Assembly: GCF_036967205.1 (NCBI RefSeq)
Contig: NZ_CP146022.1
Location: 2,542,001 to 2,606,000 of the forward strand
Origin: Streptomyces sp. Q6
GTDB lineage: Bacteria > Actinomycetota > Actinomycetes > Streptomycetales > Streptomycetaceae
Length of the DNA: 64,000 nucleotides
Direction of reading: 5' to 3'
Shown here in pieces: positions 1 to 64,000 of this stretch. The notes beneath the pieces were generated by a model, which was not told where the DNA came from, made no database searches, and saw nothing but the letters and a program-made list of their open reading frames with translations. The position numbers and the translations under genes were made by a program. Each line of letters starts with the position of its first letter. Within the stretch, counting starts at the first letter, position 1.

Positions 1-545
1 AGCCGGTCGAGGTGGTCCCAGACGGCGGCGCGGGTCTGCGCGTCGAGGCCCGTCGTCGGTTCGTCGAGGAAGAGGACGCGGGGCGCGCCGAGCAGCCCGC
101 GGGCGATCTCCAGGCGGCGGCGCAGGCCGGTGGAGAACTGGCGTACGGGGACCCGGCTGCGCTCGGAGAGTTCCATCAGGTCGAGCATCGCGGCGATCGC
201 CGTACGGGACTCATGGCGCGGCAGCCCGCACAGGTCGGCCTGGAAGCGGAGGTTCTCGGTCGCGGTCAGCTCCTGGTCCAGGGTGGATTCCTGGAAGACG
301 ATGCCGATCCTGCGGCGCACCTCGGCGGGCTGGGTCGCGACGTCGAAGCCGGCCACCTCCGCGCGGCCCGCGGTGGGCTTGAGCAGGGTGGTGAGCATGC
401 TGATGGTGGTCGTCTTGCCCGCGCCGTTGGGGCCGAGGAAGCCGAACGTCGAGCCTTCGGGCACGGCCAGCTCCAGACCGTTCACGGCCGGGTGGGTGCC
501 GTAGAACGCGTAGAGGGCCTCGGCCCTGATCGCGGTGGCCGTCAT
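1..545 (-). CDS. ABC transporter ATP-binding protein, DrrA type (C-terminus cut by window edge)
   Basis: The first 181 residues of an ATPase are visible, starting at an ATG whose A overlaps the stop of the lasso B2 gene (ATGA). Walker A is LGPNGAGKTT near residue 38, the Q-loop FQEST follows, then the signature FSTGLRRRLEIARGLL and Walker B VLFLDEPTTGLD. The order and the short N-terminus are typical of the daunorubicin-resistance (DrrA) group, which pairs with ABC-2 permeases at the inner face of the membrane. Coupling to the lasso maturation genes suggests self-immunity or export of the peptide. The permease partner should lie left of the window. Family assignment is seen in the sequence; the substrate is inferred from context. 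Confidence 0.9.
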   Translation of the reverse strand, partial: MTATAIRAEALYAFYGTHPAVNGLELAVPEGSTFGFLGPNGAGKTTTISMLTTLLKPTAGRAEVAGFDVATQPAEVRRRIGIVFQESTLDQELTATENLRFQADLCGLPRHESRTAIAAMLDLMELSERSRVPVRQFSTGLRRRLEIARGLLGAPRVLFLDEPTTGLDAQTRAAVWDHLDR

Positions 546-969
546 GCGCGGCCTCCTTCCGGCAGGCGGACGGCGAGGACGGTGCGGAACGCGCTGAGTT
601 CGCCGGGTTCGTCGACCGGCCGCCCGTCGACCTCGACCCAGGCGTGCGCCCCGAACGGCTGGGTGCGAAAGCCGGTGCACCAGTCGGCCCAGCGGCCCTT
701 CGAGCGGCACAACAGGGCGGTGGCGACGGAGCGTTGGAGGCACCCGAGGCCCGCGCACCGGGTGCTGACGGAGACGACGGAGCGGCGGGCGCGGGCCACG
801 TCGGCGTACGCGGCGGGCCGCGCGCCCCGGCTGATCACGCCGAGGACGCGGTGCAGCCGGGCCGGTGGCAGCCGGACGAGGAGGCGGGCGGCGCCGGCCG
901 CGCAGCGGGCGCGAGCTGGCGGCGCCACGGGAGGCGGGCCGCGTGTTCGGCGACGGCGGGGGTCGTCAC
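542..969 (-). CDS. Lasso peptide biosynthesis B2 protein (leader peptidase), with an apparent frameshift
   Basis: This is a transglutaminase-like cysteine protease that removes the leader peptide. The Cys region is TRCAGLGCLQRSVATALL and the His/Asp region is FGAHAWVEVDGRPVDE, both expected for the family. The natural start is the GTG at 969, overlapping the stop of the preceding PqqD gene (GTGA), and gives VTTPAVAEHAARLPWRRQL. That frame then runs into unrelated sequence, while the conserved RLLVRLPPARLHRVL continues in another frame from about position 910. One extra base in the GCG-CCC run near 909-911 would join both parts into a normal protein of about 142 residues. It is either a sequencing deletion or a disabled gene; the otherwise intact cluster favours the former. 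Confidence 0.85.
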
Positions 970-1229
970 GGGGAGACCTCCAGGAGGTGCGCCGCGCTGA
1001 GCGAGTCGATGAGCGCCCGCACGTCCTGGCGGGCCCGGTCCTCGGCGACCGGTGCCACCTCGGACATGCTCGCGGCGACCTCGTCCGGGGCGTGTCCGTC
1101 GAGCAGCCTGCGCAGGACGGCGGTCCCCGAGGCGTTCAACTGCCAGTAGCGGCCGTGCCGTCCGTCGAGCAGGACGGCCCCCGACTCGACGTCGGTGAGG
1201 GTGACGTCGCGGGCGAGGCTCAGCTTCAT
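966..1229 (-). CDS. Lasso peptide biosynthesis PqqD-family protein (B1, RiPP recognition element)
   Basis: An 87-residue PqqD-like protein. The family binds the leader of the precursor and presents it to the B2 protease and the cyclase. Visible family features are the N-terminal strand region LARDVTLTDVESGAVLLD, the motif GRYWQLNASGTAVLRRLLDG near residues 27-45, and the helical C-terminus ending LIDSLSAAHLLEVSP. The ATG overlaps the stop of the cyclase gene (ATGA) and its stop overlaps the GTG of B2 (GTGA), so A-C-B1-B2 look translationally coupled from C onward. Length and position are normal for split-B actinobacterial lasso clusters. Confidence 0.93.
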   Translation of the reverse strand: MKLSLARDVTLTDVESGAVLLDGRHGRYWQLNASGTAVLRRLLDGHAPDEVAASMSEVAPVAEDRARQDVRALIDSLSAAHLLEVSP

Positions 1230-3061
1230 CTGCGTACTCCTGTGTCCTGGACATCCGCGTCCCGCTGGGGGCTCGTGTGCGTACGGAGCCAGCTCTCGCA
1301 CGCCACGGTGGTGTCGATCGGCTGGAGGTGGTGGGACATCGGGCCGGGGTTGAGGACCGCGGCCCGGAACTCGACCGGGTCGATGAGGCCGAGTCCGGCG
1401 AGGCGCGAGTCCTCGGCGAGCTCCAGGATCCGGGCCCGGTTGCGGGCGAGGCCGCGGAACGCCTCGGCGCTGAACTCGCCCTTGTCGCGGCGGTCGAGGA
1501 TGCCGTCGGGCACGGCGCCGCGCACGGCGTCGGTCAGCAGCGGTTTGAACCGGCCGCTCGCCAGGCGCTCCTCGACCCGGGTGGCGAGCGCGGCCTCGAT
1601 CACCCGGTCGTCGAGGAACGGCGCGTCCCAGACGATGCCGGTCTCCGCGAGGGCCGTGTTGACCTGGCGGATCGTGGAGCCCTCGAAGACGAGCGAGGCG
1701 AGCGCCTGGTGCCTGGCCCGGTCCGCGTCCAGCGGCTCGGGCTGTTCGGCGGCGGCCCTGGTGAGCAGCCGCCGGACCTCCGCCACCGCGTCCGGCGTCG
1801 CCCACGCGGGCATCCGCGGCGCGAACACCCACCCGAAGTCGGGTTCGTCGAGCGGCGGGGGCGGGTCGCCGATCCGGGCGGCGACCCGGGCGAGGCCGCG
1901 CGCGAACGTCGACCGGTCGGCGAGCGCCCGTACGGTGCCGCCCCACGACCAGCGGTTGGCGAGCCGGTAGCGGTTGACCAGGCGCAGGCCGCTGACGGGC
2001 CGGGCGCGCGCCAACGACCAGGCGGAGGTGGGCATCCGGCCGAACAGTTCGTCGCCGCCGAAGCCGCTGAGGTGCAGCGCCGAGCCTTCGCCGCGGGCGC
2101 GCCGGGCGAGGTCGCGGATGTGGGTGAGTCCGGAGGCCCAGGTGGAGGGGCCTTCGGGAGCGGCGTCCGCGTGGTCCGCGGTGTAGCCGACGTCGAAGAG
2201 GTTCTCGGCGCGGTCCGAGGTGAGCGTGTGGTGGCGGGCCCGCGGCAGCAGGGCGGCCGCCCGGTGCGCCCACACGGTGTCCTCGTTCGCGCTGTCGAGG
2301 GGCGCCACGTGGTACGTGACGAGGTCGGCGCCCGCCACGTCGGCGAGGAAGCACAGCGAGGTGGAGTCCATGCCGCCGGACAGGTCGGCGCTGATCGTCC
2401 GGCCGGACGCCACGCGGGTGGCGAGCGCGTCGGTCAGGGCCGAGCGGACGGCGCCCGCGCCCTCGGCCAGCGACAGCGTCGCCTCGGGCAGCCGCCACCA
2501 GCGCACCTGCCGGGCGCGGCCGTCCGCGTCGAGGTGCAGCCAGTGTCCGGTCCTGAGCGCTTCGATGCCGCGGCGGACGGGCCGCTGCGCGAGCGGCCAG
2601 GGTGCTCCGCCCGGTGCGAGCAGCCGCGCGGCGAGGACGCTCTCGTCGAGGCCGGCGCCGGTGAGCCGGGCGAGCGGTGCCACCCCGTCGGCCGCCACCG
2701 TGACGCCGTCGACGGTCGTCGCGTAGATCTGCCGTACGCCGACGACGGATCCCTGGACACGGGTCTGCCCGTCCATCGACACCGACAGGTGGAAGTTTCC
2801 CGCGAGCCGGGCGGCGATCCGGTCGGCGTCGTGCGGTGTGCGCAGCCGGCCGAGCCGGTCGGCCGCGGTGTTCTCGTCGAGGTCGGTGGGCCCGATGACC
2901 ACCATCCGGCGCGGCCCGGCCTCGATGACGACGGCCTCGCCCTCGGGCCAGTCGCCCACGATCCAGGGCCGTCCCGACGCGTGGTCGATCCGGCGCTCGG
3001 CCGACAGCCGCGCGGCGGGCCCGGCAGCGGCCGGGCAGTCCGGCAGAACTACGAATTCCAT
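1226..3061 (-). CDS. Lasso macrolactam synthetase (asparagine synthase-like, protein C)
   Basis: A 611-residue homologue of class B asparagine synthetase. It adenylates the side-chain carboxylate of the ring acid (Asp9 of the core here) and closes the isopeptide bond with the core N-terminus. The PP-loop SADLSGGMDSTSLCFLADV is intact near residues 227-245, followed by LHLSGFGGDELFGRMP and, near the C-terminus, LDRRDKGEFSAEAFRG, both typical of lasso cyclases. The N-terminal glutaminase-like domain begins MEFVVLP, so the catalytic Cys2 of true asparagine synthetases is absent, as expected. The start is 62 bp beyond the precursor stop, across a strong hairpin. Confidence 0.95.
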   Translation of the reverse strand: MEFVVLPDCPAAAGPAARLSAERRIDHASGRPWIVGDWPEGEAVVIEAGPRRMVVIGPTDLDENTAADRLGRLRTPHDADRIAARLAGNFHLSVSMDGQTRVQGSVVGVRQIYATTVDGVTVAADGVAPLARLTGAGLDESVLAARLLAPGGAPWPLAQRPVRRGIEALRTGHWLHLDADGRARQVRWWRLPEATLSLAEGAGAVRSALTDALATRVASGRTISADLSGGMDSTSLCFLADVAGADLVTYHVAPLDSANEDTVWAHRAAALLPRARHHTLTSDRAENLFDVGYTADHADAAPEGPSTWASGLTHIRDLARRARGEGSALHLSGFGGDELFGRMPTSAWSLARARPVSGLRLVNRYRLANRWSWGGTVRALADRSTFARGLARVAARIGDPPPPLDEPDFGWVFAPRMPAWATPDAVAEVRRLLTRAAAEQPEPLDADRARHQALASLVFEGSTIRQVNTALAETGIVWDAPFLDDRVIEAALATRVEERLASGRFKPLLTDAVRGAVPDGILDRRDKGEFSAEAFRGLARNRARILELAEDSRLAGLGLIDPVEFRAAVLNPGPMSHHLQPIDTTVACESWLRTHTSPQRDADVQDTGVRR

Positions 3062-3078
3062 GTCGCCTCGTTCCCCGG

Positions 3079-3116
3079 GCGGTGCCGGTGCGTCCGAGCG
3101 GACGCACCGGCACCGC
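3079..3116 (-). terminator. 17-bp hairpin between precursor and cyclase genes (attenuator/partial terminator)
   Basis: Positions 3079-3095 and 3100-3116 are perfectly complementary, with a 4-nt loop (GAGC). The hairpin sits between the stop of the precursor gene (3123) and the cyclase start (3061) and has no U-tract. In lasso clusters such a structure commonly lets the precursor mRNA be made or kept in excess over the enzyme mRNA; that role is inferred here. Confidence 0.75.
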
Positions 3117-3122
3117 AGGTGT

Positions 3123-3254
3123 TCACCAGAAGCAGACGATGGCGTAACCACAGCCGGCGAAGTCGTTGCAGCTGCCGACACCGAGGCACTTGGTGAGCTC
3201 GTCGAAGTCGCCGACTTCCTGGAGCATCGGGGGCTCGTAGATCTCAACAGACAT
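3123..3254 (-). CDS. Lasso peptide precursor, siamycin I / MS-271 type (class I)
   Basis: A 43-residue precursor with a strong GGAGG ribosome site 6 bp before the ATG. The 22-residue leader MSVEIYEPPMLQEVGDFDEL-TK carries the standard recognition positions Tyr6, Pro9, Leu11, Gly15 and Thr21 at -2 of the cut. The core starts with the nine-residue ring CLGVGSCND (Cys1 to Asp9 isopeptide) and continues as the tail FAGCGYAIVCFW. Cys1, Cys7, Cys13 and Cys19 allow the two disulfides that define class I lasso peptides. From memory the 21-residue core equals siamycin I (also NP-06, and MS-271 with a D-Trp C-terminus) and differs from aborycin/RP 71955 at two Val/Ile positions. The D-Trp epimerase and any disulfide-forming genes are not in the window and may lie left of position 1. 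Confidence 0.97.
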   Translation of the reverse strand: MSVEIYEPPMLQEVGDFDELTKCLGVGSCNDFAGCGYAIVCFW

Positions 3255-3338
3255 GGTTTACCTCCCGGTTGAGCCGGTCGTCCGGGCCGACCTGTACGGC
3301 CCGGAGGCGACTGACAGGGAGGAAGCTATGGCGCGGCA

Positions 3339-3358
3339 TGTCCCACAGGCATGGGACA
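3339..3358. promoter_or_regulatory. Palindrome TGTCCCA-N6-TGGGACA upstream of the lasso precursor
   Basis: A perfect 7-bp inverted repeat with a 6-bp spacer lies in the 124-bp gap between the ABC permease stop and the precursor ATG. It could be an operator for the precursor promoter or a small stem ending the exporter transcript. The position fits either role, and no clear -35/-10 pair decides it. Confidence 0.45.
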
Positions 3359-3378
3359 GGTGCCTCACCCAGGTCCCG

Positions 3379-4131
3379 TCACGCGTCCCACCGCCGGTGC
3401 CGTACGTAGCCGAGGGCGAGCGCCGCGACGGTCCACACGAGCAGGACGACACCGCCGCGCACCGCGTGGTCCGCGTCGACGGTGAGCATCTGGGTACCGG
3501 CCCGGTCCGGGAAGTAGCGGGCGAGTTCCTTGGTCGCCCCGATGACGGAGAGGATCTGGGACCCGGCGAGCACCATCGGCAGCATGATCGCGAGCGGCAG
3601 CACGGCGCTGCGCGCGGCGGTGGCCACTCCGGCGGCGAACAGGCTCATCAGCGTCAGGTAGAGCACCGCTCCGGCGAGCGCGCCGGGCACGCCGTCGTCA
3701 CCGATGGACGCGCCGTGCGGGCCGAGCGCGGCCTGGGTGACCAGGTAGCCGACGACGGTGACGGGGATCGCGACGAGCAGCGCGGCGGCCGCGGTGACGG
3801 TGAGTTTCGCCGCGTAGAGGCGGCCGCGCCGGGGCACGGCGAGCAGCGAGACGCGCATCATGCCGGAGCTGTACTCGGAGCTGACGACGAGCACCCCGAA
3901 CACGATCAGCGCGAGCTGCCCGTACAGGATGCCGTCCAGGCCCGCCTGTTGGGCGGTGAAGCCGTCGCGCAGCATGCCGTTGTCGGACTCGATCGCGGAC
4001 TTCGCGGACCAGCCGTCGAGGGCGGCGATCACGACACTGAGCGGCACGAAGAGAAGCAGCGCGAGGAAGGTGGCGCGGATCGCGCGCACCTTGATGAACT
4101 CGGCCCTGATGGCGGCGACGGTCTCAGACAC
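3379..4131 (-). CDS. ABC-2 type transporter permease (lasso cluster exporter)
   Basis: A 250-residue membrane protein with about six hydrophobic segments (for example TFLALLLFVPLSVVIAAL, YGQLALIVFGVLVVSSEY and VVLLVWTVAALALGYV). The motif SSEYSSGMMRVSLLAVPRRGRLYAAK is characteristic of ABC-2/bacitracin-type permeases. The ATG overlaps the end of the ATPase gene by 8 bp. The pair sits directly upstream of the lasso precursor on the same strand, so export or immunity for the siamycin-type peptide is the likely job. The substrate is not proved by sequence. Confidence 0.9.
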   Translation of the reverse strand: MSETVAAIRAEFIKVRAIRATFLALLLFVPLSVVIAALDGWSAKSAIESDNGMLRDGFTAQQAGLDGILYGQLALIVFGVLVVSSEYSSGMMRVSLLAVPRRGRLYAAKLTVTAAAALLVAIPVTVVGYLVTQAALGPHGASIGDDGVPGALAGAVLYLTLMSLFAAGVATAARSAVLPLAIMLPMVLAGSQILSVIGATKELARYFPDRAGTQMLTVDADHAVRGGVVLLVWTVAALALGYVRHRRWDA

Positions 4132-5062
4132 GCGTGTTCCTTCCGGGCTGTCGCTGCCGCTGTCCGTGCCGCTGTCCGGGCTGCTTCGCCACCAGGTCGA
4201 GGAAGGTGTCCTCCAACGAGGCGGTGTGCGAGCTGAGTTCGTCGAGGACGAGGCCCGCGGTGGCGGCGACCTGGCTGACCTCGGCGGCGGTCAGCCCGGA
4301 CACCTCCAGGCTGCCGTCGGACCCGACGGCCATGGAGGCGCCCTTGCGCTCCAATTCCCCTCCCAGAAGCCCCGGTTCGGGGGCCTTGACCCGTACGTAC
4401 GAGCGTCCGTGGCGCTGGATGAAGTCCTGCATCCCGGTGTCGGCGAGGAGCCTGCCGCGGTCGATGACGACGAGGTGGTCGGCGACCATGGACATCTCCG
4501 CCATGAGATGGCTGGAGACGAGGACGGTGCGGCCCTCGGCGGCCTTCGCGCGCAGCAGTTCGCGCAGCCGGCGGATGCCTTCCGCGTCGAGGCCGTTGAC
4601 GGGTTCGTCGAGCAGCAGAACGGGCGGGTCGCCGAGCAGCGCGGCGGCGAGGCCGAGCCGCTGGCCCATGCCGAGCGAGAACGTCCCCACGCGCCGTCGG
4701 GCCGCGCCGGTGAGCCCCACCGCGTCGAGGACCTCGTCGACGCGGTGGCGCGGGATGTCGTTGCTCCGGGCGAGCCAGCGCAGATGGTCGACCGCCGTCA
4801 GACTCCGGTGCGGCACCGAGGTCTCCAGGAGGGCGCCCACGTGCCGGGCGGGGTGGCGCAGGTCCTGGTAGGCGTGCCCGCCGATGCGCGCGAAGCCCTC
4901 GTCGGGGCGGGTCAGGCCGAGCATCATCCGCAGGGTCGTGGACTTGCCGGCTCCGTTGGGCCCGAGGAACCCCGTGACGGTCCCGGGCCGCACCGTGAAG
5001 GTGAGCCCGCCGACGACGGTGTGCTCTCCGTAGCGCTTGGTCAGGTTCGAGGCGTCGATCAC
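4124..5062 (-). CDS. ABC transporter ATP-binding protein (lasso cluster exporter)
   Basis: A 312-residue ATPase from the GTG at 5062 (VIDASNLTKRYGEHTVV). An in-frame ATG at 5098 would add 12 residues; neither start has a strong ribosome site. Walker A is FLGPNGAGKSTTLRMMLGL, the signature FSLGMGQRLGLAAALLGDP and Walker B VLLLDEPVNGLD. The H-loop SSHLMAEMSM and a long C-terminal domain place it in the bacitracin/nisin-immunity (BcrA) group. It is partnered with the overlapping permease gene downstream and preceded by a sensor kinase gene, an arrangement common for peptide-antibiotic resistance modules. Confidence 0.9.
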   Translation of the reverse strand: MIDASNLTKRYGEHTVVGGLTFTVRPGTVTGFLGPNGAGKSTTLRMMLGLTRPDEGFARIGGHAYQDLRHPARHVGALLETSVPHRSLTAVDHLRWLARSNDIPRHRVDEVLDAVGLTGAARRRVGTFSLGMGQRLGLAAALLGDPPVLLLDEPVNGLDAEGIRRLRELLRAKAAEGRTVLVSSHLMAEMSMVADHLVVIDRGRLLADTGMQDFIQRHGRSYVRVKAPEPGLLGGELERKGASMAVGSDGSLEVSGLTAAEVSQVAATAGLVLDELSSHTASLEDTFLDLVAKQPGQRHGQRQRQPGRNTRV

Positions 5063-5220
5063 ACGGCAAGTCTGGCGGGGCGGCCCCCGGGGGCACATCG
5101 GTCCCGGGACGGGAAGGCGGGGCGGGGCGGGCGCGGCGAACCCATACTTGAGAATGAGGCCGGTTCAGGCCAGCGGTGACCGGCGAGTAAGCCTCGCGGG
5201 ATACGCCAGGTCGCCGCACA

Positions 5221-5340
5221 GCCCGCGACAAGGTCACCTCTGCGCGCGGCAAGGTCACCTCCGCGCCGGCCAGGTACGGCTAGGTCGCCCCTCGGCACGG
5301 CAAGGTCACCCCTCACCTCAGTACGGCAAGGTCGCCGCGA
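5221..5340. repeat. Degenerate tandem repeat derived from the 3' end of the kinase gene
   Basis: The unit CGGCAAGGTCACC and close variants occur about five times between the kinase stop (5318) and 5230. The last unit is the C-terminal codons of the kinase itself (VAATLPY, read on the minus strand). It therefore looks like serial duplication of the gene's tail into the downstream gap. No gene is seen in the 5063-5317 gap apart from these repeats. Confidence 0.6.
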
Positions 5341-6480
5341 CCCGGAAGCCGCCGCCCTCGCACGGCCCGGCGGTGAGGGTGCCGCCGTGCGCGGCGGCCC
5401 GCTCCCGCATCCCGACCAGGCCGAGGCCGCCGCCGGGCACCGCGGGCCGGTGCGGCGCCCCGGGCACGGGCCCCTCGTCGACGACGTCGATCGCCAGCAG
5501 GCCGCCCTCCGCGGCCACTTCGACGCGACAACGGGTGGGGGCCGCGTGCTTCACCGCATTGGTCAGGGCTTCCTGCACGATCCGGTACGCGGAGGTGGCG
5601 ACGCCGTCCGGGGGCTGCTGCGGGCAGTGCGCGCGCAGGTCGACACGGACGCCCGCGGCCTCGGCCGTCGCGACGAGTTCGGGCAGGTCACCGAGCCCGG
5701 GAACGGGCCGCAGGTCGTGCGGGTCGCCCGGTTCGGGGGTTTCCTCGTCCCTGCGCAACAGGGTCAGGGTGGCCCGCATGTCGCGCAGCGCCTTGCGGCT
5801 GACGTCCTCGATCACGACGAGGGCGTCCCGCGCCTCGTCGGGGTGGGTGTCGACGACGTGGTTGGCGATGCCGGCCTTGACCGCGATGAGGCCCACGCTG
5901 TGCGTGACCACGTCGTGGATGTCGCGGGCGATGCGCAGGCGTTCCTCGACCTTGGCCCGTTCGGCGGTCTGCTCGATGACGCGCCGCAGGCTCTCCCGCC
6001 GCTCCCCCACGGCCGCCCCCGCCGCCCAGGTCGCACCGAGCACCAGCACCCCGAAGACGCCCTGCACGGCGCCCGTTCCGCCCTCGTAGTGGCGGCCGCC
6101 GCTCATGGTCAGCAGGGCCGCGCCGGCCACGCAGACCCCGCCGACGACGACCGCGGAGCGGCCGGGCCCGCGCCGCGTCACGGCCACCGGGTACAGGGCG
6201 TACGCGGCGGCGAGGAAGGGGATCGGGCCGAGTCCGTACGACAGGGCCGCGCAGGCCACGACCAGCACGAACCCGAAGACCGGCAGCGGCCACAGGCGTC
6301 GGGCGACCAGGGGCAGCGCGGCGGCGAGGAGAGCGGCCAGCCGCCCGCACCGGCGGACCCGTCCTCCAGCGCGGGCCGCAGGGGCGCCAGTTGCACGAGC
6401 AGCGCGAATCCGAGCGCGGCGGGCACGTCGAGCAGGACCAGGCGCCGGGCACGGATATCGACCACGCGGCTATCGACCAT
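5318..6480 (-). CDS. NarL-family sensor histidine kinase, with an apparent frameshift
   Basis: The C-terminal part (5318 to about 6340) shows transmembrane segments, the HisKA_3 helix EERLRIARDIHDVVTHSVG with its phospho-acceptor His, the N-box EALTNAVKHAAPT and the G-box GGGLGLVGMRERA. The N-terminus is in another frame: from ATG 6480, MVDSRVVDIRARRLVLLDVP followed by a membrane segment. The two join if one G/C is added near 6341 (GGCGG-CTGG). The restored protein is about 387 residues with four to five membrane helices, usual for the family. It precedes the ABC pair on the same strand, so it probably senses envelope stress or the peptide. Its expected response regulator is not adjacent in tandem; a divergent LuxR-type gene follows. 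Confidence 0.85.
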
Positions 6481-6761
6481 GCGGCGAAAGTATTCGTTCG
6501 ACCGCTCGCACGTCCAACGCCTCCGCCCTGACCGAGAATCACCCTTCGACCGCCCCATAACCGGAAGGTCACCATCCCACTTGATAGGCGAACTTGCGTT
6601 CCCGCGAATCGCATCCGCATACTCGACACGCGTAGCGCCATGCTCCCTTCCCCCACCTCTCTCACCTCCCCACGTGGACGGCTGATGACCAGAAGGAGTC
6701 TTGTGCCATTTCTCCACGCCCATGCTTCAGGCCGCACGAAGAAGAAGGGGGCGCAGGGAAA

Positions 6762-7478
6762 ATGACATCGACCGGAGAAATAAACCTGCTGATTCGCAGC
6801 GAGGACCCCGTGGCGCTCGCCGGTCTGGAGGCGATCGTCGACAAGGACGTGGCGATGACGATCGTCTGTCCGCCCGGCGACGGCGCGGACGACCGCCGAT
6901 GTCGGCCGAACACCAGGGAAGAGCCCGCGGCGCAACCCCATGTCATCATCCTCGGCGAGCCGCCGTCGAAGCGTTTCATCTGCGAGAACGTCCAGGAGAT
7001 TCTGTCCACGTACGGACGCGCGACGAGCCGGCCGAAAACTCTCGTCGTGTCGCAGAACGATGACGACGACGTGATAGTGGCCGCCCTGCGGGTCGGTGTC
7101 AACGGCTATCTCTCGCGTATCGGTTCACCGGAAGAACTGCTCCACTCCATTCGCATCGTGGCCAAGGGCGGAGCCGCTTTCAGCCCGACGATCGCGGCGA
7201 GATTCAGCAGATACTTCTCGACGATGCTGAGCATTCCCGAGCTGACCGGATTCGCCGATCTCACGGCGCGTGAACTGGAAATCCTGGAACTACTGGCGGA
7301 CGGCCTGGGAAACCAGCAGATAGCCCGCCGCCTCTTCCTGGCCGAAAAGACGGTCCGAAACTACGTCACCCGCATCTTCGCCAAGCTGGAGGTCCACGAC
7401 CGCGCCTCGGCCGCGGTCCGAGCCCGAGACGCGGGCTTCGGCGGCCAGCCGGAGATGCTGCTCGGAGAGCACGTCTGA
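6762..7478 (+). CDS. LuxR-family transcriptional regulator with atypical receiver domain
   Basis: A 238-residue protein. The C-terminal HTH is clear: LTARELEILELLADGLGNQQ followed by IARRLFLAEKTVRNYVTRIF (residues about 168-215). The N-terminal part folds like a receiver (INLLIRSEDPVALAGLEAIV, then ALRVGVNGYLSRIGSPEELLHSI), but the position expected for the phosphorylated Asp after strand 3 reads VIILGEPPS, so the acceptor is missing. Such atypical receivers often sense ligands or act unphosphorylated. It is divergent from the kinase-ABC-lasso genes across a 281-bp AT-richer gap and is the obvious candidate pathway regulator. A region of about 25 residues (DGADDRRCRPNTREE) is a variable insert. 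Confidence 0.85.
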   Translation: MTSTGEINLLIRSEDPVALAGLEAIVDKDVAMTIVCPPGDGADDRRCRPNTREEPAAQPHVIILGEPPSKRFICENVQEILSTYGRATSRPKTLVVSQNDDDDVIVAALRVGVNGYLSRIGSPEELLHSIRIVAKGGAAFSPTIAARFSRYFSTMLSIPELTGFADLTARELEILELLADGLGNQQIARRLFLAEKTVRNYVTRIFAKLEVHDRASAAVRARDAGFGGQPEMLLGEHV

Positions 7479-7497
7479 GCCGGGCGGCGGTGTGAGC

Positions 7498-7901
7498 GGC
7501 AGACGAGTCGGGCTGTACGCCGGGTTCTGTTCCGGGGGTTCCTCGCGGGGCCCCCGGCGACGGCCATCCATCTAGGGCCGGCGTTGCCACCGGCCTCGTG
7601 CGGTCTACCCGCGAACTCGGGCGGGCAGCCCTCGAACGTTCGCGCAGAAGCACCGAGGTGCTTCCTCTTGACCTTGCTCCAGGTGGGGTTTACCTAGCCG
7701 CCTGAGTCACCTCAGGCGCTGGTGGTCTCTTACACCACCGTTTCACCCTTACCCAGCAAGCTGGGCGGTCTGTTTTCTGTGGCACTGTCCCGCGGGTCAC
7801 CCCGGGTGGCCGTTAGCCACCACCTTGCCCTGTGGAGCCCGGACGTTCCTCGGGAGGTCCCGTAAGGAACCCCACGCGGCCGCCCGCCCGGCTCGTCTGC
7901 C
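7498..7901 (-). ncRNA. rnpB: RNase P RNA, bacterial class A
   Basis: Read on the minus strand, the 5' GGCAGACGAGC pairs with the 3' CTCGTCTGCC to form P1. Universal core motifs are present: GAGGAAnGTCCGGGCTCC (as GAGGAACGTCCGGGCTCCAC), ACAGnGCCACAGAAAACAGACCGCC, GGTAAGGGTGAAACGGTGG and AGATGGATGGCCGTC near the 3' end. This is the ribozyme that matures tRNA 5' ends. Ends are set by P1 pairing and are accurate to a few bases. Confidence 0.97.
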
Positions 7902-7924
7902 GTCCGGCCATCCTACCTGCCGGG

Positions 7925-8278
7925 TCAGCGGAACTCGTCCGTCTCCAGGTCGAAGCCGAACGGGGCGGGGAGCGCCAGAGCCTTGCCGAAGGGGAGCGTG
8001 CAGGACTGGCGGTGGTCGCCCTTCGCCGGGTCGCTGTGCGGGGTGACGGAGGACGTGTCGCGGAAGAGGCGAAGTTCGGTGGGCGCGAAGGTGCCGTCAG
8101 GGATCGGGGGGTTCCTCGGACGGTGTCCACCGCTGGGCAGCTTCAGGCCCTTGTTCCCGGAGAAGTCCCTATCGGTCCTATCGGTCCGGGAACGCCCGAT
8201 CACCTGCTTCATGATCAAGTTGAGGGAGTCCTCGTGGTCCCCGTCCGGCGGGGGCGTCACGACGATCTTCGCGGTCAT
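7925..8278 (-). CDS. Hypothetical protein, 117 aa
   Basis: The ATG at 8278 is preceded by a GAGGG-type ribosome site. The product is MTAKIVVTPPPDGDHEDSLN followed by a helix (LIMKQVIGRSRTDRTDRDFS), a Pro/Gly-rich middle and the ending APFGFDLETDEFR. No signal peptide, membrane segment or recognised domain is visible. It faces away from the MerR gene and ends 23 bp from rnpB. An in-frame upstream extension exists, but the RBS supports this start. I do not recognise the family. Confidence 0.6.
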   Translation of the reverse strand: MTAKIVVTPPPDGDHEDSLNLIMKQVIGRSRTDRTDRDFSGNKGLKLPSGGHRPRNPPIPDGTFAPTELRLFRDTSSVTPHSDPAKGDHRQSCTLPFGKALALPAPFGFDLETDEFR

Positions 8279-8388
8279 GCCCTCACGTCCCTTCTTCGGT
8301 CGCTCGCCGGACTGGGCCATGATCGATCCGCCGTCCCTCGCGTCAGGGGGTGTTCCCTCAGTCGTGGCACAGGAGCGCGGATACGCGC

Positions 8389-8419
8389 TTGACCCTCCCC
8401 TGGCGTCAACGTTTCTACT
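8389..8419 (+). promoter_or_regulatory. MerR-type promoter, 19-bp spacer, probably leaderless
   Basis: TTGACC (8389-8394) and TCTACT (8414-8419) are separated by 19 bp, the long spacer characteristic of MerR-controlled promoters. TTGAC and GTCAA half-sites face each other within it. The -10 ends 6 bp before the ATG at 8426, so the transcript would start at or next to the start codon. This predicts autoregulated, leaderless expression of the MerR gene. Confidence 0.7.
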
Positions 8420-8425
8420 GAGGTC

Positions 8426-9200
8426 ATGCGGATCGGAGAGCTGGCCGGGATCGTCGGCCTCACCACACGCGCCATCAGGCACTACCACCACCTCGGGCTG
8501 CTGCCCGAGCCCGAGCGGCTCGGCAACGGCTATCGCGCGTACGGGCTGCGGCACGCGGTCGAGCTGGCCCGGATCCGGCGCCTCACCGAGCTGGGCCTCG
8601 GCCTCCCCGAGGTGCGGGACGTGCTCGCGGACGACGCGGGGCGCGACCTCGCCGAGGTGCTTGCCGAGCTGGACGCGGACCTGGCGCGGCAGGAGGCCGC
8701 GATCCATGGACGCCGGACCCGGCTGCGCGCGCTGCTGGCCGACGCCGAGCGGGGCGGCTCCCGGCGGACGGCCCGCTCTCGCCCGAACTGGCCGCCTTCT
8801 TCGGCGAGTTGGGTGATGTCGACCGGACGTCGCCGATGGCCGTGAGGGATCGCGACGTGCTCACCCTGATCGACGTGGCCGCCCCGCCCGAGGCCCGGGA
8901 GCGGCTGATGGCGGCGCTGGTGCCCGCGCTCAGCGAGCCGGGCGCCCTCGACGCGGTCCGCGACGTGTACGCCCGGCTCGACGCCCTCGCCGACGCGGAG
9001 CCCGACGATCCGCGGGTCACCGAGGCCGCGCACGCCCTGCTCGGCTGTCTGCCCGCGGAGCTGCCCTCCGGGCCGTCCGCGGACGAGGACTCCTGGGACG
9101 GCGGCCCGCTGCTGGGGACCTTCCTCGCCGACTTCTCCCCGCCCAGGCGGCAGCCGTCCGTCTCGCCCTGCGGATGGCCGCCGACGGCGGCGCGCGATGA
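8426..9200 (+). CDS. MerR-family transcriptional regulator, with two apparent frameshifts
   Basis: The N-terminal winged HTH is clear: MRIGELAGIVGLTTRAIRHY, then HHLGLLPEPERLGNGYRAYG, followed by the coiled-coil ELDADLARQEAAIHGRRTRL. Homology then moves to another frame at about 8757 (needs one G in GGCGG-CTC), giving LPADGPLSPELAAFFGELGD and an effector-binding-like helical domain. It moves again at about 9138 (needs one C in TCCCC-GCC), giving QAAAVRLALRMAADGGAR ending at 9200. The restored protein is about 258 residues and its TGA overlaps the ATG of the next gene. Both breaks look like single-base losses in G/C runs. Confidence 0.8.
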
Positions 9201-9817
9201 CCGGCGCGCTGCGCCTGCTCGCCGGGCACGAACTGCGGATGCTGGGGAGTCTCGGCCGGTGGGTGGCGCGGCGGCGGCACGGTGTTCCGGCCGGGGCGAG
9301 CGCGTTCGGGTACGCGCGCGGGCAGGCCGCCATGATGTACGGCTTCGCGTTCGTCTGCGTCGTGGAGAGCGTCGGGATGGCCGTGCTGCTCCGCGACCAT
9401 CCGGTACTGCACCGGGTCGTGCTCGCCCTCGACGTCTACACCGTCGTCATGGTGCTCGGGCTCCAGGCGGCGGCGGTCACCCGGCCGCACGTGGTGACCG
9501 CCGACGCGCTGCGGGTGCGGCGCGGCGCGCAGGTGGACCTGTGGATACCGGTGGACCGGATCGCCGCCGTGCGCCGCGAGAACCGGTACACGCACACGCC
9601 GTGCGACGGCGAACTGAACCTGGACGTCGGCGCGCGGACCAGCATCACGCTCGAACTCGCCGAGCCGGTGCGGCATGTGACGGTGCTCGGCCGCGCCAAG
9701 GACGTGCGCGTGGTGCGGCTGCACGCCGAGGAACCGGAGAGGCTGGCGCGCACGCTCCGGGCGCGGCTCACGCGGGCGCGAACCGCACCTTCGCCCGCCC
9801 CGGATCCGCCTGCGTGA
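9197..9817 (+). CDS. Membrane protein of unknown function, coupled to the MerR gene
   Basis: A 206-residue protein starting at an ATG that overlaps the MerR stop. Two hydrophobic helices (AAMMYGFAFVCVVESVGMAV and VVLALDVYTVVMVLGLQAAA) precede a C-terminal beta-rich region with VTADALRVRRGAQVDLWIPV and ISLTLELAEPVRHV-like strands, resembling a bacterial PH-like fold. The overlap suggests it is the main target or partner of the MerR regulator. The last 50 bp overlap the convergent RNB gene. No specific function is recognised. Confidence 0.75.
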   Translation: MTGALRLLAGHELRMLGSLGRWVARRRHGVPAGASAFGYARGQAAMMYGFAFVCVVESVGMAVLLRDHPVLHRVVLALDVYTVVMVLGLQAAAVTRPHVVTADALRVRRGAQVDLWIPVDRIAAVRRENRYTHTPCDGELNLDVGARTSITLELAEPVRHVTVLGRAKDVRVVRLHAEEPERLARTLRARLTRARTAPSPAPDPPA

Positions 9818-11210
9818 GCCTGACCCGAAGGCGCTCGCCCAGCGGCAGCGCGGCGGCGCCGCCCTCGACGCGGGCGACGACGGCGGGTTCGGTCAACTGG
9901 ACGGTGCCGACGGCCGGTTCGTGGTCCTTCACGTCCACGACGACGGCGTCGAACATCTCGCCGATCCGGTCCTTCAGGAGGGCCGCCTCGACGATGTCGA
10001 CGGACTCGCGCTCCACGGTGTTCCCGCGCCGCGTCCCCTCGGCCATCTCCTTCGGGAGGCTGTCGAGGGCGGTCAACACCCATTCGGGGACGCCCTGTTG
10101 GTTGCACGCGGCCAGACACAGCTCGGACGCGTAGCGGTCGACGAGGCGGCGCAGCGGGGCCGTGCAGTGGGTGTACGGGGCGGCGACGGCGGCGTGCGTG
10201 GCGAGGTCGGGCACGTCGCCGCCGCGGAAGGCGGTGTAGCCCGCGCCGCGCAGCAGCGTCGTGCACTCCTGGAGGAACGCGGCGTGGTGCGGGTCGCGCG
10301 GGTCGAGGGACCGGACGAGCGCGGAGTACGGGACGTGGTGCGGCCAGTCGATGCGCAGCGCCTTCGCGACCCGGCGCAGCCGGCCGACCGCGCCGTCGGG
10401 GGCGGCGGGCAGGGTGCGCAGGACGCCGGTGCCCGCGGCGAGCATCAGGTCGGCGGCGGCCATGCCGGTGAGCAGGGAGATCTGGGCGTTCCAGGAGTCG
10501 GCGGGCAGCGGGGCGCGGTAGCCGAGTTCGTACGCGCCGTCGTGGACGACGATCTCCTGCTCGGGCACGTTCAGGGAGATGCCGCCGCGCTCGACCTCCA
10601 GCGCCTCGCGCAGGGTCCCGATGTCCTCGAGCAGCGCGACCGGTTCCTCGGCGGTGCCGCCGTCGATGGCCTTCTGCACGCCTTTGTAGTCGAGTTTGGC
10701 GCGGCTGCGCACGAGGGCCCGTACGACGTCGGTGGTCTCGGTGCGCCCGTCCGCGTCGAGGTCGATGGTCCACAGGACGGCCGGGCAGGTCTGGTCGGGC
10801 AGCAGGCTGGCCGCGCCCTCGCTGAGCACGGGCGGGTGCAGCGGAACCTTCTCGTCGGGGAAGTAGAGGGTCGTCACGCGGCGGTGCGCCTCCGCGTCGA
10901 GCGGGCCGCCGGGGGTGACGAAGGCGGCGACGTCCGCGATCGCGTACCGCACGCGGTATCCGCCGCCGGGGCGCCGGGACAGGTGCATCGCCTGGTCGAG
11001 GTCGGTGGAGGTGGGCGGGTCGATCGTGAAGAAGGGGATCGCCGTCTCGTCCCGGTCCGGCAGCCGGGGCCGCGCCGCGGCCTCCCGTGCCTCGGCGAGC
11101 ACCTCGGCCGGGAACTCCTCGGGGACGTCCAGCGTCGTTCGCAGCTCGCGCAGCACGGCACCGAGCGGTGCCTGCGCTGCGCCGGTCGCACGAAGGTGGC
11201 GGCGGGGCAT
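9768..11210 (-). CDS. RNB-domain (RNase II family) 3'-5' exoribonuclease
   Basis: A 480-residue protein with the RNB catalytic core IDPPTSTDLDQAMHL near residues 65-80, whose Asp residues bind the metal ions, and the later motif PYTHCTAPLRRLVDRYASEL. It degrades RNA processively in the cytoplasm. It is shorter than E. coli RNase II: the N-terminal cold-shock domains are missing, and the C-terminus has only a small S1-like segment (VGTVQLTEPAVVARVEG). This compact form is normal for actinobacteria. Start chosen at ATG 11210 (MPRRHLRATGAAQ). Confidence 0.92.
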   Translation of the reverse strand: MPRRHLRATGAAQAPLGAVLRELRTTLDVPEEFPAEVLAEAREAAARPRLPDRDETAIPFFTIDPPTSTDLDQAMHLSRRPGGGYRVRYAIADVAAFVTPGGPLDAEAHRRVTTLYFPDEKVPLHPPVLSEGAASLLPDQTCPAVLWTIDLDADGRTETTDVVRALVRSRAKLDYKGVQKAIDGGTAEEPVALLEDIGTLREALEVERGGISLNVPEQEIVVHDGAYELGYRAPLPADSWNAQISLLTGMAAADLMLAAGTGVLRTLPAAPDGAVGRLRRVAKALRIDWPHHVPYSALVRSLDPRDPHHAAFLQECTTLLRGAGYTAFRGGDVPDLATHAAVAAPYTHCTAPLRRLVDRYASELCLAACNQQGVPEWVLTALDSLPKEMAEGTRRGNTVERESVDIVEAALLKDRIGEMFDAVVVDVKDHEPAVGTVQLTEPAVVARVEGGAAALPLGERLRVRLTQADPGRAKVRFAPA

Positions 11211-11303
11211 GCGTCGAGCGTAGGACGCGGGAGCCTGAGCGGCACGCCGTACGCTGGGCCTTTGATTCGACCTTGTCGTCCCGTACGTGTCTGAGGAGCG
11301 CCC

Positions 11304-12104
11304 GTGCTTGTGCTGTTGCCGCCGTCGGAGGGTAAGGCCGCTTCCGGACGCGGGGCACCGCTGAAGCCGGAAGGGCTCTCGCTGCCGGGGCTCGCCGCGG
11401 CGCGGGCCGCGGTCCTCGACGAGCTGGTCGAGCTGTGCGTCGGCGCCGAAGCGGACGACGCGAAGGCCCGTGACGTGCTCGGGCTGAGCGAGGGGCTGCG
11501 CGGCGAGATCGCGAAGAACGCCGAACTGCGCACGGCGGGCGCGCGTCCGGCCGGGGAGATCTACACCGGGGTGCTGTACGACGCCCTGGACCTGGCCTCG
11601 CTCGACGCGGCCGCGAAGAAGCGGGCGGCGCGTTCGCTGCTCGTGTTCTCCGGGCTGTGGGGCGCGGTCCGCGTGACCGACCGGATCCCCTCCTACCGCT
11701 GCTCGATGGGCGTGAAGCTGCCCGGCCTCGGCGCGCTCGGCGCGTACTGGCGGGCGCCGATGGCCGAGGTGATGCCGGAGGTCGCCGGGGACGGGCTCGT
11801 GCTCGATCTGCGCTCGGCGGCCTACGCGTCCGCGTGGAAGCCGAAGGCCTCCGACGGCGACGTCGCGGGGCGCACGGCGTCGGTGCGGGTGCTGCACGCG
11901 CCGACCCGCAAGGTCGTCTCCCACTTCAACAAGGCGACCAAGGGCCGGATCGTACGGTCCCTGCTGACGTCCGGGGCGGCGCCGTCGGGACCCGCCGAAC
12001 TCGTCGACGTACTGCGGGGGCTCGGGTACGAGGTGGAGGTCGAGGAGCCGGCGAAGGGTGGACGGCCGTGGAGCCTGGACGTGCTGGTGGACGAGATCCA
12101 CTAG
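11304..12104 (+). CDS. yaaA: YaaA-family peroxide stress protein
   Basis: A 266-residue member of the YaaA (DUF328) family. It starts with the signature MLVLLPPSEGKAASGRG and carries the conserved FSGLWGAVRVTDRIPSYRCS, MGVKLPGLG, VLDLRSAAYASAW and RVLHAPTRKVVSHFNKATKG blocks. In E. coli YaaA limits free iron and DNA damage under peroxide stress and binds DNA. GTG start with GAGGAG upstream. It is followed by a 13-bp palindrome and KDPG aldolase on the same strand. Confidence 0.93.
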   Translation: MLVLLPPSEGKAASGRGAPLKPEGLSLPGLAAARAAVLDELVELCVGAEADDAKARDVLGLSEGLRGEIAKNAELRTAGARPAGEIYTGVLYDALDLASLDAAAKKRAARSLLVFSGLWGAVRVTDRIPSYRCSMGVKLPGLGALGAYWRAPMAEVMPEVAGDGLVLDLRSAAYASAWKPKASDGDVAGRTASVRVLHAPTRKVVSHFNKATKGRIVRSLLTSGAAPSGPAELVDVLRGLGYEVEVEEPAKGGRPWSLDVLVDEIH

Positions 12105-12119
12105 CCACCACCCTCCGTT

Positions 12120-12151
12120 GCAGCATGCGCAACGCCCTTTGCGCATGCTGC
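12120..12151. promoter_or_regulatory. 13-bp perfect inverted repeat between yaaA and eda
   Basis: GCAGCATGCGCAA (12120-12132) and TTGCGCATGCTGC (12139-12151) flank a 6-bp spacer, 15 bp after the yaaA stop and 23 bp before the aldolase start. It can form a strong hairpin but lacks a T-run. The TTGCGCA half-sites also resemble an operator. Either readthrough control or a repressor site is possible. Confidence 0.6.
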
Positions 12152-12174
12152 GCGACGCGGGGCAGGATGGCCCC

Positions 12175-12828
12175 ATGCCTCCGATGCCTGCCGCGCCTGC
12201 CGCCTCCGTGCTCGATCTCGCCCCCGTCGTCCCCGTCGTCGTCGTGGAGGACGCCGCCGACGCGGTGCCGCTCGCGCGGGCGCTCGTCGAGGGCGGACTG
12301 CCCGCGATCGAGGTGACCCTGCGCACGCCCGCCGCGCTCGACGCGATACGGGCGATCGCCGCCGAGGTCCCGGACGCGGTCGTCGGCGCGGGCACGGTCA
12401 TCTCCCCCGCGAACGTCGCCGACTCGGTGGCCGCCGGGGCCCGGTTCCTGGTCAGCCCCGGCTGGACGGACGCGCTGCTCGTCGCCATGAAGGGGTCGGG
12501 CGTGCCGTTCCTGCCCGGCGTCTCCACGACGTCGGAGGTCGTGGCGCTCCTGGAGCGGGGGGTCACCGAGATGAAGTTCTTCCCCGCGGAGGCCGCCGGC
12601 GGCGCCGCCTACCTGAAGTCGCTGTCCGGACCGCTGCCGCAGGCCCGCTTCTGCCCGACCGGCGGTGTCTCGCCGGCGAACGCGCCCTCGTATCTGGCGC
12701 TGAAGAACGTCGGCTGTGTGGGCGGGAGCTGGATGCTTCCGGGCGACGCCGTCGCCGCGAAGGACTGGGACCGGGTGCGACAGCTGGCCCGCGAGGCGAG
12801 CCTCATCGCAGGTGAGCGGTCTCGTTGA
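12175..12828 (+). CDS. eda: 2-keto-3-deoxy-6-phosphogluconate / 4-hydroxy-2-oxoglutarate aldolase
   Basis: A 217-residue class I aldolase. Conserved strand motifs are PAIEVTLRTPAALDAI (Glu and Arg of the active site), VGAGTVISPANV, FLVSPGWTDALLV, PFLPGVSTTSEV and TEMKFFPAEAAGG, whose Lys forms the Schiff base. The phosphate loop is CPTGGVSPAN. It cleaves KDPG to pyruvate and glyceraldehyde-3-phosphate, or the hydroxyproline-pathway analogue. No Entner-Doudoroff dehydratase is adjacent. The start could also be the second ATG at 12184. The end overlaps the convergent phosphatase by 26 bp. Confidence 0.93.
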   Translation: MPPMPAAPAASVLDLAPVVPVVVVEDAADAVPLARALVEGGLPAIEVTLRTPAALDAIRAIAAEVPDAVVGAGTVISPANVADSVAAGARFLVSPGWTDALLVAMKGSGVPFLPGVSTTSEVVALLERGVTEMKFFPAEAAGGAAYLKSLSGPLPQARFCPTGGVSPANAPSYLALKNVGCVGGSWMLPGDAVAAKDWDRVRQLAREASLIAGERSR

Positions 12829-13465
12829 GGAAGCGGACGCTGGCGTTGCCGTCGGCGTAGTACGCGATCTCCGTCAGGGACGCCGCCGCGAGTTCCATCC
12901 GGAACAGGGCCTCGGCCGGTGCGCCGAGCGCGAGCCGGACGAGCGTCTTGACGGGCGTGACATGGCTGACCAGGAGGACCGTGCGGCCGCGGTACGCGGC
13001 GGTGAGCCGGTCGCGCGTCACGGCGACGCGCTCGGCGACCGCCGCGAAGCTCTCGCCGCCCCCGGTGGGGGCGGCCTCCGGTGAGGCGAGCCAGGCGTCC
13101 ATGTCGTCCGGGAAGCGCTCCCGTACGTCCTTGAAGGTCAGCCCCTCCCACGCGCCGAAGTCCGTCTCGCGCAGGCCGTCGTCGATCGTCACGTCGAGGC
13201 CGAGGCGGGCGGCGACGGTGTCCGCGGTCTGGCGGCACCGCTTGAGCGGCGACGACACGATCGCCTCGACCGTGCCGCGCTCCGCGAGGGCGGCCGCCGT
13301 GCGCTCGGCCTGGCGGCGGCCCGTTTCGGACAGCTCCGGGTCGCTGCCGCCGCTGCCGGAGAAGCGTTTCTCGGGGGTCAGCGCGGTCTCGCCGTGCCGG
13401 AGCAGTACGAAGGCGGCCGGGGCACCGAGATCCGGTGCCGCGACCGCCTTGGCAGCACGGCTCAT
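12803..13465 (-). CDS. Histidine phosphatase family protein (RNase H half absent)
   Basis: A 220-residue phosphoglycerate-mutase-like phosphatase. The catalytic motif is FVLLRHGETALTPEKRFSG; further active-site parts are SSPLKRCRQTAD, LRETDFGAWEGLTFKDV and LLVSHVTPVKTLV. In S. coelicolor the corresponding gene (SCO2299) encodes an RNase HI domain fused in front of this phosphatase. Here the protein starts MSRAAKAVAAPDLGAP, which looks like the interdomain linker, and the ATG directly follows the stop of the zinc-ribbon gene (TAGATG). The RNase H half appears cleanly lost at this locus. Substrate unknown; a CobC/acid phosphatase role is possible. Confidence 0.9.
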   Translation of the reverse strand: MSRAAKAVAAPDLGAPAAFVLLRHGETALTPEKRFSGSGGSDPELSETGRRQAERTAAALAERGTVEAIVSSPLKRCRQTADTVAARLGLDVTIDDGLRETDFGAWEGLTFKDVRERFPDDMDAWLASPEAAPTGGGESFAAVAERVAVTRDRLTAAYRGRTVLLVSHVTPVKTLVRLALGAPAEALFRMELAAASLTEIAYYADGNASVRFLNETAHLR

Positions 13466-14209
13466 CTAGAGGCCCGACTCCGCGGTGCGGACCAGGATGC
13501 GGCGGCAGTTCTCGCAGCGGACCACGGTTTCGGGGGCCGCGGCGCGGACCTCGTTCAGCTCCGTGATGTTGAGTTCCAGGCGGCAGCCCTCGCAGCGGCG
13601 CTGGAACAGCTTGGCCGCGCCGACGCCGCCCTCCTTCTCGCGGAGCTTGTCGTACAGCTTCAGGAGGTCGGCGGGGATGGTGCCCGCGATGACCTCGCGC
13701 TCCTTCGCGATGGAGGCGGCCTCCGCGTCCAGCTCGGCCGCGGCCCGGTCGCGGCGGGCCGTCGCGTCGTCGGCCTTGGCCTGGACCGAACCGAGGCGCT
13801 CGGACAGCTCACCGGCCCGCTCCTGCGCGGACTCGCGGCGCTCCATGACCTCCAGGACGACGTCCTCCAGGTCGCCCTGGCGCTTGGCCAGGGAGGCGAT
13901 CTCCTTCTGGAGGTTCTCCAGGTCCTTGGGCGACGTCACCGCGCCCGAGTCGAGGCGCTGCTGGTCGCGGGCGGCACGCTGACGGACCTGGTCGACGTCC
14001 TGCTCGGCCTTGGTCTGCTCACGGGCGCAGTCGCTCTCCTCGGTCGTCGCGGCGACGTGCAGGTCACGCAGCTGCGTGAGGTCCTTGGTGAGCGACTCGA
14101 TCTCGGCGTGCTCGGGCAGCGACTTCTTCTTGTGCGCGAGCTGCTGGAGGCGTACGTCCAGGGCCTGGACGTCGAGAAGACGGATCTGGTCGGCGGGCGC
14201 GGCGTTCAG
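13466..14209 (-). CDS. Coiled-coil C4-type zinc-ribbon protein, apparent CTG start
   Basis: A 247-residue protein. The first 160 residues are a long coiled coil (LLDVQALDVRLQQLAHKKKS, then heptads through ERAGELSERLGSVQAKADDA). The C-terminus is a zinc ribbon with FQRRCEGCRLELN and VVRCENCRRIL (four Cys). The family is a conserved actinobacterial nucleic-acid-linked protein next to Nif3 and RNase H/phosphatase. The full-length frame has no ATG or GTG: it opens with CTG-AAC-GCC (LNAAPADQIRLL) at 14209, 7 bp after GGAG, and an in-frame TGA lies 30 bp upstream. CTG is therefore the likely start; the next standard start (13939) would delete 90 residues of coiled coil. Confidence 0.88.
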   Translation of the reverse strand: MNAAPADQIRLLDVQALDVRLQQLAHKKKSLPEHAEIESLTKDLTQLRDLHVAATTEESDCAREQTKAEQDVDQVRQRAARDQQRLDSGAVTSPKDLENLQKEIASLAKRQGDLEDVVLEVMERRESAQERAGELSERLGSVQAKADDATARRDRAAAELDAEAASIAKEREVIAGTIPADLLKLYDKLREKEGGVGAAKLFQRRCEGCRLELNITELNEVRAAAPETVVRCENCRRILVRTAESGL

Positions 14210-14236
14210 TTGGGGGCTCCAAAGGTTGAGAGAGGT

Positions 14237-15115
14237 TCACGAGGGTGTGCGCGCAGCGCTCGCTGGAAGGGTGGCGGCGGGCGACGGGCGAGCGGACGCC
14301 GCGTGGGCGGTCCAGGGGTCGGTGACCGTACGCGAGACATGGACGCGAAGTCCCCATCCGTGCCGGTCGGAGATCTCGTCGAGCTGGGCTGCGGCCAGCT
14401 CGCACCAGGGCCACTCGGTGGCCCAGTGCGCCGCGTCGAGCAGCGCCAGAGACGTGTGTTCGCGGGCCTCGCTGGCCGGGTGGTGGCGCAGGTCCGCGGT
14501 GAGGAAGGCGTCCACGCCGGACGCGCGTACGTCGTCGAAGAGGCTGTCGCCCGAGCCGCCGGAGACGGCGAGCGTACGGATCGTCGCGTCCGGGTCGCCC
14601 GCGACGCGGATGCCCTGCGCGGTGGCGGGCAGCCGGTCGGCGGCGCGGTCGGCCAGTTCGCGCAGGGTCAGGGGGTGTTCGAGCTCACAGACGCGGCCGA
14701 GGCCGCGGCGCCCCGACGGGTCCGTCGGGTCCGGCACGAGGGGGCGTACGACGCGGACGTCGAGGGCGCCGGCGAGCGCGTCGCTCACGCCGGGGTCGGC
14801 CTTGTCGGCGTTCGTGTGCGCCACGTGCAGGGCGATGTCGTTCTTGACGAGGGTGTGGACGACCTTGCCCTTGAAGGTGTCCGCGGCCACCGTCGTCGTC
14901 CCGCGCAGATAGAGCGGGTGGTGCGTGACCAGCAGGTCCGCGCCGATCCTGACCGCCTCGTCGACGATCTCCTGGACCGGGTCGACCGCGAACAGGACCC
15001 GGTTCACCTCGGAGTCGGGGTCGCCCACGACGGTGCCGACCGCGTCCCATGCCTCGGCGAGCGAGGCGGGCCAGAGAGCGGCGAGCGCGGTGGTCACTTC
15101 AGACAGACGGGGCAC
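14237..15115 (-). CDS. Nif3-like dinuclear metal-centre protein
   Basis: A 292-residue member of the NIF3/DUF34 family, a hexameric ring protein with a two-metal site. Metal ligands are in LLVTHHPLYLRGTTTV and near DAAHWATEWPWCELAAAQL. The N-terminal half MPRLSEVTTALAALWPASLA is typical. Biochemical role is still uncertain across bacteria (GTP cyclohydrolase-like metal chemistry has been proposed). It is upstream of the zinc-ribbon and phosphatase genes on the same strand, a conserved actinobacterial trio. Confidence 0.93.
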   Translation of the reverse strand: MPRLSEVTTALAALWPASLAEAWDAVGTVVGDPDSEVNRVLFAVDPVQEIVDEAVRIGADLLVTHHPLYLRGTTTVAADTFKGKVVHTLVKNDIALHVAHTNADKADPGVSDALAGALDVRVVRPLVPDPTDPSGRRGLGRVCELEHPLTLRELADRAADRLPATAQGIRVAGDPDATIRTLAVSGGSGDSLFDDVRASGVDAFLTADLRHHPASEAREHTSLALLDAAHWATEWPWCELAAAQLDEISDRHGWGLRVHVSRTVTDPWTAHAASARPSPAATLPASAARTPS

Positions 15116-15158
15116 GCAGACAGGTTACCTGCGCCGCGCGCCCCACCCCTAAGCGTGG

Positions 15159-16211
15159 TTACTTGACCAGGTTCGCGCGGAGGTCCTTGAGCACCTCGCC
15201 GGCGGCCGTGACACCGAGGCCCAGGTACCAGGTCTCGTCCGGGACGTCCTTCGCCCGGCCGTTCTTCACGGCGCCCAGCTTGTTCCAGAGCGGGTTGTCC
15301 TCGGCGCTCGCGCGCTGGGTCTTCTTCGCGTCGCCGTAGACGCCGGTGAAGATCCAGTCGGCGTCGGCGGAGTCGATCTTCTCCGGGCTGATCTCGGTCG
15401 CCAGGTCGTCGATCCGCTGGTTCTTCGGGCGCGGGATGCCGGCGTCGTCGAGGATCGTGCCGATGAAGGAGGCCTTGGCGTAGAGGCGGATGCGGTCCGG
15501 CATGTAGCGGAGCATGGTCACGGTCGGGGCCGTGCCGCCGTTGGCCTTCTTCACGTCGGCGCCGAGCTGCTTCACGTTCTTCTCGTACGTGGCGAGGTTC
15601 GCCTCGGCCTTGGGCTTCTCGTCGAGCGCGGAGGCGTTGAGGAGGTAGTTCTCCTTCCACGTGAAGCCCGGACGGATGGAGAAGACGGTCGGCGCGATCT
15701 TCGAGAGCTGCGGGTAGAGCTTGGCGGCGCGCAGCTCGCTGCCGAGGATCAGGTCGGGGTGGAGGTTCGCGATGGCCTCCATGTTGAGGGCGTTGATGGT
15801 GCCCACGTTCTTGGGGCTGCCCGCGTCCTTCTTCAGGTACGAGGGGATGCCCTCGTCGCCCTCGGTGGGGGCGTAGCCGACGGGCTTGATGCCGAGGGAG
15901 ACGACGTTGTCGAGCTCGCCGACGTCGAGGACGACGACGCGCTGCGGCTTCTTCTTCAGCTCGGTCTTGCCCAGGGCGTGCGTGACGGTGCGCGGGAAGG
16001 TGCCGTCCGCGGCCGTCGTGCCCATCTTCGCGGTCTGCTCCGCGGCCTGGGAGAAGTCGTCGCCGCCCTGGGCGACCTTCTTGGAGCCGGCGCCGTTGTC
16101 GCTCTTGGCCGAGGCGTCGTCGTCCGATCCCGACCCGCAGGCGGTGAGGGCGAGGGCGGCGACAGCGGTGACGGCGGTCGCCGTGATCCGGGTGCGGTGA
16201 CGTATCGACAT
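15159..16211 (-). CDS. Iron-siderophore ABC transporter substrate-binding lipoprotein
   Basis: A 350-residue secreted lipoprotein. Signal peptide MSIRHRTRITATAVTAVAAL with lipobox LTAC gives an anchored Cys near residue 26. The mature part is a FecB/TroA-type binding protein: PQRVVVLDVGELDNVVSLGI, KPVGYAP, LNMEAIANLHPDLILGSELR and the C-terminal DETWYLGLGVTAAGEVL. GGAGAA ribosome site upstream. A clear iron box lies 80 bp upstream, so expression should rise under iron limitation. No permease or ATPase is adjacent, so it must share transport components encoded elsewhere. Confidence 0.93.
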   Translation of the reverse strand: MSIRHRTRITATAVTAVAALALTACGSGSDDDASAKSDNGAGSKKVAQGGDDFSQAAEQTAKMGTTAADGTFPRTVTHALGKTELKKKPQRVVVLDVGELDNVVSLGIKPVGYAPTEGDEGIPSYLKKDAGSPKNVGTINALNMEAIANLHPDLILGSELRAAKLYPQLSKIAPTVFSIRPGFTWKENYLLNASALDEKPKAEANLATYEKNVKQLGADVKKANGGTAPTVTMLRYMPDRIRLYAKASFIGTILDDAGIPRPKNQRIDDLATEISPEKIDSADADWIFTGVYGDAKKTQRASAEDNPLWNKLGAVKNGRAKDVPDETWYLGLGVTAAGEVLKDLRANLVK

Positions 16212-16291
16212 CGGCGGTTCTCCAGGTGTTGCAGGGCAGCACGGAACCGGCGATCGATCACGTCGACCACGGCCACAGGGCGCCCACAGGT

Positions 16292-16310
16292 TGTGGTTAG
16301 GCAAACCTAA
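16292..16310 (-). promoter_or_regulatory. Iron box (DmdR1/DtxR operator)
   Basis: TGTGGTTAGGCAAACCTAA matches the 19-bp actinobacterial iron box TTAGGTTAGGCTNACCTAA at most positions, including the TTAGG-N4-CCTAA core. It sits upstream of the siderophore-binding lipoprotein gene, as expected for repression by an iron-loaded DtxR-family regulator. Confidence 0.88.
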
Positions 16311-16468
16311 CACCAGGCGTTTCGGGCGCCGCGAGCACACCAGGCACACCGCTCTCAGCCGATTACGGACATCGCCACCCTTTGGTGTGAAGCGGGAGGC
16401 CAGGAGTGCCACGGAGGTTCGTGCGAAAACTAGTTTCGGCTTCGGACAAGCGGAGGTGAAAGATCCCC

Positions 16469-17626
16469 ATGACGGCCTTGGCCATCGAGAGCGCGACCGG
16501 GGCGCGGCCCGAGGTGCCGCCCACCCGCTGTGTGATCACGGCGGACGCCTCGTACGCGGCGCGTCTCGCGCACGACGGGGCGGACCCGGGGGCGTGGTTC
16601 CCCGAGCGCTGGACCCTGGACGGTCCCGAGCCGTACGCGGTGCCCCTGCCCGGGAACCAGCCCGAGGAGCCCGGCACCGACGTACTGCCGCTGACCGACG
16701 GCCGGGTCCTGATCCGGCGCGAGGCGGCCGGGCGCCACCTGTTCTCGCTGCTCTACCCGACGGGGCCCGGGACCGGCGAGGTGCCGCTCGGGGCCGTGGA
16801 GTGCGGCGGCCGGGCGGAGCTGACCCTGCTGCCGCCCGCGCCGGACGGGCGGAGCGCGTACGCGCTGGCCGTCGGCGAGAAGTCGACGGACGTGTGGCTG
16901 GTGGCGGGCGGCGCGTTCGGCCCCGAGCATGTGGCCGAGGTGCCGGGGCGCTGCTCGGGCGGGGTGTGGCTGGACCGTGCCGGGCGGCTGCTCGCGCTCG
17001 ACCGGGAGCCGGTGGAGGGCGGCCCGGTGAAGTCGGTCGCCGTGGATCTGGACCGCGGCGGTGAGGTGTCCGCGCTGTTGCAGATCACGGAGGAGAGCGA
17101 GGACCGGCTGCTCCTCGCCGATCTCGACACGGGCCTGATCCTGGTCCGCTCGGACGCGGCGTCGCCGGGTGAACCCCGGCTCGGCTGGGGGGTGTTGGGC
17201 AGTACGCTGCCGATCCGCTTCCCGGAGTCGCTGCGGATCGCGGACTGCGCGACGACGCCGTTCGCGATCCAGCCCGGACAGACGCTGATGCCGGAGAGCT
17301 GCGCGGTGGCGCTGCGCGTGGACGGCCCCGAGGGCGGGGTGCCGTGGCTGGGGGTGTGGCGCCCCGCCGAGGGCCGTATGCACCAACTCGCCGCGCCCGC
17401 CGGGTGGTTGGCGGGGGCGGGCTTCTGGTCGCGGGACGGGGTGCTCTCCTTGCCGTACGCCACCGAGGAGGTTCGCTGCGGGCTCGCGCGGGTACCCGCG
17501 CCCGAGGCACCGGCGGCGCGTCCGGCCGCTCCGGTGGCCCCGGAGCCGCCGGCGGCGCCCCGTCCGGTGCCGCTGGGCCAGGCGCCGCTCGGTGGGCGCC
17601 GCAGCGCGTCCGAGCAGGGCGGATAG
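16469..17626 (+). CDS. Hypothetical protein, 385 aa (beta-propeller-like)
   Basis: A soluble protein starting MTALAIESATGARPEVPPTR with no signal peptide. It contains many short beta-strand blocks of the type GRVLIRREAAGRHLFSLLYP, DRLLLADLDTGLILVRSD and VWLDRAGRLLALDREP, suggesting a WD40/Kelch-like propeller. The C-terminal 50 residues are Ala/Pro-rich and probably disordered. It is divergent from the iron-regulated lipoprotein gene. I do not recognise a characterised family. Confidence 0.8.
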   Translation: MTALAIESATGARPEVPPTRCVITADASYAARLAHDGADPGAWFPERWTLDGPEPYAVPLPGNQPEEPGTDVLPLTDGRVLIRREAAGRHLFSLLYPTGPGTGEVPLGAVECGGRAELTLLPPAPDGRSAYALAVGEKSTDVWLVAGGAFGPEHVAEVPGRCSGGVWLDRAGRLLALDREPVEGGPVKSVAVDLDRGGEVSALLQITEESEDRLLLADLDTGLILVRSDAASPGEPRLGWGVLGSTLPIRFPESLRIADCATTPFAIQPGQTLMPESCAVALRVDGPEGGVPWLGVWRPAEGRMHQLAAPAGWLAGAGFWSRDGVLSLPYATEEVRCGLARVPAPEAPAARPAAPVAPEPPAAPRPVPLGQAPLGGRRSASEQGG

Positions 17627-17682
17627 ACTCGCCCGGCGGTAAGTGAAGGATCGTGTCAAGGGTGTACGGGGTGAATTTTCCG

Positions 17683-17843
17683 ATGGCGGAATCCAACGGA
17701 ACGAACGGGACGACGGACAGCCGGGAGCGCCGCGAGGCCTCGGCTTCGGGCCGGCACCGGGGGCGGTCGCCTCGGCGCCCGCCCAGGGCGAGCAGCCCGA
17801 ACCGCGGGGCAGGCACCGGGGGCCGCGCGCCAAGGAGGCGTAG
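17683..17843 (+). CDS. Possible small Ala/Pro-rich protein, frameshifted
   Basis: ATG 17683 opens MAESNGTNGTTDSRERREAS, and a different frame closes with APAQGEQPEPRGRHRGPRAK and a stop at 17843, just before a strong terminator. The two would join by adding one G in the GGG run at 17748-17750, giving about 53 residues with the basic tail seen in many small Streptomyces proteins. Without that base the ATG frame runs through the terminator to 17937. No function is known. Confidence 0.4.
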
Positions 17844-17871
17844 GTCCGCAGCGTTCGCAGGGGAGAGGAGA

Positions 17872-17900
17872 GGGGAAAGACCCGGTCGGGTCTTTCCCCC
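17872..17900. terminator. Bidirectional terminator hairpin
   Basis: GGGAAAGACCCG and CGGGTCTTTCCC form a perfect 12-bp stem around a tiny loop. Purine/pyrimidine tracts (17861-17913) extend the pairing imperfectly. It lies between the converging small ORF/propeller gene and the Hsd4A-like gene. Confidence 0.85.
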
Positions 17901-17923
17901 TCTCCCCTCTCCTCGCTTGAGCG

Positions 17924-18865
17924 TCAGTCGTGCTTGAGGCCGAGCACCTCCGCCGCCGCGAAGGTCTCGTTCGGCGGGCGGTCCTTGTAGTGCGGGGTGA
18001 GCAGCGCGTCGAGTTCGTCGTACGTGAAGACGTCCTTGGCGGAGTCGAACTTCGCCTGGACCTTGGGGCGTTCGACGACGGCGACCATGCCGCCGTGCAC
18101 GACGAGGAGCTGTCCGTTGACGTTCGCCGCGGCGGGCGAGGCGAGGTAGCCGACGAGCGGGGCGACGTGTTCGGGGGCGAGCGGGTCGAGGCGGCCCTCG
18201 TCCGGGGTGCCGAATCCGGCGAAGACGTCCTCGGTCATCCGGGTGCGGGCGCGCGGGCAGATGACGTTGGCGGTGACGCCGTACTTGGCGAGGGCCAGGG
18301 CGGTGGAGGTGGTGAGCCCCACGATTCCGCCCTTGGCCGCCGCGTAGTTGGGCTGCCCGGCCGAGCCCGCGAGGAAGGCCTCGCTGGAGGTGTTGACGAT
18401 CCGGCCGTAGACCGGGCCGCCGGCCTCCTTGGACCGTTCGCGCCAGTGGCGGGCCGCGAAGTGGGTGGTGTTGTAGTGGCCCTTGAGGTGGACGCGGATG
18501 ACCGTGTCCCACTCGTCCTCCGTCATCGAGAAGATCATGCGGTCGCGGAGGATGCCGGCGTTGTTGACCAGGATGTCCAGGGCGCCGTACGTGTCGATCG
18601 CCAACCGGACGAGTTCCGCGGCCTGTTGGTGGTCGGCGACGTCGCCGGTGTGGGCGGTGGCCGTACCGCCCGCCGCCCGGATCTCCTGGGCGACCTGTTC
18701 GGCGGGGCCGGTGTCGGCCGCGCCGGAGCCGTCCCGGCCGGGCTGACCGTAGTCGTTGACGACCACGGCGGCGCCGAGCCGGGCCAGTTCGAGCGCTTCG
18801 GCCCTGCCGAGCCCGCGCCCGGCCCCGGTGACGATCGCGGTGCGCCCCTTGAGCGGCGTTGCCAT
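17924..18865 (-). CDS. Short-chain dehydrogenase, Hsd4A-like (3-hydroxyacyl-CoA dehydrogenase)
   Basis: A 313-residue SDR. The cofactor motif is TGAGRGLG (residues 14-21), then NNAG, and the active site is Ser with YAAAK. The long form, with VVVNDYGQPGRDGSGAADTG and a C-terminal KVQAKFDSAKDVFTYDELDA extension, is the type of the dehydrogenase domain of peroxisomal multifunctional enzyme 2 and mycobacterial Hsd4A (Rv3502c), which acts in sterol side-chain beta-oxidation. It is last in a MaoC-ADH-SDR operon (22-bp and 97-bp gaps). Direct sequence gives the family; the steroid role is inferred from neighbours and operator sites. Confidence 0.88.
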   Translation of the reverse strand: MATPLKGRTAIVTGAGRGLGRAEALELARLGAAVVVNDYGQPGRDGSGAADTGPAEQVAQEIRAAGGTATAHTGDVADHQQAAELVRLAIDTYGALDILVNNAGILRDRMIFSMTEDEWDTVIRVHLKGHYNTTHFAARHWRERSKEAGGPVYGRIVNTSSEAFLAGSAGQPNYAAAKGGIVGLTTSTALALAKYGVTANVICPRARTRMTEDVFAGFGTPDEGRLDPLAPEHVAPLVGYLASPAAANVNGQLLVVHGGMVAVVERPKVQAKFDSAKDVFTYDELDALLTPHYKDRPPNETFAAAEVLGLKHD

Positions 18866-18886
18866 AGGTGTCGGCTCCTCAGTTCG

Positions 18887-19963
18887 TCAGATCTCGATGC
18901 ACGTCCGCAGGGCGGATCCCGTGCGCATCTGGTCGAGCGCCTCGTTGATCTCCGCCAGCGGCACCCGGTGCGTGATGAGGGACTCCAGGTCGATGCGGCC
19001 CGCCCGCCACAGGGCGATGGTCCGCTCGTACGAGGTGAGGACGTCACCGCCGCCGTACATGGACGGCAGGATCCGCTTCTCGTCGAAGAACAGCTCGAAC
19101 ATGTTGAGCTGGAGGTTGTCGTCCATGGCGCCCGCGCCGACGACGACCAGGGTGCCGCCCCGCCGCGTGTTCTCGTACGCGGTGCGCGCCGTCACCGACT
19201 TGCCGACGACCTCGAAGACGTAGTCGAAGCCCTCGCCCGCCGTGATCCGCTGCTTGGCGTCGGCGAGTCCGTCCGGAGCGACCGCTTCCGTCGCGCCGAA
19301 CGTCAGGGCCGCCTCGCGCCGCGACGCCACCGGGTCGACGGCCACGATCTGTGCCGCGCCCTTGAGGCGGGCGCCCTGGATCGCGGAGATGCCGACGCCG
19401 CCGCAGCCGATGACGGCGACCGACGAACCGGCTGCCACGTCGGCGGTGTTGATGGCCGCGCCGAGGCCGGTCGTGACGCCGCAGCCGATGAGCGCGGCGA
19501 TGTCGAAGGGCACGTCGTCCGGGATCGGTACGGCGCAGCCCGCGTCGACGACGACCTCCTCGGTGAAGGTCCCCGTCCCCGCGAAGCCGAACACGTCGCC
19601 GCCGGGGCGCTTGAAGTTGGGGGTGCCCGCGTTCATGAACCCGGCGAGACACAGTTGGGTCTGGCCGCGCTTGCAGGCGGGACAGGCGCCGCACGCCGGG
19701 AGCCAGCAGACGAGCACGCGCTGACCGACCGTCAGACCGCTGACATTGTCGCCGACTTCGATGATCTCGCCCGCGCCCTCGTGGCCGGGGATGAAGGGCG
19801 CCGGCTGCGGCAGGACCCCGTTCATCGCGGAGACGTCGGAGTGGCACAGGCCGGTCGCGCGGACCCGGATCCGGACCTTCCCCGGGCCGAAGCCGATCGC
19901 CTCGACGTCGTCGAGGACCTCGAGTTTGTCCTGGCCTATCTCGTGCAGTACGGCTGCTCGCAT
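18887..19963 (-). CDS. Zinc-dependent alcohol dehydrogenase (MDR family)
   Basis: A 358-residue medium-chain dehydrogenase. Catalytic zinc ligands are in GLCHSDVSAMNG and GHEGAGEIIEVG; the structural zinc loop is CGACPACKRGQTQLC. The Rossmann motif is VAVIGCGGVGISAIQGARLK. It resembles the class III/NDMA-type long-chain alcohol dehydrogenases of actinobacteria. Between the hydratase and the SDR of the operon, it probably oxidises an alcohol intermediate of a CoA-linked side-chain pathway; the exact substrate cannot be read from the sequence. Confidence 0.9.
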   Translation of the reverse strand: MRAAVLHEIGQDKLEVLDDVEAIGFGPGKVRIRVRATGLCHSDVSAMNGVLPQPAPFIPGHEGAGEIIEVGDNVSGLTVGQRVLVCWLPACGACPACKRGQTQLCLAGFMNAGTPNFKRPGGDVFGFAGTGTFTEEVVVDAGCAVPIPDDVPFDIAALIGCGVTTGLGAAINTADVAAGSSVAVIGCGGVGISAIQGARLKGAAQIVAVDPVASRREAALTFGATEAVAPDGLADAKQRITAGEGFDYVFEVVGKSVTARTAYENTRRGGTLVVVGAGAMDDNLQLNMFELFFDEKRILPSMYGGGDVLTSYERTIALWRAGRIDLESLITHRVPLAEINEALDQMRTGSALRTCIEI

Positions 19964-20024
19964 GGCGTGCGGCTCCTTTGCGTGGACGGATGCGGAGGCG
20001 GTTCCGTGGAGGGGCCCCTGAAGG

Positions 20025-20058
20025 TGTCCGGGAACATGTCCGGGAACATGTCCGGGCA
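20025..20058. repeat. 12-bp tandem repeat TGTCCGGGAACA, nearly three copies
   Basis: Two exact copies of TGTCCGGGAACA plus a third truncated copy lie immediately 3' of the MaoC stop, inside the operon. The unit is itself a partial palindrome. No coding function. Confidence 0.8.
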
Positions 20059-20060
20059 GG

Positions 20061-20915
20061 TCACGTGTGGGTGATGACGGTGTCCGCGAGGACCGGCGCC
20101 TCGTCGCGCTCCACGGCCGCCACCGTCACCTGCACCCGCCCCGGCTCCCGCCACATCCGCACCCGCAGCGTCTCGCCGGGGAACACGATGCCCGCGAAGC
20201 GCGTGCTGTAGCGGGTGACGCGGGACACGTCACCGTCGAGGACCGTGTCGACGACTGCCTTGAGCGTCACCCCGTACGAGCACAGGCCGTGCAGGATCGG
20301 GCGGTCGAACCCGGCGAGCTTGGCGAACTCGGGGTCGGCGTGCAGCGGGTTCCAGTCGCCGGAGAGGCGGTAGAGCAGGGCCTGGTCCTCGCGAAGGGGG
20401 CGGTCGACCGTGCTGTCGGGCTCGCGCGAGGGGACCTCAAGACGCTCGGACGGTCCGCGTTCGCCGCCGAATCCGCCTTCACCGCGTACGAAGATCTGCG
20501 CGTCGGCGGTCCACAACGGGCCGTCGTCGTCGGCGACTTCGGTGCGCAGCACGAGGACGGCGGCCTTCGTCTTGTCGTAGACGGCCGCGACGCGGGAGGT
20601 GGTGGTCGCCCTGCCCTCGACCGGGATCGGGCGGTGCAGTTCGATCGTCTGGCCGCCGTGCAGGACGTGCGCCAGATCGACCTCGACGCCGGGCGCGGAG
20701 AGGCCGCCGACGACGCCCAGACCGGCGCCCGCGACGGTCGCGAAGCTGGGCAGGACGTGGAGCTTCGACTCCAGGGTGTAGCGCAGCTCGTCGGGGTCGG
20801 TGGCGGGGAGCCCCGCGCCGAGGCCCAGGTGGTAGAGCTGGATGTCCTTGTGTCCCCAGGTGATCTCGGCGGACCTGGGTTCGGCGGCCACGGCCTTCGC
20901 TGCGTCGATGGGCAT
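20061..20915 (-). CDS. MaoC-family enoyl-CoA hydratase, Hsd4B-like
   Basis: A 284-residue double hot-dog hydratase. The N-terminal pseudo-domain begins MPIDAAKAVAAEPRSAEITW with HKDIQLYHLGLGAG. The catalytic hydratase-2 motif YRLSGDWNPLHADPEFAKLA, followed by FDRPILHGLCSYG, is intact in the C-terminal half. The organisation and the IFVRGEGGFGGERGPS segment are those of mycobacterial Hsd4B (Rv3538), a KstR-regulated hydratase of sterol side-chain beta-oxidation. It is the first gene of the operon. The region upstream contains a KstR-type box and a 17-bp palindrome. Confidence 0.9.
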   Translation of the reverse strand: MPIDAAKAVAAEPRSAEITWGHKDIQLYHLGLGAGLPATDPDELRYTLESKLHVLPSFATVAGAGLGVVGGLSAPGVEVDLAHVLHGGQTIELHRPIPVEGRATTTSRVAAVYDKTKAAVLVLRTEVADDDGPLWTADAQIFVRGEGGFGGERGPSERLEVPSREPDSTVDRPLREDQALLYRLSGDWNPLHADPEFAKLAGFDRPILHGLCSYGVTLKAVVDTVLDGDVSRVTRYSTRFAGIVFPGETLRVRMWREPGRVQVTVAAVERDEAPVLADTVITHT

Positions 20916-20943
20916 AGCGGGAAACGCTCCTAAGGCTGGTCAA

Positions 20944-20985
20944 GACCTCGGTGCGGCCGTCCGCACCGTCGGTCGCACCGAGGTC
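20944..20985 (-). promoter_or_regulatory. 12-bp inverted repeat in the leader of the MaoC operon
   Basis: GACCTCGGTGCG (20944-20955) pairs with CGCACCGAGGTC (20974-20985) across an 18-nt loop, between the KstR-type box and the MaoC start. It could form a stem in the mRNA leader; role unknown. Confidence 0.5.
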
Positions 20986-20998
20986 GTCGCGGGCCGGG

Positions 20999-21012
20999 TA
21001 GAACCTGTTCCA
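20999..21012. promoter_or_regulatory. KstR-type operator TAGAACCTGTTCCA
   Basis: Fits the published KstR pattern TNNAACNNGTTNNA exactly. It lies 84 bp upstream of the MaoC-ADH-SDR operon. Confidence 0.7.
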
Positions 21013-21076
21013 ATTCGCCCGGCGACCCCATGTATAGCCAAGAGCGGATGGGTTGGGAAGAGTCACGACCCGCTTT

Positions 21077-21093
21077 GCTGACGCTACGTCAGA
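21077..21093. promoter_or_regulatory. 17-bp palindrome GCTGACGCTACGTCAGA
   Basis: Inverted CTGAC/GTCAG half-sites with a 5-bp centre, upstream of the MaoC operon. It is one of five similar sites found near CoA-metabolism genes in this window. Confidence 0.55.
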
Positions 21094-21189
21094 AACCGTG
21101 TCCGGTACGGGGACTGTGACATTTGTACTGCCGAGGTGCGGACATGCGCATCTGCCGGGCACCCCGCCCCGCTCCGTAGCGTCGTCCCC

Positions 21190-22122
21190 ATGACGACGAG
21201 GACATCGGACACCGCATCACCGGCCGTGCGCTTCACGGGGGCCGTCAGGACGTTCGGGGACGTACGCGCGGTCGACGGGCTCGACCTGGAGATCGCGCCC
21301 GGCGAGACGGTCGCCCTGCTCGGCCGCAACGGCGCGGGCAAGTCGACCGCGATCGCGCTGCTGCTCGGCCTGGACGAGCCGCAGGAGGGCGGCGTCGAGC
21401 TGTTCGGCACGGCGCCCGGCGACGCGGTGCGGCAGGGGCGGGTCGGCGCCATGCTCCAGGAGGGCCGGGCGGTGCCCTGGGTCACCGTCGCCGAGCTGGT
21501 CGGCTTCGTGGCCGGGCGGTACCCGGCGCCCATGGACGTGACGGAGGCGCTGCGGCTCGCGGGGATCGAGGAGCTCGCGGGCCGCAGGGTCGACAAGCTC
21601 TCCGGCGGCCAGACGCAGCGGGTGCGGTTCGCGGTGGCGCTGGCCGGCAACCCGGCGCTGATCGTGCTCGACGAGCCGACGGCCGCGCTCGACGTGGAGG
21701 CGCGGCACGCGTTCTGGGCGTCGATGCGGGCGTACGCGCGGCGCGGCCACACCGTGCTGTTCTCCACGCACTACCTGGAGGAGGCCGACGCCAACGCCGA
21801 CCGGATCGTGGTGATCGACCACGGCCGGGTCGTCGCCGACGGCAGCGGCGACGAGCTGCGCCGGGCGGGCGGCGGCAGCTCCGTCTCCTTCGACCTCGCG
21901 GGGCGCGGCACCCAGGATCTCGCCCTGCTGCCCGGCGTGCTGTCCGTGGAGGTGCGCGGCGACCGGGCGCGGCTGCGCAGCGCGGACCCGGACGCGACGG
22001 TGATGGCGCTGGCCGCGCTGGACGCCGTACGGAATCTGGAGGTCAGGGCGGCCTCCCTCGACGACGCCTTCATGGCGCTGACCGCGACCCCCGAGGACCT
22101 CGACCACCTGGAGCGTGTGTGA
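21190..22122 (+). CDS. ABC transporter ATP-binding protein
   Basis: A 310-residue ATPase. Walker A LLGRNGAGKSTAIALLLGL (near residue 44), Q-loop MLQEGRAVPW, signature LSGGQTQRVRFAVALAGNP, Walker B LIVLDEPTAALD and H-loop FSTHYLEEADA are intact. It is the NatA/DrrA-type partner of the permease that follows; its TGA overlaps the permease ATG (TGATG). With a kinase and response regulator downstream it forms a four-gene module of the kind used for lipid-stress or drug response, comparable in layout to yhfH/des or linear-peptide export systems. Confidence 0.92.
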   Translation: MTTRTSDTASPAVRFTGAVRTFGDVRAVDGLDLEIAPGETVALLGRNGAGKSTAIALLLGLDEPQEGGVELFGTAPGDAVRQGRVGAMLQEGRAVPWVTVAELVGFVAGRYPAPMDVTEALRLAGIEELAGRRVDKLSGGQTQRVRFAVALAGNPALIVLDEPTAALDVEARHAFWASMRAYARRGHTVLFSTHYLEEADANADRIVVIDHGRVVADGSGDELRRAGGGSSVSFDLAGRGTQDLALLPGVLSVEVRGDRARLRSADPDATVMALAALDAVRNLEVRAASLDDAFMALTATPEDLDHLERV

Positions 22123-22838
22123 TGTGGGACTACCTGTGGCTCGAAGTGAAGCGCACACTGCGCGACGGACGGTTCGTGCTCGGCACGGTCGCGATGCCGG
22201 TCATGATGTATCTCCTGTTCACCAACATCGGCGCGGACGAAGGGAGTTGGCAGACCGCCTCGATGGTCGGGATGGCCGCGTACGGGGCGCTCGGCGCGGC
22301 TCTGAACACGGCGGGCGGGGTCGCCGAGGACCGGGCGGTCGGCTGGCTGCGGCAGTTGCGGATCACGCCGATGACTCCGCGCGAGGGTGTCATCGGGCGG
22401 GCGCTGACCGGGGCGGTGACGGTGCTGCCCGCGATCCTCGCGGTGATGCTGGCGGGCGCGCTGGTCAACGGCGTACGGATGGACGCCTGGAAGTGGCCGG
22501 TGATCGCGGTGCTGCTGTGGCTGGGCTCGCTGCCCTTCACGCTGCTGGGCCTCGGCAACGGCTACCGGCTGACCTCGCAGGCCCTCGGCGGGATGAACAT
22601 GCTCTGCTACCTGGGGCTCGCGGTCCTCGGCGGCCTGTGGTTCCCGGTGCAGTTGTTCCCGGAGTGGCTGCGGCACGTCTCCGCGTTCACGCCGACCAAC
22701 CGGTTCGCGCAGCTCGGTACGGCGGTCGCCGACGGGCACGCGCCGTCGGCGGTGGCGCTGGCGGTCCTCACCGGCTGGCTGCTGGTGTTCGGTTCGTACG
22801 CTGTGGTCTCGTACCGCAGGGCCGCGCGCACCAGCTGA
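22122..22838 (+). CDS. ABC-2 type transporter permease
   Basis: 238 residues from the ATG overlapping the ATPase stop (a GTG one codon earlier is possible). About six membrane segments; the motifs MMYLLFTNIGAD, AEDRAVGWLRQLRITPM and GGLWFPVQLFPEWLRHVSAF are hallmarks of ABC-2 drug-exporter permeases. The substrate is unknown; the linked two-component system suggests an envelope-active compound or membrane-fluidity response. Confidence 0.92.
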   Translation: MWDYLWLEVKRTLRDGRFVLGTVAMPVMMYLLFTNIGADEGSWQTASMVGMAAYGALGAALNTAGGVAEDRAVGWLRQLRITPMTPREGVIGRALTGAVTVLPAILAVMLAGALVNGVRMDAWKWPVIAVLLWLGSLPFTLLGLGNGYRLTSQALGGMNMLCYLGLAVLGGLWFPVQLFPEWLRHVSAFTPTNRFAQLGTAVADGHAPSAVALAVLTGWLLVFGSYAVVSYRRAARTS

Positions 22839-22869
22839 GAACTGGTCCTTGGACAACGGGGGTTCGGAC

Positions 22870-24123
22870 ATGTCGATGCGGAACAGGGTGAGTCGCGGGG
22901 CGCGTGCGTGGCGGGACGCGCGGGCCGAGTGGAAGGCCGACCACGCGCGGGCGAAGGCGGCCCGCCGCGAGCACGGCAGGCCGGCCGAGGAACTGGGCCC
23001 GCCGCCCACCGGCTTCGCGCTGCTGCCGTGGCTCCTGATGGGCCTGGGCGCCGCCTCGAACCTGGTCCAGGGCAAGACCCCGCACCCGTGGGCGGGCGGC
23101 GCGGGCCTGCTCGTCTTCAACACCCTGTACGTGTATGTGGTGTTCAGGGCGTTCCACCGGCAGACGCGGCAGGCGCCGTCGACGCGGGCGGCGGTCGCCG
23201 CGATGACGCTGCTGACGTGCGCGCTCGCCGGCACGTACGGCGGGGCCTGGCTGGCGCTGTTCCCGCTGCTCGGGCTCGCCGTCGGCGCGGTGGCCCGCGG
23301 CCGGCACCTCGGCAGGGTCGGGCTCGGCCTGACCGTGCTCGCGGGGACCGTGGCCGGGCTGCGCGAGGGCTGGGACGCGGTGAGCGTCTCGTACGGCACG
23401 TTCCTGTCCACGATGGTGACGGCCGCGATCCTCTCGCTGTCCGAGACCGTACGGGAACTGCGGGACGCCCGCGAGGAGTTGGCCCGCCGGGCCGTCGAGC
23501 AGGAGCGGCTGCGGTTCTCCCGCGACCTGCACGATCTGCTCGGGCACACGCTGTCGGTGATCGTGGTGAAGTCGGAGGCGGCGCGGCGGCTCGCCCCGCG
23601 CAGCATGGACGCGGCCCTGGAGCAGGTGTCCGACATCGAGGCGGTCGGCCGGCAGGCCCTCACCGAGATCCGCGAGGCGGTCACCGGCTACCGCGAGGGC
23701 AGCCTCGCCACGGAACTCGACCGGGCGCGCTCGGCCCTGACGGCCGCCGCCGTCGAGCCGGTCGTACAGCTGTCGGGACCGCCGCTGTCGGCGCAAACGG
23801 AGGCGCTGCTCGGCTGGGTGGTGCGGGAGGCGGTGACCAATGTGGTGCGGCACAGCCGGGCCACCTCGTGCACGATCACCGTCGCGGGGACGGCGGAGCG
23901 GGTGCGGTTGCGGGTCTCGGACGACGGGGTCGGCGCGGGCGCGGCGCCGGGCGCGCCCGGGATCGGCGGCACGGGGCTGAAGGGACTCGCCGAGCGGCTC
24001 GCCACGGCGGGCGGTTCCCTGAAGGCGGAGCCCGGCGCGCGCGGCGGATTCACGGTGCGGGCCGAACTCCCCGTCGAGGAGCGGGAGTCGACGCCCGACG
24101 CCGCACTGACGGAGAGCGCCTGA
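22870..24123 (+). CDS. Sensor histidine kinase, NarL/DesK type
   Basis: 417 residues from the ATG with GGGGG six bases upstream. An N-terminal basic linker precedes about five membrane helices (residues 40-170). Then come a dimerisation helix with the phospho-acceptor, LRFSRDLHDLLGHTLSVIVV, the N-box REAVTNVVRHSRAT and the G-box GIGGTGLKGLAERLA. DesK-like architecture without an extracellular sensor domain implies intramembrane sensing, often of the neighbouring ABC transporter. It pairs with the response regulator 37 bp downstream. Confidence 0.92.
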   Translation: MSMRNRVSRGARAWRDARAEWKADHARAKAARREHGRPAEELGPPPTGFALLPWLLMGLGAASNLVQGKTPHPWAGGAGLLVFNTLYVYVVFRAFHRQTRQAPSTRAAVAAMTLLTCALAGTYGGAWLALFPLLGLAVGAVARGRHLGRVGLGLTVLAGTVAGLREGWDAVSVSYGTFLSTMVTAAILSLSETVRELRDAREELARRAVEQERLRFSRDLHDLLGHTLSVIVVKSEAARRLAPRSMDAALEQVSDIEAVGRQALTEIREAVTGYREGSLATELDRARSALTAAAVEPVVQLSGPPLSAQTEALLGWVVREAVTNVVRHSRATSCTITVAGTAERVRLRVSDDGVGAGAAPGAPGIGGTGLKGLAERLATAGGSLKAEPGARGGFTVRAELPVEERESTPDAALTESA

Positions 24124-24160
24124 GGCCCTGGGCGGGCCCCCTCCCCTTACCCTCTCCCCT

Positions 24161-24802
24161 GTGACAGAGATGCCGCAGGACCACCGTCCGGCCAAGAGTG
24201 TGCGGGTACTGCTCGCCGAGGATCAGGGCATGATGCGGGGCGCGCTCGCGCTGCTGCTCGGCCTGGAGCCGGACCTGGAGGTCGTCGCCCAGGTCGCCTC
24301 CGGAGACGTGATCGTCGACCGGGCGCTGGAGTGCCGCCCCGACGTGGCGCTCCTGGACATCGAACTGCCGGGTCTGAGCGGGCTGGACGCGGCCGCGCTG
24401 TTGCGGGACGAGGTGCCCGACTGCCGGGTCCTGATCCTCACGACGTTCGGGCGGCCCGGGTATCTGCGCCGGGCGATGGAGGCGGGGGCCGCCGGGTTCC
24501 TGGTGAAGGACGGGCCCGTCGAGGACCTGGCCGAGTCGATCCGCAAGGTGCTGCGCGGCGAGACGGTCGTCGACCCGGCGCTCGCCGCCGCCGCTCTGTC
24601 GGCGGGGCCCAGTCCGCTGACGGCGCGGGAGGCGGACGTGCTGCGGGCGTCCGCCGACGGGGCGACCGTCTCCGACATGGCCGCGCGGTTGCATCTGTCC
24701 GAGTCGACGGTGCGCAACTATCTCTCGGCGGCGATCGGGAAGACCTCCACCCGCAACCGGGCGGAGGCCCTCCGGGAGGCGCGTCAGCGGGGGTGGCTGT
24801 AG
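24161..24802 (+). CDS. NarL/FixJ-type response regulator
   Basis: 213 residues. The receiver has the acidic pocket LLAEDQGMMR, the phospho-acceptor Asp in VALLDIELPGLSG, the switch Thr in LILTTFG and the Lys in FLVKDGPVEDL. The output domain is a LuxR HTH, LTAREADVLRASADGATVSD then ARLHLSESTVRNYLSAAIGK. Phosphorylation by the upstream kinase should control the ABC genes of the same cluster. Confidence 0.93.
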   Translation: MTEMPQDHRPAKSVRVLLAEDQGMMRGALALLLGLEPDLEVVAQVASGDVIVDRALECRPDVALLDIELPGLSGLDAAALLRDEVPDCRVLILTTFGRPGYLRRAMEAGAAGFLVKDGPVEDLAESIRKVLRGETVVDPALAAAALSAGPSPLTAREADVLRASADGATVSDMAARLHLSESTVRNYLSAAIGKTSTRNRAEALREARQRGWL

Positions 24803-24848
24803 TCGCCGCGGGACCGGCGACGGTGCCGGGGCCCGCTGCTCGAGCGCA

Positions 24849-26286
24849 CTAGGTGCCCGACTCGCTCGACGCGCGCGCCCGGGGCATCCACACCACGAGC
24901 ACCACCACCGCGACCAGCAGGATGCCCGCCCCCACCCGGAAGGCGGCCGCGTAGCCGTCGGTCAGGGCTTGTGGGGTCGCCGAGCCCGCCGAGCGGCTCG
25001 CCGCGACCGTGGAGAGGATCGACAGGCCCAGCGCGCCGCCCAGCGTGCGTGACGTGTTGACCAGGCCCGAGACCAGACCCGCGTCGCGCGGCGCCGCGCC
25101 CGACGTCGCCAGAGAGGCGAGCGGCGTCATCGCGAGTCCGGCGCCGGCCATCATCACGATCCCGGGCAGCATGATCGTCGGCACGTACGAGCCGTCCGAG
25201 GCCATCGTCGACTGCCACGCGAACCCGGCGGCGGTCACCAGGACACCGGTCACCGCCACGTTCCGCGCGCCGAAGCGCGGCATCAGGCGCGGCGCGAACT
25301 TCGATCCGGCCACGACCGCCAGCGAGCTGGGGACGAGCGCGAGGCCGGCCTCGACCGGGGTGTAGCCGAGCACGTTCTGCGCGTAGAGGGTCATGAAGAA
25401 CCACATGGCGAACGAGCCCATGCCGCACACGAACATCGCGGCGTTCGCGGCGGCCACCGACCGCACCTTGAACAGGCCGAGCGGCATCAGCGGCAGTCGC
25501 GTACGCGCTTCGACGACGAGGAAGGCGGCCATCAGCGCCAGCGCGACGGCCAGCGGCACGAGCGTCGCCGCCGCGCCCCAGCCCTCGGCCTCCGTCTGCA
25601 CGATGCCGTAGGCGAGCAGTGCCGTGCCCGCCGTCACGAGCAGCGCGCCCGGCAGGTCGAGGCGGCGTTCGCCGTCGGCGCGGGACTCGCGGATCCAGCG
25701 GGCGGCGGCCGCGAGGACGACGGCGCCGAGCGGAACGTTGATGAGGAGCACCCAGCGCCAGTTCAGGCCCTCGGTGAGGACGCCGCCGACGAGTCCGCCG
25801 GCCGCGCCGCCGCCCGCGCCCACGGCGGTCCACGTCGCGATGGCGCGGCCCGCGCGGCGCCTTCGGGGACGGCCGAGGTGAGGATCGTGAGGGTCGAGGG
25901 GCGAGCACCGCCGCGCCGAGGCCCTGCACGGCGCGCGCCGTGAGCAGCTGCCAGTCGGACTGGGCGAGGCCGCCGGCGAGCGACGCGAGGGTGAACAGGC
26001 CGAGCCCGACGAGGAACATCCGCTTGCGCCCGAAGAGGTCGCCGGCCCGGCCGCCGAGGAGCATGAACCCGGCGAACGCGATCGAGTACGCGTTCACCAC
26101 CCACTGGAGTCCGGTGGCGCTCATCCCGAGGTCGGCGCGCATCGAGGGCAGCGCGACGTTCACGACGGAGACGTCGAGGACGACGAGGAACTGCCCGGCG
26201 CAGGCCACGGCCACCACGAGCCAGGTGGGCGGGGCGGCCGAGCGGGGGCGTATCGCGGCATCGGACGTGGGCGGTGTGTGCAGCAT
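24849..26286 (-). CDS. MFS drug/H+ antiporter, DHA2 (14-TM) type, with two apparent frameshifts
   Basis: The N-terminus from ATG 26286 shows LVVLDVSVVNVALPSMRADL and GGRAGDLFGRKRMFL (motif A). Homology continues in a second frame (STLTILTSAVPEGAARA) after about 25900, where one C is lacking in GCCCC-TCG. It moves to a third frame (IATWTAVGAGGGAAGG onward) after about 25844, where one G is lacking in GCG-CCATC. The restored protein is about 479 residues with 14 helices and ends MPRARASSESGT. As written, the gene is broken; the pattern equals other single G/C losses in this window and is probably a sequencing artefact. Substrate unknown. Confidence 0.88.
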
Positions 26287-26440
26287 GAACGTGATGGTCT
26301 CAGCCCGCGGGCGCCCCGTACATCAGGATTTGGGCCCATGGGCCGTGGTCCGCGCGGCATAGGCCGCCGGGCCTAGGGCCTGTCCGGGGGCGCCCGGAAA
26401 CTCGTTGCCGGACCGTCGCCGAAGGGGTCAGACTCCCCGG

Positions 26441-26995
26441 ATGACCCTCTCGCCCTTCGCCCGTAAACCTGTCCTGACCGGCGAGAGGACCGTGCTGCGG
26501 CCGTTCACCGAGGCCGACGCCGAGACGATGGCCGCGATCATCGAGGACCCCGAGGTCGTCCGGTTCACGGGTGGTCCCGCGTCCTTCGCTCCGGAGCGGC
26601 TGCGGTCCTGGTACGGCTCGCGCGGCGCCCAGGACGACCGGCTGGATCTGGCCGTCACCGATCGCGCCACCGGCGAGCTGGTCGGCGAGGTCGTCCTCAA
26701 CGACTGGGACCCGGACCACCGCCACGCGACCTTCCGTACGCTCGTCGGTCCGCGCGGCCGGGGGCGCGGCCTGGGCACGGAGGCCGCGCGGCTGATCGTC
26801 GGGTACGGCTTCGCGACGGCCGGGCTGCACCGGATCGGCCTGGAGGCGTACGCGGACAACGTGCGGGCCCGCCATGTCTACGAGAAGCTCGGCTTCGTCG
26901 TCGAGGGCGTGCGCCGCCAGGTCGCCCTGCACGACGGCGTCTGGCGGGACGAGGTCGTGATGGGGCTGCTGGCCGAGGAGTGGAAGGCGGCCTAG
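26441..26995 (+). CDS. GNAT N-acetyltransferase, RimJ/RimL type
   Basis: A 184-residue acetyltransferase_3 protein. Typical elements are the N-terminal LTGERTVLRPFTEADAETMA, the acetyl-CoA loop VGPRGRGRGLGTEAARLIVG and GLHRIGLEAYADNVRARHVY-EKLGF near the C-terminus. It acetylates an amino group of a protein N-terminus or small molecule, unidentified here. It stands alone between convergent or divergent neighbours. The 243-bp gap that follows (26996-27238) shows nothing recognisable. Confidence 0.9.
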   Translation: MTLSPFARKPVLTGERTVLRPFTEADAETMAAIIEDPEVVRFTGGPASFAPERLRSWYGSRGAQDDRLDLAVTDRATGELVGEVVLNDWDPDHRHATFRTLVGPRGRGRGLGTEAARLIVGYGFATAGLHRIGLEAYADNVRARHVYEKLGFVVEGVRRQVALHDGVWRDEVVMGLLAEEWKAA

Positions 26996-27238
26996 GGGCT
27001 GCCCGGCGGATCGCGTCGCGGACGCGGGGTCTTGCCACACCGGCGCACCAGGGCACGGGCCACCCGAGCCGCGACCTGATCCGCCGGACGGGTCCTGGCG
27101 CCTGCCCGCCGGACCGGGCCGCCGGTCGGGCTCTGGGTCGTGGCCGCAAAGTCCCTCCTGCCCGCGACGCCTGGCACGCGCACGCGCTCTCGCCGCAGGG
27201 CCGCCCTGCGGGCGACGGAGGGGCTTTACGGACACGCG

Positions 27239-28432
27239 CTAGGCGTTCCGGCGCACCATCGTCACCACCGCCGCCCCGCCGAGTCCGATGTTGTGCGCGA
27301 GACCGACCCGGGCGCCGGCCACCTGCCTGGCTCCCGCCTCGCCCCTCAACTGCCACGTCAGTTCGGCGACCTGGGCGATACCGGTGGCGCCGAGCGGGTG
27401 GCCCTTGGAGATCAGTCCGCCGGACGGGTTCACGACCCAGCGGCCGCCGTACGTCGTCGCGCCGGACTCGACGAGTTTGCCCGACTCGCCCTCCCCGCAC
27501 AGGCCGAGCGCCTCGTACGTGAGCAGTTCGTTGATGGAGAAGCAGTCGTGGAGCTCGATGACGTCCACGTCCCGCGCGTCCAGGCCCGACGCCTCGTAGA
27601 CCTGGCGGGCCGCGTCCCGCGACATGGGCTGTCCGACGACGTCGACGCACGATCCGGAGGCGAAGGACTCCGCCGTGTCCGTGGTCATCGCCTGCGCCAC
27701 GATCTCGACCGCCTTCTCCCCCAGTCCCCGTTCCTCCACGAAGCGTTCGGAGACGACGACGGCCGCCGCGGCGCCGTCGGACGTCGGCGAGCACTGGAGC
27801 TTGGTGAGCGGTGTGTGGATGGTCTTCGCGGCGAGGATCTCGTCGACGGTGTACGCGTCCTGGAACTGGGCGTACGGGTTGTTCACCGAGTGCCGGTGGT
27901 TCTTGGCGCCGACCGCGGCGAGCTGTGCCTCGGTGGTGCCATACGTCTCCATGTGCTCGCGGGCCGCGTCGCCGAAGATCTGGGCGGTGGGCGGGGACAT
28001 CTCGAAGCCGTGGCGGGCGGCCATGATGCCGTAGTGGCGGGCGACCGGCGAGGTCCGGAAGTCGCCGCCGTCGGCGCCCCCGCCCAGCGCCCCGCGCTGC
28101 ATCTTCTCGAAGCCGAGCGCGAGGACGCAGTCGCTCAGGCCGCCCTCGACGAACTGCCGCGCCAGCATCAGCGCGGTCGACCCGGTGGCGCAGTTGTTGT
28201 TGACGTTGTAGACGGGGACGCCGGTCAACCCCAGTTCGTAGACCGCGCGTTGACCGGCCGTGGAGGCCTGGAAGCAGTAGCCGACGGGGACCTGCTGGAC
28301 GTCCTCGTAGGCGATCCCCGCGTCGGCGAGCGCCGCGCTTCCCGCCTGCTTGACCATGTCCCAGTACTGCCAGTCCCGCGTCTCGGGCTTCTCGAACCTG
28401 GTCATGCCGACGCCGACGATGTACGACTTCAT
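27239..28432 (-). CDS. SCP-x type thiolase / lipid-transfer protein
   Basis: A 397-residue thiolase of the sterol-carrier-protein-x group. The N-terminal [19 protein letters not shown], active-site region [58 protein letters not shown] and [20 protein letters not shown] closely follow animal SCP-x and actinobacterial Ltp proteins, which cleave 3-ketoacyl-CoA derived from branched sterol side chains. No SCP2 domain is fused. A 23-bp palindrome lies 19 bp upstream of the ATG. Steroid or branched acyl-CoA degradation is the inferred pathway. Confidence 0.9.
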
Positions 28433-28450
28433 GGCTGGGGCCTCCTGCCC

Positions 28451-28473
28451 GTATCTGATGACCCGTCAGATAC
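28451..28473. promoter_or_regulatory. Palindrome GTATCTGA-N7-TCAGATAC containing a 17-bp family site
   Basis: Perfect 8-bp arms flank a 7-bp centre. The inner 17 bp TCTGATGACCCGTCAGA belongs to the family CTGAC-N5-NTCAG seen at four other CoA-gene promoters here. It lies 19 bp upstream of the thiolase ATG, a position suitable for repression. Confidence 0.7.
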
Positions 28474-28501
28474 TGGCAGGAGGTGCCGCGCGAGGGAAGA
28501 C

Positions 28502-29710
28502 CTACCGGAAGGCGGCCAGTCCCGTCAGCGCCTGGCCGAGCGCCAGCGTGTGCATCTCGGTCGTGCCCTCGTACGTCAGCACGGACTCCAGGTTGTTGGC
28601 GTGCCGGATGACCGGGTATTCGAGGGAGATGCCGTTCGCGCCGAGGATCGTGCGGGCGGTGCGGCAGATCTCGATGGCCTCGCGGACGTTGTTCAGCTTG
28701 CCGAAGCTGATCTGGGCCGGGTGGACGCCGGCGTCCGAGTCCTTCAGGGCGGAGAGCTGGAGCGCGGTCAGCGTCGCCTTGTGGAGTTCGAGCGCCATGT
28801 CGACGAGCTTCTGCTGCGTGAGCTGGAACCCGGCGATCGGCTTGCCGAACTGCTCGCGCTGGAGGGCGTAGTCGCGCGCCGACCGCCATGCCGAGCGGGC
28901 CGCACCGGTGACGCCCCAGACGATGCCGTAGCGGGCCTCGTTCAGGCAGGTGAGGGGCGCGCCCACGCCGCGCGCCCGCGGCAGCAGGGCGGAGCCGGGG
29001 AGCCGGACGCGGTCCAGGACCAGCTCGCTGGTCACCGACGCGCGCAGCGACATCTTGTGCTTGATGAGCGGCGCCGAGAAGCCGGGGCTGTCGGTGGGGA
29101 CGACGAATCCCCGTACGCCGTCCTCGGTCTGCGCCCAGACGACGGCGACGGCCGCGACCGAACCGTTCGTGATCCACATCTTGCGGCCGTCGAGGATCCA
29201 GTCTCCCCCAGTCTTCGACCGGGAGGTGCCCCCTCCGTCGCGGCGGGCCCGCGTCGTCATGGACGCCGGGTCGGAGCCGTGGTCGGGCTCGGTCAGGCCG
29301 AAGCAGCCGATCGCCTCGCCGGCCGCCATCCTCGGCAGCCACTCCTGCTTCTGCTCCTCGGAACCGAAGCGGTGGATGGCGAACATGGCGAGGGAGCCCT
29401 GGACGGAGACGAACGAGCGCAGACCGGAGTCCGTGGCCTCCAGCTCGCGGCAGGCGACGCCGTACGCGCGGGCCGACATCCCGGCGCAGCCGTAGCCCTC
29501 CAGGTGCATGCCGAGCAGGCCCATCTTGCCGAAGTCGCGGGCGAGTTCGGGCAGGGCGGGCAGCTCGCCGGACTCGAACCAGCCGGCGATGTGCGGCTCG
29601 ACCTTGTCGTCGAGGTACTGGCGGACCGTGTCACGTACGGCGCGCTCCTCGTCGGTGAGGAGGGCCTCCAGGTTCAGCGGGTCGGTCGGGTCGAGCGCGG
29701 GGAACGGCAT
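28502..29710 (-). CDS. Acyl-CoA dehydrogenase, glutaryl-CoA dehydrogenase-like
   Basis: A 402-residue flavoprotein. Signatures are CFGLTEPDHGSDPASMTTRA, KMWITNGSVAAVAVVWAQTE and the C-terminal RHANNLESVLTYEGTTEMHT, with the catalytic Glu in YEGT as in the glutaryl-CoA group. It dehydrogenates an acyl-CoA at the alpha-beta bond. An extra stretch, RDGGGTSRSKTGGDWILDG (about residues 158-176), comes from an inserted repeat. ATG 7 bp after the CoA-transferase stop, so co-transcribed with it. The exact acyl substrate is not evident. Confidence 0.92.
   Translation of the reverse strand: MPFPALDPTDPLNLEALLTDEERAVRDTVRQYLDDKVEPHIAGWFESGELPALPELARDFGKMGLLGMHLEGYGCAGMSARAYGVACRELEATDSGLRSFVSVQGSLAMFAIHRFGSEEQKQEWLPRMAAGEAIGCFGLTEPDHGSDPASMTTRARRDGGGTSRSKTGGDWILDGRKMWITNGSVAAVAVVWAQTEDGVRGFVVPTDSPGFSAPLIKHKMSLRASVTSELVLDRVRLPGSALLPRARGVGAPLTCLNEARYGIVWGVTGAARSAWRSARDYALQREQFGKPIAGFQLTQQKLVDMALELHKATLTALQLSALKDSDAGVHPAQISFGKLNNVREAIEICRTARTILGANGISLEYPVIRHANNLESVLTYEGTTEMHTLALGQALTGLAAFR
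29203..29233. repeat. Streptomyces small palindromic repeat inserted in frame in the acyl-CoA dehydrogenase gene
   Basis: CTCCCCCAGTCTTCGACCGG and the following GAGGTGCCCCC match a common dispersed Streptomyces repeat (recalled form: GGGGGCACCTCCCG ... CTGGGGGAG). It is normally intergenic. Here it is translated as GGTSRSKTGG without breaking the frame. A partial copy of the same motif (GGGGGCACCTCCCC) occurs at the 3' end of the KstR-like gene near 57118. Confidence 0.7.
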
Positions 29711-29717
29711 GGTGTCC

Positions 29718-30878
29718 TCAAACTCCTTGCTGCGTACGGTCGTTGTGCTGACCGAGGGTGGGAGGTGCGGTGCGTACGGCGGGGCGTACACCGTTGAAGC
29801 TGACGGGGAAGGCGACCTGGCGCAGGCGGCCCGCGGTGGGGTGCTCGACCTCCTGGACGATGCCGAGCGCCTCGGTCTGCGGGCAGGTGTACACCTCGTC
29901 GAGATGGCGGATGGCCGCGGCGGGCACGCCCGCCTTCTTGAGCGTGTCGCACCACTCGCCGACCGTGCGCCGTGCGAGGACGCGCGTCAACCGGTCGTTC
30001 AGGGCGGCCCTGTTGGCGACGCGGGCGGCGTTCGTGGCGAAGCGCTCGTCGTCGGCGAACGCGGCGAGGCCGAGGGTCTCGCACAGCGTGCGGAACAGCG
30101 CGTCGTTGCCGACGGCGATGACGAAGTGGCCGTCGGCGGCCTCGTACGCCTGGTACGGGACGAGGCTGGGGTGGCCCGAGCCGAGGCGGGTCGGGCGCTC
30201 CCCGGTGGCGAAGTGGGCGGTGGCCCAGTTGGCGTGCAGGGCGAGCTGGGTCTCGTACAGGGACGTCGTGACGTACTGGCCGCGGCCCGTGCGCGCGCGT
30301 TCGACGAGGGCCGAGGTGACGCCGATGAGGCCGAAGAGGGCGGCGCCGAGGTCGCCCATCGCGAAGCCCGCCTTGACGGGCGGTCCGTCCGGCTCGCCGG
30401 TCAGCGACATCAGCCCGGCGGCGGCCTGGGCGACCATGTCGTAACCGGGCTCGTCGCGCAGCGGGCCGCTCTCGCCGAAGGCGGAGATGTGCAGGACGAC
30501 GAGGCGCGGGTGGCGCTCGGTCAGCTCGCGGTAGTCGAAGAGGCGGGCGAGGCCGCTGCCGGGCCGGAAGTTCTCGACGAGCACGTCGGCGTCGGCGAGC
30601 ATCCGGTGCACCTCGGCCTGTCCGGCCGCCGACTTGAGATCGAGGGTGACGGAGCGCTTGTTGCGGTTGGCGGCCAGGTAGTACGTGGCGTCGTCGCCCT
30701 GGAACGGCGGGCCCCAGCGGCGCGTCGGGTCGCCGCCCTCGGGGTGCTCGACCTTGGTCACGTCGGCGCCGAGGTCGGCGAGGGACATCGTGGCGTACGG
30801 GCCCGCGAGGATCTTGGACAGGTCGACGACCTTGATCCCGGCGAGCGGTGCGGCGGTACCGGGCTGCGGCTCAGGCAT
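29718..30878 (-). CDS. CaiB/BaiF family CoA-transferase
   Basis: A 386-residue family III CoA-transferase. Start MPEPQPGTAAPLAGIKVVDL, ILAGPYATMSLADLGADVTK-VEHPEGGDPTRRW, and the catalytic Asp in EPGYDMVAQAAAGLMSLTGE are typical. It moves CoA between carboxylic acids, activating a substrate for the acyl-CoA dehydrogenase encoded 7 bp downstream. A GTG at 30887 could add three residues. Upstream on the same strand lies a LysR gene. Confidence 0.92.
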   Translation of the reverse strand: MPEPQPGTAAPLAGIKVVDLSKILAGPYATMSLADLGADVTKVEHPEGGDPTRRWGPPFQGDDATYYLAANRNKRSVTLDLKSAAGQAEVHRMLADADVLVENFRPGSGLARLFDYRELTERHPRLVVLHISAFGESGPLRDEPGYDMVAQAAAGLMSLTGEPDGPPVKAGFAMGDLGAALFGLIGVTSALVERARTGRGQYVTTSLYETQLALHANWATAHFATGERPTRLGSGHPSLVPYQAYEAADGHFVIAVGNDALFRTLCETLGLAAFADDERFATNAARVANRAALNDRLTRVLARRTVGEWCDTLKKAGVPAAAIRHLDEVYTCPQTEALGIVQEVEHPTAGRLRQVAFPVSFNGVRPAVRTAPPTLGQHNDRTQQGV

Positions 30879-30941
30879 GGAGATCACTCTGCCCGTGGGA
30901 TTAAGTGCTGTCCAAGACTGATTCCGGCGTTCAGTGAGCCG

Positions 30942-31847
30942 CTACGCCACATAATCGGGCGGCGTCGGCAGGACGCGCTCGGCGATCTCCAGGACGGCCG
31001 CGAGGGCGGCGCTGTCGTTCCCGGTGCGCCAGGCGAGGGCGATCGGCAGCACCGGCACGCCCTCCCCGACCAGCGGCCTGAACACCACGTGCTCCAGATG
31101 GATGGAGCGCGCCGACCCGACCACGACGGCCACCCCGACCCCGGCGCCCACCAGGGCCAGGAGGTTGTACGAGTCCGGGGCCTCCTGCGCGATCCGGGGC
31201 GCGAACCCGGCGTCGTGGCACCCCTGCACCATGGCCTCGCGGACCGCCGAACCGCGCGCGACCGGGAAGGTGACGACACGCTCCTGGGCGAGGTCGGCGA
31301 AGGTGATGCCCTCCCGGGCGGCGAGCCGGTGCCCTTCGGGCAGGGCGCAGACGAGCCGCTCGGCGCGGACCACGCGGGCGGTGATGCCCCGGCGCACCGG
31401 CAGGGCCGCCACCCCGAGATCGATGGTGCCGTCGGTGAGCCGGGCCAGCGCCTCGCCGGTGAAGATCTGCCCCTCCAACACCAGCTCCACACCCGGGAGT
31501 TCGGCGTTCACGGCACGGGTGAGGGCGGGCAGCGCGGCATAGGCGCTGGCCCCGCCGAAGCCGACGGTGACGCGGCCCGTCTCGCCGAGGTGCGCGGTGC
31601 GCACGGTGCGGCGCAGGGTGGCCGCGTCGGCGAGCAGCCGCCGCGCGGGTTCGACGAGGGCCTGCCCGGCGGGGGTGAGGCGGACGGTGCGGGTGGTCCG
31701 GTCGAAGAGCCGTACGCCCAGGTCGCGTTCGAGCAGTCGGATCTGCTGGCTGAGCGGCGACTGGGCGATGTGCAGTCGCTCGGCGGCCCGCCCGAAGTGC
31801 AGTTCCTCGGCGACGGCGACGAACCCGGTGAGGTGTTTGAGCTCCAC
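30942..31847 (-). CDS. LysR-family transcriptional regulator
   Basis: A 301-residue LTTR. The N-terminal HTH is ELKHLTGFVAVAEELHFGRA then LHIAQSPLSQQIRLLERDLG, followed by the linker helix and a periplasmic-binding-type sensor domain (VTVGFGGASAYAALPALTRA; LALVGAGVGVAVVVGSAR). It precedes the CoA-transferase/acyl-CoA dehydrogenase pair by 63 bp on the same strand, an unusual non-divergent arrangement, and is the likely local regulator. Ligand unknown. Confidence 0.92.
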   Translation of the reverse strand: MELKHLTGFVAVAEELHFGRAAERLHIAQSPLSQQIRLLERDLGVRLFDRTTRTVRLTPAGQALVEPARRLLADAATLRRTVRTAHLGETGRVTVGFGGASAYAALPALTRAVNAELPGVELVLEGQIFTGEALARLTDGTIDLGVAALPVRRGITARVVRAERLVCALPEGHRLAAREGITFADLAQERVVTFPVARGSAVREAMVQGCHDAGFAPRIAQEAPDSYNLLALVGAGVGVAVVVGSARSIHLEHVVFRPLVGEGVPVLPIALAWRTGNDSAALAAVLEIAERVLPTPPDYVA

Positions 31848-31969
31848 GGGGCGACGATACGTGCCCCGATCCGGGTGCCCGGTACATCGGCGTGTGGCAT
31901 GCTCCGCTCCTGGATCGCTGTGGCGATCGAGTGATGCCTACGTGAAGAAAATGCGGAGGGGGCTGTTCC

Positions 31970-33457
31970 GTGGGGGATCTGACCAAAGGGGCCAACACGT
32001 TCGTGCCGACGGTGCCGTTGCGCATCGCGGTACGCAGTTGGATGCGGGCCGGAGCGCTGCTGCTCACGGCCGACGGCACGGTCCGGGGGGACCACGACAT
32101 CGTGTTCGACGGGGCGCCGACCCATCCGACGGGCGCGGTGCGGCTCGCCGGGGGCGCGGACGGCACGGTCTGGCTGGAGACGTCGCTGCCCGAGCTGACG
32201 GCGGACGTCGAGCGGGTGCTCGTCGTCGGCTTCACGCGGGGCGGCACGGTACGCGAGACGGGGGTCCCGTCGGTGGAGGCGTACGCGCAGGACGGGACGC
32301 CGGTCGCCCGGTACGAGGTGGACGCCGCCGAGATCGGGGCCGAAACCGCCCTGGTGCTCGGCGAGTTGTACCGGCGCGCGGGCGGCTGGAAGTTCCGGGC
32401 GGTGGGCCAGGGGTACGTGGGCGGCCTGGAGAGCCTGGCGGCGGACCACGGGGTGGGGTCGCTCACGGCGGCGGCCGCGCCCGCCTCTCCCGTACCGCCC
32501 GCCTCTCCCGTACCGCCCGCCTCTCCCGTACCGCCCGCCGCTGCGGTCCCGGCCGACGCTCCGCAGGCGGTGCCGTTCGCGCCGCCCGCCGCACCGGCAC
32601 AGATACCGGCACCGGCACCGGCATCTATACCGAGTCCGGCACCGGCCCCCGCGCCGACGCCGACCGTCGCGGTCCCGGCGCCGGGCGCCGTCCCCGCCCA
32701 GGCCCATGCCGCGGCCCCGGCCCCGGCGCCTCGACAGGCCGGGCGGGACTGGACGTTCGGTCCGACCTTCGAGCCGCGCACGCTCACCGGCCGCGACAAC
32801 GACGTCCTCCAGGTGAACGGCCTCCCGCCGGGCCCGGTCATCGTCGAGCTGCTCGTCAAGGGCGACGGCTGGACGTGCCTGGCCCCGCTCAACCGCCGCA
32901 ACAAAGAGGGCGACACCCTCGTCAACAGCACCGAGGACGACTTCCAGGGGCGGCTGCTCACCACCGTCCCGCAGAGCGGCCCGCTGCGTCTGCGGCTCCA
33001 GGCCGACGGCGCCTGGCAGGCCACGGTGCTGCCGCTCGTCGCGGCCCACCGCCTGACCGGCGAGTGGCTGGAGTGGCGTGGCCCCGACGTGCTGCTGCAC
33101 ACCGGCGGCCCGGCCGACTTCGCCGTCCGCTACAAGGGCGACAGCAACCTCATCGTCCAGCGCTACGAGCTCACCGGCCACACCGATCACGCGACGCTCC
33201 CGCGCGGCGAGAACTTCATCAACGAGATCGGCGCCCGCCGCGAGACCCACCCCCTGCCCGAGGGGCCGGTGATCGTCCAGCTGGAGATGGCGGACGGTCC
33301 CTGGCGGGCCAGGCTCAAGGGCGGCGGGCACCCCGAGGACGCCCCGCACGACGAGGGACAGGCCGCGGCGGCGCCGTTCGGCGCGTTCACCGTCCCCGGG
33401 CCGGAGAAGACGGAGGGCGACCGCAGGTCGCGCTGGGGCTGGCGCGGCAGGGGCTGA
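31970..33457 (+). CDS. TerD-domain (tellurium-resistance type) stress protein with tandem C-terminal domain
   Basis: A 495-residue protein. Residues 1-165 are a TerD domain ([69 protein letters not shown]), a Ca2+-binding fold of the Ter stress system. A 95-residue Ala/Pro linker with three PASPVP repeats follows. The C-terminal half (from about 260) has two similar segments, [20 protein letters not shown] and [27 protein letters not shown], suggesting a duplicated beta-sandwich. GTG start. Large TerD fusions of this sort are common in Streptomyces; function in stress or differentiation is only inferred. Confidence 0.88.
32483..32536 (+). repeat. Three exact 18-bp tandem repeats encoding PASPVP units
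   Basis: GCCTCTCCCGTACCGCCC occurs three times in a row within the Pro-rich linker of the TerD protein. It is a coding minisatellite whose copy number can change without frameshift. Confidence 0.9.
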
Positions 33458-33474
33458 CCGGACGGCTTGTCAGT

Positions 33475-33513
33475 GGCGTCTGCTGCAATCACTCCATGAC
33501 CGCAGCAGACGCC
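33475..33513 (+). promoter_or_regulatory. 12-bp hairpin with the start codon in its loop
   Basis: GGCGTCTGCTGC (33475-33486) and GCAGCAGACGCC (33502-33513) are perfect complements. The ATG at 33496 is in the 15-nt loop, and no Shine-Dalgarno is visible. The right arm is coding (codons AADAA region). It may expose or hide the initiation site. Confidence 0.6.
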
Positions 33514-34071
33514 GCCCGCCGGCTCCCCGACATCCCGACCCTGCGCGCCCGGTGTCGCGCCCTCGCGGGGGCGGAGGCCCTGATCAACCCCTCGGGCGAG
33601 TACGCCTATCACGGGTACACCGCCGCCTGGAGCCCGACCAAGGAGGTCTTCTCGGTGGACAACGGCTCGGGGGACGACTGCGCGGTCGTCTTCGGCCCCG
33701 ACGGCGTCTACATCCGGGTCTTCAGCCATGAGTCCGTGATGAGCCCGTACGGCGACGACGACGAGCAGCCGTGGCCGGGCGTCCTCGACTCGCTCCCGGC
33801 CGTGTTCCGCCGGTACGTGGACGAGCCCGCGTTCACGGACGACGGCCTGCCGCGCGTCACCGGCTGCATCTGGCGCGAGACCGGTGACACGCGCTGGCAC
33901 ACCGGCGACATCGACTTCCCCGAGGACGAGGAGGACGCGGACGGCGCCGAGTGGCTGCTCGAACTGCTCCTGGAGGGAACCCCGGAGGCGTTCCGCGACT
34001 GGGCCGAGGAGTACTACGAGCGGCCGGTGGACCTGGCCGCCGTGCGCCGCGTATTTGAGGCTGCGGCCTAG
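33496..34071 (+). CDS. Hypothetical acidic protein, 191 aa
   Basis: A soluble, acidic protein starting MTAADAARRLPDIPTLRARC, with conserved-looking blocks GEYAYHGYTAAWSPTKEVFS, GVYIRVFSHESVMSPYGDDD and GCIWRETGDTRWHTGDIDFP. No signal peptide or membrane segment. It resembles Streptomyces proteins of unknown function; I cannot assign a family. It lies 38 bp after the TerD gene and its start codon is embedded in a hairpin. Confidence 0.8.
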   Translation: MTAADAARRLPDIPTLRARCRALAGAEALINPSGEYAYHGYTAAWSPTKEVFSVDNGSGDDCAVVFGPDGVYIRVFSHESVMSPYGDDDEQPWPGVLDSLPAVFRRYVDEPAFTDDGLPRVTGCIWRETGDTRWHTGDIDFPEDEEDADGAEWLLELLLEGTPEAFRDWAEEYYERPVDLAAVRRVFEAAA

Positions 34072-34160
34072 AGCCTCTGGACGTACGAGGCCGCGGCCCC
34101 GACCCCTTCGACGTACGAGGACGCGGCTCGGCCTCCTGGGTGTGTGAGTTCGCGGCCCAG
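34050..34160. repeat. Degenerate direct repeats copying the 3' end of the preceding gene
   Basis: The gene ends GTATTTGAGGCTGCGGCC-TAG. Downstream, GTACGAGGCCGCGGCC, GTACGAGGACGCGGCT and GTGTGAGTTCGCGGCC follow at roughly 30-bp spacing. They fill the 99-bp gap before the FadE34-like gene. Confidence 0.55.
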
Positions 34161-34170
34161 CCCCGGCCCG

Positions 34171-36348
34171 TCAGTCCCTGGGCAGCCCCAGGATCCGTTC
34201 CGCCACCACGTTGAGCTGCACCTGTGTCGTCCCTCCGGCGATCGTCAGGCACCGCGACAGCAGGAAGCCGTGGAGGGCGCGCTCCCCCGGTCCCTCCCTC
34301 AACGCACCGGCGGGGCCGAGGAGTTCGAGGGCCAGTTCCGCGACCTTCTGCTGGTGCGGCGTCTGGACCAGTTTGCGGACCGAGGCGCCCGCGCCGGGCT
34401 CCTCGCCCGCGACCTGCCGCGTCGTCGTGCGCAGACCGACGCAGGCGAGCGCGTGCGCCTCCGCCGCGAGCGCGCCGATCCGCGCCCGGTACGCGCCGTC
34501 GAGGTCGCCCGCGCGTGCCAGGAGCGCCTCCAGACCCGTGTCGAAGGTCAACTGGTCGGCCATGTGGACGCGTTCGTTGCCGAGCGTGTGGCGGGCGACG
34601 CGCCAGCCGTCGTCGACCTCGCCGACCACCGCGTCGGCGGGCAGCAGGACGTCGTCGAAGTAGACCTCGTTGAAGAGGGAGTCGCCGGTGATCTCGCGCA
34701 GGGGGCGGATGTCGATGCCGTCGGTGTGCTTCATGTCGACGAGGAAGTAGGTCAGACCCTTGTGCTTGGGCGCGTCCGGGTTGGTGCGGGCCAGCAGGAT
34801 GCCGTGGTCGGCCCATTGCGCGGCGCTCGTCCACACCTTCTGCCCGTTGATCCGCCACCGCCCGTCGGGCATCCGCTCCGCGCGCGTGCGCAGCGAGGCG
34901 AGGTCGGAGCCCGCGCCGGGTTCCGAGAAGAGCTGGCACCACAGGACGTCGCCGCGCAGGGTCGCCGGGAGGTGCCGCTCACGCTGCGCCTCGGTGCCGT
35001 ACGTCAGAAGGGAGGGGACGACCCAGGTCGCGATGCCGAGGTCGCTCACCTTCACGCCCGCCGCCCTCAACTCCTCCTGGACGGCGAGCTGTTGGACGGG
35101 CCCGGCGCCCAGTCCGTACGGCGGCGGCAGGTGCGGGGCCGCGTATCCGGTGGGTGCGAGGGCGCGGCGGGCAGCCGCCGGGTCGAGGCCGCGGGCACCC
35201 TCGACGACGCCGCGGGCGCTCTCCCGGTACGCGTCGGCCTCCGCCGGCAGATCGAGCCGCAGTTCGCGGCGGGCCCCGGACTCCGCGAGCCGCACGGCCC
35301 GCAGCCGGTGCGCGTCCCCGGCGCCGAGCAGTTGCCGGGCGACGACGGCCCGGCGCAGATAGAGGTGGGCGTCGTGCTCCCAGGTGAAGCCGATGCCGCC
35401 GAGGATCTGCACGCAGTCCTTGGCGCAGCTGTACGCGGCGTCGAGCGCGGCCCCGGCGGCGAGCGCGGCGACCAGGCCGCGCACGTCGGCGGCGGTCCCC
35501 TCCTCCAGCGCCCGCGCCGCGTCCCACACCAGGGCGCAGGACTGCTCGACCCGTACGAGCATGTCGGCGCAGAGGTGCTTGACGCCCTGGAACCGGCCGA
35601 TGGGCCGCCCGAACTGCTCGCGCACCTTGGCGTGCTCGGCGGCCGTGCCGAGCGCCCAGGCGGCGTTCCCGCACGCGTCGGCCGCGAGCAGCACGGCCGC
35701 GAGGTCCCGCACGAGCGCGGAGTCGACGTCGAGGACGCGGGCGGCGGGGACGACGGCGCCGGTCGCGACGACCTCGGCGGTGGGCCGGGTCGGGTCGGCG
35801 CTCTCGTGGGCCCGGACGGTGAGGCCCGGGGTGCCGGCGTCGACGGCGAGCCACAGGTCGCCGGAGTCGCCCCGCGCCGCGAGGACGAGCAGGTCGGCGT
35901 CGGCCCCGGTGAGGACCGGTGGCGCGGTCCCGTCGAGCACGATCCCGTCGGGCCCGGCGACCGCGCCGATCCCGCCGGGTCCGAGCGCGACGGCGCCGAT
36001 CCGGCCGCCCTCGGCGAGGCTCCGCGCCAGGTCGCCCCGGCCGGCCCGGCGCAGCAGCTCGGCCGCGAGCACGCTGCCCAGGAACGGTCCGGGCAGCGCC
36101 GCACGCCCCGCCTCCTCGGCGACCACGGCGAGATCGAGCAGGGTCCCGCCCCCGCCTCCGTACGCCTCGGGGAGGTGCACGCCGAGCAGCCCCTGCCCGG
36201 CGGCGCCGTCCCAGTAGAGGGGGCGGTGGCCCGGGGCGGGCGGGGCGTCGAGCAGTTTGCGCACCTCTTCGGGCGGTACGGCGCGCGCGATCCAGCCGCG
36301 CACGGATTCCGCGAGTTCCCGCTGTTCCTGCGTGATGGCGATGCCCAT
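34171..36348 (-). CDS. Double-domain acyl-CoA dehydrogenase, FadE34-like
   Basis: A 725-residue protein made of two fused acyl-CoA dehydrogenase halves. The N-terminal half (1-350) has GQGLLGVHLPEAYGGGGGTL, EQFGRPIGRFQGVKHLCADM and CVQILGGIGFTWEHDAHLYL. The C-terminal half (about 360-725) has WCQLFSEPGAGSDLASLRTR, RINGQKVWTSAAQWADHGIL and IAGGTTQVQLNVVAERILGL. This matches mycobacterial FadE34 (Rv3573c), a single-chain equivalent of the two-subunit ACADs used on steroid side chains and a KstR target. A KstR-type box lies 12 bp upstream of the ATG. Substrate inferred. Confidence 0.9.
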   Translation of the reverse strand: MGIAITQEQRELAESVRGWIARAVPPEEVRKLLDAPPAPGHRPLYWDGAAGQGLLGVHLPEAYGGGGGTLLDLAVVAEEAGRAALPGPFLGSVLAAELLRRAGRGDLARSLAEGGRIGAVALGPGGIGAVAGPDGIVLDGTAPPVLTGADADLLVLAARGDSGDLWLAVDAGTPGLTVRAHESADPTRPTAEVVATGAVVPAARVLDVDSALVRDLAAVLLAADACGNAAWALGTAAEHAKVREQFGRPIGRFQGVKHLCADMLVRVEQSCALVWDAARALEEGTAADVRGLVAALAAGAALDAAYSCAKDCVQILGGIGFTWEHDAHLYLRRAVVARQLLGAGDAHRLRAVRLAESGARRELRLDLPAEADAYRESARGVVEGARGLDPAAARRALAPTGYAAPHLPPPYGLGAGPVQQLAVQEELRAAGVKVSDLGIATWVVPSLLTYGTEAQRERHLPATLRGDVLWCQLFSEPGAGSDLASLRTRAERMPDGRWRINGQKVWTSAAQWADHGILLARTNPDAPKHKGLTYFLVDMKHTDGIDIRPLREITGDSLFNEVYFDDVLLPADAVVGEVDDGWRVARHTLGNERVHMADQLTFDTGLEALLARAGDLDGAYRARIGALAAEAHALACVGLRTTTRQVAGEEPGAGASVRKLVQTPHQQKVAELALELLGPAGALREGPGERALHGFLLSRCLTIAGGTTQVQLNVVAERILGLPRD

Positions 36349-36359
36349 GGCGCGCACGG

Positions 36360-36373
36360 TAGAACACGTTCCA
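36360..36373. promoter_or_regulatory. KstR-type operator TAGAACACGTTCCA
   Basis: Exact fit to TNNAACNNGTTNNA, 12 bp upstream of the FadE34-like start codon. Confidence 0.75.
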
Positions 36374-36391
36374 GTAGAGCGGAAGACCGAA

Positions 36392-36408
36392 TCTGACACT
36401 GGGTCAGA
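36392..36408. promoter_or_regulatory. 17-bp palindrome TCTGACACTGGGTCAGA
   Basis: Perfect 6-bp arms with a 5-bp centre, 44 bp upstream of the FadE34-like gene and next to the KstR-type box. Member of the 17-bp site family. Confidence 0.65.
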
Positions 36409-36448
36409 AACGGCGAGGCCCTGGACCACGTAATGAAAAGGTCAAGGT

Positions 36449-36478
36449 TTGCACTGGTACGACGATCGTCGGAATAGT
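36449..36478 (+). promoter_or_regulatory. Putative promoter with embedded palindrome for the MFS gene
   Basis: TTGCAC (36449-36454) and AATAGT (36473-36478) are 18 bp apart. The spacer contains the perfect palindrome CGACGATCGTCG (36460-36471), positioned like a repressor site. Confidence 0.5.
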
Positions 36479-36569
36479 CGCCCGAGGAAACAGGTTCGGG
36501 TTACACGCAACCTGCCCGCACACCGCCGTGCACGCGACCCCCCAACCTGCCTTCCGGAGGCCCTCCGTA

Positions 36570-38300
36570 ATGTCACAGCCGACGACCCCAACCCGCCGAA
36601 CAGGCGGCGTCGTCCCCGTCCTCGCCTTCGCCGGCATCGTCGTGGCGGTCATGCAGACGCTGCTCGTCCCGGTGATCAAGGACCTGCCCGAGCTGCTGAG
36701 CACCGCACCCTCCAACGCCACGTGGGTCCTCACCGCGACCCTGCTCGCCGGCGCCGTCGCCACCCCGATCATGGGCCGCCTCGGTGACCTCGCGGGCAAG
36801 CGCCGGATGCTCCTCACCAGCCTCGCCATCATGGTCGTCGGCTCCCTCATCTGCGGTTTCACCGACAACCTGATCGTGATGATCGTCGGCCGCGCGCTCC
36901 AGGGCTTCGCCATGGGCGCCATCCCGCTGGGCATCGGCCTGATGCGCGACATGCTGCCGCGCGAGAAGCTCGGCTCGGCGATGGCCCTGATGTCCTCGTC
37001 CATCGGCGTCGGCGGTGGCCTGGCCCTGCCGCTCGCCGCGCTCGTCGCCCAGCACGCCGACTGGCACGCGCTGTTCTTCGGCGCCGCCGGCCTCGGCGTC
37101 GTCTCGATCGTCCTCACCCTCGTCTTCGTCCCGGAGAGCCCGCTGCGGGCCCAGGGAACGTTCGACATCGCGGGCGCGGTCGGCCTCTCCGTCGGCCTCG
37201 TCCTCCTCCTGCTGCCGATCACCAAGGGCAGCGACTGGGGCTGGAGCAGCGGCACCACGCTCGGCCTGTTCGCCGCGGCGCTCGTCGTCCTGCTCGCCTG
37301 GGGCGCGATGGAGCTGCGCCTGAAGGCCCCGCTCGTCGACCTGCGCACCACGGCCCGCCGCGAGGTCCTGCTCACGAACCTCGCCTCGATCATGGTCGGT
37401 GTCGCCTTCTACGCGATCTCCCTGGTCCTGCCCCAGCTCCTCCAGCTCCCCTCCGCCACCGGCTACGGCCTCGGCCAGTCGATGGTCGTCGCCGGTCTGT
37501 GCGTGGCGCCGCTGGGCCTGACGATGATGTTCACGGCCCCGGTCTACGCCCGCCTTTCGGCGAAGTTCGGCCCGAAGGTCACCCTCATCCTCGGCATGCT
37601 GATCATCGCGATCGGCTACGGCGCGGGCCTCGGCCTGATGAGCGCCCCCTGGCAGACGATCGTGATCTCGGTCATCGTCGGCGCGGGCATCGGCCTCGCG
37701 TACTCCTCGCTCCCGGCCCTGATCATCGGCGCGGTCGACCCGTCCGAGACCGGCGCGGCCAACGGCCTCAACACCCTGATGCGCTCCATCGGCACCTCGG
37801 TGTCGTCGGCGGTCATCGGCATGGTCCTGGCCAACACCGCCGACCACGTGGGCGGCGTCGCGATCCCGACCATGCACGGCTTCCGCGTCTCGTTCCTGAT
37901 CGCCACCGCGGCGGTCGCGATCGGTGTCGTCCTGGCCCTGTTCCTGCCCCAGCGCAAGGTCGCCGTCGTCCAGCTGCGCGCCAGCAGCGAGGAGGACGCC
38001 AACCTGGCCAACGCCGAAGAGGTCCTCGCCCACTTCCGCGGCCAGGTCCTCGACCCGGCGGGCATGCCCGTCGCCCGCGCCAAGGTGACGCTCATCGACC
38101 GCCGCGGCCGCCAGGCCGGCGCGGCGCTGACCGACCTCGAAGGCCACTACGCCCTCGACGTCCCGGACGCCGGCGCGTACGTCCTCGCGGTCACCGCCGC
38201 GGGCCACGCCCCGCGCGCCTCGGCCGCCACGCACCACGGCGAGAACCGCCCGGTACGGGTGGACCTGGCGCTGGAGGCGGTCGCCGAGTCGGTCCGGTAG
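36570..38300 (+). CDS. MFS transporter (DHA2) fused to a C-terminal carboxypeptidase-regulatory-like domain
   Basis: A 576-residue protein. Residues 10-470 form 14 membrane helices with motif A at GRLGDLAGKRRMLL and LMRDMLPREKLGSAMALMSS. From about residue 490 comes a soluble cytoplasmic or external tail, HFRGQVLDPAGMPVARAKVT-LIDRRGRQAG, then LTDLEGHYALDVPDAGAYVL, a CarboxypepD_reg (transthyretin-like) beta-sandwich. This fusion recurs in Streptomyces MFS exporters; the role of the tail is unknown. GGAGG ribosome site upstream, strong terminator downstream. No linked regulator except a palindrome in the promoter. Confidence 0.92.
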   Translation: MSQPTTPTRRTGGVVPVLAFAGIVVAVMQTLLVPVIKDLPELLSTAPSNATWVLTATLLAGAVATPIMGRLGDLAGKRRMLLTSLAIMVVGSLICGFTDNLIVMIVGRALQGFAMGAIPLGIGLMRDMLPREKLGSAMALMSSSIGVGGGLALPLAALVAQHADWHALFFGAAGLGVVSIVLTLVFVPESPLRAQGTFDIAGAVGLSVGLVLLLLPITKGSDWGWSSGTTLGLFAAALVVLLAWGAMELRLKAPLVDLRTTARREVLLTNLASIMVGVAFYAISLVLPQLLQLPSATGYGLGQSMVVAGLCVAPLGLTMMFTAPVYARLSAKFGPKVTLILGMLIIAIGYGAGLGLMSAPWQTIVISVIVGAGIGLAYSSLPALIIGAVDPSETGAANGLNTLMRSIGTSVSSAVIGMVLANTADHVGGVAIPTMHGFRVSFLIATAAVAIGVVLALFLPQRKVAVVQLRASSEEDANLANAEEVLAHFRGQVLDPAGMPVARAKVTLIDRRGRQAGAALTDLEGHYALDVPDAGAYVLAVTAAGHAPRASAATHHGENRPVRVDLALEAVAESVR

Positions 38301-38341
38301 GCGCCACCGCGGGCGGCTCGGTCGCGGAGGCACTCGAACGG

Positions 38342-38390
38342 GACAGCCGCCCGGGGGCGTCGTACGGCACGACGCCCCCGGGCGGCTGTC
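38342..38390. terminator. 22-bp perfect hairpin terminator
   Basis: Arms 38342-38363 and 38369-38390 are perfectly complementary with a 5-nt loop, between the converging MFS and NACHT genes. No T-run, as is common in Streptomyces. It should stop transcription from both sides. The rest of 38301-38567 shows no gene. Confidence 0.88.
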
Positions 38391-38567
38391 GCCGCCCCGC
38401 GACCGGACTCGGCGACTTCACCGCGGGTGGGGTTGCGAGGGGGTCGGGCAGCACGGAGTGCGCGTCGGCGGCACCGGAGGGGACTGCCTGAAGTCGCCAT
38501 CCCCGCCGGCGCCGTCCGTGACTCCGAGGCCCGGCGCGCTGTCACTTCCAGGTCGCGCCGGAGACGT

Positions 38568-41500
38568 TCAGGGCGTTCGTGGCGGGGGTGGTCCGCAGTC
38601 GGGACCAGCGGTCGCGAGGGCCAGCACCCGCTGGGCCGATTCCATCGGTGGCAGCCCGGCAGAGCCGTGGGCCAGTGCGGCGATCAGCTCCAGCACCTCC
38701 GGGTCGTCGGAACAGTGCTCCGCGACAGCGTGCACCGCCGACTCCAGGACGGTCTCATCCGTCTCACCGCGCACGGCGTCCAGCACCAGGGCGCGAACAC
38801 CCGGATCGCCCCACCATCGGTCGGCCAGCATCTGCAGAGCCGTGCCGCGCAGGTCCAGCGCGCCCTGCCGTACCAGCGCCAGGAAGAGCGGCAGTGAGTC
38901 CTCGTGCCGCCGCCAGTACCGGAGAGAGCAGAGGAAGTCCCGGTCCACGTACGAGAACAGTTCCTCGCTGTGCAGTTCACGTACCCGTTCCTCAGCGACG
39001 GCCCGCACCTCCGCGTCGCCCGGCCAGTGCTCGACCAGCAGCCGCAACGCGAGGGCCCGAGTGGCCGGATCGGTCTCCACTCGGGGCATGTCCATGAGCA
39101 GGGCCCGCACCTCCGTGGAGCCCGGCCAGTGGCGCACCAGTGCGCGCAGCGCCGCCTCGCGCACGTCCAGGTCACCCTCGGTGGCCGCCGAGTCGATCAG
39201 CAGCCGGTACACGTCCTCGCCCTGCGGCCATCGTTCGGCCACCAGTCCCAGCGTGTCCACGTGCTCCCCCGCACGCGCCAGGTCGAAGGCCAGTGCGCGG
39301 ACCTCGGGGTCCGCCGGCCATCTATCGGCCAGCGCACGCACCGCGGTGCCGCGCAGGTTCCGGTCGGCATCGGTCCGCGCCACCTCGAAGAGCTCGTTCC
39401 GGTCGGTGGCGTCCTTGCGCCACAGGTCTTCGAGGACCTCCCGCGCCACGTAGTGCAAGGTCGCGTCATTGTCACCGGTGGCAAGGGTCCGGAGCAGCTG
39501 ACGCGTCGGCCCGTGATCCGGCCGTAGTCGGGCGAGCAAGCGTGTCGCGGACTCCCGTACCGGCCAGAGCGCGTCGCCCTGTACCCATCCGGCGAACAGG
39601 TCGTGGATCTCCGGATCCTGTCCCCAGTGGTCCATGAGCCCGCGCATGGCGACCTGCGGCACGGTGTAGTCGTCGTCGAGCGACGCCCACGCGATGAGGA
39701 GCGTCCGGACGTCGACGTCACCGGGCCGATGCCGGGCGAGCAGCCGCAGGATTTCGCCCGGCATGTCCGCACGGGTCTCGCCTCTCACCCTCGGGCCGAT
39801 GCGGGGCATGTGCGGACCGAGGGCGGCGGCCCAGCGTTCGACGACCGCCTCGTGGTCCACGTCGTCCGCGAACCGTACGTTCGAGCGGCGGAGGATTTCA
39901 CGCAGCAGGAATCGGACGCCGTCGCCGGCCGGCCGGGCCTCGGCCAGTGCCCACAGGGCCACCCACCGCACTCTCGCCGAGACCTGTTCCCGGGCCACCG
40001 CGGAGAACACCGCAAGCGCGCCCGTGTCGCCCCGCCAGTTTCGTGCCAGTCCCCCCAGCGCGGTCCGCCGCACCTCCTCGTCCTCTCCCTCCCGGGCCAG
40101 GTCACGGAGCAGCCCGTACACCTCGCTGTCGCTCGGCCAGCCCTCGGCCAGCGCCTCGAGGAAGAGCACCCGGTCGAACGGGCTGTACGCGTCGCGCGTG
40201 AAGCGGATCAGCTCCTCCCGGGACGGCCGGAGCAGGCAGACGATGCGCGGTGTGTCCGTGCTCGGGGAGAACTGGCCACGCGTGCGGAACCAGGCGAGGA
40301 ATGCCTCCCTGCCCACCCAGTAGGGACCGAACGACGCCAGTGCCGAGAAGACCGGGGTCAACTCGACGGGCACCCACGGAGTGTTGAGCACATCCGTCAG
40401 GGCCTTGACGGCCCGCTCGCTCTGACTGTTCAGCAGGCCGATCTTCGGGACCTCCGCGAGCGCCCGGATGGCGACCTCCAGCAGAGCGGTCGTGCCGAGG
40501 TCGCCCCGGCCGTCGTGGAGATCGAGGAGACGGTCGATCGCTGCCGCCGCGTCCGACGGCTGCAACTGGCCGATGAGCAGCAGGAGTACCTCGTGCCAGG
40601 CCGGGTCGTGCGCATGCGGGGCGATCACCTGATCCAGGAGCTCCTGCGGCGTCCACGCCCGGCCCCGCGTATAGCGCTGGTAGATGTCGGCGGCCAGGTG
40701 CTCCAGGAAGGCGCGGTGGACGAAACCGTAGACCTCGCTGCCGTACCGGGCGAGGATGAAGTTGCGTTCACGCAGCTGCGAGACCAGCGCCCGCGCGCCC
40801 GTCCTGGCGGGGCCGAGTGGCAGCCCGTACTGCTCCAGCTGGGTGCGCAGCAGTTCTTCGAGGTCGTCTCCGTGGATGTGGTTCCCGGCGATACCGTGCG
40901 TGCCCGCCTGCATGGCGTGCGCCAGCATCATCAGCACCTCTTGGCGGTCGAGGCCGTCGAGGACGTCCTTGATGGCGGGCGGAAGATCGGCTTCCAGGTG
41001 TTTGGCCTGCTGGTCCCACTGCGCCGTGAGAACGGTCACGGCCTGCCGGTACACACCGATACGGTCCTTGGGCAGGGGCTGGCGGCGGCCGACGATCGCC
41101 AGAATGGTCAACAGCAGCGGGTTTCCGGCGAGTTCACGGATCGGCCGGGAGTCGCGCACCGCGTCCTGGAGGCGCTGGGCGAGCAGGGCCGCCTTCTCGG
41201 TGTCCGTGGGCGCCGACAGCGTGTACCAGCGCTCGGTGAACGTGGCGATCTGCTCCGTGTCGAGGTCCTGAAGCATGTAGTGCGTGAAGTCCGCGCCGTC
41301 GAAGACGTGGCGCTTGTACCCGATGACACGCGACGTCACCACGATGCGAGCCTGCGGCCAGCGCGCGGCGAAGGCGGCGATCTGTTCCGAGGCGGCCTGG
41401 CGCACCTTGGGGTCGAAGACCTCGTCGAGACCGTCGAAGACGACCACGGCTCGGCCCGTGTGCAGCAGATGACGCAGCACGGACGGTGGCACGCACAGGC

Positions 41501-42413
41501 CGAGCTGGTCCTGACGGTGCGCGAGGAAGTCCTCGTACGTCCGCTGGTGCCACTGCGGTTCGGCGTACTGCCTGAGTTCGACGATGACGCCCACCCGGTC
41601 GGCGAGCGCCGGTGGGACGTCTGCGCGTGACCCGCTGCCCGCGAGTGTGAGGGCCAGGTACTTCGCCAGTGTCGACTTGCCGGCTCCGGGGTCCCCGAGG
41701 AGCACGTGCTTACGGGTGTCCTTCTCGCCCAGCACCTGGAGCACGGGTCGTGTCGGGCGCTGCTCGTACGCGCCCCGCAGCTCCTTGAGTGCGTCCAGGG
41801 TGCCGCTCGGCAGGTGGTCGGACTCCGGCAGCTCCCCCGATTCGACCAGCCTGCGGACCAGTTCGCGCGGTAGCTCCACGGGCGGCGGGTCCGCCCGGAC
41901 GCCGGGCTCGACGAAGACCTCCCTGAGCCGGATGTCGGGGTGGCGGCCCTGGTCGTCGAGCGGCAGCAGCACCTCCAGGTCCAGGTGGCCCCAGGTCTCC
42001 CGGGCCCGCTCGGCGTACGCGGTGAGGGCGGCCTCGATGTCGTGCGCCGTCGCGTCGGATACGCCGCCCGCCTCCAAGAACCTGACCAGCGCGGTGTGTT
42101 CGGCCTTCCAGACGGTCAGGTCGAAGAGGGCGGGTGAGGCAGGGGACTTCGTGGCGGCGGCGTGCGCCCGGCAGGCCGCGACGAACGAGGCGACCACGTC
42201 CCAGTCGGGCGCCTTCACGCCCTTCCCCGACAGCAGCCGGCTCACCGTGTTCGCCGTCAGGGCCCGGCCGCCCGGCGCCTTGCCCGCCATGCGTCCGGAG
42301 GCCGCCACGAGGTCGGCGTTCTTCGCGCCCGCCGCGTCTCGCAGGTCACGCAAGCGGTGCGTGAACCCGCGGCGCGCGACCACGTCCGGACCGTCAGCAT
42401 CATGCGTCGTCAT
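38568..42413 (-). CDS. HTH-NACHT-HEAT STAND NTPase (NLR-like)
   Basis: A 1281-residue protein. Residues 15-80 form an XRE-like HTH (FTHRLRDLRDAAGAKNADLV, then LTANTVSRLLSGKG). The NACHT NTPase has Walker A LLGDPGAGKSTLAKYL (about 239-254), the extended acidic Walker B AVVVFDGLDEVFD (about 322-334), sensor RIVVTSRVIGYKR, and a winged-helix region with LAGNPLLLTILAIVGRR. From about 690 to the end there are HEAT-like repeats of about 31-60 residues marked by W-P-x-D-x-EVR-x-L (for example WPADPEVRALA, WPGDAEVRAVA, WWGDPGVRALV). Bacterial NACHT proteins of this kind can act in phage defence. The N-terminal HTH suggests DNA binding or an adaptor rather than a nuclease effector. Divergent small membrane protein next door. 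Confidence 0.9.
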   Translation of the reverse strand: MTTHDADGPDVVARRGFTHRLRDLRDAAGAKNADLVAASGRMAGKAPGGRALTANTVSRLLSGKGVKAPDWDVVASFVAACRAHAAATKSPASPALFDLTVWKAEHTALVRFLEAGGVSDATAHDIEAALTAYAERARETWGHLDLEVLLPLDDQGRHPDIRLREVFVEPGVRADPPPVELPRELVRRLVESGELPESDHLPSGTLDALKELRGAYEQRPTRPVLQVLGEKDTRKHVLLGDPGAGKSTLAKYLALTLAGSGSRADVPPALADRVGVIVELRQYAEPQWHQRTYEDFLAHRQDQLGLCVPPSVLRHLLHTGRAVVVFDGLDEVFDPKVRQAASEQIAAFAARWPQARIVVTSRVIGYKRHVFDGADFTHYMLQDLDTEQIATFTERWYTLSAPTDTEKAALLAQRLQDAVRDSRPIRELAGNPLLLTILAIVGRRQPLPKDRIGVYRQAVTVLTAQWDQQAKHLEADLPPAIKDVLDGLDRQEVLMMLAHAMQAGTHGIAGNHIHGDDLEELLRTQLEQYGLPLGPARTGARALVSQLRERNFILARYGSEVYGFVHRAFLEHLAADIYQRYTRGRAWTPQELLDQVIAPHAHDPAWHEVLLLLIGQLQPSDAAAAIDRLLDLHDGRGDLGTTALLEVAIRALAEVPKIGLLNSQSERAVKALTDVLNTPWVPVELTPVFSALASFGPYWVGREAFLAWFRTRGQFSPSTDTPRIVCLLRPSREELIRFTRDAYSPFDRVLFLEALAEGWPSDSEVYGLLRDLAREGEDEEVRRTALGGLARNWRGDTGALAVFSAVAREQVSARVRWVALWALAEARPAGDGVRFLLREILRRSNVRFADDVDHEAVVERWAAALGPHMPRIGPRVRGETRADMPGEILRLLARHRPGDVDVRTLLIAWASLDDDYTVPQVAMRGLMDHWGQDPEIHDLFAGWVQGDALWPVRESATRLLARLRPDHGPTRQLLRTLATGDNDATLHYVAREVLEDLWRKDATDRNELFEVARTDADRNLRGTAVRALADRWPADPEVRALAFDLARAGEHVDTLGLVAERWPQGEDVYRLLIDSAATEGDLDVREAALRALVRHWPGSTEVRALLMDMPRVETDPATRALALRLLVEHWPGDAEVRAVAEERVRELHSEELFSYVDRDFLCSLRYWRRHEDSLPLFLALVRQGALDLRGTALQMLADRWWGDPGVRALVLDAVRGETDETVLESAVHAVAEHCSDDPEVLELIAALAHGSAGLPPMESAQRVLALATAGPDCGPPPPRTP

Positions 42414-42592
42414 CGCCCCACCCCGAGCTCCGCGTGTCACGGCGTACCGAGCCGTCCCAAGGCTCGCGCTCAAGGTAGGCGACGACCTGCGACGACGTCA
42501 GCCGAATCCCAACTCGACACCGCTTGAAGGCCGTTGAGGGTATCGCGACGCAGGCTCACCTCATCGCATCCGCTTCCCGCCAGGAGGTCACC

Positions 42593-42799
42593 GTGAACTC
42601 GCTCCTCACCGACACACTCACCGCGCTCGGCCCGCTCGGCACCCTCGCCCTGCTCGTCTTCCTGCTGCTCTTCACCGGCATCGTGCTGCCCGCCGTATGG
42701 TCCCGGCACGCGTACCGCCGCACCGCGGCGCGACAGACCCTGACCGCGCTCGCCGACATCGGCCACCGTCTGCTGCGCCGCGTAGGGCCACCGCGGTGA
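42593..42799 (+). CDS. Small single-pass membrane protein, 68 aa
   Basis: GTG start with AGGAGG seven bases upstream. The product has one long hydrophobic helix (LGPLGTLALLVFLLLFTGIV, residues 13-32) followed by a basic tail, WSRHAYRRTAARQTLTALAD then RLLRRVGPPR. It is divergent from the NACHT gene across 179 bp and convergent with peptidase E. Similar small proteins occur in Streptomyces. A functional tie to the NACHT protein is possible but rests only on position. Confidence 0.7.
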   Translation: MNSLLTDTLTALGPLGTLALLVFLLLFTGIVLPAVWSRHAYRRTAARQTLTALADIGHRLLRRVGPPR

Positions 42800-42812
42800 T
42801 TCCCCTGCCGGA

Positions 42813-43535
42813 CTACGAGGCGTCGAACCGCGCCTCGATCTCCAGGAGTTCGGACACGTCCGACCCCGCCGCCAGTTCCTGGGGCTCGGCCCCGCGTCGG
42901 AACAGTCGCGCGGGGTGGGCGCCCTCCACCGAGGCGCGGGCGTCCGCGACCCGCAGCCACGAGCCCTCCCGGAGGCCGAGCACCGGCACGTCGTTCTCCT
43001 CCAGGAACTCCGTGAGGCGCTCCTCGCGGGTCTCGCCCTTGTGCGTGGAGGACGGGTCCGGGTCCAGGTAGTGCGGGTTGATCTGGAAGGGGACCAGGCC
43101 CAGCGCCTCGAAGGACGGGGGCTGCACGATCGGCATGTCGTTGGTCGTACGCAGCGTCGGCGCGGCCATGTTGGTGCCCGCGCTGGCCCCCATGTAGGGC
43201 AGGCCCGCGCGGACCGCCTTGGCCAGCGCGTCCCGCAGCCCCGTCCGGTACAGCGCACTCAGCAGCCGGAAGGAGTTGCCGCCGCCGATGAACACCGCGT
43301 CCGCGGCCGAGAGTTGAGCGAGCGGGTCGTCGCCCTCGTGGACTCCGTGGACCTCGATCCCGGCCCCGTCGAGCGCGCCGCGCACCCGCGCCGTGTACGC
43401 GTCGTGGTCGGCGAGCGCGTACGGCACGAACGCCAGGCGGGCCTTCGCGGGCAGGAAGCCGGTGACGATGTCGAGGGCGTGCTCCAGGTAACCCCGGCCG
43501 TACTGGGTGGAGTTGGAGAGCAGCAGCAGGTTCAT
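42813..43535 (-). CDS. pepE: Peptidase E (alpha-aspartyl dipeptidase)
   Basis: A 240-residue S51 serine peptidase. The N-terminal MNLLLLSNSTQYGRGYLEHA and the nucleophile elbow YMGASAGTNMAAPTLRTTND with catalytic Ser are diagnostic, as are the AVFIGGGNSFRLLSAL and QINPHYLDPDPSSTHKGETR blocks. It hydrolyses dipeptides with N-terminal Asp in the cytoplasm. It lies downstream of the IclR gene on the same strand, separated by a 20-bp triplicated repeat. Confidence 0.95.
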   Translation of the reverse strand: MNLLLLSNSTQYGRGYLEHALDIVTGFLPAKARLAFVPYALADHDAYTARVRGALDGAGIEVHGVHEGDDPLAQLSAADAVFIGGGNSFRLLSALYRTGLRDALAKAVRAGLPYMGASAGTNMAAPTLRTTNDMPIVQPPSFEALGLVPFQINPHYLDPDPSSTHKGETREERLTEFLEENDVPVLGLREGSWLRVADARASVEGAHPARLFRRGAEPQELAAGSDVSELLEIEARFDAS

Positions 43536-43580
43536 GGCGCGGGTGGCTCCTAATCGATGTCGGCGACAAGCGGTGTGCGC

Positions 43581-43640
43581 GGTTCAGTTGACGTCCGTAC
43601 GGCTCAGTTGACGTCCGTACGGCTCAGTTGGCGTCCGTTC
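43581..43640. repeat. Three tandem 20-bp repeats spanning the IclR stop codon
   Basis: The unit GGCTCAGTTGACGTCCGTAC occurs at 43581, 43601 and 43621 with one to two changes per copy. The rightmost copy is the coding end of the IclR gene, including its TGA; the other two lie downstream. This is a tandem duplication of the gene terminus. Confidence 0.85.
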
Positions 43641-44445
43641 GGCCGCGCCGGGTGCGCTGCGGCGGGTGCGTGAGGCGCCGCTCCAGCACCTGGGCCGCCT
43701 TGCGCAGCGCGTCGAGCCGGTCGGCGGGGCCGTGCGGGAAGCGCTCCTTGGCGGCGCCGAGGCTGAGGCTCCCGTACGGCTCGCGGCCCAGGAAGACGGG
43801 CACGGCGACGGTGCCGATCCCGGCGTCGTACTCACCGACCGTCCAGGCGTAGCCCTGGGCGCGGACGGCGAGGAACTCCCGCTCCAGCTCGTCCGGATCG
43901 GTCACCGTGCGCTCGGTGAAGCGGGCCATGGGGCGGCCGCGGAAGAGCCGGTGGCGCTGGTCGTCCGGCAGGAACGCGTAGTAGGACTTGCTGGTGGCGC
44001 CCGCGTGCGCCGGGTACAGCTCGCCGACCAGCGGGTAGTAGCGCAGCGGCCCTTCCTCGCCCTCGACGGCGGCCACGCAGCGCATGTGGAAGCTGTCGGG
44101 CAGGCAGAACAGGACCGTGTCACCGGTGGCCGCGCGCAGCTCCTCCAGGACCGGGTTGGCCAGCAGCTCCAGTGAGCCCGAGCGCTCCCACAGCCGCCCG
44201 AGGCGCAGCACCGCCGGGCCGATCCGGTAGCGCCGGGTCGCCGGGTCCGAGACCAGGAAGCCGCGCCCGGCCAGCGTCGAGAGCAGCCGCTGGGCGACCG
44301 ACGTGTCCCAGCCGAACTCGGCGGCGACCTCCGTCACGCCCCAGTCCGGCCGCGTCCGCTCGAAGGCGAGCAGCACCAGCAGGGCCCGGTCGACGGTCTG
44401 CAGCGCGCCGGCCGGGGTCTTCCGGTCGAGCGGGATCTCCGGCAC
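43624..44445 (-). CDS. IclR-family transcriptional regulator
   Basis: A 273-residue regulator. The N-terminal winged helix is TVDRALLVLLAFERTRPDWG then VAAEFGWDTSVAQRLLSTLA, followed by the IclR effector domain with AVEGEEGPLRYYPLVGELYP, HAGATSKSYYAFLPDDQ and GIGTVAVPVFLGREPYGSLS. It is divergent from the DUF1177/permease/peptidase operon across 130 bp and most likely controls it. Effector unknown. Confidence 0.93.
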   Translation of the reverse strand: MPEIPLDRKTPAGALQTVDRALLVLLAFERTRPDWGVTEVAAEFGWDTSVAQRLLSTLAGRGFLVSDPATRRYRIGPAVLRLGRLWERSGSLELLANPVLEELRAATGDTVLFCLPDSFHMRCVAAVEGEEGPLRYYPLVGELYPAHAGATSKSYYAFLPDDQRHRLFRGRPMARFTERTVTDPDELEREFLAVRAQGYAWTVGEYDAGIGTVAVPVFLGREPYGSLSLGAAKERFPHGPADRLDALRKAAQVLERRLTHPPQRTRRGRTDAN

Positions 44446-44575
44446 GCCATCTCACCATCCAGACCTGAATTGCAAATAACGGGAAACAGTTGCGGACAAC
44501 GCTAGCCGATCCCGAATCTGCTGTCAGCACCGGTGGAACTCGCGACCGGGCGCCGAGCAGTGAGAGGGACCCCGC

Positions 44576-45529
44576 ATGTTGAAGTACGTCCTCGATGTCG
44601 TCGATCTGCTGGACGACCCCGATGCCGACGGCAAGCGCGCCGTCGCCTATCTCGACTCGGTCGCGGGCCCCGAGGGCTCCGGGGCCGAGGTCACCACCGT
44701 GGCGGGTGAGCGCGGCTCCACCGACTTCGTCCTCGTCCGCGTCCCGGGCTCCAAGGGCCGCAGCCGCGGCGGCGACGCCCGCACCCTCGGCGTCGTCGGC
44801 CGCCTCGGCGGGGTCGGCGCCCGGCCCGAGATGACCGGCCTCGTCTCCGACGCGGACGGCGCCGCCGCCGCGCTCGCGACCGCCGCCAAGCTCCTCGACA
44901 TGCGCCGCCGCGGCGACGTGCTCGACGGAGATGTGGTGATCGCCACCCACATCTGCCCGGACGCGCCGACCGCGCCGCACGACCCGGTGCCCTTCATGGA
45001 CTCCCCGGTCGACATCGCGACGATGAACCGGCACGAGGTGACCGCCGACATGGAGGCCGTGCTCTCCATCGACACCACCAAGGGCAACCGCATCATCAAC
45101 CACAAGGGCCTCGCCCTGTCGCCCACCGTCAAGGAGGGCTGGGTGCTGCGGGTCAGCGAGCCGCTCGGCGAACTGCTCGCGGTCGTCACCGGTGAGCCGT
45201 TGGTCACGTACCCCGTGACCACGCAGGACATCACCCCGTACGGTAACGGTGTACATCACATCAATTCGATCCTCCAGCCGGCCACGGCGACCGCCGCCCC
45301 GGTCGTCGGCCTCGCGGTCACCTCGGCCGCGGCGGTCCCCGGCTGCCAGACCGGCGCCAGCCACGAGAGCGACATCGCGGCCGCGGCCCGGTTCGCCGTC
45401 GAGACCGCGAAGGCCTACGGCGGCGGGCGCATCGACTTCCACGACGCCGGGGAGTTCGACGCCCTGGTGAGCCGCTACGGCTCACTCGCCCACCTCCAGA
45501 CCCTCGGCAACGCACCTACGGAGTCGTGA
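44576..45529 (+). CDS. DUF1177 (AroM-like) family protein
   Basis: A 317-residue protein with the N-terminal MLKYVLDVVDLLDDPDADGK and conserved TLGVVGRLGGVGARPEMTGL, GDVVIATHICPDAPTAPHDP, AVLSIDTTKGNRIINHKG and GCQTGASHESDIAAAARFAV blocks of DUF1177. Function unknown. The family typically sits with a permease and an M20 peptidase, as here, suggesting a role in uptake and breakdown of an N-acyl or cyclic amide compound. First gene of the operon, 4 bp before the permease. Confidence 0.88.
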   Translation: MLKYVLDVVDLLDDPDADGKRAVAYLDSVAGPEGSGAEVTTVAGERGSTDFVLVRVPGSKGRSRGGDARTLGVVGRLGGVGARPEMTGLVSDADGAAAALATAAKLLDMRRRGDVLDGDVVIATHICPDAPTAPHDPVPFMDSPVDIATMNRHEVTADMEAVLSIDTTKGNRIINHKGLALSPTVKEGWVLRVSEPLGELLAVVTGEPLVTYPVTTQDITPYGNGVHHINSILQPATATAAPVVGLAVTSAAAVPGCQTGASHESDIAAAARFAVETAKAYGGGRIDFHDAGEFDALVSRYGSLAHLQTLGNAPTES

Positions 45530-45533
45530 CGCC

Positions 45534-46901
45534 ATGGCCACCACGAAGAAGAACGTGGGCAGCGACGACTACGCGCTGTCCAGAGTCCCGCGGGACAAGC
45601 GACTCGGCTTCTGGACGATGCTGCTCCAGTGGCTCGCCCAGTCCGGCTCCATCTCGCAGTTCACCCTGGGCGCCACCATCGGCGTCGGCATGACCTTCGG
45701 TGACGCCTTCCTCGCCTTCACGCTCGGCGCCGTCATCCTCGAAGTCGTCATCTTCCTGATCGGCATGGCCGGCATGCGCGAAGGGCTCGCGACGCCGCTG
45801 CTGACCCGCTGGGTCGGCTTCGGCCGCAACGGCTCCGCGCTCGTCAGCTTCGTGATCGCCGTCAGCCTCGTGGGCTGGTTCGGCGTCCAGAACACGATCT
45901 TCGGCAACAGCGTCTCGTCGCTCGTCGGCGGCCCGTCGTGGCTGTGGTGCGTCGTCGCGGGCCTCGCCATCACCGTCCTCGTGATCTTCGGCTTCCGCTA
46001 CATGGCCGTCTTCGCGAAGATCGTCACCCCGCTGTTCTTCGCGATGGTCGCCTGGTCCGTGATCGACGCGCTCAGCGAGCACTCCATCGGCGACCTGATC
46101 AGTTCCCCGCCGCCCGGCCAGGCCATCCCGCTGTCCGTCGCCGCCACCGCCATCGCGGGCGGCTACATGACCGGCGCGATCGTCGCCCCGGAGATGACCC
46201 GCTACAACAAGAAGGGCAGCCACGTCTTCCTCCAGACGGCGTCCTCGATGATCCTCTCCGAGTACCTCGTGGGCCTGACCGGCGTCCTGCTCGGCCACAT
46301 GGTCAAGAGCAACGAGGTCTCGCAGATCGTGCTCTCCACGTCCGGCGTCTTCGGCGTCCTCGTCGTCCTGATGTCGACGGCGAAGATCAACGACTGGAAC
46401 CTGTACGGCTCCTCGCTCGGCGTCGTCAACTTCTTCCAGGTCGTCTTCAGGAAGCGCCTGCACCGCGGCGCCGTCACCATCGCCCTCGGCATCGCCGGCA
46501 CCGCCCTCTCCGCGGTCGGCATCATGACCCACTTCACCGAGTTCCTCTCGGTGCTCGGCGTGGCCATCCCGCCCGTCGGCGGCATCGTCGTCGCCGAGTA
46601 CTGGGTGGTCCGCTCGATGCGCAAGCCGCTCGACGAGACCCGGGAAGCGGGCACGCTGCCCGCCACCTCGCCGACCTGGGTCCCCCTGTCCCTCGTCATC
46701 TGGGCCGCCGCCTTCTGCGTCGGCAAGTTCTACGACGGCGGCATCCCGGCCCTGAACTCCCTGGCCACCGCGTTCGTCCTCTACACCGTGCTCGGGCTGC
46801 TCGGCTGGATCAGGACGTACGGCACCACCACCCTGGACGACGCGGACGACGCGGACACGCTCCCCGTCACCGCCGAGCAGTCCCCCGTAGGAGCGGCATG
46901 A
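45534..46901 (+). CDS. NCS1 / purine-cytosine permease family transporter
   Basis: A 455-residue protein with about 12 membrane helices. The N-terminal LSRVPRDKRLGFWTMLLQWL and LGATIGVGMTFGDAFLAFTL, then GMREGLATPLLTRWVGFGRN, VGWFGVQNTIFGNSV and GGYMTGAIVAPEMTRYNKKG, are typical of CodB-like cation symporters for nucleobases or hydantoins. It imports the substrate processed by the peptidase that overlaps its stop (ATGA). The exact substrate is not evident. Confidence 0.93.
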   Translation: MATTKKNVGSDDYALSRVPRDKRLGFWTMLLQWLAQSGSISQFTLGATIGVGMTFGDAFLAFTLGAVILEVVIFLIGMAGMREGLATPLLTRWVGFGRNGSALVSFVIAVSLVGWFGVQNTIFGNSVSSLVGGPSWLWCVVAGLAITVLVIFGFRYMAVFAKIVTPLFFAMVAWSVIDALSEHSIGDLISSPPPGQAIPLSVAATAIAGGYMTGAIVAPEMTRYNKKGSHVFLQTASSMILSEYLVGLTGVLLGHMVKSNEVSQIVLSTSGVFGVLVVLMSTAKINDWNLYGSSLGVVNFFQVVFRKRLHRGAVTIALGIAGTALSAVGIMTHFTEFLSVLGVAIPPVGGIVVAEYWVVRSMRKPLDETREAGTLPATSPTWVPLSLVIWAAAFCVGKFYDGGIPALNSLATAFVLYTVLGLLGWIRTYGTTTLDDADDADTLPVTAEQSPVGAA

Positions 46902-48208
46902 ACATCCTTGCTTCCGAGGACGCCCAGCGCGACGTCGTCGAACTCTGCGCCGAGCTGATCCGTTTCGACACCTCCAACCCGACCAGCGACGAGCGGGCCT
47001 GCGCCGACTGGGTCGTGGACCGCCTCGCCGAGGTCGGTATCGCCTCCGAACTCGTGGAGAGCGCCCCGGGCCGGGCCAGCGTCATCGCCCGTATCGAGGG
47101 CACCGACCGCTCCCGCGGCGCGCTCCTCGTCCACGGCCACCTGGACGTCGTCCCCGCCGACGCCGCCGAGTGGCAGGTGCCGCCCTTCTCCGGCGAGATC
47201 CGCGACGGCTACCTCTGGGGCCGCGGCGCCATCGACATGAAGGACACGGTGGCCGTCATGCTGGCCACCGCCCGGCATTTCGCCCGTACGGACATCAGGC
47301 CGTCCCGCGACCTCGTGCTCGCGTTCCTCGCCGACGAGGAAGCGGGCGGGAAGTTCGGCGCGCACTGGCTCGTCGAGCACCGCCCCGACCTGTTCGCGGG
47401 CGTGACCGAGGCGATCGGCGAGGGCGGCGGATTCTCGTACGCGCTCGACGACACCCGGCGCCTCTACCCGATCGAGAACGCCCAGCGCGGCATGGCCTGG
47501 ATGGAGCTCACCGCGACGGGCCGGGCCGGGCACGGCTCGTCCCCCAACGACGAGAACGCGGTCACCGACCTCGCCGAATCCCTCACCCGTATCGGCCGCC
47601 ACACCTTCCCCGTCCGCCTCATCGAGCCGGTGCGCGCCCTGCTCCAGAAGGCCGCCGACCTCCAGGGCGTGGACATCGACCTCGCGGCCGAGGACCTGGA
47701 CGCCGAGCTGGCCAAGCTGGGCCACGTCGCGGACTTCATGCAGGTGGTGCTCCGCAACTCCGCGAACCCCACCATGTTCACCGCCGGCTACCAGACCAAC
47801 GTCATCCCCGGAAAGGCCACGGCCCGCGTCGACGGCCGCTTCCTGCCCGGTCACGAACAAGAACTCGTCGACACCATCGACCGGCTGCTCCTGCCCTCCG
47901 TCTCCCGCGAGTGGGTCAACCACGACATCGCCATGGAGACGACGTTCGACGGCCCGCTCGTCGACGCCATGTGCGCGGCCGTGCGCGCCGAGGACCCGGA
48001 CGGCCACCCGGTCCCCTACTGCAACCCCGGCGGCACCGACGCCAAGGCCTTCACCAAGCTCGGCATCCGCTGCTTCGGCTTCAAGGGCCTCAAGCTGCCC
48101 GCCGACCTGGACTACGGACGGCTCTTCCACGGCGTCGACGAACGCGTCCCCCTGGACGGGCTGCGCTTCGGCGTCCGCGTCATGACCCGGCTGTGGCAGG
48201 GCTGCTGA
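46898..48208 (+). CDS. M20/M25/M40 family zinc metallopeptidase
   Basis: A 436-residue protein of the ArgE/DapE/CPG2 clan. Metal-binding motifs are LLVHGHLDVVPADAAEW, GRGAIDMKDTVAVMLA, FLADEEAGGKFGAHWL and the dimerisation-domain ATGRAGHGSSPNDENAV; the C-terminal zinc ligand is in GVDERVPLDG. It cleaves an amide bond of a small N-acyl amino acid or dipeptide in the cytoplasm. Coupled by ATGA overlap to the permease. Confidence 0.94.
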   Translation: MNILASEDAQRDVVELCAELIRFDTSNPTSDERACADWVVDRLAEVGIASELVESAPGRASVIARIEGTDRSRGALLVHGHLDVVPADAAEWQVPPFSGEIRDGYLWGRGAIDMKDTVAVMLATARHFARTDIRPSRDLVLAFLADEEAGGKFGAHWLVEHRPDLFAGVTEAIGEGGGFSYALDDTRRLYPIENAQRGMAWMELTATGRAGHGSSPNDENAVTDLAESLTRIGRHTFPVRLIEPVRALLQKAADLQGVDIDLAAEDLDAELAKLGHVADFMQVVLRNSANPTMFTAGYQTNVIPGKATARVDGRFLPGHEQELVDTIDRLLLPSVSREWVNHDIAMETTFDGPLVDAMCAAVRAEDPDGHPVPYCNPGGTDAKAFTKLGIRCFGFKGLKLPADLDYGRLFHGVDERVPLDGLRFGVRVMTRLWQGC

Positions 48209-48243
48209 GCGGGCGCCCGGCGGCGTACGGCAGCATGAACGGC

Positions 48244-48903
48244 ATGACCACCACAAGCCACAGGCCCGCGCCGGAGATCCTCGCCGCCTTCGAGAGCGCC
48301 AAGGGCTTCATGCCGCTCGGCGAGGGGCTCGCGCTGTACGCCGCCGCCGTCGAGGCCGCGGCGCTCGGGCTGCCGCTCCTGGAGGTCGGCACGTACTGCG
48401 GGCGCTCCACGATCCTGCTCGCCGACGCCGCCCGCGCGGCCGAGGTGACGGCCCTGACCGTCGACCACCACCGCGGCAGCGAGGAGCAGCAGCCCGGCTG
48501 GGACTTCCACGACCCGGAGACGGTCGACCCGGTGGTCGGCGCGATGGACACGCTCCCCACGTTCCGGCGCACGCTGCACGCGGCGGGCCTGGAGGACCAC
48601 GTGGTCGCGCTCGTCGGAAAGTCCCCGCGGGTGGCGCAGGTGTGGGGCGGGCCGCTCGGGTTCGTCTTCATCGACGGCGGCCACACCGACGAGCACGCGA
48701 CCGCCGACTACGAGGGCTGGGCCCCGCACGTCGCCGACGGCGGACTCCTGCTCATCCACGACGTGTTCCCCGTCAAGCACGACGAGTGGACCGGCCAGGC
48801 CCCGTACCGCGTGTACCGGCGGGCCCTCGCGTCCGGCGCGTTCACCGAGGTCTCGGCACACGACTCGTTGCGCGTCCTGCGTCGAACCGGCGCGGGGATC
48901 TGA
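48244..48903 (+). CDS. Class I SAM-dependent methyltransferase
   Basis: 219 residues from ATG 48244; an ATG at 48235 would add three. SAM motif I is PLLEVGTYCGRSTILLADAA, motif II VTALTVDHHRGSEEQ and motif IV LGFVFIDGGHTDEHATADY. The DGGHTDE form belongs to the methyltransf_24 / cephalosporin hydroxylase-like group that modifies small metabolites or sugars. No biosynthetic neighbours are evident. Confidence 0.88.
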   Translation: MTTTSHRPAPEILAAFESAKGFMPLGEGLALYAAAVEAAALGLPLLEVGTYCGRSTILLADAARAAEVTALTVDHHRGSEEQQPGWDFHDPETVDPVVGAMDTLPTFRRTLHAAGLEDHVVALVGKSPRVAQVWGGPLGFVFIDGGHTDEHATADYEGWAPHVADGGLLLIHDVFPVKHDEWTGQAPYRVYRRALASGAFTEVSAHDSLRVLRRTGAGI

Positions 48904-48925
48904 GCTCGCGGTTAGGGTCGGGGAC

Positions 48926-49954
48926 GTGTCGTACGCAGGTCCTGACCCGGATGACTTTGATGACTACTACCGCGACGACGCCCCGCGGGGCGGCCGTCGG
49001 TTCGGTGGGCGGCCCGTGCTGGTCACGTTCGCCGCGCTCGTGCCGACCGCGCTGGCGGCGTGGCTGCTGTGGCAGGTGGTGAGCAGCCCCGGCGACGGCG
49101 AGCCGCCGAAGGTGCTCCCGGCCCCCGGGCAGTCCTCGACGTCGGCGCCCGGGTCGACGGACGACGCGAAGAAGCCGACCCCGTCGGCGTCCACGTCGTC
49201 GGCGTCCCCCTCCCCTGCGAAGTCCGCCTCCGAGAAGCCGACCGGGTCCGGGTCGTCGAAGCCCGCCGCGGGCGGCTCGGGTCCCCTCAAGGGCAAGGTC
49301 GTCGTGATCGACCCGGGTCACAATCCGGGAAACTTTCGGCACGCGACCGAGATCAACCGCACGGTGAACGTCGGCAACGGCAGCAAGGAGTGCGACACCA
49401 CCGGCACCGCCACCAACGCCGGTTACACGGAAGCCCAGTTCACGCTGGACGTGGCGCGCCGTATGAAGACCCTCCTCGAACAGCAGGGCGCCACCGTGCG
49501 GTTGACGCAGAACGGCGACCGGGCCTGGGGCCCCTGCGTCGACGAGCGCGCCCGGATCGGCAACGCGGCGAAGGCCGACGCCGTCGTCTCCGTCCACGCG
49601 GACGGCTCCGCCGCCGGCAACCGCGGCTTCCATGTGATCCTTCCCGCATCCGTGCACGCGGGGGACGCGGACACCCGCGCGATCGTCGCCTCCTCACGCG
49701 ACCTCGGGGAACGCGTCGCGGGCAAGTTCCTCCGCTACACGTCCGAGCCCCCGTCGAACTACGTGGGCGGCGGCACGGCCCTGGACACCCGCTCCGACCT
49801 GGGCGGCCTCAACCTGTCGACCGTCCCCAAGGTCTTCATCGAATGTGGCAACATGCGGGACTCCCACGACGCGGGCCGGCTGACCTCCGGCTCCTGGCGG
49901 CAGAAGGCGGCGCAGGGCATCTCTGAGGGAATCGTGAGTTTCCTGCGCGGGTAG
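48926..49954 (+). CDS. N-acetylmuramoyl-L-alanine amidase (Amidase_3), membrane-anchored
   Basis: A 342-residue protein. A short cytoplasmic N-terminus precedes one membrane helix (VLVTFAALVPTALAAWLLWQ, residues 30-50) and a Ser/Pro-rich linker. The catalytic domain runs from residue 118, with VVVIDPGHNPGNF (zinc His), a Glu in AQFTLDVARRMKTLLEQQ, SVHADGSAAGNRGF (second zinc His) and the catalytic VFIECGNMRD. It cleaves the lactyl-amide bond of peptidoglycan outside the membrane, probably in cell-wall remodelling or spore formation. GTG start. Confidence 0.93.
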   Translation: MSYAGPDPDDFDDYYRDDAPRGGRRFGGRPVLVTFAALVPTALAAWLLWQVVSSPGDGEPPKVLPAPGQSSTSAPGSTDDAKKPTPSASTSSASPSPAKSASEKPTGSGSSKPAAGGSGPLKGKVVVIDPGHNPGNFRHATEINRTVNVGNGSKECDTTGTATNAGYTEAQFTLDVARRMKTLLEQQGATVRLTQNGDRAWGPCVDERARIGNAAKADAVVSVHADGSAAGNRGFHVILPASVHAGDADTRAIVASSRDLGERVAGKFLRYTSEPPSNYVGGGTALDTRSDLGGLNLSTVPKVFIECGNMRDSHDAGRLTSGSWRQKAAQGISEGIVSFLRG

Positions 49955-50082
49955 CCGTGACGCCATGGATCTCGGCAGACACCTGTCGTACGTGGGCGAT
50001 AGTGTCGTCCCTACGATGAGGGGTCACCCCCGCGCTAGGCGCGCCTCCTCCGACGACGAGACGACTGACGAAGGACCATGAA

Positions 50083-50973
50083 GTGAATATCCGCTCCCTC
50101 ACTCGAGGCGACGGCGTGGTGATCGGAGCAGCGGTGTTGCTGTTCATCGCCTCGTTCCTCGAGATCTACTCGTACGACGGCGCCGAGAGCCTCGACATGC
50201 CCAACGCATGGGCCAGCGGGCCGGTCCTGATGAGCGTGATCCTGTCCGGCATCATCGGCGCAGTCCTCATCGTCGTCGCACGCGGGCTCCCGCAGCCGCG
50301 CAAGGTCGCCGGCCTCGACCTCGGCCAGTTCGGCGTGGCCGCCACGGTGTTCGCCGCCTGGGGCGCGCTCTCCAACATCTTCGACCCGACCGGCGGCGTG
50401 AACAACGTCGGCGAGGGCAGCAGCAACGGCCCTGACGCGGGCATCGGCCTCATCCTCGCCCTCATCGCCACCCTGGTCATGGCCGCCGCCGCCATCGCCA
50501 CCCCCCTGGTCCCCGCCCTCAAGGCGGCGCTCCTCGGTGCCCCGCGCCCGCAGCAGCCGCAGCCCTACGGCGGTCAGCCGCAGGGTGGTTACGGGTACCC
50601 GGGCGCGCAGCAGCCGGGTCAGCCCTACGGCGGCCAGCCGGGTCACCCGGGGCAGCCGGGTCCGGGTCAGCCCGGCCAGCACGGTCAGCCCGGTCCGGCC
50701 CAGCCGTACGGCGGGCAGCCGCAGCAGGCCGCCGCGCCCGCGCCGCAGCCCTCGCAGGGCGGTCAGCCGGCCGCCGACTTCTCCCCGTTCTGGTTCGCCG
50801 TGCCGGTGCCGCGTCCGCTGTACGGCGAGGACGGCAACCCGTCGCCGATCGCCGAACTGGCGCCCGGCACCTGGTACTTGGCCGTCGAGCAGCGCGGCCC
50901 CGGCCTCGTCGCCCAGACGCAGGACGGCCGTCGCGGCGTCCTCCAGGACACCACGGGGATCCAGCGCGGCTGA
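50083..50973 (+). CDS. Membrane protein with Pro/Gly/Gln-rich tail (DUF5336-like)
   Basis: A 296-residue protein. Four membrane helices (GVVIGAAVLLFIASFLEIYS; VLMSVILSGIIGAVLIVVAR; VAATVFAAWGALSNIF; LILALIATLVMAAAAIATPL) occupy residues 8-155. Then comes an 80-residue low-complexity PYGGQPQG/PGQPGQ tail and a small globular end, FWFAVPVPRPLYGEDGNPSP with LAPGTWYLAVEQRG. GTG start. The organisation recalls mycobacterial 34-kDa-antigen-like membrane proteins; the role is unknown. A strong terminator follows. Confidence 0.82.
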   Translation: MNIRSLTRGDGVVIGAAVLLFIASFLEIYSYDGAESLDMPNAWASGPVLMSVILSGIIGAVLIVVARGLPQPRKVAGLDLGQFGVAATVFAAWGALSNIFDPTGGVNNVGEGSSNGPDAGIGLILALIATLVMAAAAIATPLVPALKAALLGAPRPQQPQPYGGQPQGGYGYPGAQQPGQPYGGQPGHPGQPGPGQPGQHGQPGPAQPYGGQPQQAAAPAPQPSQGGQPAADFSPFWFAVPVPRPLYGEDGNPSPIAELAPGTWYLAVEQRGPGLVAQTQDGRRGVLQDTTGIQRG

Positions 50974-50991
50974 CGCACCCCAGCGCCTTCG

Positions 50992-51024
50992 AGGCCCCTC
51001 GCCCGTCTTCCGGGCGAGGGGCCT
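50992..51024 (+). terminator. Intrinsic terminator
   Basis: AGGCCCCTCGCCCG and CGGGCGAGGGGCCT form a 14-bp stem around TCTTC, followed by a short TT, 19 bp after the stop of the membrane protein gene. Confidence 0.9.
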
Positions 51025-51047
51025 TTCGCGTACAGTCACCCACCGGA

Positions 51048-51064
51048 ACTGACGGGGCATCAGC
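51048..51064. promoter_or_regulatory. 17-bp site ACTGACGGGGCATCAGC
   Basis: Matches the CTGAC-N5-NTCAG family; the core CTGACGGGGCATCAG differs by one base from the thiolase-promoter site read on its other strand. It lies 13 bp upstream of the F420-oxidoreductase start. Confidence 0.6.
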
Positions 51065-51077
51065 TACGGGAGCGCGT

Positions 51078-52088
51078 ATGCGGCTCGGAATCGCACTCGG
51101 CTACTGGGGGCGCGGACCCCATCCCGATCACCTCCAACTCGTACGGGACGCGGAGGAGTTGGGGTACGACTCCGTCTGGACCTCCGAGTCCTGGGGCAGC
51201 GACGCGTTCACGCCGCTGACCTGGTTCGCCGCGCACACCAGCCGGATCCGGCTCGGCACCGCCATCGCGCAGATGGCCGCCCGCTCCCCCACCACGACGG
51301 CGATGCACGCCCTCACCCTCGACCACCTCTCCGGCGGCCGCGTGCTGCTCGGCCTCGGGCTGTCCGGGCCGCAGGTCGTGGAGGGCTGGTACGGGCGGCC
51401 GTTCCCGACGTCGCCGCTCACGGCCACGCGCGAGTACGTCGATGTCGTACGGCAGGTGCTGCGGCGCGAAGGGCCCGTCGAGGTCGACGGGCGGTTCCAC
51501 GCGCACCCGTACCGCGGCGACGACGGCACCGGGCTCGGCAAGGCCCTCAAGCCCATCACACACCCGCTCCGCGCCGACCTGCCGATCCTGCTCGGGGCGG
51601 AGGGGCCGAAGAACATCGCGCAGACGACGCGGATCGCGGACGGCTGGCTGCCGCTGTACTGGTCGCCCACCCGCACGGACGTCTACGAGGCGTCCCTCAG
51701 CGACCTGCGCGACGATTTCATGATCGCGCCCATGGCGCGGGCGACGGTGTGCGACGACGTCGGCGAGGGGCTGCTGCCCGTCAAGGCGATGCTCGGCTTC
51801 TACATCGGCGGCATGGGGCACGCCAGCCGCAACTTCCACGCCGATCTCATGGCGCGGATGGGATACGAGGAGGAGGCCCGGCGGATCCAGGAGCTGTTCG
51901 CCGAGGGGCGGCGCGAGGAGGCGGTGCTCGCCGTGCCGGACGCGTTCGCCGACGAGATCTCGCTCGTCGGGCCGCGTCAGCGCATCGCGGAGCGGCTCGA
52001 ACTGTGGCGCAAGGGCCCGGTGACGGACCTGCTGGTCCTGTCACCGGACCCGCACACGCTCCGCGTCCTGGCCGAGCTGAACTCCTGA
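51078..52088 (+). CDS. LLM-class F420-dependent oxidoreductase, Rv3520c-like
   Basis: A 336-residue luciferase-like TIM-barrel protein. MRLGIALGYWGRGPHPDHLQ, WTSESWGSDAFTPLTWFAAH, GRVLLGLGLSGPQVVEGWYG and GTGLGKALKPITHPLRADLP are strongly like mycobacterial Rv3520c, a KstR-regulon member. Coenzyme F420 serves as hydride carrier. Both the homology and the 17-bp site just upstream tie it to the steroid/CoA genes elsewhere in the window, although its physical neighbours are unrelated. Confidence 0.9.
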   Translation: MRLGIALGYWGRGPHPDHLQLVRDAEELGYDSVWTSESWGSDAFTPLTWFAAHTSRIRLGTAIAQMAARSPTTTAMHALTLDHLSGGRVLLGLGLSGPQVVEGWYGRPFPTSPLTATREYVDVVRQVLRREGPVEVDGRFHAHPYRGDDGTGLGKALKPITHPLRADLPILLGAEGPKNIAQTTRIADGWLPLYWSPTRTDVYEASLSDLRDDFMIAPMARATVCDDVGEGLLPVKAMLGFYIGGMGHASRNFHADLMARMGYEEEARRIQELFAEGRREEAVLAVPDAFADEISLVGPRQRIAERLELWRKGPVTDLLVLSPDPHTLRVLAELNS

Positions 52089-52100
52089 TCCGCTGAACCG

Positions 52101-52652
52101 CTAGGAACCCGAGGTGAGTTGGGAGGCCGAAGGCACCTTGTTCGTGACCTCGGCGCCCGCGCTCTTCCCCGCGTCCTTGACGTTGTTGATGATGTCGTCG
52201 AAGGAGCCGGCGACGGAGTCGACGCCGTCGCCCTTGCGGAGCTTGCTCGGGAGGTCCTTGAGGGACTCGATGCCGGCCGCCAGCGGTGCGACCGCCTTGG
52301 CGAGGGTGGGGTCGCCCTGGGCGTTCTTCAGGGCGGCCTTCAGCCGGTTGTACGTGAAGGCTCCCGCGACACCGGCCTTGACCAGGGCGAACTTGCGGCC
52401 GTCGGCGCCGTTCTTGAAGGTGCCCGCGCGCCAGGGCTTCACGATCCACTGGTAGGTGGCGCCGGCCGCGAGGCCCGCGTTCGCCACGAAGCGGGTCTTG
52501 GCGAACTTCTGCCGCTCGGCCGAACCGCTGCTCGTCGGGGTCGCCGCGGCGTCCTCGTCGCTGCTGCCGCACGCGGTCGTCGCCCCCAGGAGCGCGCCGC
52601 ACATCAGCACGGCCACGAGGAGGCGGCGGACGGGCAGGGGGAAGGTGGGCAC
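52101..52652 (-). CDS. Putative secreted lipoprotein of unknown function
   Basis: 183 residues from a GTG (52652; a tandem GTG at 52655 is possible) with GGAGG upstream. A signal segment, LLVAVLMCGALLGATTACGS, gives a likely lipid-modified Cys. The mature protein is Ala/Lys-rich and helical (TYQWIVKPWRAGTFKNGADG; GDPTLAKAVAPLAAGIESLK). I do not recognise the family. Convergent with the F420-oxidoreductase gene. Confidence 0.75.
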   Translation of the reverse strand: MPTFPLPVRRLLVAVLMCGALLGATTACGSSDEDAAATPTSSGSAERQKFAKTRFVANAGLAAGATYQWIVKPWRAGTFKNGADGRKFALVKAGVAGAFTYNRLKAALKNAQGDPTLAKAVAPLAAGIESLKDLPSKLRKGDGVDSVAGSFDDIINNVKDAGKSAGAEVTNKVPSASQLTSGS

Positions 52653-52820
52653 CACGGGGACCTCCGGGGCGGGTGGGGCGGCTGCACTTCTGGCAGCCTC
52701 ACCCGGGCCCCGCCGCTGCGCCACCCGGGCGAGCCCGTCCGTGTCTCCCGAGCGGCCTCTCCCCAGGCCCCCCTTGGGATTCCTGCGTTTCCCGGACGGA
52801 ATCCGGGACACCCGGACCGT

Positions 52821-53117
52821 ATGTCTGCGAATCGGCATTACCGAGGCACCAATGAAGCGGGTCGGGTCGTGATGGTCGTGGCCGACGTCCTGGCCGTGAT
52901 CCTCGGACTGTGGATCCTTATGTATCTGCTGGACGCGAACCGGGGCAACGACCTGGTGCAGTTCGTCCACAACGCGGCGGGCTGGCTCGCCGGCTGGTCG
53001 CACGACCTGTTCACGTTCGACGAGGCCTGGGCGCGGGTAGTTGCCGGGTACGGCCTGGCGGCAGTGGTGTACCTGTTCGTCGGCCACGCGATCGCGAACC
53101 GGCTCAGGCGGTACTGA
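52821..53117 (+). CDS. Small two-helix membrane protein, 98 aa
   Basis: MSANRHYRGTNEAGRVVMVV leads into the helix VADVLAVILGLWILMYLLDA, a loop with NAAGWLAGWSHDLFTFDEAW, and a second helix AGYGLAAVVYLFVGHAIANR. No domain recognised. Divergent from the lipoprotein gene and convergent with the prenyltransferase-like gene. Confidence 0.75.
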   Translation: MSANRHYRGTNEAGRVVMVVADVLAVILGLWILMYLLDANRGNDLVQFVHNAAGWLAGWSHDLFTFDEAWARVVAGYGLAAVVYLFVGHAIANRLRRY

Positions 53118-53174
53118 CCACCCAGAGGCTCGGCGACCCGTCTCTCCCGCAACTGAGCGGCACCGCGCGTGCGA

Positions 53175-54248
53175 CTACGCGCAGCAATCCGGCTCGACGC
53201 CGGACGGGAGCAGTCCCCCGCCGAACACCTGGCACGTCGCCTCGTCGCCGCCCAGCGCGGCCACCGCGAGCAGCACGGACCCCGCGGTCCATGTCGTGAG
53301 TTCCTCCGGCCACACGGCCCGGTCCTCGAAGACGTAGCCGGTCCAGTAGAGACCGGTCCGCGGGTCCCGCAGGTGCTGGATGTCCTGAAGGATCGTGAGC
53401 GCACGGTCGGACTCGCCCATCGCCCACAGGGCGAGGGCGAGTTCGGCGCTCTCCCCGCCGGTCACCCAGGGGTTCGGCACGACGCAGCGCACACCGAGCC
53501 CGGGGACGACGAACTTCTCCCAGTCGGCCTCGATACGGTCCTTCGCCTCGGCACCGCGCAGCGCGCCGCCGAGGACGGGGTAGTACCAGTCCATCGAGTA
53601 GCGGTTCTTGTCCAGGAAGCGCTCCGGGTGGCGGCGGATGGCGTGCCGCAGCGCCCCGACCGCCAACTCCCAGTCGGGCTGCGGCTCTTCGCGCTGTTCG
53701 GCGATGGCGAGCGCGCAGCGCAGCGCGTGGTGGATGGACGAACTGCCGGTCAGCAGGGCGTCGTCGACGGGCGTGCCGTCGTCCTCGCGCTTCCAGCCGA
53801 TCTGGCCGCCGGGCTGTTGCAGGCGCAGCACCCACTCGATCGCGGCGTAGACGCACGGCCACATGCGGTCCAGGAACGCGTCGTCGCCGGTGGAGAGGTA
53901 GTGGTGCCAGACGCCGACGGCCACGTACGCGACGAAGTTGGACTCGCGGCCGCGGTCCGTGACGTCGCCGGGGTCGCCGTCGTGGTAGGCGGCGTACCAG
54001 GACCCGTCCTCGTTCTGGTGCCGGGCGAGCCAGTCGTAGGCGCGGGTGGCGGCCTCGTGCTCGCCGGCCACGTCGAGCGCCATGGCGGCCTCGGTGTGGT
54101 CCCACGGGTCGAGGTGGTGCCGACGGAACCACGGGATGGCTCCGTCGGGGCGCTGCACGGCGAGGATGCCGGAGACCGTGCGCGCGGCCTGATCCGCCGT
54201 CAGGACACCCGCGAGTACGAGAAGTTCGGTCCGCTCGGGACTGCTCAC
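53175..54248 (-). CDS. Prenyltransferase/squalene-oxidase-like alpha-toroid protein
   Basis: 357 residues from a GTG overlapping the methyltransferase stop. It is an all-helical (alpha/alpha) toroid with repeats such as VQRPDGAIPWFRRHHLDPWD, WLARHQNEDGSWYAAYHDGD and DRMWPCVYAAIEWVLRLQQP. Annotated relatives are called 'prenyltransferase', but the fold is shared with GH15-like glycosidases, so enzymatic identity is uncertain. Third gene of a GT-methyltransferase-toroid operon that may build or trim a glycosylated compound. Confidence 0.8.
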   Translation of the reverse strand: MSSPERTELLVLAGVLTADQAARTVSGILAVQRPDGAIPWFRRHHLDPWDHTEAAMALDVAGEHEAATRAYDWLARHQNEDGSWYAAYHDGDPGDVTDRGRESNFVAYVAVGVWHHYLSTGDDAFLDRMWPCVYAAIEWVLRLQQPGGQIGWKREDDGTPVDDALLTGSSSIHHALRCALAIAEQREEPQPDWELAVGALRHAIRRHPERFLDKNRYSMDWYYPVLGGALRGAEAKDRIEADWEKFVVPGLGVRCVVPNPWVTGGESAELALALWAMGESDRALTILQDIQHLRDPRTGLYWTGYVFEDRAVWPEELTTWTAGSVLLAVAALGGDEATCQVFGGGLLPSGVEPDCCA

Positions 54249-54988
54249 GCAGCGGCCCCGCTGGCGTCCTTCGGAAGGTGGGGCTTGGTGGCGTACGCGA
54301 CGAAGCTCTTGCCGACGACGGGGTTGAGGAGCTGTTCGGCGACCCGGGTGAGGGCGGGCTTCTTCATGATGTCCCAGACCAGGAGCTTGTGGTACGCCTT
54401 CACGGGCAGCGCCTTGTCGTTGTCGACGCCGAACGCGCACTTGAGCCACCAGTAGGGCGCGTGCAGCGCGTGCGCGTGGTGGGTGCCGTACGGCTTGAGG
54501 CCCGCCTCCCGCATCTTGCCGAGCAGTTCGTCGGCCTTGTAGATGCGGATGTGGCCGCCCTCGACCTCGTGGTACTCGTCGGACAGCGCCCAGCAGACCT
54601 TCTCGGGTCCGTAGCGGGGCACGGTGACGGCGATGCGGCCGCCGGGCTTGAGGACCCGGACCATCTCGGCGAGGACGCCCTTGTCGTCGGGGATGTGCTC
54701 CATGACCTCGCTGATGATGACGACGTCGAACGACTCGTCGGGGAAGGGGAGTTGCAGCGCGTCCCCCTCCATCGCGGTGGCCGTGGCGCCGGCCGGGGCC
54801 TCACCGGCCTCCTTCATGGCGGCGAACCACTTGGCGACCTCGGCGATCTCCTCGGAGTTCTGGTCGAGGGCGACGACCTGCGCCCCGCGCCGGTAGCACT
54901 CGAAGGCGTGCCGTCCGGCCCCGCACCCGAGATCGAGGACGCGGTCGCCCGCGGCGAGCGGGAAGCGGGTGAAGTCGACGGTCAGCAC
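54245..54988 (-). CDS. Class I SAM-dependent methyltransferase
   Basis: 247 residues from a GTG overlapping the glycosyltransferase stop (GTGCTGA). Motif I is RVLDLGCGAGRHAFECYRRG, then VVALDQNSEEIAEVAKWFAA, FDVVIISEVMEHIPDDKGVL and LKPGGRIAVTVPRYGPE, a UbiE/COQ5-like methyltransf_11 domain. It probably methylates the product of the glycosyltransferase or a lipid acceptor. Substrate unknown. Confidence 0.9.
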   Translation of the reverse strand: MLTVDFTRFPLAAGDRVLDLGCGAGRHAFECYRRGAQVVALDQNSEEIAEVAKWFAAMKEAGEAPAGATATAMEGDALQLPFPDESFDVVIISEVMEHIPDDKGVLAEMVRVLKPGGRIAVTVPRYGPEKVCWALSDEYHEVEGGHIRIYKADELLGKMREAGLKPYGTHHAHALHAPYWWLKCAFGVDNDKALPVKAYHKLLVWDIMKKPALTRVAEQLLNPVVGKSFVAYATKPHLPKDASGAAA

Positions 54989-56322
54989 GTGGCCCTGCTT
55001 TCCTGTGGGGTCTCTTCGGTCACAACGTCGGTCGTGGGACGGGGCGCCGGGCGTCCGGCGCTCTCGATCGACTCGCGGTAAAGGTCGGCGGTGCCCTGGG
55101 CCGCGCGTGCCCACGTGAAGCGCTCCAGGACGCGGACGCGGCCCGCCGCGCCGAGTCTGACCCGCAGCGCCGGGTCGCCGAGGAGCCTGTTCAGTCCGGC
55201 GGCGAGGGCGCCCGCGTCCGCCGTCGGTACGGCGATGCAGGTCTCGCCGTCCGGCCCGGCGACCTCGGGGATCGCGCCGCCGGTGGTGGCGACCAGCGGG
55301 GTGCCGGTGGCCATGGCCTCGGCGGCGGGCAGCGAGAAGCCCTCGTAGAGGGAGGGCACGCAGGCGACCTGCGCGGAGCGGACGAGGTCGACGAGCTCCT
55401 GGTCGCTGATGCCCTTGACGAACCGGACGGCGCCTTCGAGCCCGTACCGCTCGATGGCCTGGGCGACGGGGCCGTCCTCGGCGCGCTTGCCGACGACGAC
55501 GAGGTGCGCCTCGGGGTGTTCGGCGCGCACCTTGGCGAGCGCTTCGACGAGAAAGACGAGGCCCTTGAGGGGGACGTCGGCACTGGAGGTCGTGACGATG
55601 CGGCCCGGCACCTCGGGCACCGCCGGATTCGGCGAGAAGAGGTCGGTGTCGGCGCCGATGTGCACGACGCGGATCCGGCCGGGACGTACGCCGAGGTGCT
55701 CGACGATCTCGTCGCGGGAGGTGCCGGAGACGGTGAGCACGGACGGCAGGCGGCGCGCGACGCGCTTCTGCATGCGGGTGAACGCGTACCAGCGGCGCTT
55801 GGACATCCGCTGCCGCCAGTTCTCCGCGGCGTCGAGCTCAAGCTGCCGGTCGACGGTGATGGGGTGGTGGATGGTGGAGACGAGCGGGGCGCCCAGCGCG
55901 GCGGGGCCGCCGAGGAGCCCGTAGCCGAGCGTCTGGTTGTCGTGGACGACGTCGAACTCGCCGCGGCGCTCGCGCAGATGGCGGCGGGCACGCAGCGAGA
56001 AGGTCAGCGGTTCGGGGAAGCCGCCGGTCCACATGGTGCCGACCTCCAGGGCGTCGACCCAGTCCCGGTACTCGTCGCGCTTCGGCGTGCGGAAGGGGTC
56101 GGGGCTGCGGTACAGGTCGAGGCTGGGCAGCTCGGTGAGGGAGAGACCGGCGAGGTCGTCGCCCTCGTCGAGGACGGGGTAGGGCTGGGAGCCGATGACC
56201 TCGACGCGGTGGCCGAGGCGGGCGAGCTCACGGGAGAGATGGCGGACATACACCCCCTGACCACCGCAGAACGGGTTGCCCTTGTACGTGAGGAGAGCGA
56301 TGCGCAACGACTCCGCGGTCAC
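54982..56322 (-). CDS. GT4-family glycosyltransferase (GT-B fold)
   Basis: A 446-residue protein. The N-terminal acceptor domain begins LRIALLTYKGNPFCGGQGVY-VRHLSRELARLGH; the donor domain has ADVPLKGLVFLVEALAKV, GKRAEDGPVAQAIERYGLEG and the nucleotide-sugar motif PSLYEGFSLPAAEAMATGTP. It transfers a sugar with retention at the cytoplasmic face. First gene of the operon; its 5' region is shared with the divergent KstR-like regulator and contains a KstR-type box. Confidence 0.92.
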   Translation of the reverse strand: MTAESLRIALLTYKGNPFCGGQGVYVRHLSRELARLGHRVEVIGSQPYPVLDEGDDLAGLSLTELPSLDLYRSPDPFRTPKRDEYRDWVDALEVGTMWTGGFPEPLTFSLRARRHLRERRGEFDVVHDNQTLGYGLLGGPAALGAPLVSTIHHPITVDRQLELDAAENWRQRMSKRRWYAFTRMQKRVARRLPSVLTVSGTSRDEIVEHLGVRPGRIRVVHIGADTDLFSPNPAVPEVPGRIVTTSSADVPLKGLVFLVEALAKVRAEHPEAHLVVVGKRAEDGPVAQAIERYGLEGAVRFVKGISDQELVDLVRSAQVACVPSLYEGFSLPAAEAMATGTPLVATTGGAIPEVAGPDGETCIAVPTADAGALAAGLNRLLGDPALRVRLGAAGRVRVLERFTWARAAQGTADLYRESIESAGRPAPRPTTDVVTEETPQESRATC

Positions 56323-56375
56323 TCCAGGCCACCCTTCTCCCTACTTGCCCGTGGACACTACTTGGGGCGCTAATC

Positions 56376-56389
56376 TAGAACAAGTTTCA
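56376..56389. promoter_or_regulatory. KstR-type operator TAGAACAAGTTTCA
   Basis: Fits TNNAACNNGTTNNA, in the gap between the divergent glycosyltransferase (start 56322) and KstR-like (start 56500) genes. It suggests autoregulation and possible control of the glycosyltransferase operon. Confidence 0.7.
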
Positions 56390-56499
56390 GACTTGATCGT
56401 TCAATGAGCATCGAATCTACCGGCAGGTAGCCAGGCTGTGACGAGCGGATCAGGTGATTCACGCCACGAGCCGGGACGACGGGACACGGAAGCGGACAG

Positions 56500-57138
56500 A
56501 TGACAGCTCCGGACGCGAGAAGCTCTGCACAAGGGGGCGCCGCGGCGCTCACGGAGCGGCAGGAGGCCCGGCGGCGCCGGATCCTGCACGCGAGCGCCCA
56601 GCTGGCGGCGCGCGGCGGCTTCGACGCCGTGCAGATGCGCGAGGTCGCCGAGTCGTCGCAGGTCGCGCTCGGCACGCTGTACCGCTACTTCCCGAGCAAG
56701 GTCCATCTCCTCGTCGCCACGATGCAGGACCAGCTCCAGCACATGCACACCACCGTCCGTAAGCGTCCCCCGTCGGGCGCGGCGCCGTCCGAGCGGGTCG
56801 CCGAGACGCTGATGCGCGCCTTCCGGGCGCTCCAGCGCGAGCCGCATCTGGCCGACGCGATGGTCCGCGCGCTGACCTTCGCGGACCGCAGCGTCAGCCC
56901 CGAGGTCGATCAGGTCTCCCGGCAGACGACGGCGATCATCCTGGACGCGATGGAGCTCGACGACCCGACCCCCGAGCAGCTCTCGGCGGTCCGGGTCATC
57001 GAGCACACCTGGCACTCGGCGCTCATCACCTGGCTGTCGGGGCGCGCCTCGATCGCCCAGGTGAAGATCGACATCGAGACGGTGTGCAAGCTGATCGACC
57101 TGACAGCGAGCCCTTCCGGGGGCACCTCCCCGCGCTAG
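56500..57138 (+). CDS. kstR: TetR-family regulator, KstR-like
   Basis: 212 residues. The N-terminal HTH is EARRRRILHASAQLAARGGF-DAVQMREVAES, then SQVALGTLYRYFPSKVHLLV; this block is nearly the same as in mycobacterial KstR (GGYEAVQMRAVADRADVAVG, GTLYRYFPSKVHLLV). The C-terminal ligand domain has LTFADRSVSPEVDQV and VIEHTWHSALITWLSGRASI, again KstR-like. KstR represses sterol catabolism genes and is released by a 3-oxo-sterenoyl-CoA. Matching operators are upstream of its own gene and of other catabolic operons in this window. The end carries a partial GGGGGCACCTCCCC repeat. Confidence 0.88.
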   Translation: MTAPDARSSAQGGAAALTERQEARRRRILHASAQLAARGGFDAVQMREVAESSQVALGTLYRYFPSKVHLLVATMQDQLQHMHTTVRKRPPSGAAPSERVAETLMRAFRALQREPHLADAMVRALTFADRSVSPEVDQVSRQTTAIILDAMELDDPTPEQLSAVRVIEHTWHSALITWLSGRASIAQVKIDIETVCKLIDLTASPSGGTSPR

Positions 57139-57144
57139 AGCCGT

Positions 57145-57158
57145 CCCCTGACCAGGGG
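57145..57158. terminator. Small hairpin between convergent regulator and ferredoxin genes
   Basis: CCCCTG-AC-CAGGGG in the 28-bp gap between the two stops; a weak bidirectional terminator candidate. Confidence 0.4.
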
Positions 57159-57166
57159 TTCGGCGA

Positions 57167-57400
57167 TCAGTCCTCCGGCGGGAAGACGACCTCCCCCGTG
57201 TCGGCCAGCGCCAGCGTGATCGCCTCCACCGGGCACCCCTCCGCCGCCGCGAGCACCTGCTCGTTCGCGTCGACGTCCGGTTCGGTCGGGCGGGACTGAC
57301 GGGCGGTGTCGAGGCGGAACGAGCCGGGCGCGTGGTTCACGCACATGCCCGAGCCGATGCACACGCTCCGGTCGACCTCCACATGCCACCGGTCTCCCAT
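57167..57400 (-). CDS. 3Fe-4S ferredoxin, cytochrome P450 partner type
   Basis: A 77-residue ferredoxin. The cluster ligands are C-I-G-S-G-M-C in VDRSVCIGSGMCVNHAPGSF, where the second Cys is replaced, leaving a three-Cys site, and the Cys-Pro in AAAEGCPVEAITL. This is the FdxD/SubB type that feeds electrons to P450s. In mycobacteria FdxD is in the KstR regulon next to Hsd4A. It starts 5 bp after the aldehyde dehydrogenase stop; no P450 is in the window. Confidence 0.92.
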   Translation of the reverse strand: MGDRWHVEVDRSVCIGSGMCVNHAPGSFRLDTARQSRPTEPDVDANEQVLAAAEGCPVEAITLALADTGEVVFPPED

Positions 57401-57405
57401 ACGCG

Positions 57406-58863
57406 TCAGCCCTCCCAGCCGGCGGGCAGATGGATCATCTTGTGCTCCAGGTAGGCGCTGTAGCCCTCGGGCCCGAACTCCCGGCCCACGCCGCTGTTCT
57501 TGTAGCCGCCGAAGGGGCCGAGCATGTCGAGGCTGAAGGTGTTCACGTTGTAGGTGCCGGTCCGCACCTGCCGCGCGATGTCGATGCCGTGGGCGACGTC
57601 GGCGGTCCACACGCTGCCGCTCAGGCCGTAGTCGGAGTCGTTGGCGATCTTCACGGCCTCGGTCTCGTCGCCGTACGGGAGCAGGCAGATGACCGGGCCG
57701 AAGATCTCCTCGCGGGCGATGCGCATGCCGTTGTGGACGTCACCGAAGAGGGTCGGTTCGACGTACGCGCCCTGCTCGTACCCCTGGGGCACGCCGCCGC
57801 CGGTGAGGACCTTGGCGCCCTCCTCCTGGCCGATGCGGATGTAGTCGAGGTTGCGCCGCTGCTGGCGCTTGGCGACGAGCGGGCCGACCTGGGTGGCGGG
57901 GTCGAGCGGGTCGCCGACCACCAGGGCGGAGGCGGCGGCCGTGAAGGCCTCGGCGAACTCGTCGTAGCGGGAGCGCGGCAGGAGGATGCGGGTCTGGGCG
58001 ACGCAGGCCTGGCCGTTGTTCATCCAGGCGGCGGGGACGACCCCGGCGACGGTCGATTCGAGGTCCGCGTCCGGCAGGACCACGGCGGCGGACTTGCCGC
58101 CCAGTTCCAGGGTGACGCGGGTGAGGTGGCGGGCGGCCACCTCCATGACGCGCTTGCCGGCCGCGACCGAGCCGGTGAAGGAGATCTTGTCGACGCCCGG
58201 GTGCCCGACCAGGTACTCGCTGACCTCGCGGTCGGCGGGCAGGATGGAGAGCACCCCCTCCGGCAGCCCGGCCTCCCGCGCGATCTCGCCCAGCAGGTAG
58301 GCGTCGAGCGGGGATTCGGGCGACGGCTTGAGGACGACGGTGCAGCCGGTGAGCAGCGCGGGCGCGAGCTTGGCGGCGGCCACGAACTGCGGCACGTTCC
58401 ACGGGACCACGGCCGCGACGACCCCGACCGGCTCGCGGCGCACCAGGAGTTTGCCGAGGGCTCCGTCGCGCGTCTCCTCGTACGTGAAGGCGCGCGCGAC
58501 GTTGATCGCGGAGTCCCAGACCATCATCGCCCCGAGCGCCTGGGCGAGGACGGACCAGGAGTAGGGGGAGCCGTTCTGCTGGGAGATGAGCCGGGCGATC
58601 TCCTCGTGGCGGACGGCGATGGCGTCCTTGATGCGGGTGACGACGGCGATCCGCTCGTCGAGGGTCATCCGCGGCCAGGGTCCCTCGTCGAAGGCCCGGC
58701 GCGCGGCGGCGACGGCCCGGTCGACGTCGGCGGGCGCGGCGTGCGGCACCCGCCCGAAGACCTCGCCGGTGTGCGGCGAGACGACCTCGATGACGTCCTT
58801 GCCGAGGGGATCGGTCAACTCCCCGCCGATGAACAGCTGTCCGTGTTCCACGAGCTCGGTCAT
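57406..58863 (-). CDS. NAD(P)+-dependent aldehyde dehydrogenase
   Basis: A 485-residue ALDH. Cofactor and active-site motifs are VVAAVVPWNVPQFVAAAKLA, VLKPSPESPLDAYLLGEIA, FTGSVAAGKRVMEVAA, the catalytic Glu in LELGGKSAAVV, Cys in NNGQACVAQTRILL and EEIFGPVICLLPYGDE. It oxidises an aldehyde to the acid, possibly a steroid side-chain aldehyde formed by P450/ADH action. Start at ATG 58863. Upstream are a 17-bp site and an 18-bp palindrome. Operon with the ferredoxin. Confidence 0.94.
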   Translation of the reverse strand: MTELVEHGQLFIGGELTDPLGKDVIEVVSPHTGEVFGRVPHAAPADVDRAVAAARRAFDEGPWPRMTLDERIAVVTRIKDAIAVRHEEIARLISQQNGSPYSWSVLAQALGAMMVWDSAINVARAFTYEETRDGALGKLLVRREPVGVVAAVVPWNVPQFVAAAKLAPALLTGCTVVLKPSPESPLDAYLLGEIAREAGLPEGVLSILPADREVSEYLVGHPGVDKISFTGSVAAGKRVMEVAARHLTRVTLELGGKSAAVVLPDADLESTVAGVVPAAWMNNGQACVAQTRILLPRSRYDEFAEAFTAAASALVVGDPLDPATQVGPLVAKRQQRRNLDYIRIGQEEGAKVLTGGGVPQGYEQGAYVEPTLFGDVHNGMRIAREEIFGPVICLLPYGDETEAVKIANDSDYGLSGSVWTADVAHGIDIARQVRTGTYNVNTFSLDMLGPFGGYKNSGVGREFGPEGYSAYLEHKMIHLPAGWEG

Positions 58864-58901
58864 GGCGACTTCCGCTTCCGTGAGGCTTTCGGCGTACGGT
58901 T

Positions 58902-58918
58902 TCTGACGGTGTTTCAGA
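58902..58918. promoter_or_regulatory. 17-bp palindrome TCTGACGGTGTTTCAGA
   Basis: Member of the 17-bp site family, 38 bp upstream of the aldehyde dehydrogenase ATG. Confidence 0.6.
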
Positions 58919-58933
58919 ACTGATACCAGTTCT
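58916..58933. promoter_or_regulatory. 18-bp perfect palindrome AGAACTGATACCAGTTCT
   Basis: AGAACTG and CAGTTCT arms with a 4-bp centre, overlapping the end of the 17-bp site by three bases. It contains the KstR half-sites AGAAC and GTTCT, but 8 bp apart instead of 2. Confidence 0.6.
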
Positions 58934-59025
58934 ACTTCGGATGCGGAAGGGTCGACGACCCAGGCGAACCGTGCCGACCCGAGCCGATCCGCGCCGGACC
59001 AAGAGTGGTCGACCCGGGCGACCAC

Positions 59026-59039
59026 TGAAACAAGTTCTA
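59026..59039. promoter_or_regulatory. KstR-type operator TGAAACAAGTTCTA
   Basis: Exact fit to TNNAACNNGTTNNA, 73 bp upstream of the metallo-beta-lactamase-fold gene and in the shared divergent region with the aldehyde dehydrogenase. Confidence 0.7.
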
Positions 59040-59112
59040 CAAGTTCCATTACAGTGACGGGAGTTCGGCGCGGCGACAGGTGACCTTGGCGGATCGGCGG
59101 AGAGGCGGCCCC

Positions 59113-60162
59113 ATGACAGAGGCGACGCAGGTGACCGACCACGGCGGGGGTGTGCGCAGCATCCGGGTGCCGATCCCCGACAACCCGCTGGGCCACACCC
59201 TCGTCTACGTCCTGGACACCGACGCGGGCCCCGTCCTCGTCGACACCGGCTGGGACGACCCCGCCTCCTGGGACACCCTGGCGGCGGGCCTGACGGAGTG
59301 CGGCACCTCGGTGACCGACCTCACCGGGGTCCTGATCACCCATCACCACCCGGACCACCACGGCCTGTCGGCCAAGGTGCGCGAGGCGTCCGGCGCGTGG
59401 ATCGCGATGCACGAGGCGGACGCGGCGGTGGTGCGGCGCACCCGCGAGAACCCCCCGGCCCGCTGGTACGCGTACATGGCGGCGAAGCTGGCCGCCGCCG
59501 GTGCGCCCGAGGAGCATCTGGCCCCGCTGATCGCCGCCCGCGACGGGGGCCGCCCGCGCCGCCTGCCCGGCCTCGACCCGGCGTTGCCGGACCGCGCCAT
59601 CACCCCCGGCGACCTCCTCGACCTGCCCGGCCGCAGGCTGCGCGCGATCTGGACGCCGGGCCACACCCCCGGCCATGTCTGCCTCCACCTGGAGGAGGAG
59701 CACCCGGCGCGTCTCCCGGGCAACGGACGCCTGTTCAGCGGCGACCACGTGCTGCCCGGCATCACCCCGCACATCGGCCTGTACGAGGACCCGGACGACG
59801 CGACGGTCACCGACCCGCTGGGCGACTACCTCGCCTCCCTGGAGGGCGTCGGCCGCCTCGCGCCCGCCGAGGTGCTCCCCGCCCACCAGCACGCCTTCAC
59901 CGACGCGCCCGCCCGCGTACGGGAGTTGCTCGACCACCACGAGGAGCGGCTGACCGGCCTGCTCGGACTCCTCGCGGCACCGCTCACGCCGTGGCAGCTC
60001 GCCGAGCACATGGAGTGGAACCGCCCGTGGGCCGAGATCCCGTACGGGTCACGCAACATCGCGGTCTCCGAGGCCGAGGCGCATCTGCGCCGGCTGGTGA
60101 AGCTGGGGCGGGCCGAGGCGGTGCCGGGGAGCGACCCGGTGACGTACGTCGCGGTGCCGTGA
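59113..60162 (+). CDS. Metallo-beta-lactamase-fold hydrolase
   Basis: A 349-residue protein. The metal motif is LITHHHPDHHGLSAKVR (HxHxDH), with PGHTPGHVCLHLE, FSGDHVLPGITPHIGLYEDP and the C-terminal VLPAHQHAFTDAPARVREL; a small winged-helix-like end (PLTPWQLAEHMEWNRPWAEI) follows. Such proteins hydrolyse thioesters, lactones or glyoxalase-type substrates. Divergent from the aldehyde dehydrogenase under a KstR-type box, so a thioesterase or lactonase step of the same catabolic system is plausible. Confidence 0.9.
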   Translation: MTEATQVTDHGGGVRSIRVPIPDNPLGHTLVYVLDTDAGPVLVDTGWDDPASWDTLAAGLTECGTSVTDLTGVLITHHHPDHHGLSAKVREASGAWIAMHEADAAVVRRTRENPPARWYAYMAAKLAAAGAPEEHLAPLIAARDGGRPRRLPGLDPALPDRAITPGDLLDLPGRRLRAIWTPGHTPGHVCLHLEEEHPARLPGNGRLFSGDHVLPGITPHIGLYEDPDDATVTDPLGDYLASLEGVGRLAPAEVLPAHQHAFTDAPARVRELLDHHEERLTGLLGLLAAPLTPWQLAEHMEWNRPWAEIPYGSRNIAVSEAEAHLRRLVKLGRAEAVPGSDPVTYVAVP

Positions 60163-60272
60163 CGCGTACGGAGGATCTTTGCCGCCGCTGGATGGAACGG
60201 GCCTGGGCTCGGGCGTATGGTCTGGCTCCTCAAGAGCTCGCATGAGCTGGGACAACAAGGGGGCGGCCGCCG

Positions 60273-60518
60273 ATGGCGCCGGACGAGGCTGTGGTCGGCT
60301 GCACGGGGAAGCTGATCCTCGGCACCCGCGGGGCCGGGGGTCCGGGTGAGGTTCTGGTCCAGGTCAGAGGCGGTACCGAGACGTTTCTCGCGTACTCCGA
60401 CGAACCCCTGGCGCGCGGCACGACCGTGCTCGTGATCGAGTCCCGCGGGACCCGGCAGGTCGTCGTGATGCCCTGGACCGATCCCCTGCTCGCCGGTGAC
60501 GACGACGGCGCCCGCTAA
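60273..60518 (+). CDS. Short NfeD-like OB-fold protein
   Basis: An 81-residue soluble protein: VVGCTGKLILGTRGAGGPGE, VLVQVRGGTETFLAYSDEPL and ARGTTVLVIESRGTRQVVV. The beta-barrel pattern is that of the C-terminal domain of NfeD proteins, which act with flotillins. It immediately precedes a flotillin-like gene (13-bp gap), the usual arrangement. No membrane helix, so a minimal form. Confidence 0.82.
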   Translation: MAPDEAVVGCTGKLILGTRGAGGPGEVLVQVRGGTETFLAYSDEPLARGTTVLVIESRGTRQVVVMPWTDPLLAGDDDGAR

Positions 60519-60531
60519 GGAGACGTCAAGG

Positions 60532-61704
60532 ATGTTCGGATATCGCGTTCCCGCACCCGACGAGGCGATGCTGATCTCGGGCGGCAGGCGGGGACTTGGG
60601 GGAGCGCCCTTCCGCGTCGTCACCGGGCACGGGAAGTTCGTGCTGCCCGTGTTCCGCAAGACCCGCTTCCTGTCGCTCGCGATGAGCGAGGCGGAGGTCG
60701 TCGAGAAGTGCGTGACCCGGCAGGGCATCGCCCTCACCGTGCGGGCGGTCATCGCCTTCAAGGTGGGCAACGACCCGGAGTCCATCATCAACGCCGGCCA
60801 GCGGTTCCTCTCCGACCAGGACCAGATGTCGGTTCTGACCGGGCGGATCTTCGCCGGTCATCTGCGGTCCATCATCGGCTCGATGACCGTCGAGGAGATC
60901 GTCACCGAGCGGCAGAAGCTCGCGACGGAGGTCCTCGACACGTCGAAGGCCGAGATGGCGAAGATCGGGCTGCACGTCGACTCGTTGCAGATCCAGTCCA
61001 TCGACGACGGCAACACCGGGTACATCGAGGCCATGTCGCGGCCGCACAAGGCCGCCATCCAGCGGCAGGCGCAGATCGCCCAGGCGCAGGCCACGCAGGC
61101 CTCCGCGGAGGCGGAGCAGGCGGCGGCCCGCAAGCAGGCCGAGTACGCGCGGCAGACGGCGATCGTGCAGGCCGAGTACAGCGCCGAGGTCGACCGGGCC
61201 AAGGCGCAGGCCGAGCAGGCGGGACCGCTGGCGCTCGCCAACGCGCAGCAGGAGGTGCTCGCCGCCCAGACCGAACTGGCGCTGCGGCAGGCCGAGTTGC
61301 GCGAGAAGCAGCTCATCGCCGAGATCGTGAAGCCGGCGCAGGCCGACGCCGAGCGGATCCGGGTCCTCGCCCTGGCCGAGGCCGAGCGGATGAAGATCCA
61401 GGCGGAGGCGGCCGCGTCGTACGACCGGGTCGCGCTCGACCGGATGCTCATCGATCAGCTCCCGCAGATCGTGAAGGAGGCGTCGGCGGGGCTCGCCGGG
61501 GCGAACGTGAACGTGCTGAACGGGGCGGACGGGCTCGGCGAGATCGCGGCCGGTCTGGTCGGCCAGGGCCTGACGATCCTCGACTCGGTCCGCAAGAACC
61601 TGGGCGGACCGAGCGACGCGGCACCCGTGCCCGGCGCCGCGATCGAGCAGTACCTCGGCCGGCCGCGCACCGGGGGTGACGACGGCCCGGTCGACGTCCG
61701 CTGA
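60532..61704 (+). CDS. SPFH/flotillin-like membrane scaffold protein
   Basis: 390 residues from ATG 60532 with AAGGAG upstream. The SPFH domain is at residues 5-180 (VTGHGKFVLPVFRKTRFLSL, QGIALTVRAVIAFKVGNDPE, GRIFAGHLRSIIGSMTVEEI). A long Ala/Glu/Gln coiled coil (AQIAQAQATQASAEAEQAAA to LALAEAERMKIQAEAAASYD) and a Gly-rich tail follow. Flotillins organise membrane microdomains. No transmembrane helix is visible at the N-terminus, so membrane attachment is probably peripheral. Confidence 0.92.
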   Translation: MFGYRVPAPDEAMLISGGRRGLGGAPFRVVTGHGKFVLPVFRKTRFLSLAMSEAEVVEKCVTRQGIALTVRAVIAFKVGNDPESIINAGQRFLSDQDQMSVLTGRIFAGHLRSIIGSMTVEEIVTERQKLATEVLDTSKAEMAKIGLHVDSLQIQSIDDGNTGYIEAMSRPHKAAIQRQAQIAQAQATQASAEAEQAAARKQAEYARQTAIVQAEYSAEVDRAKAQAEQAGPLALANAQQEVLAAQTELALRQAELREKQLIAEIVKPAQADAERIRVLALAEAERMKIQAEAAASYDRVALDRMLIDQLPQIVKEASAGLAGANVNVLNGADGLGEIAAGLVGQGLTILDSVRKNLGGPSDAAPVPGAAIEQYLGRPRTGGDDGPVDVR

Positions 61705-61832
61705 ATCCCGCGCGGCGCGGAGCGGGCCCCTGCGGCGACCGGGCGGCGGGGTCCGCGGCGGCGCCCCGGGCCCCGGGGTGCCGGGGCGGTCCCCCAGCAC
61801 CCCGGAGCGGCCCGGCCGGTACAGTGGGCCGG

Positions 61833-61962
61833 GTCGTCATCAAGCGCGCATGAGGGGAAGCCGGTGGAAGTCCGGCGCTGACCCGCAACCGTCACAGTCG
61901 GACTGCCTCACCCGCGCCCATGATCGGCTCAGGACCGTCGAGGCATACGGAGCCGGAGCCGC
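61833..61962 (+). ncRNA. Cobalamin riboswitch
   Basis: The core GGGGAAGCCGGTGGAAGTCC then GGCGCTGACCCGCAACCGT matches the conserved B12-element (GGGAAnnnGGTGnnAnTCC and GCnGnCCCGCAACTGT). Downstream helices include GGCATACGGAGCCGGAG. It lies upstream of the intrinsic-factor-like gene and should reduce its expression when adenosylcobalamin is plentiful. Edges are approximate. The rest of the 61705-62021 gap is GC-rich leader with no gene. Confidence 0.92.
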
Positions 61963-62021
61963 CCGGTGCCCCCGCGTGCCGTGCCGCCCGGCTCCCCGCA
62001 GGGAGAGGCACCCGCCCCACC

Positions 62022-63260
62022 ATGAACATTCGCCGTAGCGCCGCGCTCGTCGCCGCGACCGTCGTGATCGGCGCCGCCGTGGCCCCGGCCGCCGCCGCGG
62101 ACAGCGCCTCCCCCTCCCCGAAGGTCGTCGTGCCGAGCGGCCTGTACGGCAGCACCGACCCCACGTACGACGGTGTCTGGCGCCAGTCCCTGGCGTTCGT
62201 GGCGCAGGACACCGTGGGCGTGCACCCGGCGAAGAAGGCCGTGGACTGGCTGACCGGGCAGCAGTGCGCGGACGGCGGTTTCGCCGCGTTCCGCGCCGAC
62301 CCGTCCGCGGCGTGCGACGCGAAGACGCCGGTCGACAGCAACAGCACCGCCGCCGCCGTGCAGGCCCTCGCCGCGGTCGGCGGCCACGACGCCCAGGTCG
62401 ACAAGGGCGTCGCGTGGCTGAAGAAGAACCAGAACAAGGACGGCGGCTGGGGCTACAACCCGGGCGGCGCCAGCGACGGGAACTCCACCTCGGTCGCCAT
62501 CGGCGCGCTGGCCGCCGCCGGGGAGAAGCCCGCGGACGTGAAGGCCGCTTCCGGCAAGACCCCGCTCGACGCCCTCGCCGCGCTCGCCCTGCCCTGCTCC
62601 GACGGCAAGAACGGCGGCGCCCTCGCCTACCAGCCCGACAAGAAGGGCAAGCTCGCGGCGAACGCGGACGCCACCGCCGCCGGTGTCCTCGGCGCGCTCG
62701 GCACCGGCTTCGCGCCCAACAAGGGCGACGCCCCGGACGCGTACACCTGCGCGAGCACCAAGGGCACGGACGCGGACGGCCTCGCCCACAACGGCGCCGT
62801 CTACCTCCAGAACCAGCTCTCCACCCACCTGTACCTGACGTCGCAGCTGGCCGGCGCCGAGGACCAGCCCGACTACGGGAACACCGCCGACGCGATCACC
62901 TCGGTCGCCGCGGCCGAGGGCATCAAGTACACGAAGGACCCGTACGCCTGGCTGGAGAAGAACGCCGGGGCCTGGGCGAAGCAGTCGGGCCCGGCCGCCT
63001 ACGCCCAGCTGATCTTCGCGGCGCACGCGACCGGCAACGACCCGCGCGACTTCGGCGGCAGCGACCTGGTGAGCGCCCTGAACAAGACCGGCCCGGAGCC
63101 GGCCTCCGCCGCGTCCTCCTCGTCCGACAGCGACAAGAAGAAGGACGACGACAGCAACGACGGCGGCGGGCTCGGCACCTGGTGGATCGTCGGCGTCATG
63201 TTCGTCGCCGCCGTCGGCGTCGGCTTCATGCTGAGCGGCCGCAAGAAGCAGCAGCCGTGA
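62022..63260 (+). CDS. Intrinsic-factor/prenyltransferase-like repeat protein, cell-surface anchored
   Basis: A 412-residue exported protein. Signal peptide MNIRRSAALVAATVVIGAAV ... APAAAADS. The body is an alpha-toroid of squalene-cyclase/transcobalamin type (AVDWLTGQQCADGGFAAFRA, VDSNSTAAAVQALAAVGGHD, GVAWLKKNQNKDGGWGYNPG). A Ser/Asp/Lys linker and a C-terminal membrane helix, WWIVGVMFVAAVGVGFMLSG, with a basic tail complete it. The riboswitch upstream and the ECF-type gene downstream make a cobalamin-binding or capture role likely. Stop overlaps the next GTG. Confidence 0.88.
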   Translation: MNIRRSAALVAATVVIGAAVAPAAAADSASPSPKVVVPSGLYGSTDPTYDGVWRQSLAFVAQDTVGVHPAKKAVDWLTGQQCADGGFAAFRADPSAACDAKTPVDSNSTAAAVQALAAVGGHDAQVDKGVAWLKKNQNKDGGWGYNPGGASDGNSTSVAIGALAAAGEKPADVKAASGKTPLDALAALALPCSDGKNGGALAYQPDKKGKLAANADATAAGVLGALGTGFAPNKGDAPDAYTCASTKGTDADGLAHNGAVYLQNQLSTHLYLTSQLAGAEDQPDYGNTADAITSVAAAEGIKYTKDPYAWLEKNAGAWAKQSGPAAYAQLIFAAHATGNDPRDFGGSDLVSALNKTGPEPASAASSSSDSDKKKDDDSNDGGGLGTWWIVGVMFVAAVGVGFMLSGRKKQQP

Positions 63261-63940
63261 CCCGCGTCCGCGCTCTCGGCCCCGTGCTCGCCGTCCTCGG
63301 CGCGCTCGCGGTCCTGCTCGGCGCCGCCGTCGCCCCGGCGCAGGCCGCCGGGTACCGGTACTGGTCGTTCTGGGAGCGGGACGGCGGTGCGTGGACGTAC
63401 GCGACCATGGGCCCCTCGCAGACGACGCCGTCGGACGGCGCCGTGCAGGGGTTCCGGTTCGCGGTGAGCGCGGACTCGAAGGACGCCACGCAGCCGCGCG
63501 GCGCCACCGGCTTCGACACCATCTGCGCCGGCACCCCGGCGAAGGACGGCGCCAAGCGGGTCGCGCTCGTCATCGACTTCGGCACGGTCGCGGACGCGCC
63601 GGGCGGCGAGACGCCGCCGAAGCCGCGCACCGCGTGCGCGCGGGTCGACGAGGACGCGACGACGGCCGACGCGCTCGCCTTGGTCGCGAAGCCGCTGCGC
63701 TACGACAGCAACGCGCTGCTGTGCGCCATCTCCGGCTACCCGAGGACGGGGTGCGGCGAGCAGGTCGCGGGCGGCGGCACCGACACGGCGTCGCCCGCCG
63801 CGACGGAGCCCTCCGACGCGAGCGGTTCGGGCGGTTCGAGCGGCTCCGGCGGGCCGTCCGTCGGCGTCATCGCCGGTGTCGCGATCGTCGCCGCGCTCGG
63901 CGTCGGCGCGATCTGGCAGGCCAAGCGCCGTCGCCACTGA
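63257..63940 (+). CDS. SCO2322-family secreted/membrane-anchored protein
   Basis: 227 residues from a GTG overlapping the previous stop (GTGA). Signal peptide ALGPVLAVLGALAVLLGAAV then APAQAAGYRYWSFWERDGGA. Cys pairs are in TICAGTPAKDG, PRTACARVDE and LLCAISGYPRTGCGE. A Ser/Gly linker and the C-terminal helix VGVIAGVAIVAALGVGAIWQ with KRRRH follow. Conserved in Streptomyces cobalamin-transport loci; probably part of the surface capture system, specific function unknown. Confidence 0.88.
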   Translation: MTRVRALGPVLAVLGALAVLLGAAVAPAQAAGYRYWSFWERDGGAWTYATMGPSQTTPSDGAVQGFRFAVSADSKDATQPRGATGFDTICAGTPAKDGAKRVALVIDFGTVADAPGGETPPKPRTACARVDEDATTADALALVAKPLRYDSNALLCAISGYPRTGCGEQVAGGGTDTASPAATEPSDASGSGGSSGSGGPSVGVIAGVAIVAALGVGAIWQAKRRRH

Positions 63941-63944
63941 CGCC

Positions 63945-64000
63945 ATGACCCGTCGTACGTTGCGCGCCCCCCGGGCCCACCGTTCCAACGCCCTGCACCC
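63945..64000 (+). CDS. Start of a further gene, probably the ECF-transporter T component (cut by window edge)
   Basis: Only 18 codons are visible: MTRRTLRAPRAHRSNALHP. The ATG is 4 bp after the previous stop. In Streptomyces the gene following the SCO2322-family gene encodes a CbiQ/EcfT-like membrane protein for cobalamin uptake; this identity rests on context only. Confidence 0.5.
   Translation, partial: MTRRTLRAPRAHRSNALH

Follow-up and report, generated by a model that had tools for sequence, protein, structure and literature searches.

The 17-bp palindrome CTGAC-N5-GTCAG, whose full form is close to TATCTGACGG-N-CCGTCAGATA, is very probably the operator of one conserved, unnamed TetR protein with the Pfam domain TetR_C_38, on sequence grounds a putative repressor of acyl-CoA and steroid catabolism. 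It has the look of a genuine DNA switch ahead of fat- and steroid-degradation genes. Its excess, its placement in promoters, the classes of its targets, its co-occurrence and co-localisation with TetR_C_38 and its conservation at some promoters are all established by computation.

The window, a stretch of 64,000 nucleotides from Streptomyces sp. Q6, contains five 17-mers that a sequence-only reading had picked out as sharing CTGA-N7-TCAG with the same spacing. All five are present where it had placed them, and the distance from their centres to a called gene start is 22 to 203 bp. Sites and boxes are given here without strand. GCTGACGCTACGTCAGA (21077..21093) lies between the gene of a MaoC/MFE-2-type hydratase, a predicted target (20061..20915, minus strand), and an ABC transporter gene on the plus strand. 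TCTGATGACCCGTCAGA (28454..28470) is ~21 bp upstream of the gene for a lipid-transfer (thiolase-like) protein, also a predicted target (27239..28432, minus strand; NCBIfam NF006102, 632 bits, above cut-off), in the gap after a co-directional FadE-type gene. TCTGACACTGGGTCAGA (36392..36408) is upstream both of a predicted target encoding a 728-aa fusion of two acyl-CoA-dehydrogenase-like halves (34171..36357, minus strand) and of an MFS transporter gene on the plus strand. ACTGACGGGGCATCAGC (51048..51064) immediately precedes the gene of a luciferase-like (LLM) oxidoreductase, again a predicted target (51078..52088, plus strand). The weaker TCTGACGGTGTTTCAGA (58902..58918), which falls outside the form CTGAY-N5-RTCAG, separates an aldehyde dehydrogenase gene, a predicted target (57406..58863, minus strand), from that of an MBL-fold metallo-hydrolase of the Strvi_7410 family, a possible target (59113..60162, plus strand; NCBIfam NF053820, 681 bits, above cut-off).

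KstR is a TetR repressor of cholesterol catabolism with the box TnnAACnnGTTnnA. Boxes of this pattern stand beside three of the five sites, as had been noticed: TAGAACCTGTTCCA (20999..21012) 64 bp from the 21077 site, TAGAACACGTTCCA (36360..36373) 18 bp from the 36392 site and TGAAACAAGTTCTA (59026..59039) 107 bp from the 58902 site. None is found near the sites at 28454 and 51048, and the 17-bp sites themselves do not contain the pattern; within the window the boxes are only neighbours of three of them. A fourth box, TAGAACAAGTTTCA (56376..56389), precedes a TetR-family gene (56500..57138, plus strand) whose product scores 198 bits (E 8e-59) with NCBIfam NF033703, short of the curated cut-off (280) although no other match comes close. 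Because of this match and the gene's own box at 56376, we call the protein a KstR ortholog, though not a certified equivalog. This ortholog differs from the TetR_C_38 protein, has a box of its own and is not put forward here as binding the 17-bp sites.

CTGA-N7-TCAG has seven exact matches in the window against 0.58 expected from 100 dinucleotide shuffles, of which the richest held three and none seven; the two further matches, at 19721 and 54189, fall within called genes and are probably chance. Genome-wide, CTGA-N7-TCAG occurs 148 times against 21 for the reversed control, CTGAY-N5-RTCAG 88 times against 6 for its control, the A/T-flanked version of the latter 20 times against 1, and TCTGA-N7-TCAGA 15 times against none for the pattern read backwards. 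The 17-mer at 28454 has a second copy in its own genome (G000:C1:3767037).

Promoter DNA, taken as the 350 bp ahead of a gene start, makes up 11% of the sampled DNA. It holds 17 of the 20 A/T-flanked sites (two of the others are elsewhere intergenic and one is inside a gene), contrary to the refutation named in advance, a motif no commoner in promoters of CoA genes than at random. The 17 include one tRNA arm; the anticodon arms of two tRNA genes (Arg-ACG and Lys-CTT) fit the pattern and are background. With the tRNA excluded, 13 of the 16 promoter sites adjoin acyl-CoA or redox catabolic genes, including FadA5 and CYP125. The 46 genes downstream of intergenic sites in the first batch of loci comprise among others four acyl-CoA dehydrogenases, three luciferase-like proteins, three thiolases, two AMP-ligases and two amidohydrolases. 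The control set of 90 genes, for which 25 families are listed, shows none of these five, so that each has at most two members there (120 genes were sampled from 153 and 90 used; a long protein at window positions 38571-42383 and the last on the list were omitted). The regulon takes in more than the window's steroid genes, a correction to the earlier reading.

The candidate regulator is encoded in single copy outside the window, at C1:3737894-3738541 of the same genome (G000). Its N-terminus is a TetR_N helix-turn-helix (PF00440, 26.5 bits against a cut-off of 24) and its C-terminus matches TetR_C_38 (PF19352) with 244 bits over 135 of 135 positions; 29 columns are invariant in 18 aligned sequences, mostly in the helix-turn-helix region. 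The protein has no match to NF033703 (KstR) at E ≤ 0.001, and is 26% identical to KstR over 46 helix-turn-helix residues. An operator with at most one mismatch is found in the gene's own promoter in 15 of 21 cases, from six families, and the remaining six have none; 1496 permuted palindromes scored on the same 21 promoters gave a mean of 0.26 and a maximum of 4 (the set leaves out the near-duplicates L173 and L180, and L182, which is no true member). In our genome the nearest perfect site is 2.4 kb from the gene, and no perfect site falls in the 2 kb upstream of any TetR_N match checked there, the candidate among them (132 matches, two below cut-off being omitted; the sites were the CTGAY-N5-RTCAG set plus that at 58902). 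An imperfect operator overlaps the start codon of the TetR_C_38 gene in 25 of 25 loci of its own genus, ours among them, and the same start-codon core recurs in all 80 named Streptomyces loci; a perfect site near the gene is missing in 30 of these 80, and in 17 of the 49 that are full-length. At loci of families f3, f14 and f16, and at some of f18, perfect operators are found no more than 1 kb from the gene. Over 464 kb around TetR_C_38 genes we counted 35 operators against none for each of two reversed-arm controls (79 loci, in which our genome and G013 are each counted twice).

The protein and the motif also occur together across genomes. TetR_C_38 is present in single copy in 39 of 41 genomes, our own included; the two without it have two sites each against none for the control, one per genome being a tRNA-Arg arm. 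It occurs once per genome in all same-genus genomes searched (25 of 25 and 31 of 31, both sets including ours), and in 23 of the 24 other genomes of the first set the protein is 87-93% identical. Among 296 genomes of the class, 34 are motif-rich (excess ≥ 8), and TetR_C_38 is found at E ≤ 1e-9 in 31 of these but in only 22 of the remaining 262 (Fisher 2e-24, for genomes that are related and so not independent). Outside the genus, 10 of 22 carriers are motif-rich against 3 of 243 non-carriers (p 4e-10), and a threshold-free rank test gives p 1.6e-10. Within f16, five genomes with the protein have 8-15 sites and three without it 0-3. The 296-genome test was run for TetR_C_38 alone, picked for its nearness to sites, and the cut-offs for E and excess and the A/T flanks were set after the data had been seen. 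An excess below 8 is found in 22 of 53 carriers, namely ten of the 31 same-genus carriers (1 to 7 sites), all nine in f18 (3-7) and G050, G057 and G065 (3, 2 and 2); G032, which has the protein, shows TCTGA-type sites at 6 against 2. Three genomes are motif-rich without a strong TetR_C_38 match: G258 (11 against 0) and G174 and G261 (9 against 0 each).

Conservation differs between promoters. The operator is present in all 28 readable CYP125 promoters, including our own (G000:C1:2611779), rows that were selected by having the arms; 26 of the 28 also have a KstR-like box. In family f6, mostly without TetR_C_38, the CYP125 promoters carry KstR-like boxes in 24 of 30 cases and the operator in none. 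The 36392 site of the FadE fusion is exact in nine and one mismatch away in one of ten same-genus loci, ours included, and absent from all ten in f3 (in the CYP125 and FadE-fusion run L334 and L335 were dropped at contig edges, and L297 was scored exact with its called start internal and the site further upstream). The 28454 site is poorly conserved, in 2 of 19 readable ortholog promoters, our own included (L268, L275 and the paralog L285 left out). The genome-wide excess, the promoter placement, the KstR-box neighbours at the CYP125 and FadE-fusion promoters and the tracking of TetR_C_38 give good support to a second regulator separate from KstR. The sequence-only reading had suggested such a regulator and knew of no named one for the site; we can now put forward a candidate protein.

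Other explanations of the sites need to be weighed. Structural RNAs, terminators or chance palindromes are extremely improbable as the source of the excess: two tRNA genes do fit, 30 of 87 sites examined are within genes (14 are intergenic without a gene start inside 350 bp) and some GC-flanked intergenic sites are hairpin-like, but the A/T-flanked sites concentrate in promoter DNA, and in the CYP125 promoters, selected by their arms, the site is kept with its centre and flanks differing between loci. There is very little likelihood that the sites are those of BldD, a developmental regulator with the box TNAC-N5-GTNA, which tolerates other outer bases and has the inner spacing of TGAC-N5-GTCA. 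Most clear operator targets are catabolic, and GTGAC-N5-GTCAC, ATGAC-N5-GTCAT and TTGAC-N5-GTCAA each have no copy in the 815 kb sampled; the outer C-G pair therefore counts, and on this outer base we rejected BldD.

We also rejected KstR as the binder. The neighbouring boxes at three of the five sites, and the presence of both site types in steroid promoters, could suggest additional KstR sites of relaxed sequence, but boxes and sites are separate, a canonical box precedes the gene of the KstR ortholog itself and the f6 promoters have the box without the operator. Moreover, the strict KstR pattern finds a box in only one of 11 operator loci (L022), and relaxing it at one end adds CYP125 (L050/L306), so that we regard this reading as highly unlikely. 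A real operator bound by another regulator co-inherited with the TetR_C_38 gene is an unlikely alternative of more weight. Co-occurrence is a correlation, 2.4 kb separate the gene from the closest perfect site here and three of the 34 motif-rich genomes have no strong match; against this are the near-perfect operators in most TetR_C_38 promoters across six families, the perfect ones no more than 1 kb away from the gene at f3, f14 and f16 loci and at some of f18, and the lack of a perfect site in the 2 kb upstream of any TetR_N match checked here.

With TetR_C_38 as the preferred binder, the protein would most probably bind the operator near the transcription start and repress acyl-CoA and steroid catabolic genes, its own gene being perhaps weakly repressed through the imperfect operator. 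An acyl-CoA-type intermediate would bind the protein and release the operator. TetR proteins act as dimers on palindromic operators until a ligand frees them, and many of the family, though not all, control their own genes. At some steroid promoters it would sit beside KstR, and both would have to leave, as in a two-key lock. The chances seem to us evenly balanced that, in Streptomyces and in several other families of actinobacteria, TetR_C_38 proteins act as master regulator of both acyl-CoA and steroid breakdown, with tens to more than 200 operators per genome, a two-key lock on KstR and replacement of KstR2 in some lineages. A TetR regulator found once per same-genus genome gains a proposed operator, a candidate protein and a predicted target list. 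The prediction is that KstR is not the sole gate on steroid breakdown outside mycobacteria, and such an extra gate matters for steroid biotechnology and for acyl-CoA precursor supply in antibiotic producers.

A LysR-type site has the form T-N11-A, and the spacing of the 17-bp motif fits that pattern. Among the matches listed, the open-licence literature contained no recognised description of the operator, and neither Pfam PF19352 nor spelled-out forms of the motif were found there, which does not prove absence; the part of PMC9782250 available makes no mention of a motif. SCO3201 was rejected, its site being TGGCAGATTCTGCCA in the portion of PMC7324645 seen. Excerpts of PMC10933834 and PMC11596240 describe AccR, PccD and BkaR as TetR proteins of short-chain acyl-CoA genes; like our candidate they are actinomycete TetR repressors of acyl-CoA metabolism genes, AccR in Streptomyces, but their operator differs, and the letters of the 17-bp site do not fit the AccR motif GTTAA-N6-TTAAC. 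SAV151 of S. avermitilis, with sites GAACTGACACTCTAGCTTGTCAGTTC and TCTGACATGGTGTCGTGTCAGA in the excerpted Table 2 of PMC10933834, has, compared by site only, identical half-sites CTGAC and GTCAG, but a spacer of 10 rather than 5; with spacer 10 there are two copies in the 815 kb sampled. The nearest solved structures by sequence profile are those of EthR, TetR relatives (44-45 bits, profile positions 20-176 or more) that are nevertheless distant from the candidate. The KstR2 regulon comprises C/D-ring genes with the box AnCAAGnnCTTGnT, an operator different from the 17-bp motif and with no match in the window. The likeness lies in f14 and f16, where the TetR_C_38 gene is next to genes for an SDR, an enoyl-CoA hydratase or both, with operators in the gaps; the L165 hydratase is NCBIfam PRK07938 and the L164 SDR PRK07856, which we take to correspond to EchA20 and IpdF, respectively. 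With the KstR regulon the proposed system has in common a TetR-family protein, a palindromic operator, steroid acyl-CoA genes and some of the same promoters, but the protein and the operator are others and the TetR_C_38 target list is wider.

The five 17-bp CTGA-N7-TCAG matches proposed in the sequence-only reading are all located where it placed them, at 21077, 28454, 36392, 51048 and 58902. The window holds seven matches against 0.58 expected, a number reached by none of 100 shuffles; the two further matches, at 19721 and 54189, both lie within called genes. Over the genome (8.95 Mb, 2 contigs), the pattern has 148 matches against 21 when reversed, CTGAY-N5-RTCAG 88 against 6 and TCTGA-N7-TCAGA 15 against 0. 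The outer C-G pair matters, since any other outer bases gave no copies in the 815 kb sampled. In this sample 15 alternative spacers gave 0 to 2 copies each, compared with 47 for the true spacer, a count inflated by the choice of the sampled loci for having the motif.

The surroundings of 87 of the 88 CTGAY-N5-RTCAG sites were fetched, the 88th being the letters of a tRNA-Lys arm, and genes were called with our own codon-usage script. Of these sites, 43 precede a gene start by at most 350 bp, 30 are intragenic and 14 are intergenic without a nearby start; operators are thus mixed with chance matches in this set. The consensus of the 43 promoter sites is TAT-CTGACGG-N-CCGTCAG-ATA, with A/T-rich flanks. 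Among the genome's 20 sites flanked on each side by A or T, 17 lie in promoters, 2 elsewhere between genes and 1 within a gene, against the 11% of the sample that is promoter DNA.

One of these 17 is a tRNA-Arg arm. The anticodon arms of tRNA-Arg(ACG) (fetched locus L057:3970-4043) and tRNA-Lys(CTT) (L103:3973-4048) fit the palindrome, and their letters recur in many genomes of the class, a trap for motif scans. Paired operators within single promoters are found at L064:9180 and 9207 (27 bp apart), L065:9960 and 9984 (24 bp), L066:7038 and 7116 (78 bp) and L067:12465 and 12525 (60 bp). The site L026:4001, which precedes a DUF4331 gene on the chromosome, and L092:4001, on the second contig, are the same with identical flanks, indicating that this stretch is duplicated.

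The genes directly behind the sites encode acyl-CoA dehydrogenases, thiolases, a lipid-transfer protein, CoA ligases, an enoyl-CoA hydratase, a ChsH2-type zinc-ribbon protein, amidohydrolases, LLM oxidoreductases, an SDR, a flavin reductase and nitronate-monooxygenase-like and FMO-like enzymes. Sixteen A/T-flanked promoter sites remain without the tRNA, and 13 of them adjoin, by our reading, a catabolic gene of these kinds. The exceptions are L053:4001 (near an MreB-like gene, from gene sequence and family search) and L070:4001 (near an NlpC/P60 gene), neither with an obvious catabolic role, and L072 (no family). Sites with less A/T in their flanks lie next to PorA, Dak1 and DUF4331 genes. The FadE fusion gene behind site 36392 (34171-36357) encodes, in a single frame, a protein of 728 aa whose two halves are both acyl-CoA-dehydrogenase-like. 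One site serves a divergent pair, a steroid 3-ketoacyl-CoA thiolase (NF005889, 692 bits, cut-off 515) and a P450, which we take to be FadA5 and CYP125 from synteny and sequence; the profile libraries give the latter as P450 only.

KstR boxes at 20999, 36360 and 59026 adjoin three of the five sites, and two distinct repressor sites therefore share promoters. A further box at 56376 goes with the gene of the KstR ortholog itself (56500-57138; NF033703, 198 bits, under the cut-off of 280). Outside the window a strict box occurs in 1 of the 11 operator loci scanned (L022), and in the CYP125 promoter one appears once the pattern is relaxed at one end. In this genome's CYP125 promoter, counted from the start codon, the KstR-like box starts at −64 and is followed by the operator from −34, which fits repression close to the transcription start.

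Perfect sites are absent from the 2 kb upstream of every TetR_N match checked in the genome. The candidate regulator is one of these matches, a protein carrying a TetR_C_38 domain (244 bits), whose gene (C1:3737894-3738541) lies 2.4 kb from the site serving a FadE/thiolase pair. Of 41 genomes, own included, 39 carry a single copy of it; the other two show 2 versus 0 motif sites each, one in each being a tRNA arm. The start codon of its gene sits within CTGACGGCATGACAG, which departs from the operator at one base. All 25 same-genus loci (own included) and 4 of the 5 from family f3 retain it with slight variation in the spacer; the core is present in all 80 named Streptomyces loci. Among these 80 loci returned, all Streptomyces, the best named matches are Streptomyces sp. 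PsTaAH-137 and NBC_01016 (96 and 95% identity), which assigns the window to Streptomyces. A perfect site is found around the gene in 50 of the 80, with 68 perfect sites in total against 3 for two reversed-arm controls combined. A separate count around TetR_C_38 genes gave 35 operators in 464 kb (79 loci, two genomes represented twice) against 0 in each of two such controls. Five f16 loci have the gene beside a divergent SDR-like/enoyl-CoA-hydratase-like pair with the operator in between, and the f14 locus has it by an SDR gene preceded by the operator, the SDR and hydratase assignments being checked against protein families for L164 and L165 only.

An operator with at most one mismatch is present in 15 of 21 TetR_C_38 promoters from six families (one perfect), compared with a mean of 0.26 and a maximum of 4 for 1496 permuted palindromes. 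It was not found in L129, L172, L174, L178, L179 and L181. The source genomes of L178 and L179 have 2 sites each; those of L172 and L174 are site-rich f15, yet their promoter operators have two mismatches, so the link between operator and protein is not strict.

The operator is present in all 28 readable CYP125 promoters (30 loci, own included), with a KstR-like box in 26. CYP125 promoters of f6 have the operator in 0 of 30 and KstR-like boxes in 24 of 30; a strong TetR_C_38 match occurs in 1 of 27 f6 genomes of the class sample, which covers only part of the promoter-set genomes. This one, G065, has the protein, yet its CYP125 promoter (L348) is without operator. Before the FadE fusion the operator is exact in 9 and one-mismatch in 1 of 10 same-genus loci and found in 0 of 10 f3 loci; all 20 have a KstR-like box. 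Site 28454 is conserved in 2 of 19 readable loci, own included.

The A/T-flanked motif and TetR_C_38 were tallied in separate searches of 296 tool-drawn genomes of the class (at least 90% complete requested). The protein (E≤1e-9) is present in 31 of 34 motif-rich genomes (excess of at least 8 over control) against 22 of 262 others (Fisher 2e-24). When the own genus is left out, motif-rich genomes make up 10 of 22 with the protein against 3 of 243 without (p 4e-10; rank test p 1.6e-10). These p-values are too good, because the cut-offs were fixed after the data were seen and same-family genomes are not independent. The cleanest contrast is f16, with 8-15 sites in five genomes with the protein and 0-3 in three without. 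The extreme is f15, where G110, G084, G051, G069 and G097 (L170-L174), of 4.3-5.5 Mb, have a shortened protein and A/T-flanked site counts that are, in ascending order, 54, 57, 73, 83 and 220, an exceptionally large predicted regulon. Against the link, 10 of 31 own-genus carriers have 1-7 sites, f18 carriers 3-7, and G050, G057 and G065 3, 2 and 2, while G258, G174 and G261 are motif-rich without a strong match. G258 (L182) has 11 sites against 0 for the control and a TetR_C_38 match of just 24 bits.

Overall, the motif is real and the second regulator suggested by the sequence-only reading is supported. Most likely, this regulator is a TetR-type repressor that would be freed by an acyl-CoA-like ligand and weakly repress its own gene, with KstR as a possible second lock on some steroid genes; we infer the sign of regulation, the ligand and this two-key logic. 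The regulon is new, its regulator is of a known kind and the candidate protein is open to testing.

We found no description of the CTGAC-N5-GTCAG operator in the open-licence literature. KstR and KstR2 are given as the pathway's two repressors (PMC9782250), and the cholesterol pathway is reported as rare, found in 1 in over 50 Streptomyces (PMC4810484), whereas 21 of 25 near same-genus genomes here, own included, have a CYP125 match. Operators differ from this one in the named TetR regulators that act on acyl-CoA or lipid genes. SCO3201 targets TGGCAGATTCTGCCA, which differs from the present operator (PMC7324645). AccR, to which PccD and BkaR are related (PMC11596240), has the operator GTTAA-N6-TTAAC, unlike CTGAC-N5-GTCAG, while SAV151 has the same half-sites as the present operator with a spacer of 10 instead (both PMC10933834).
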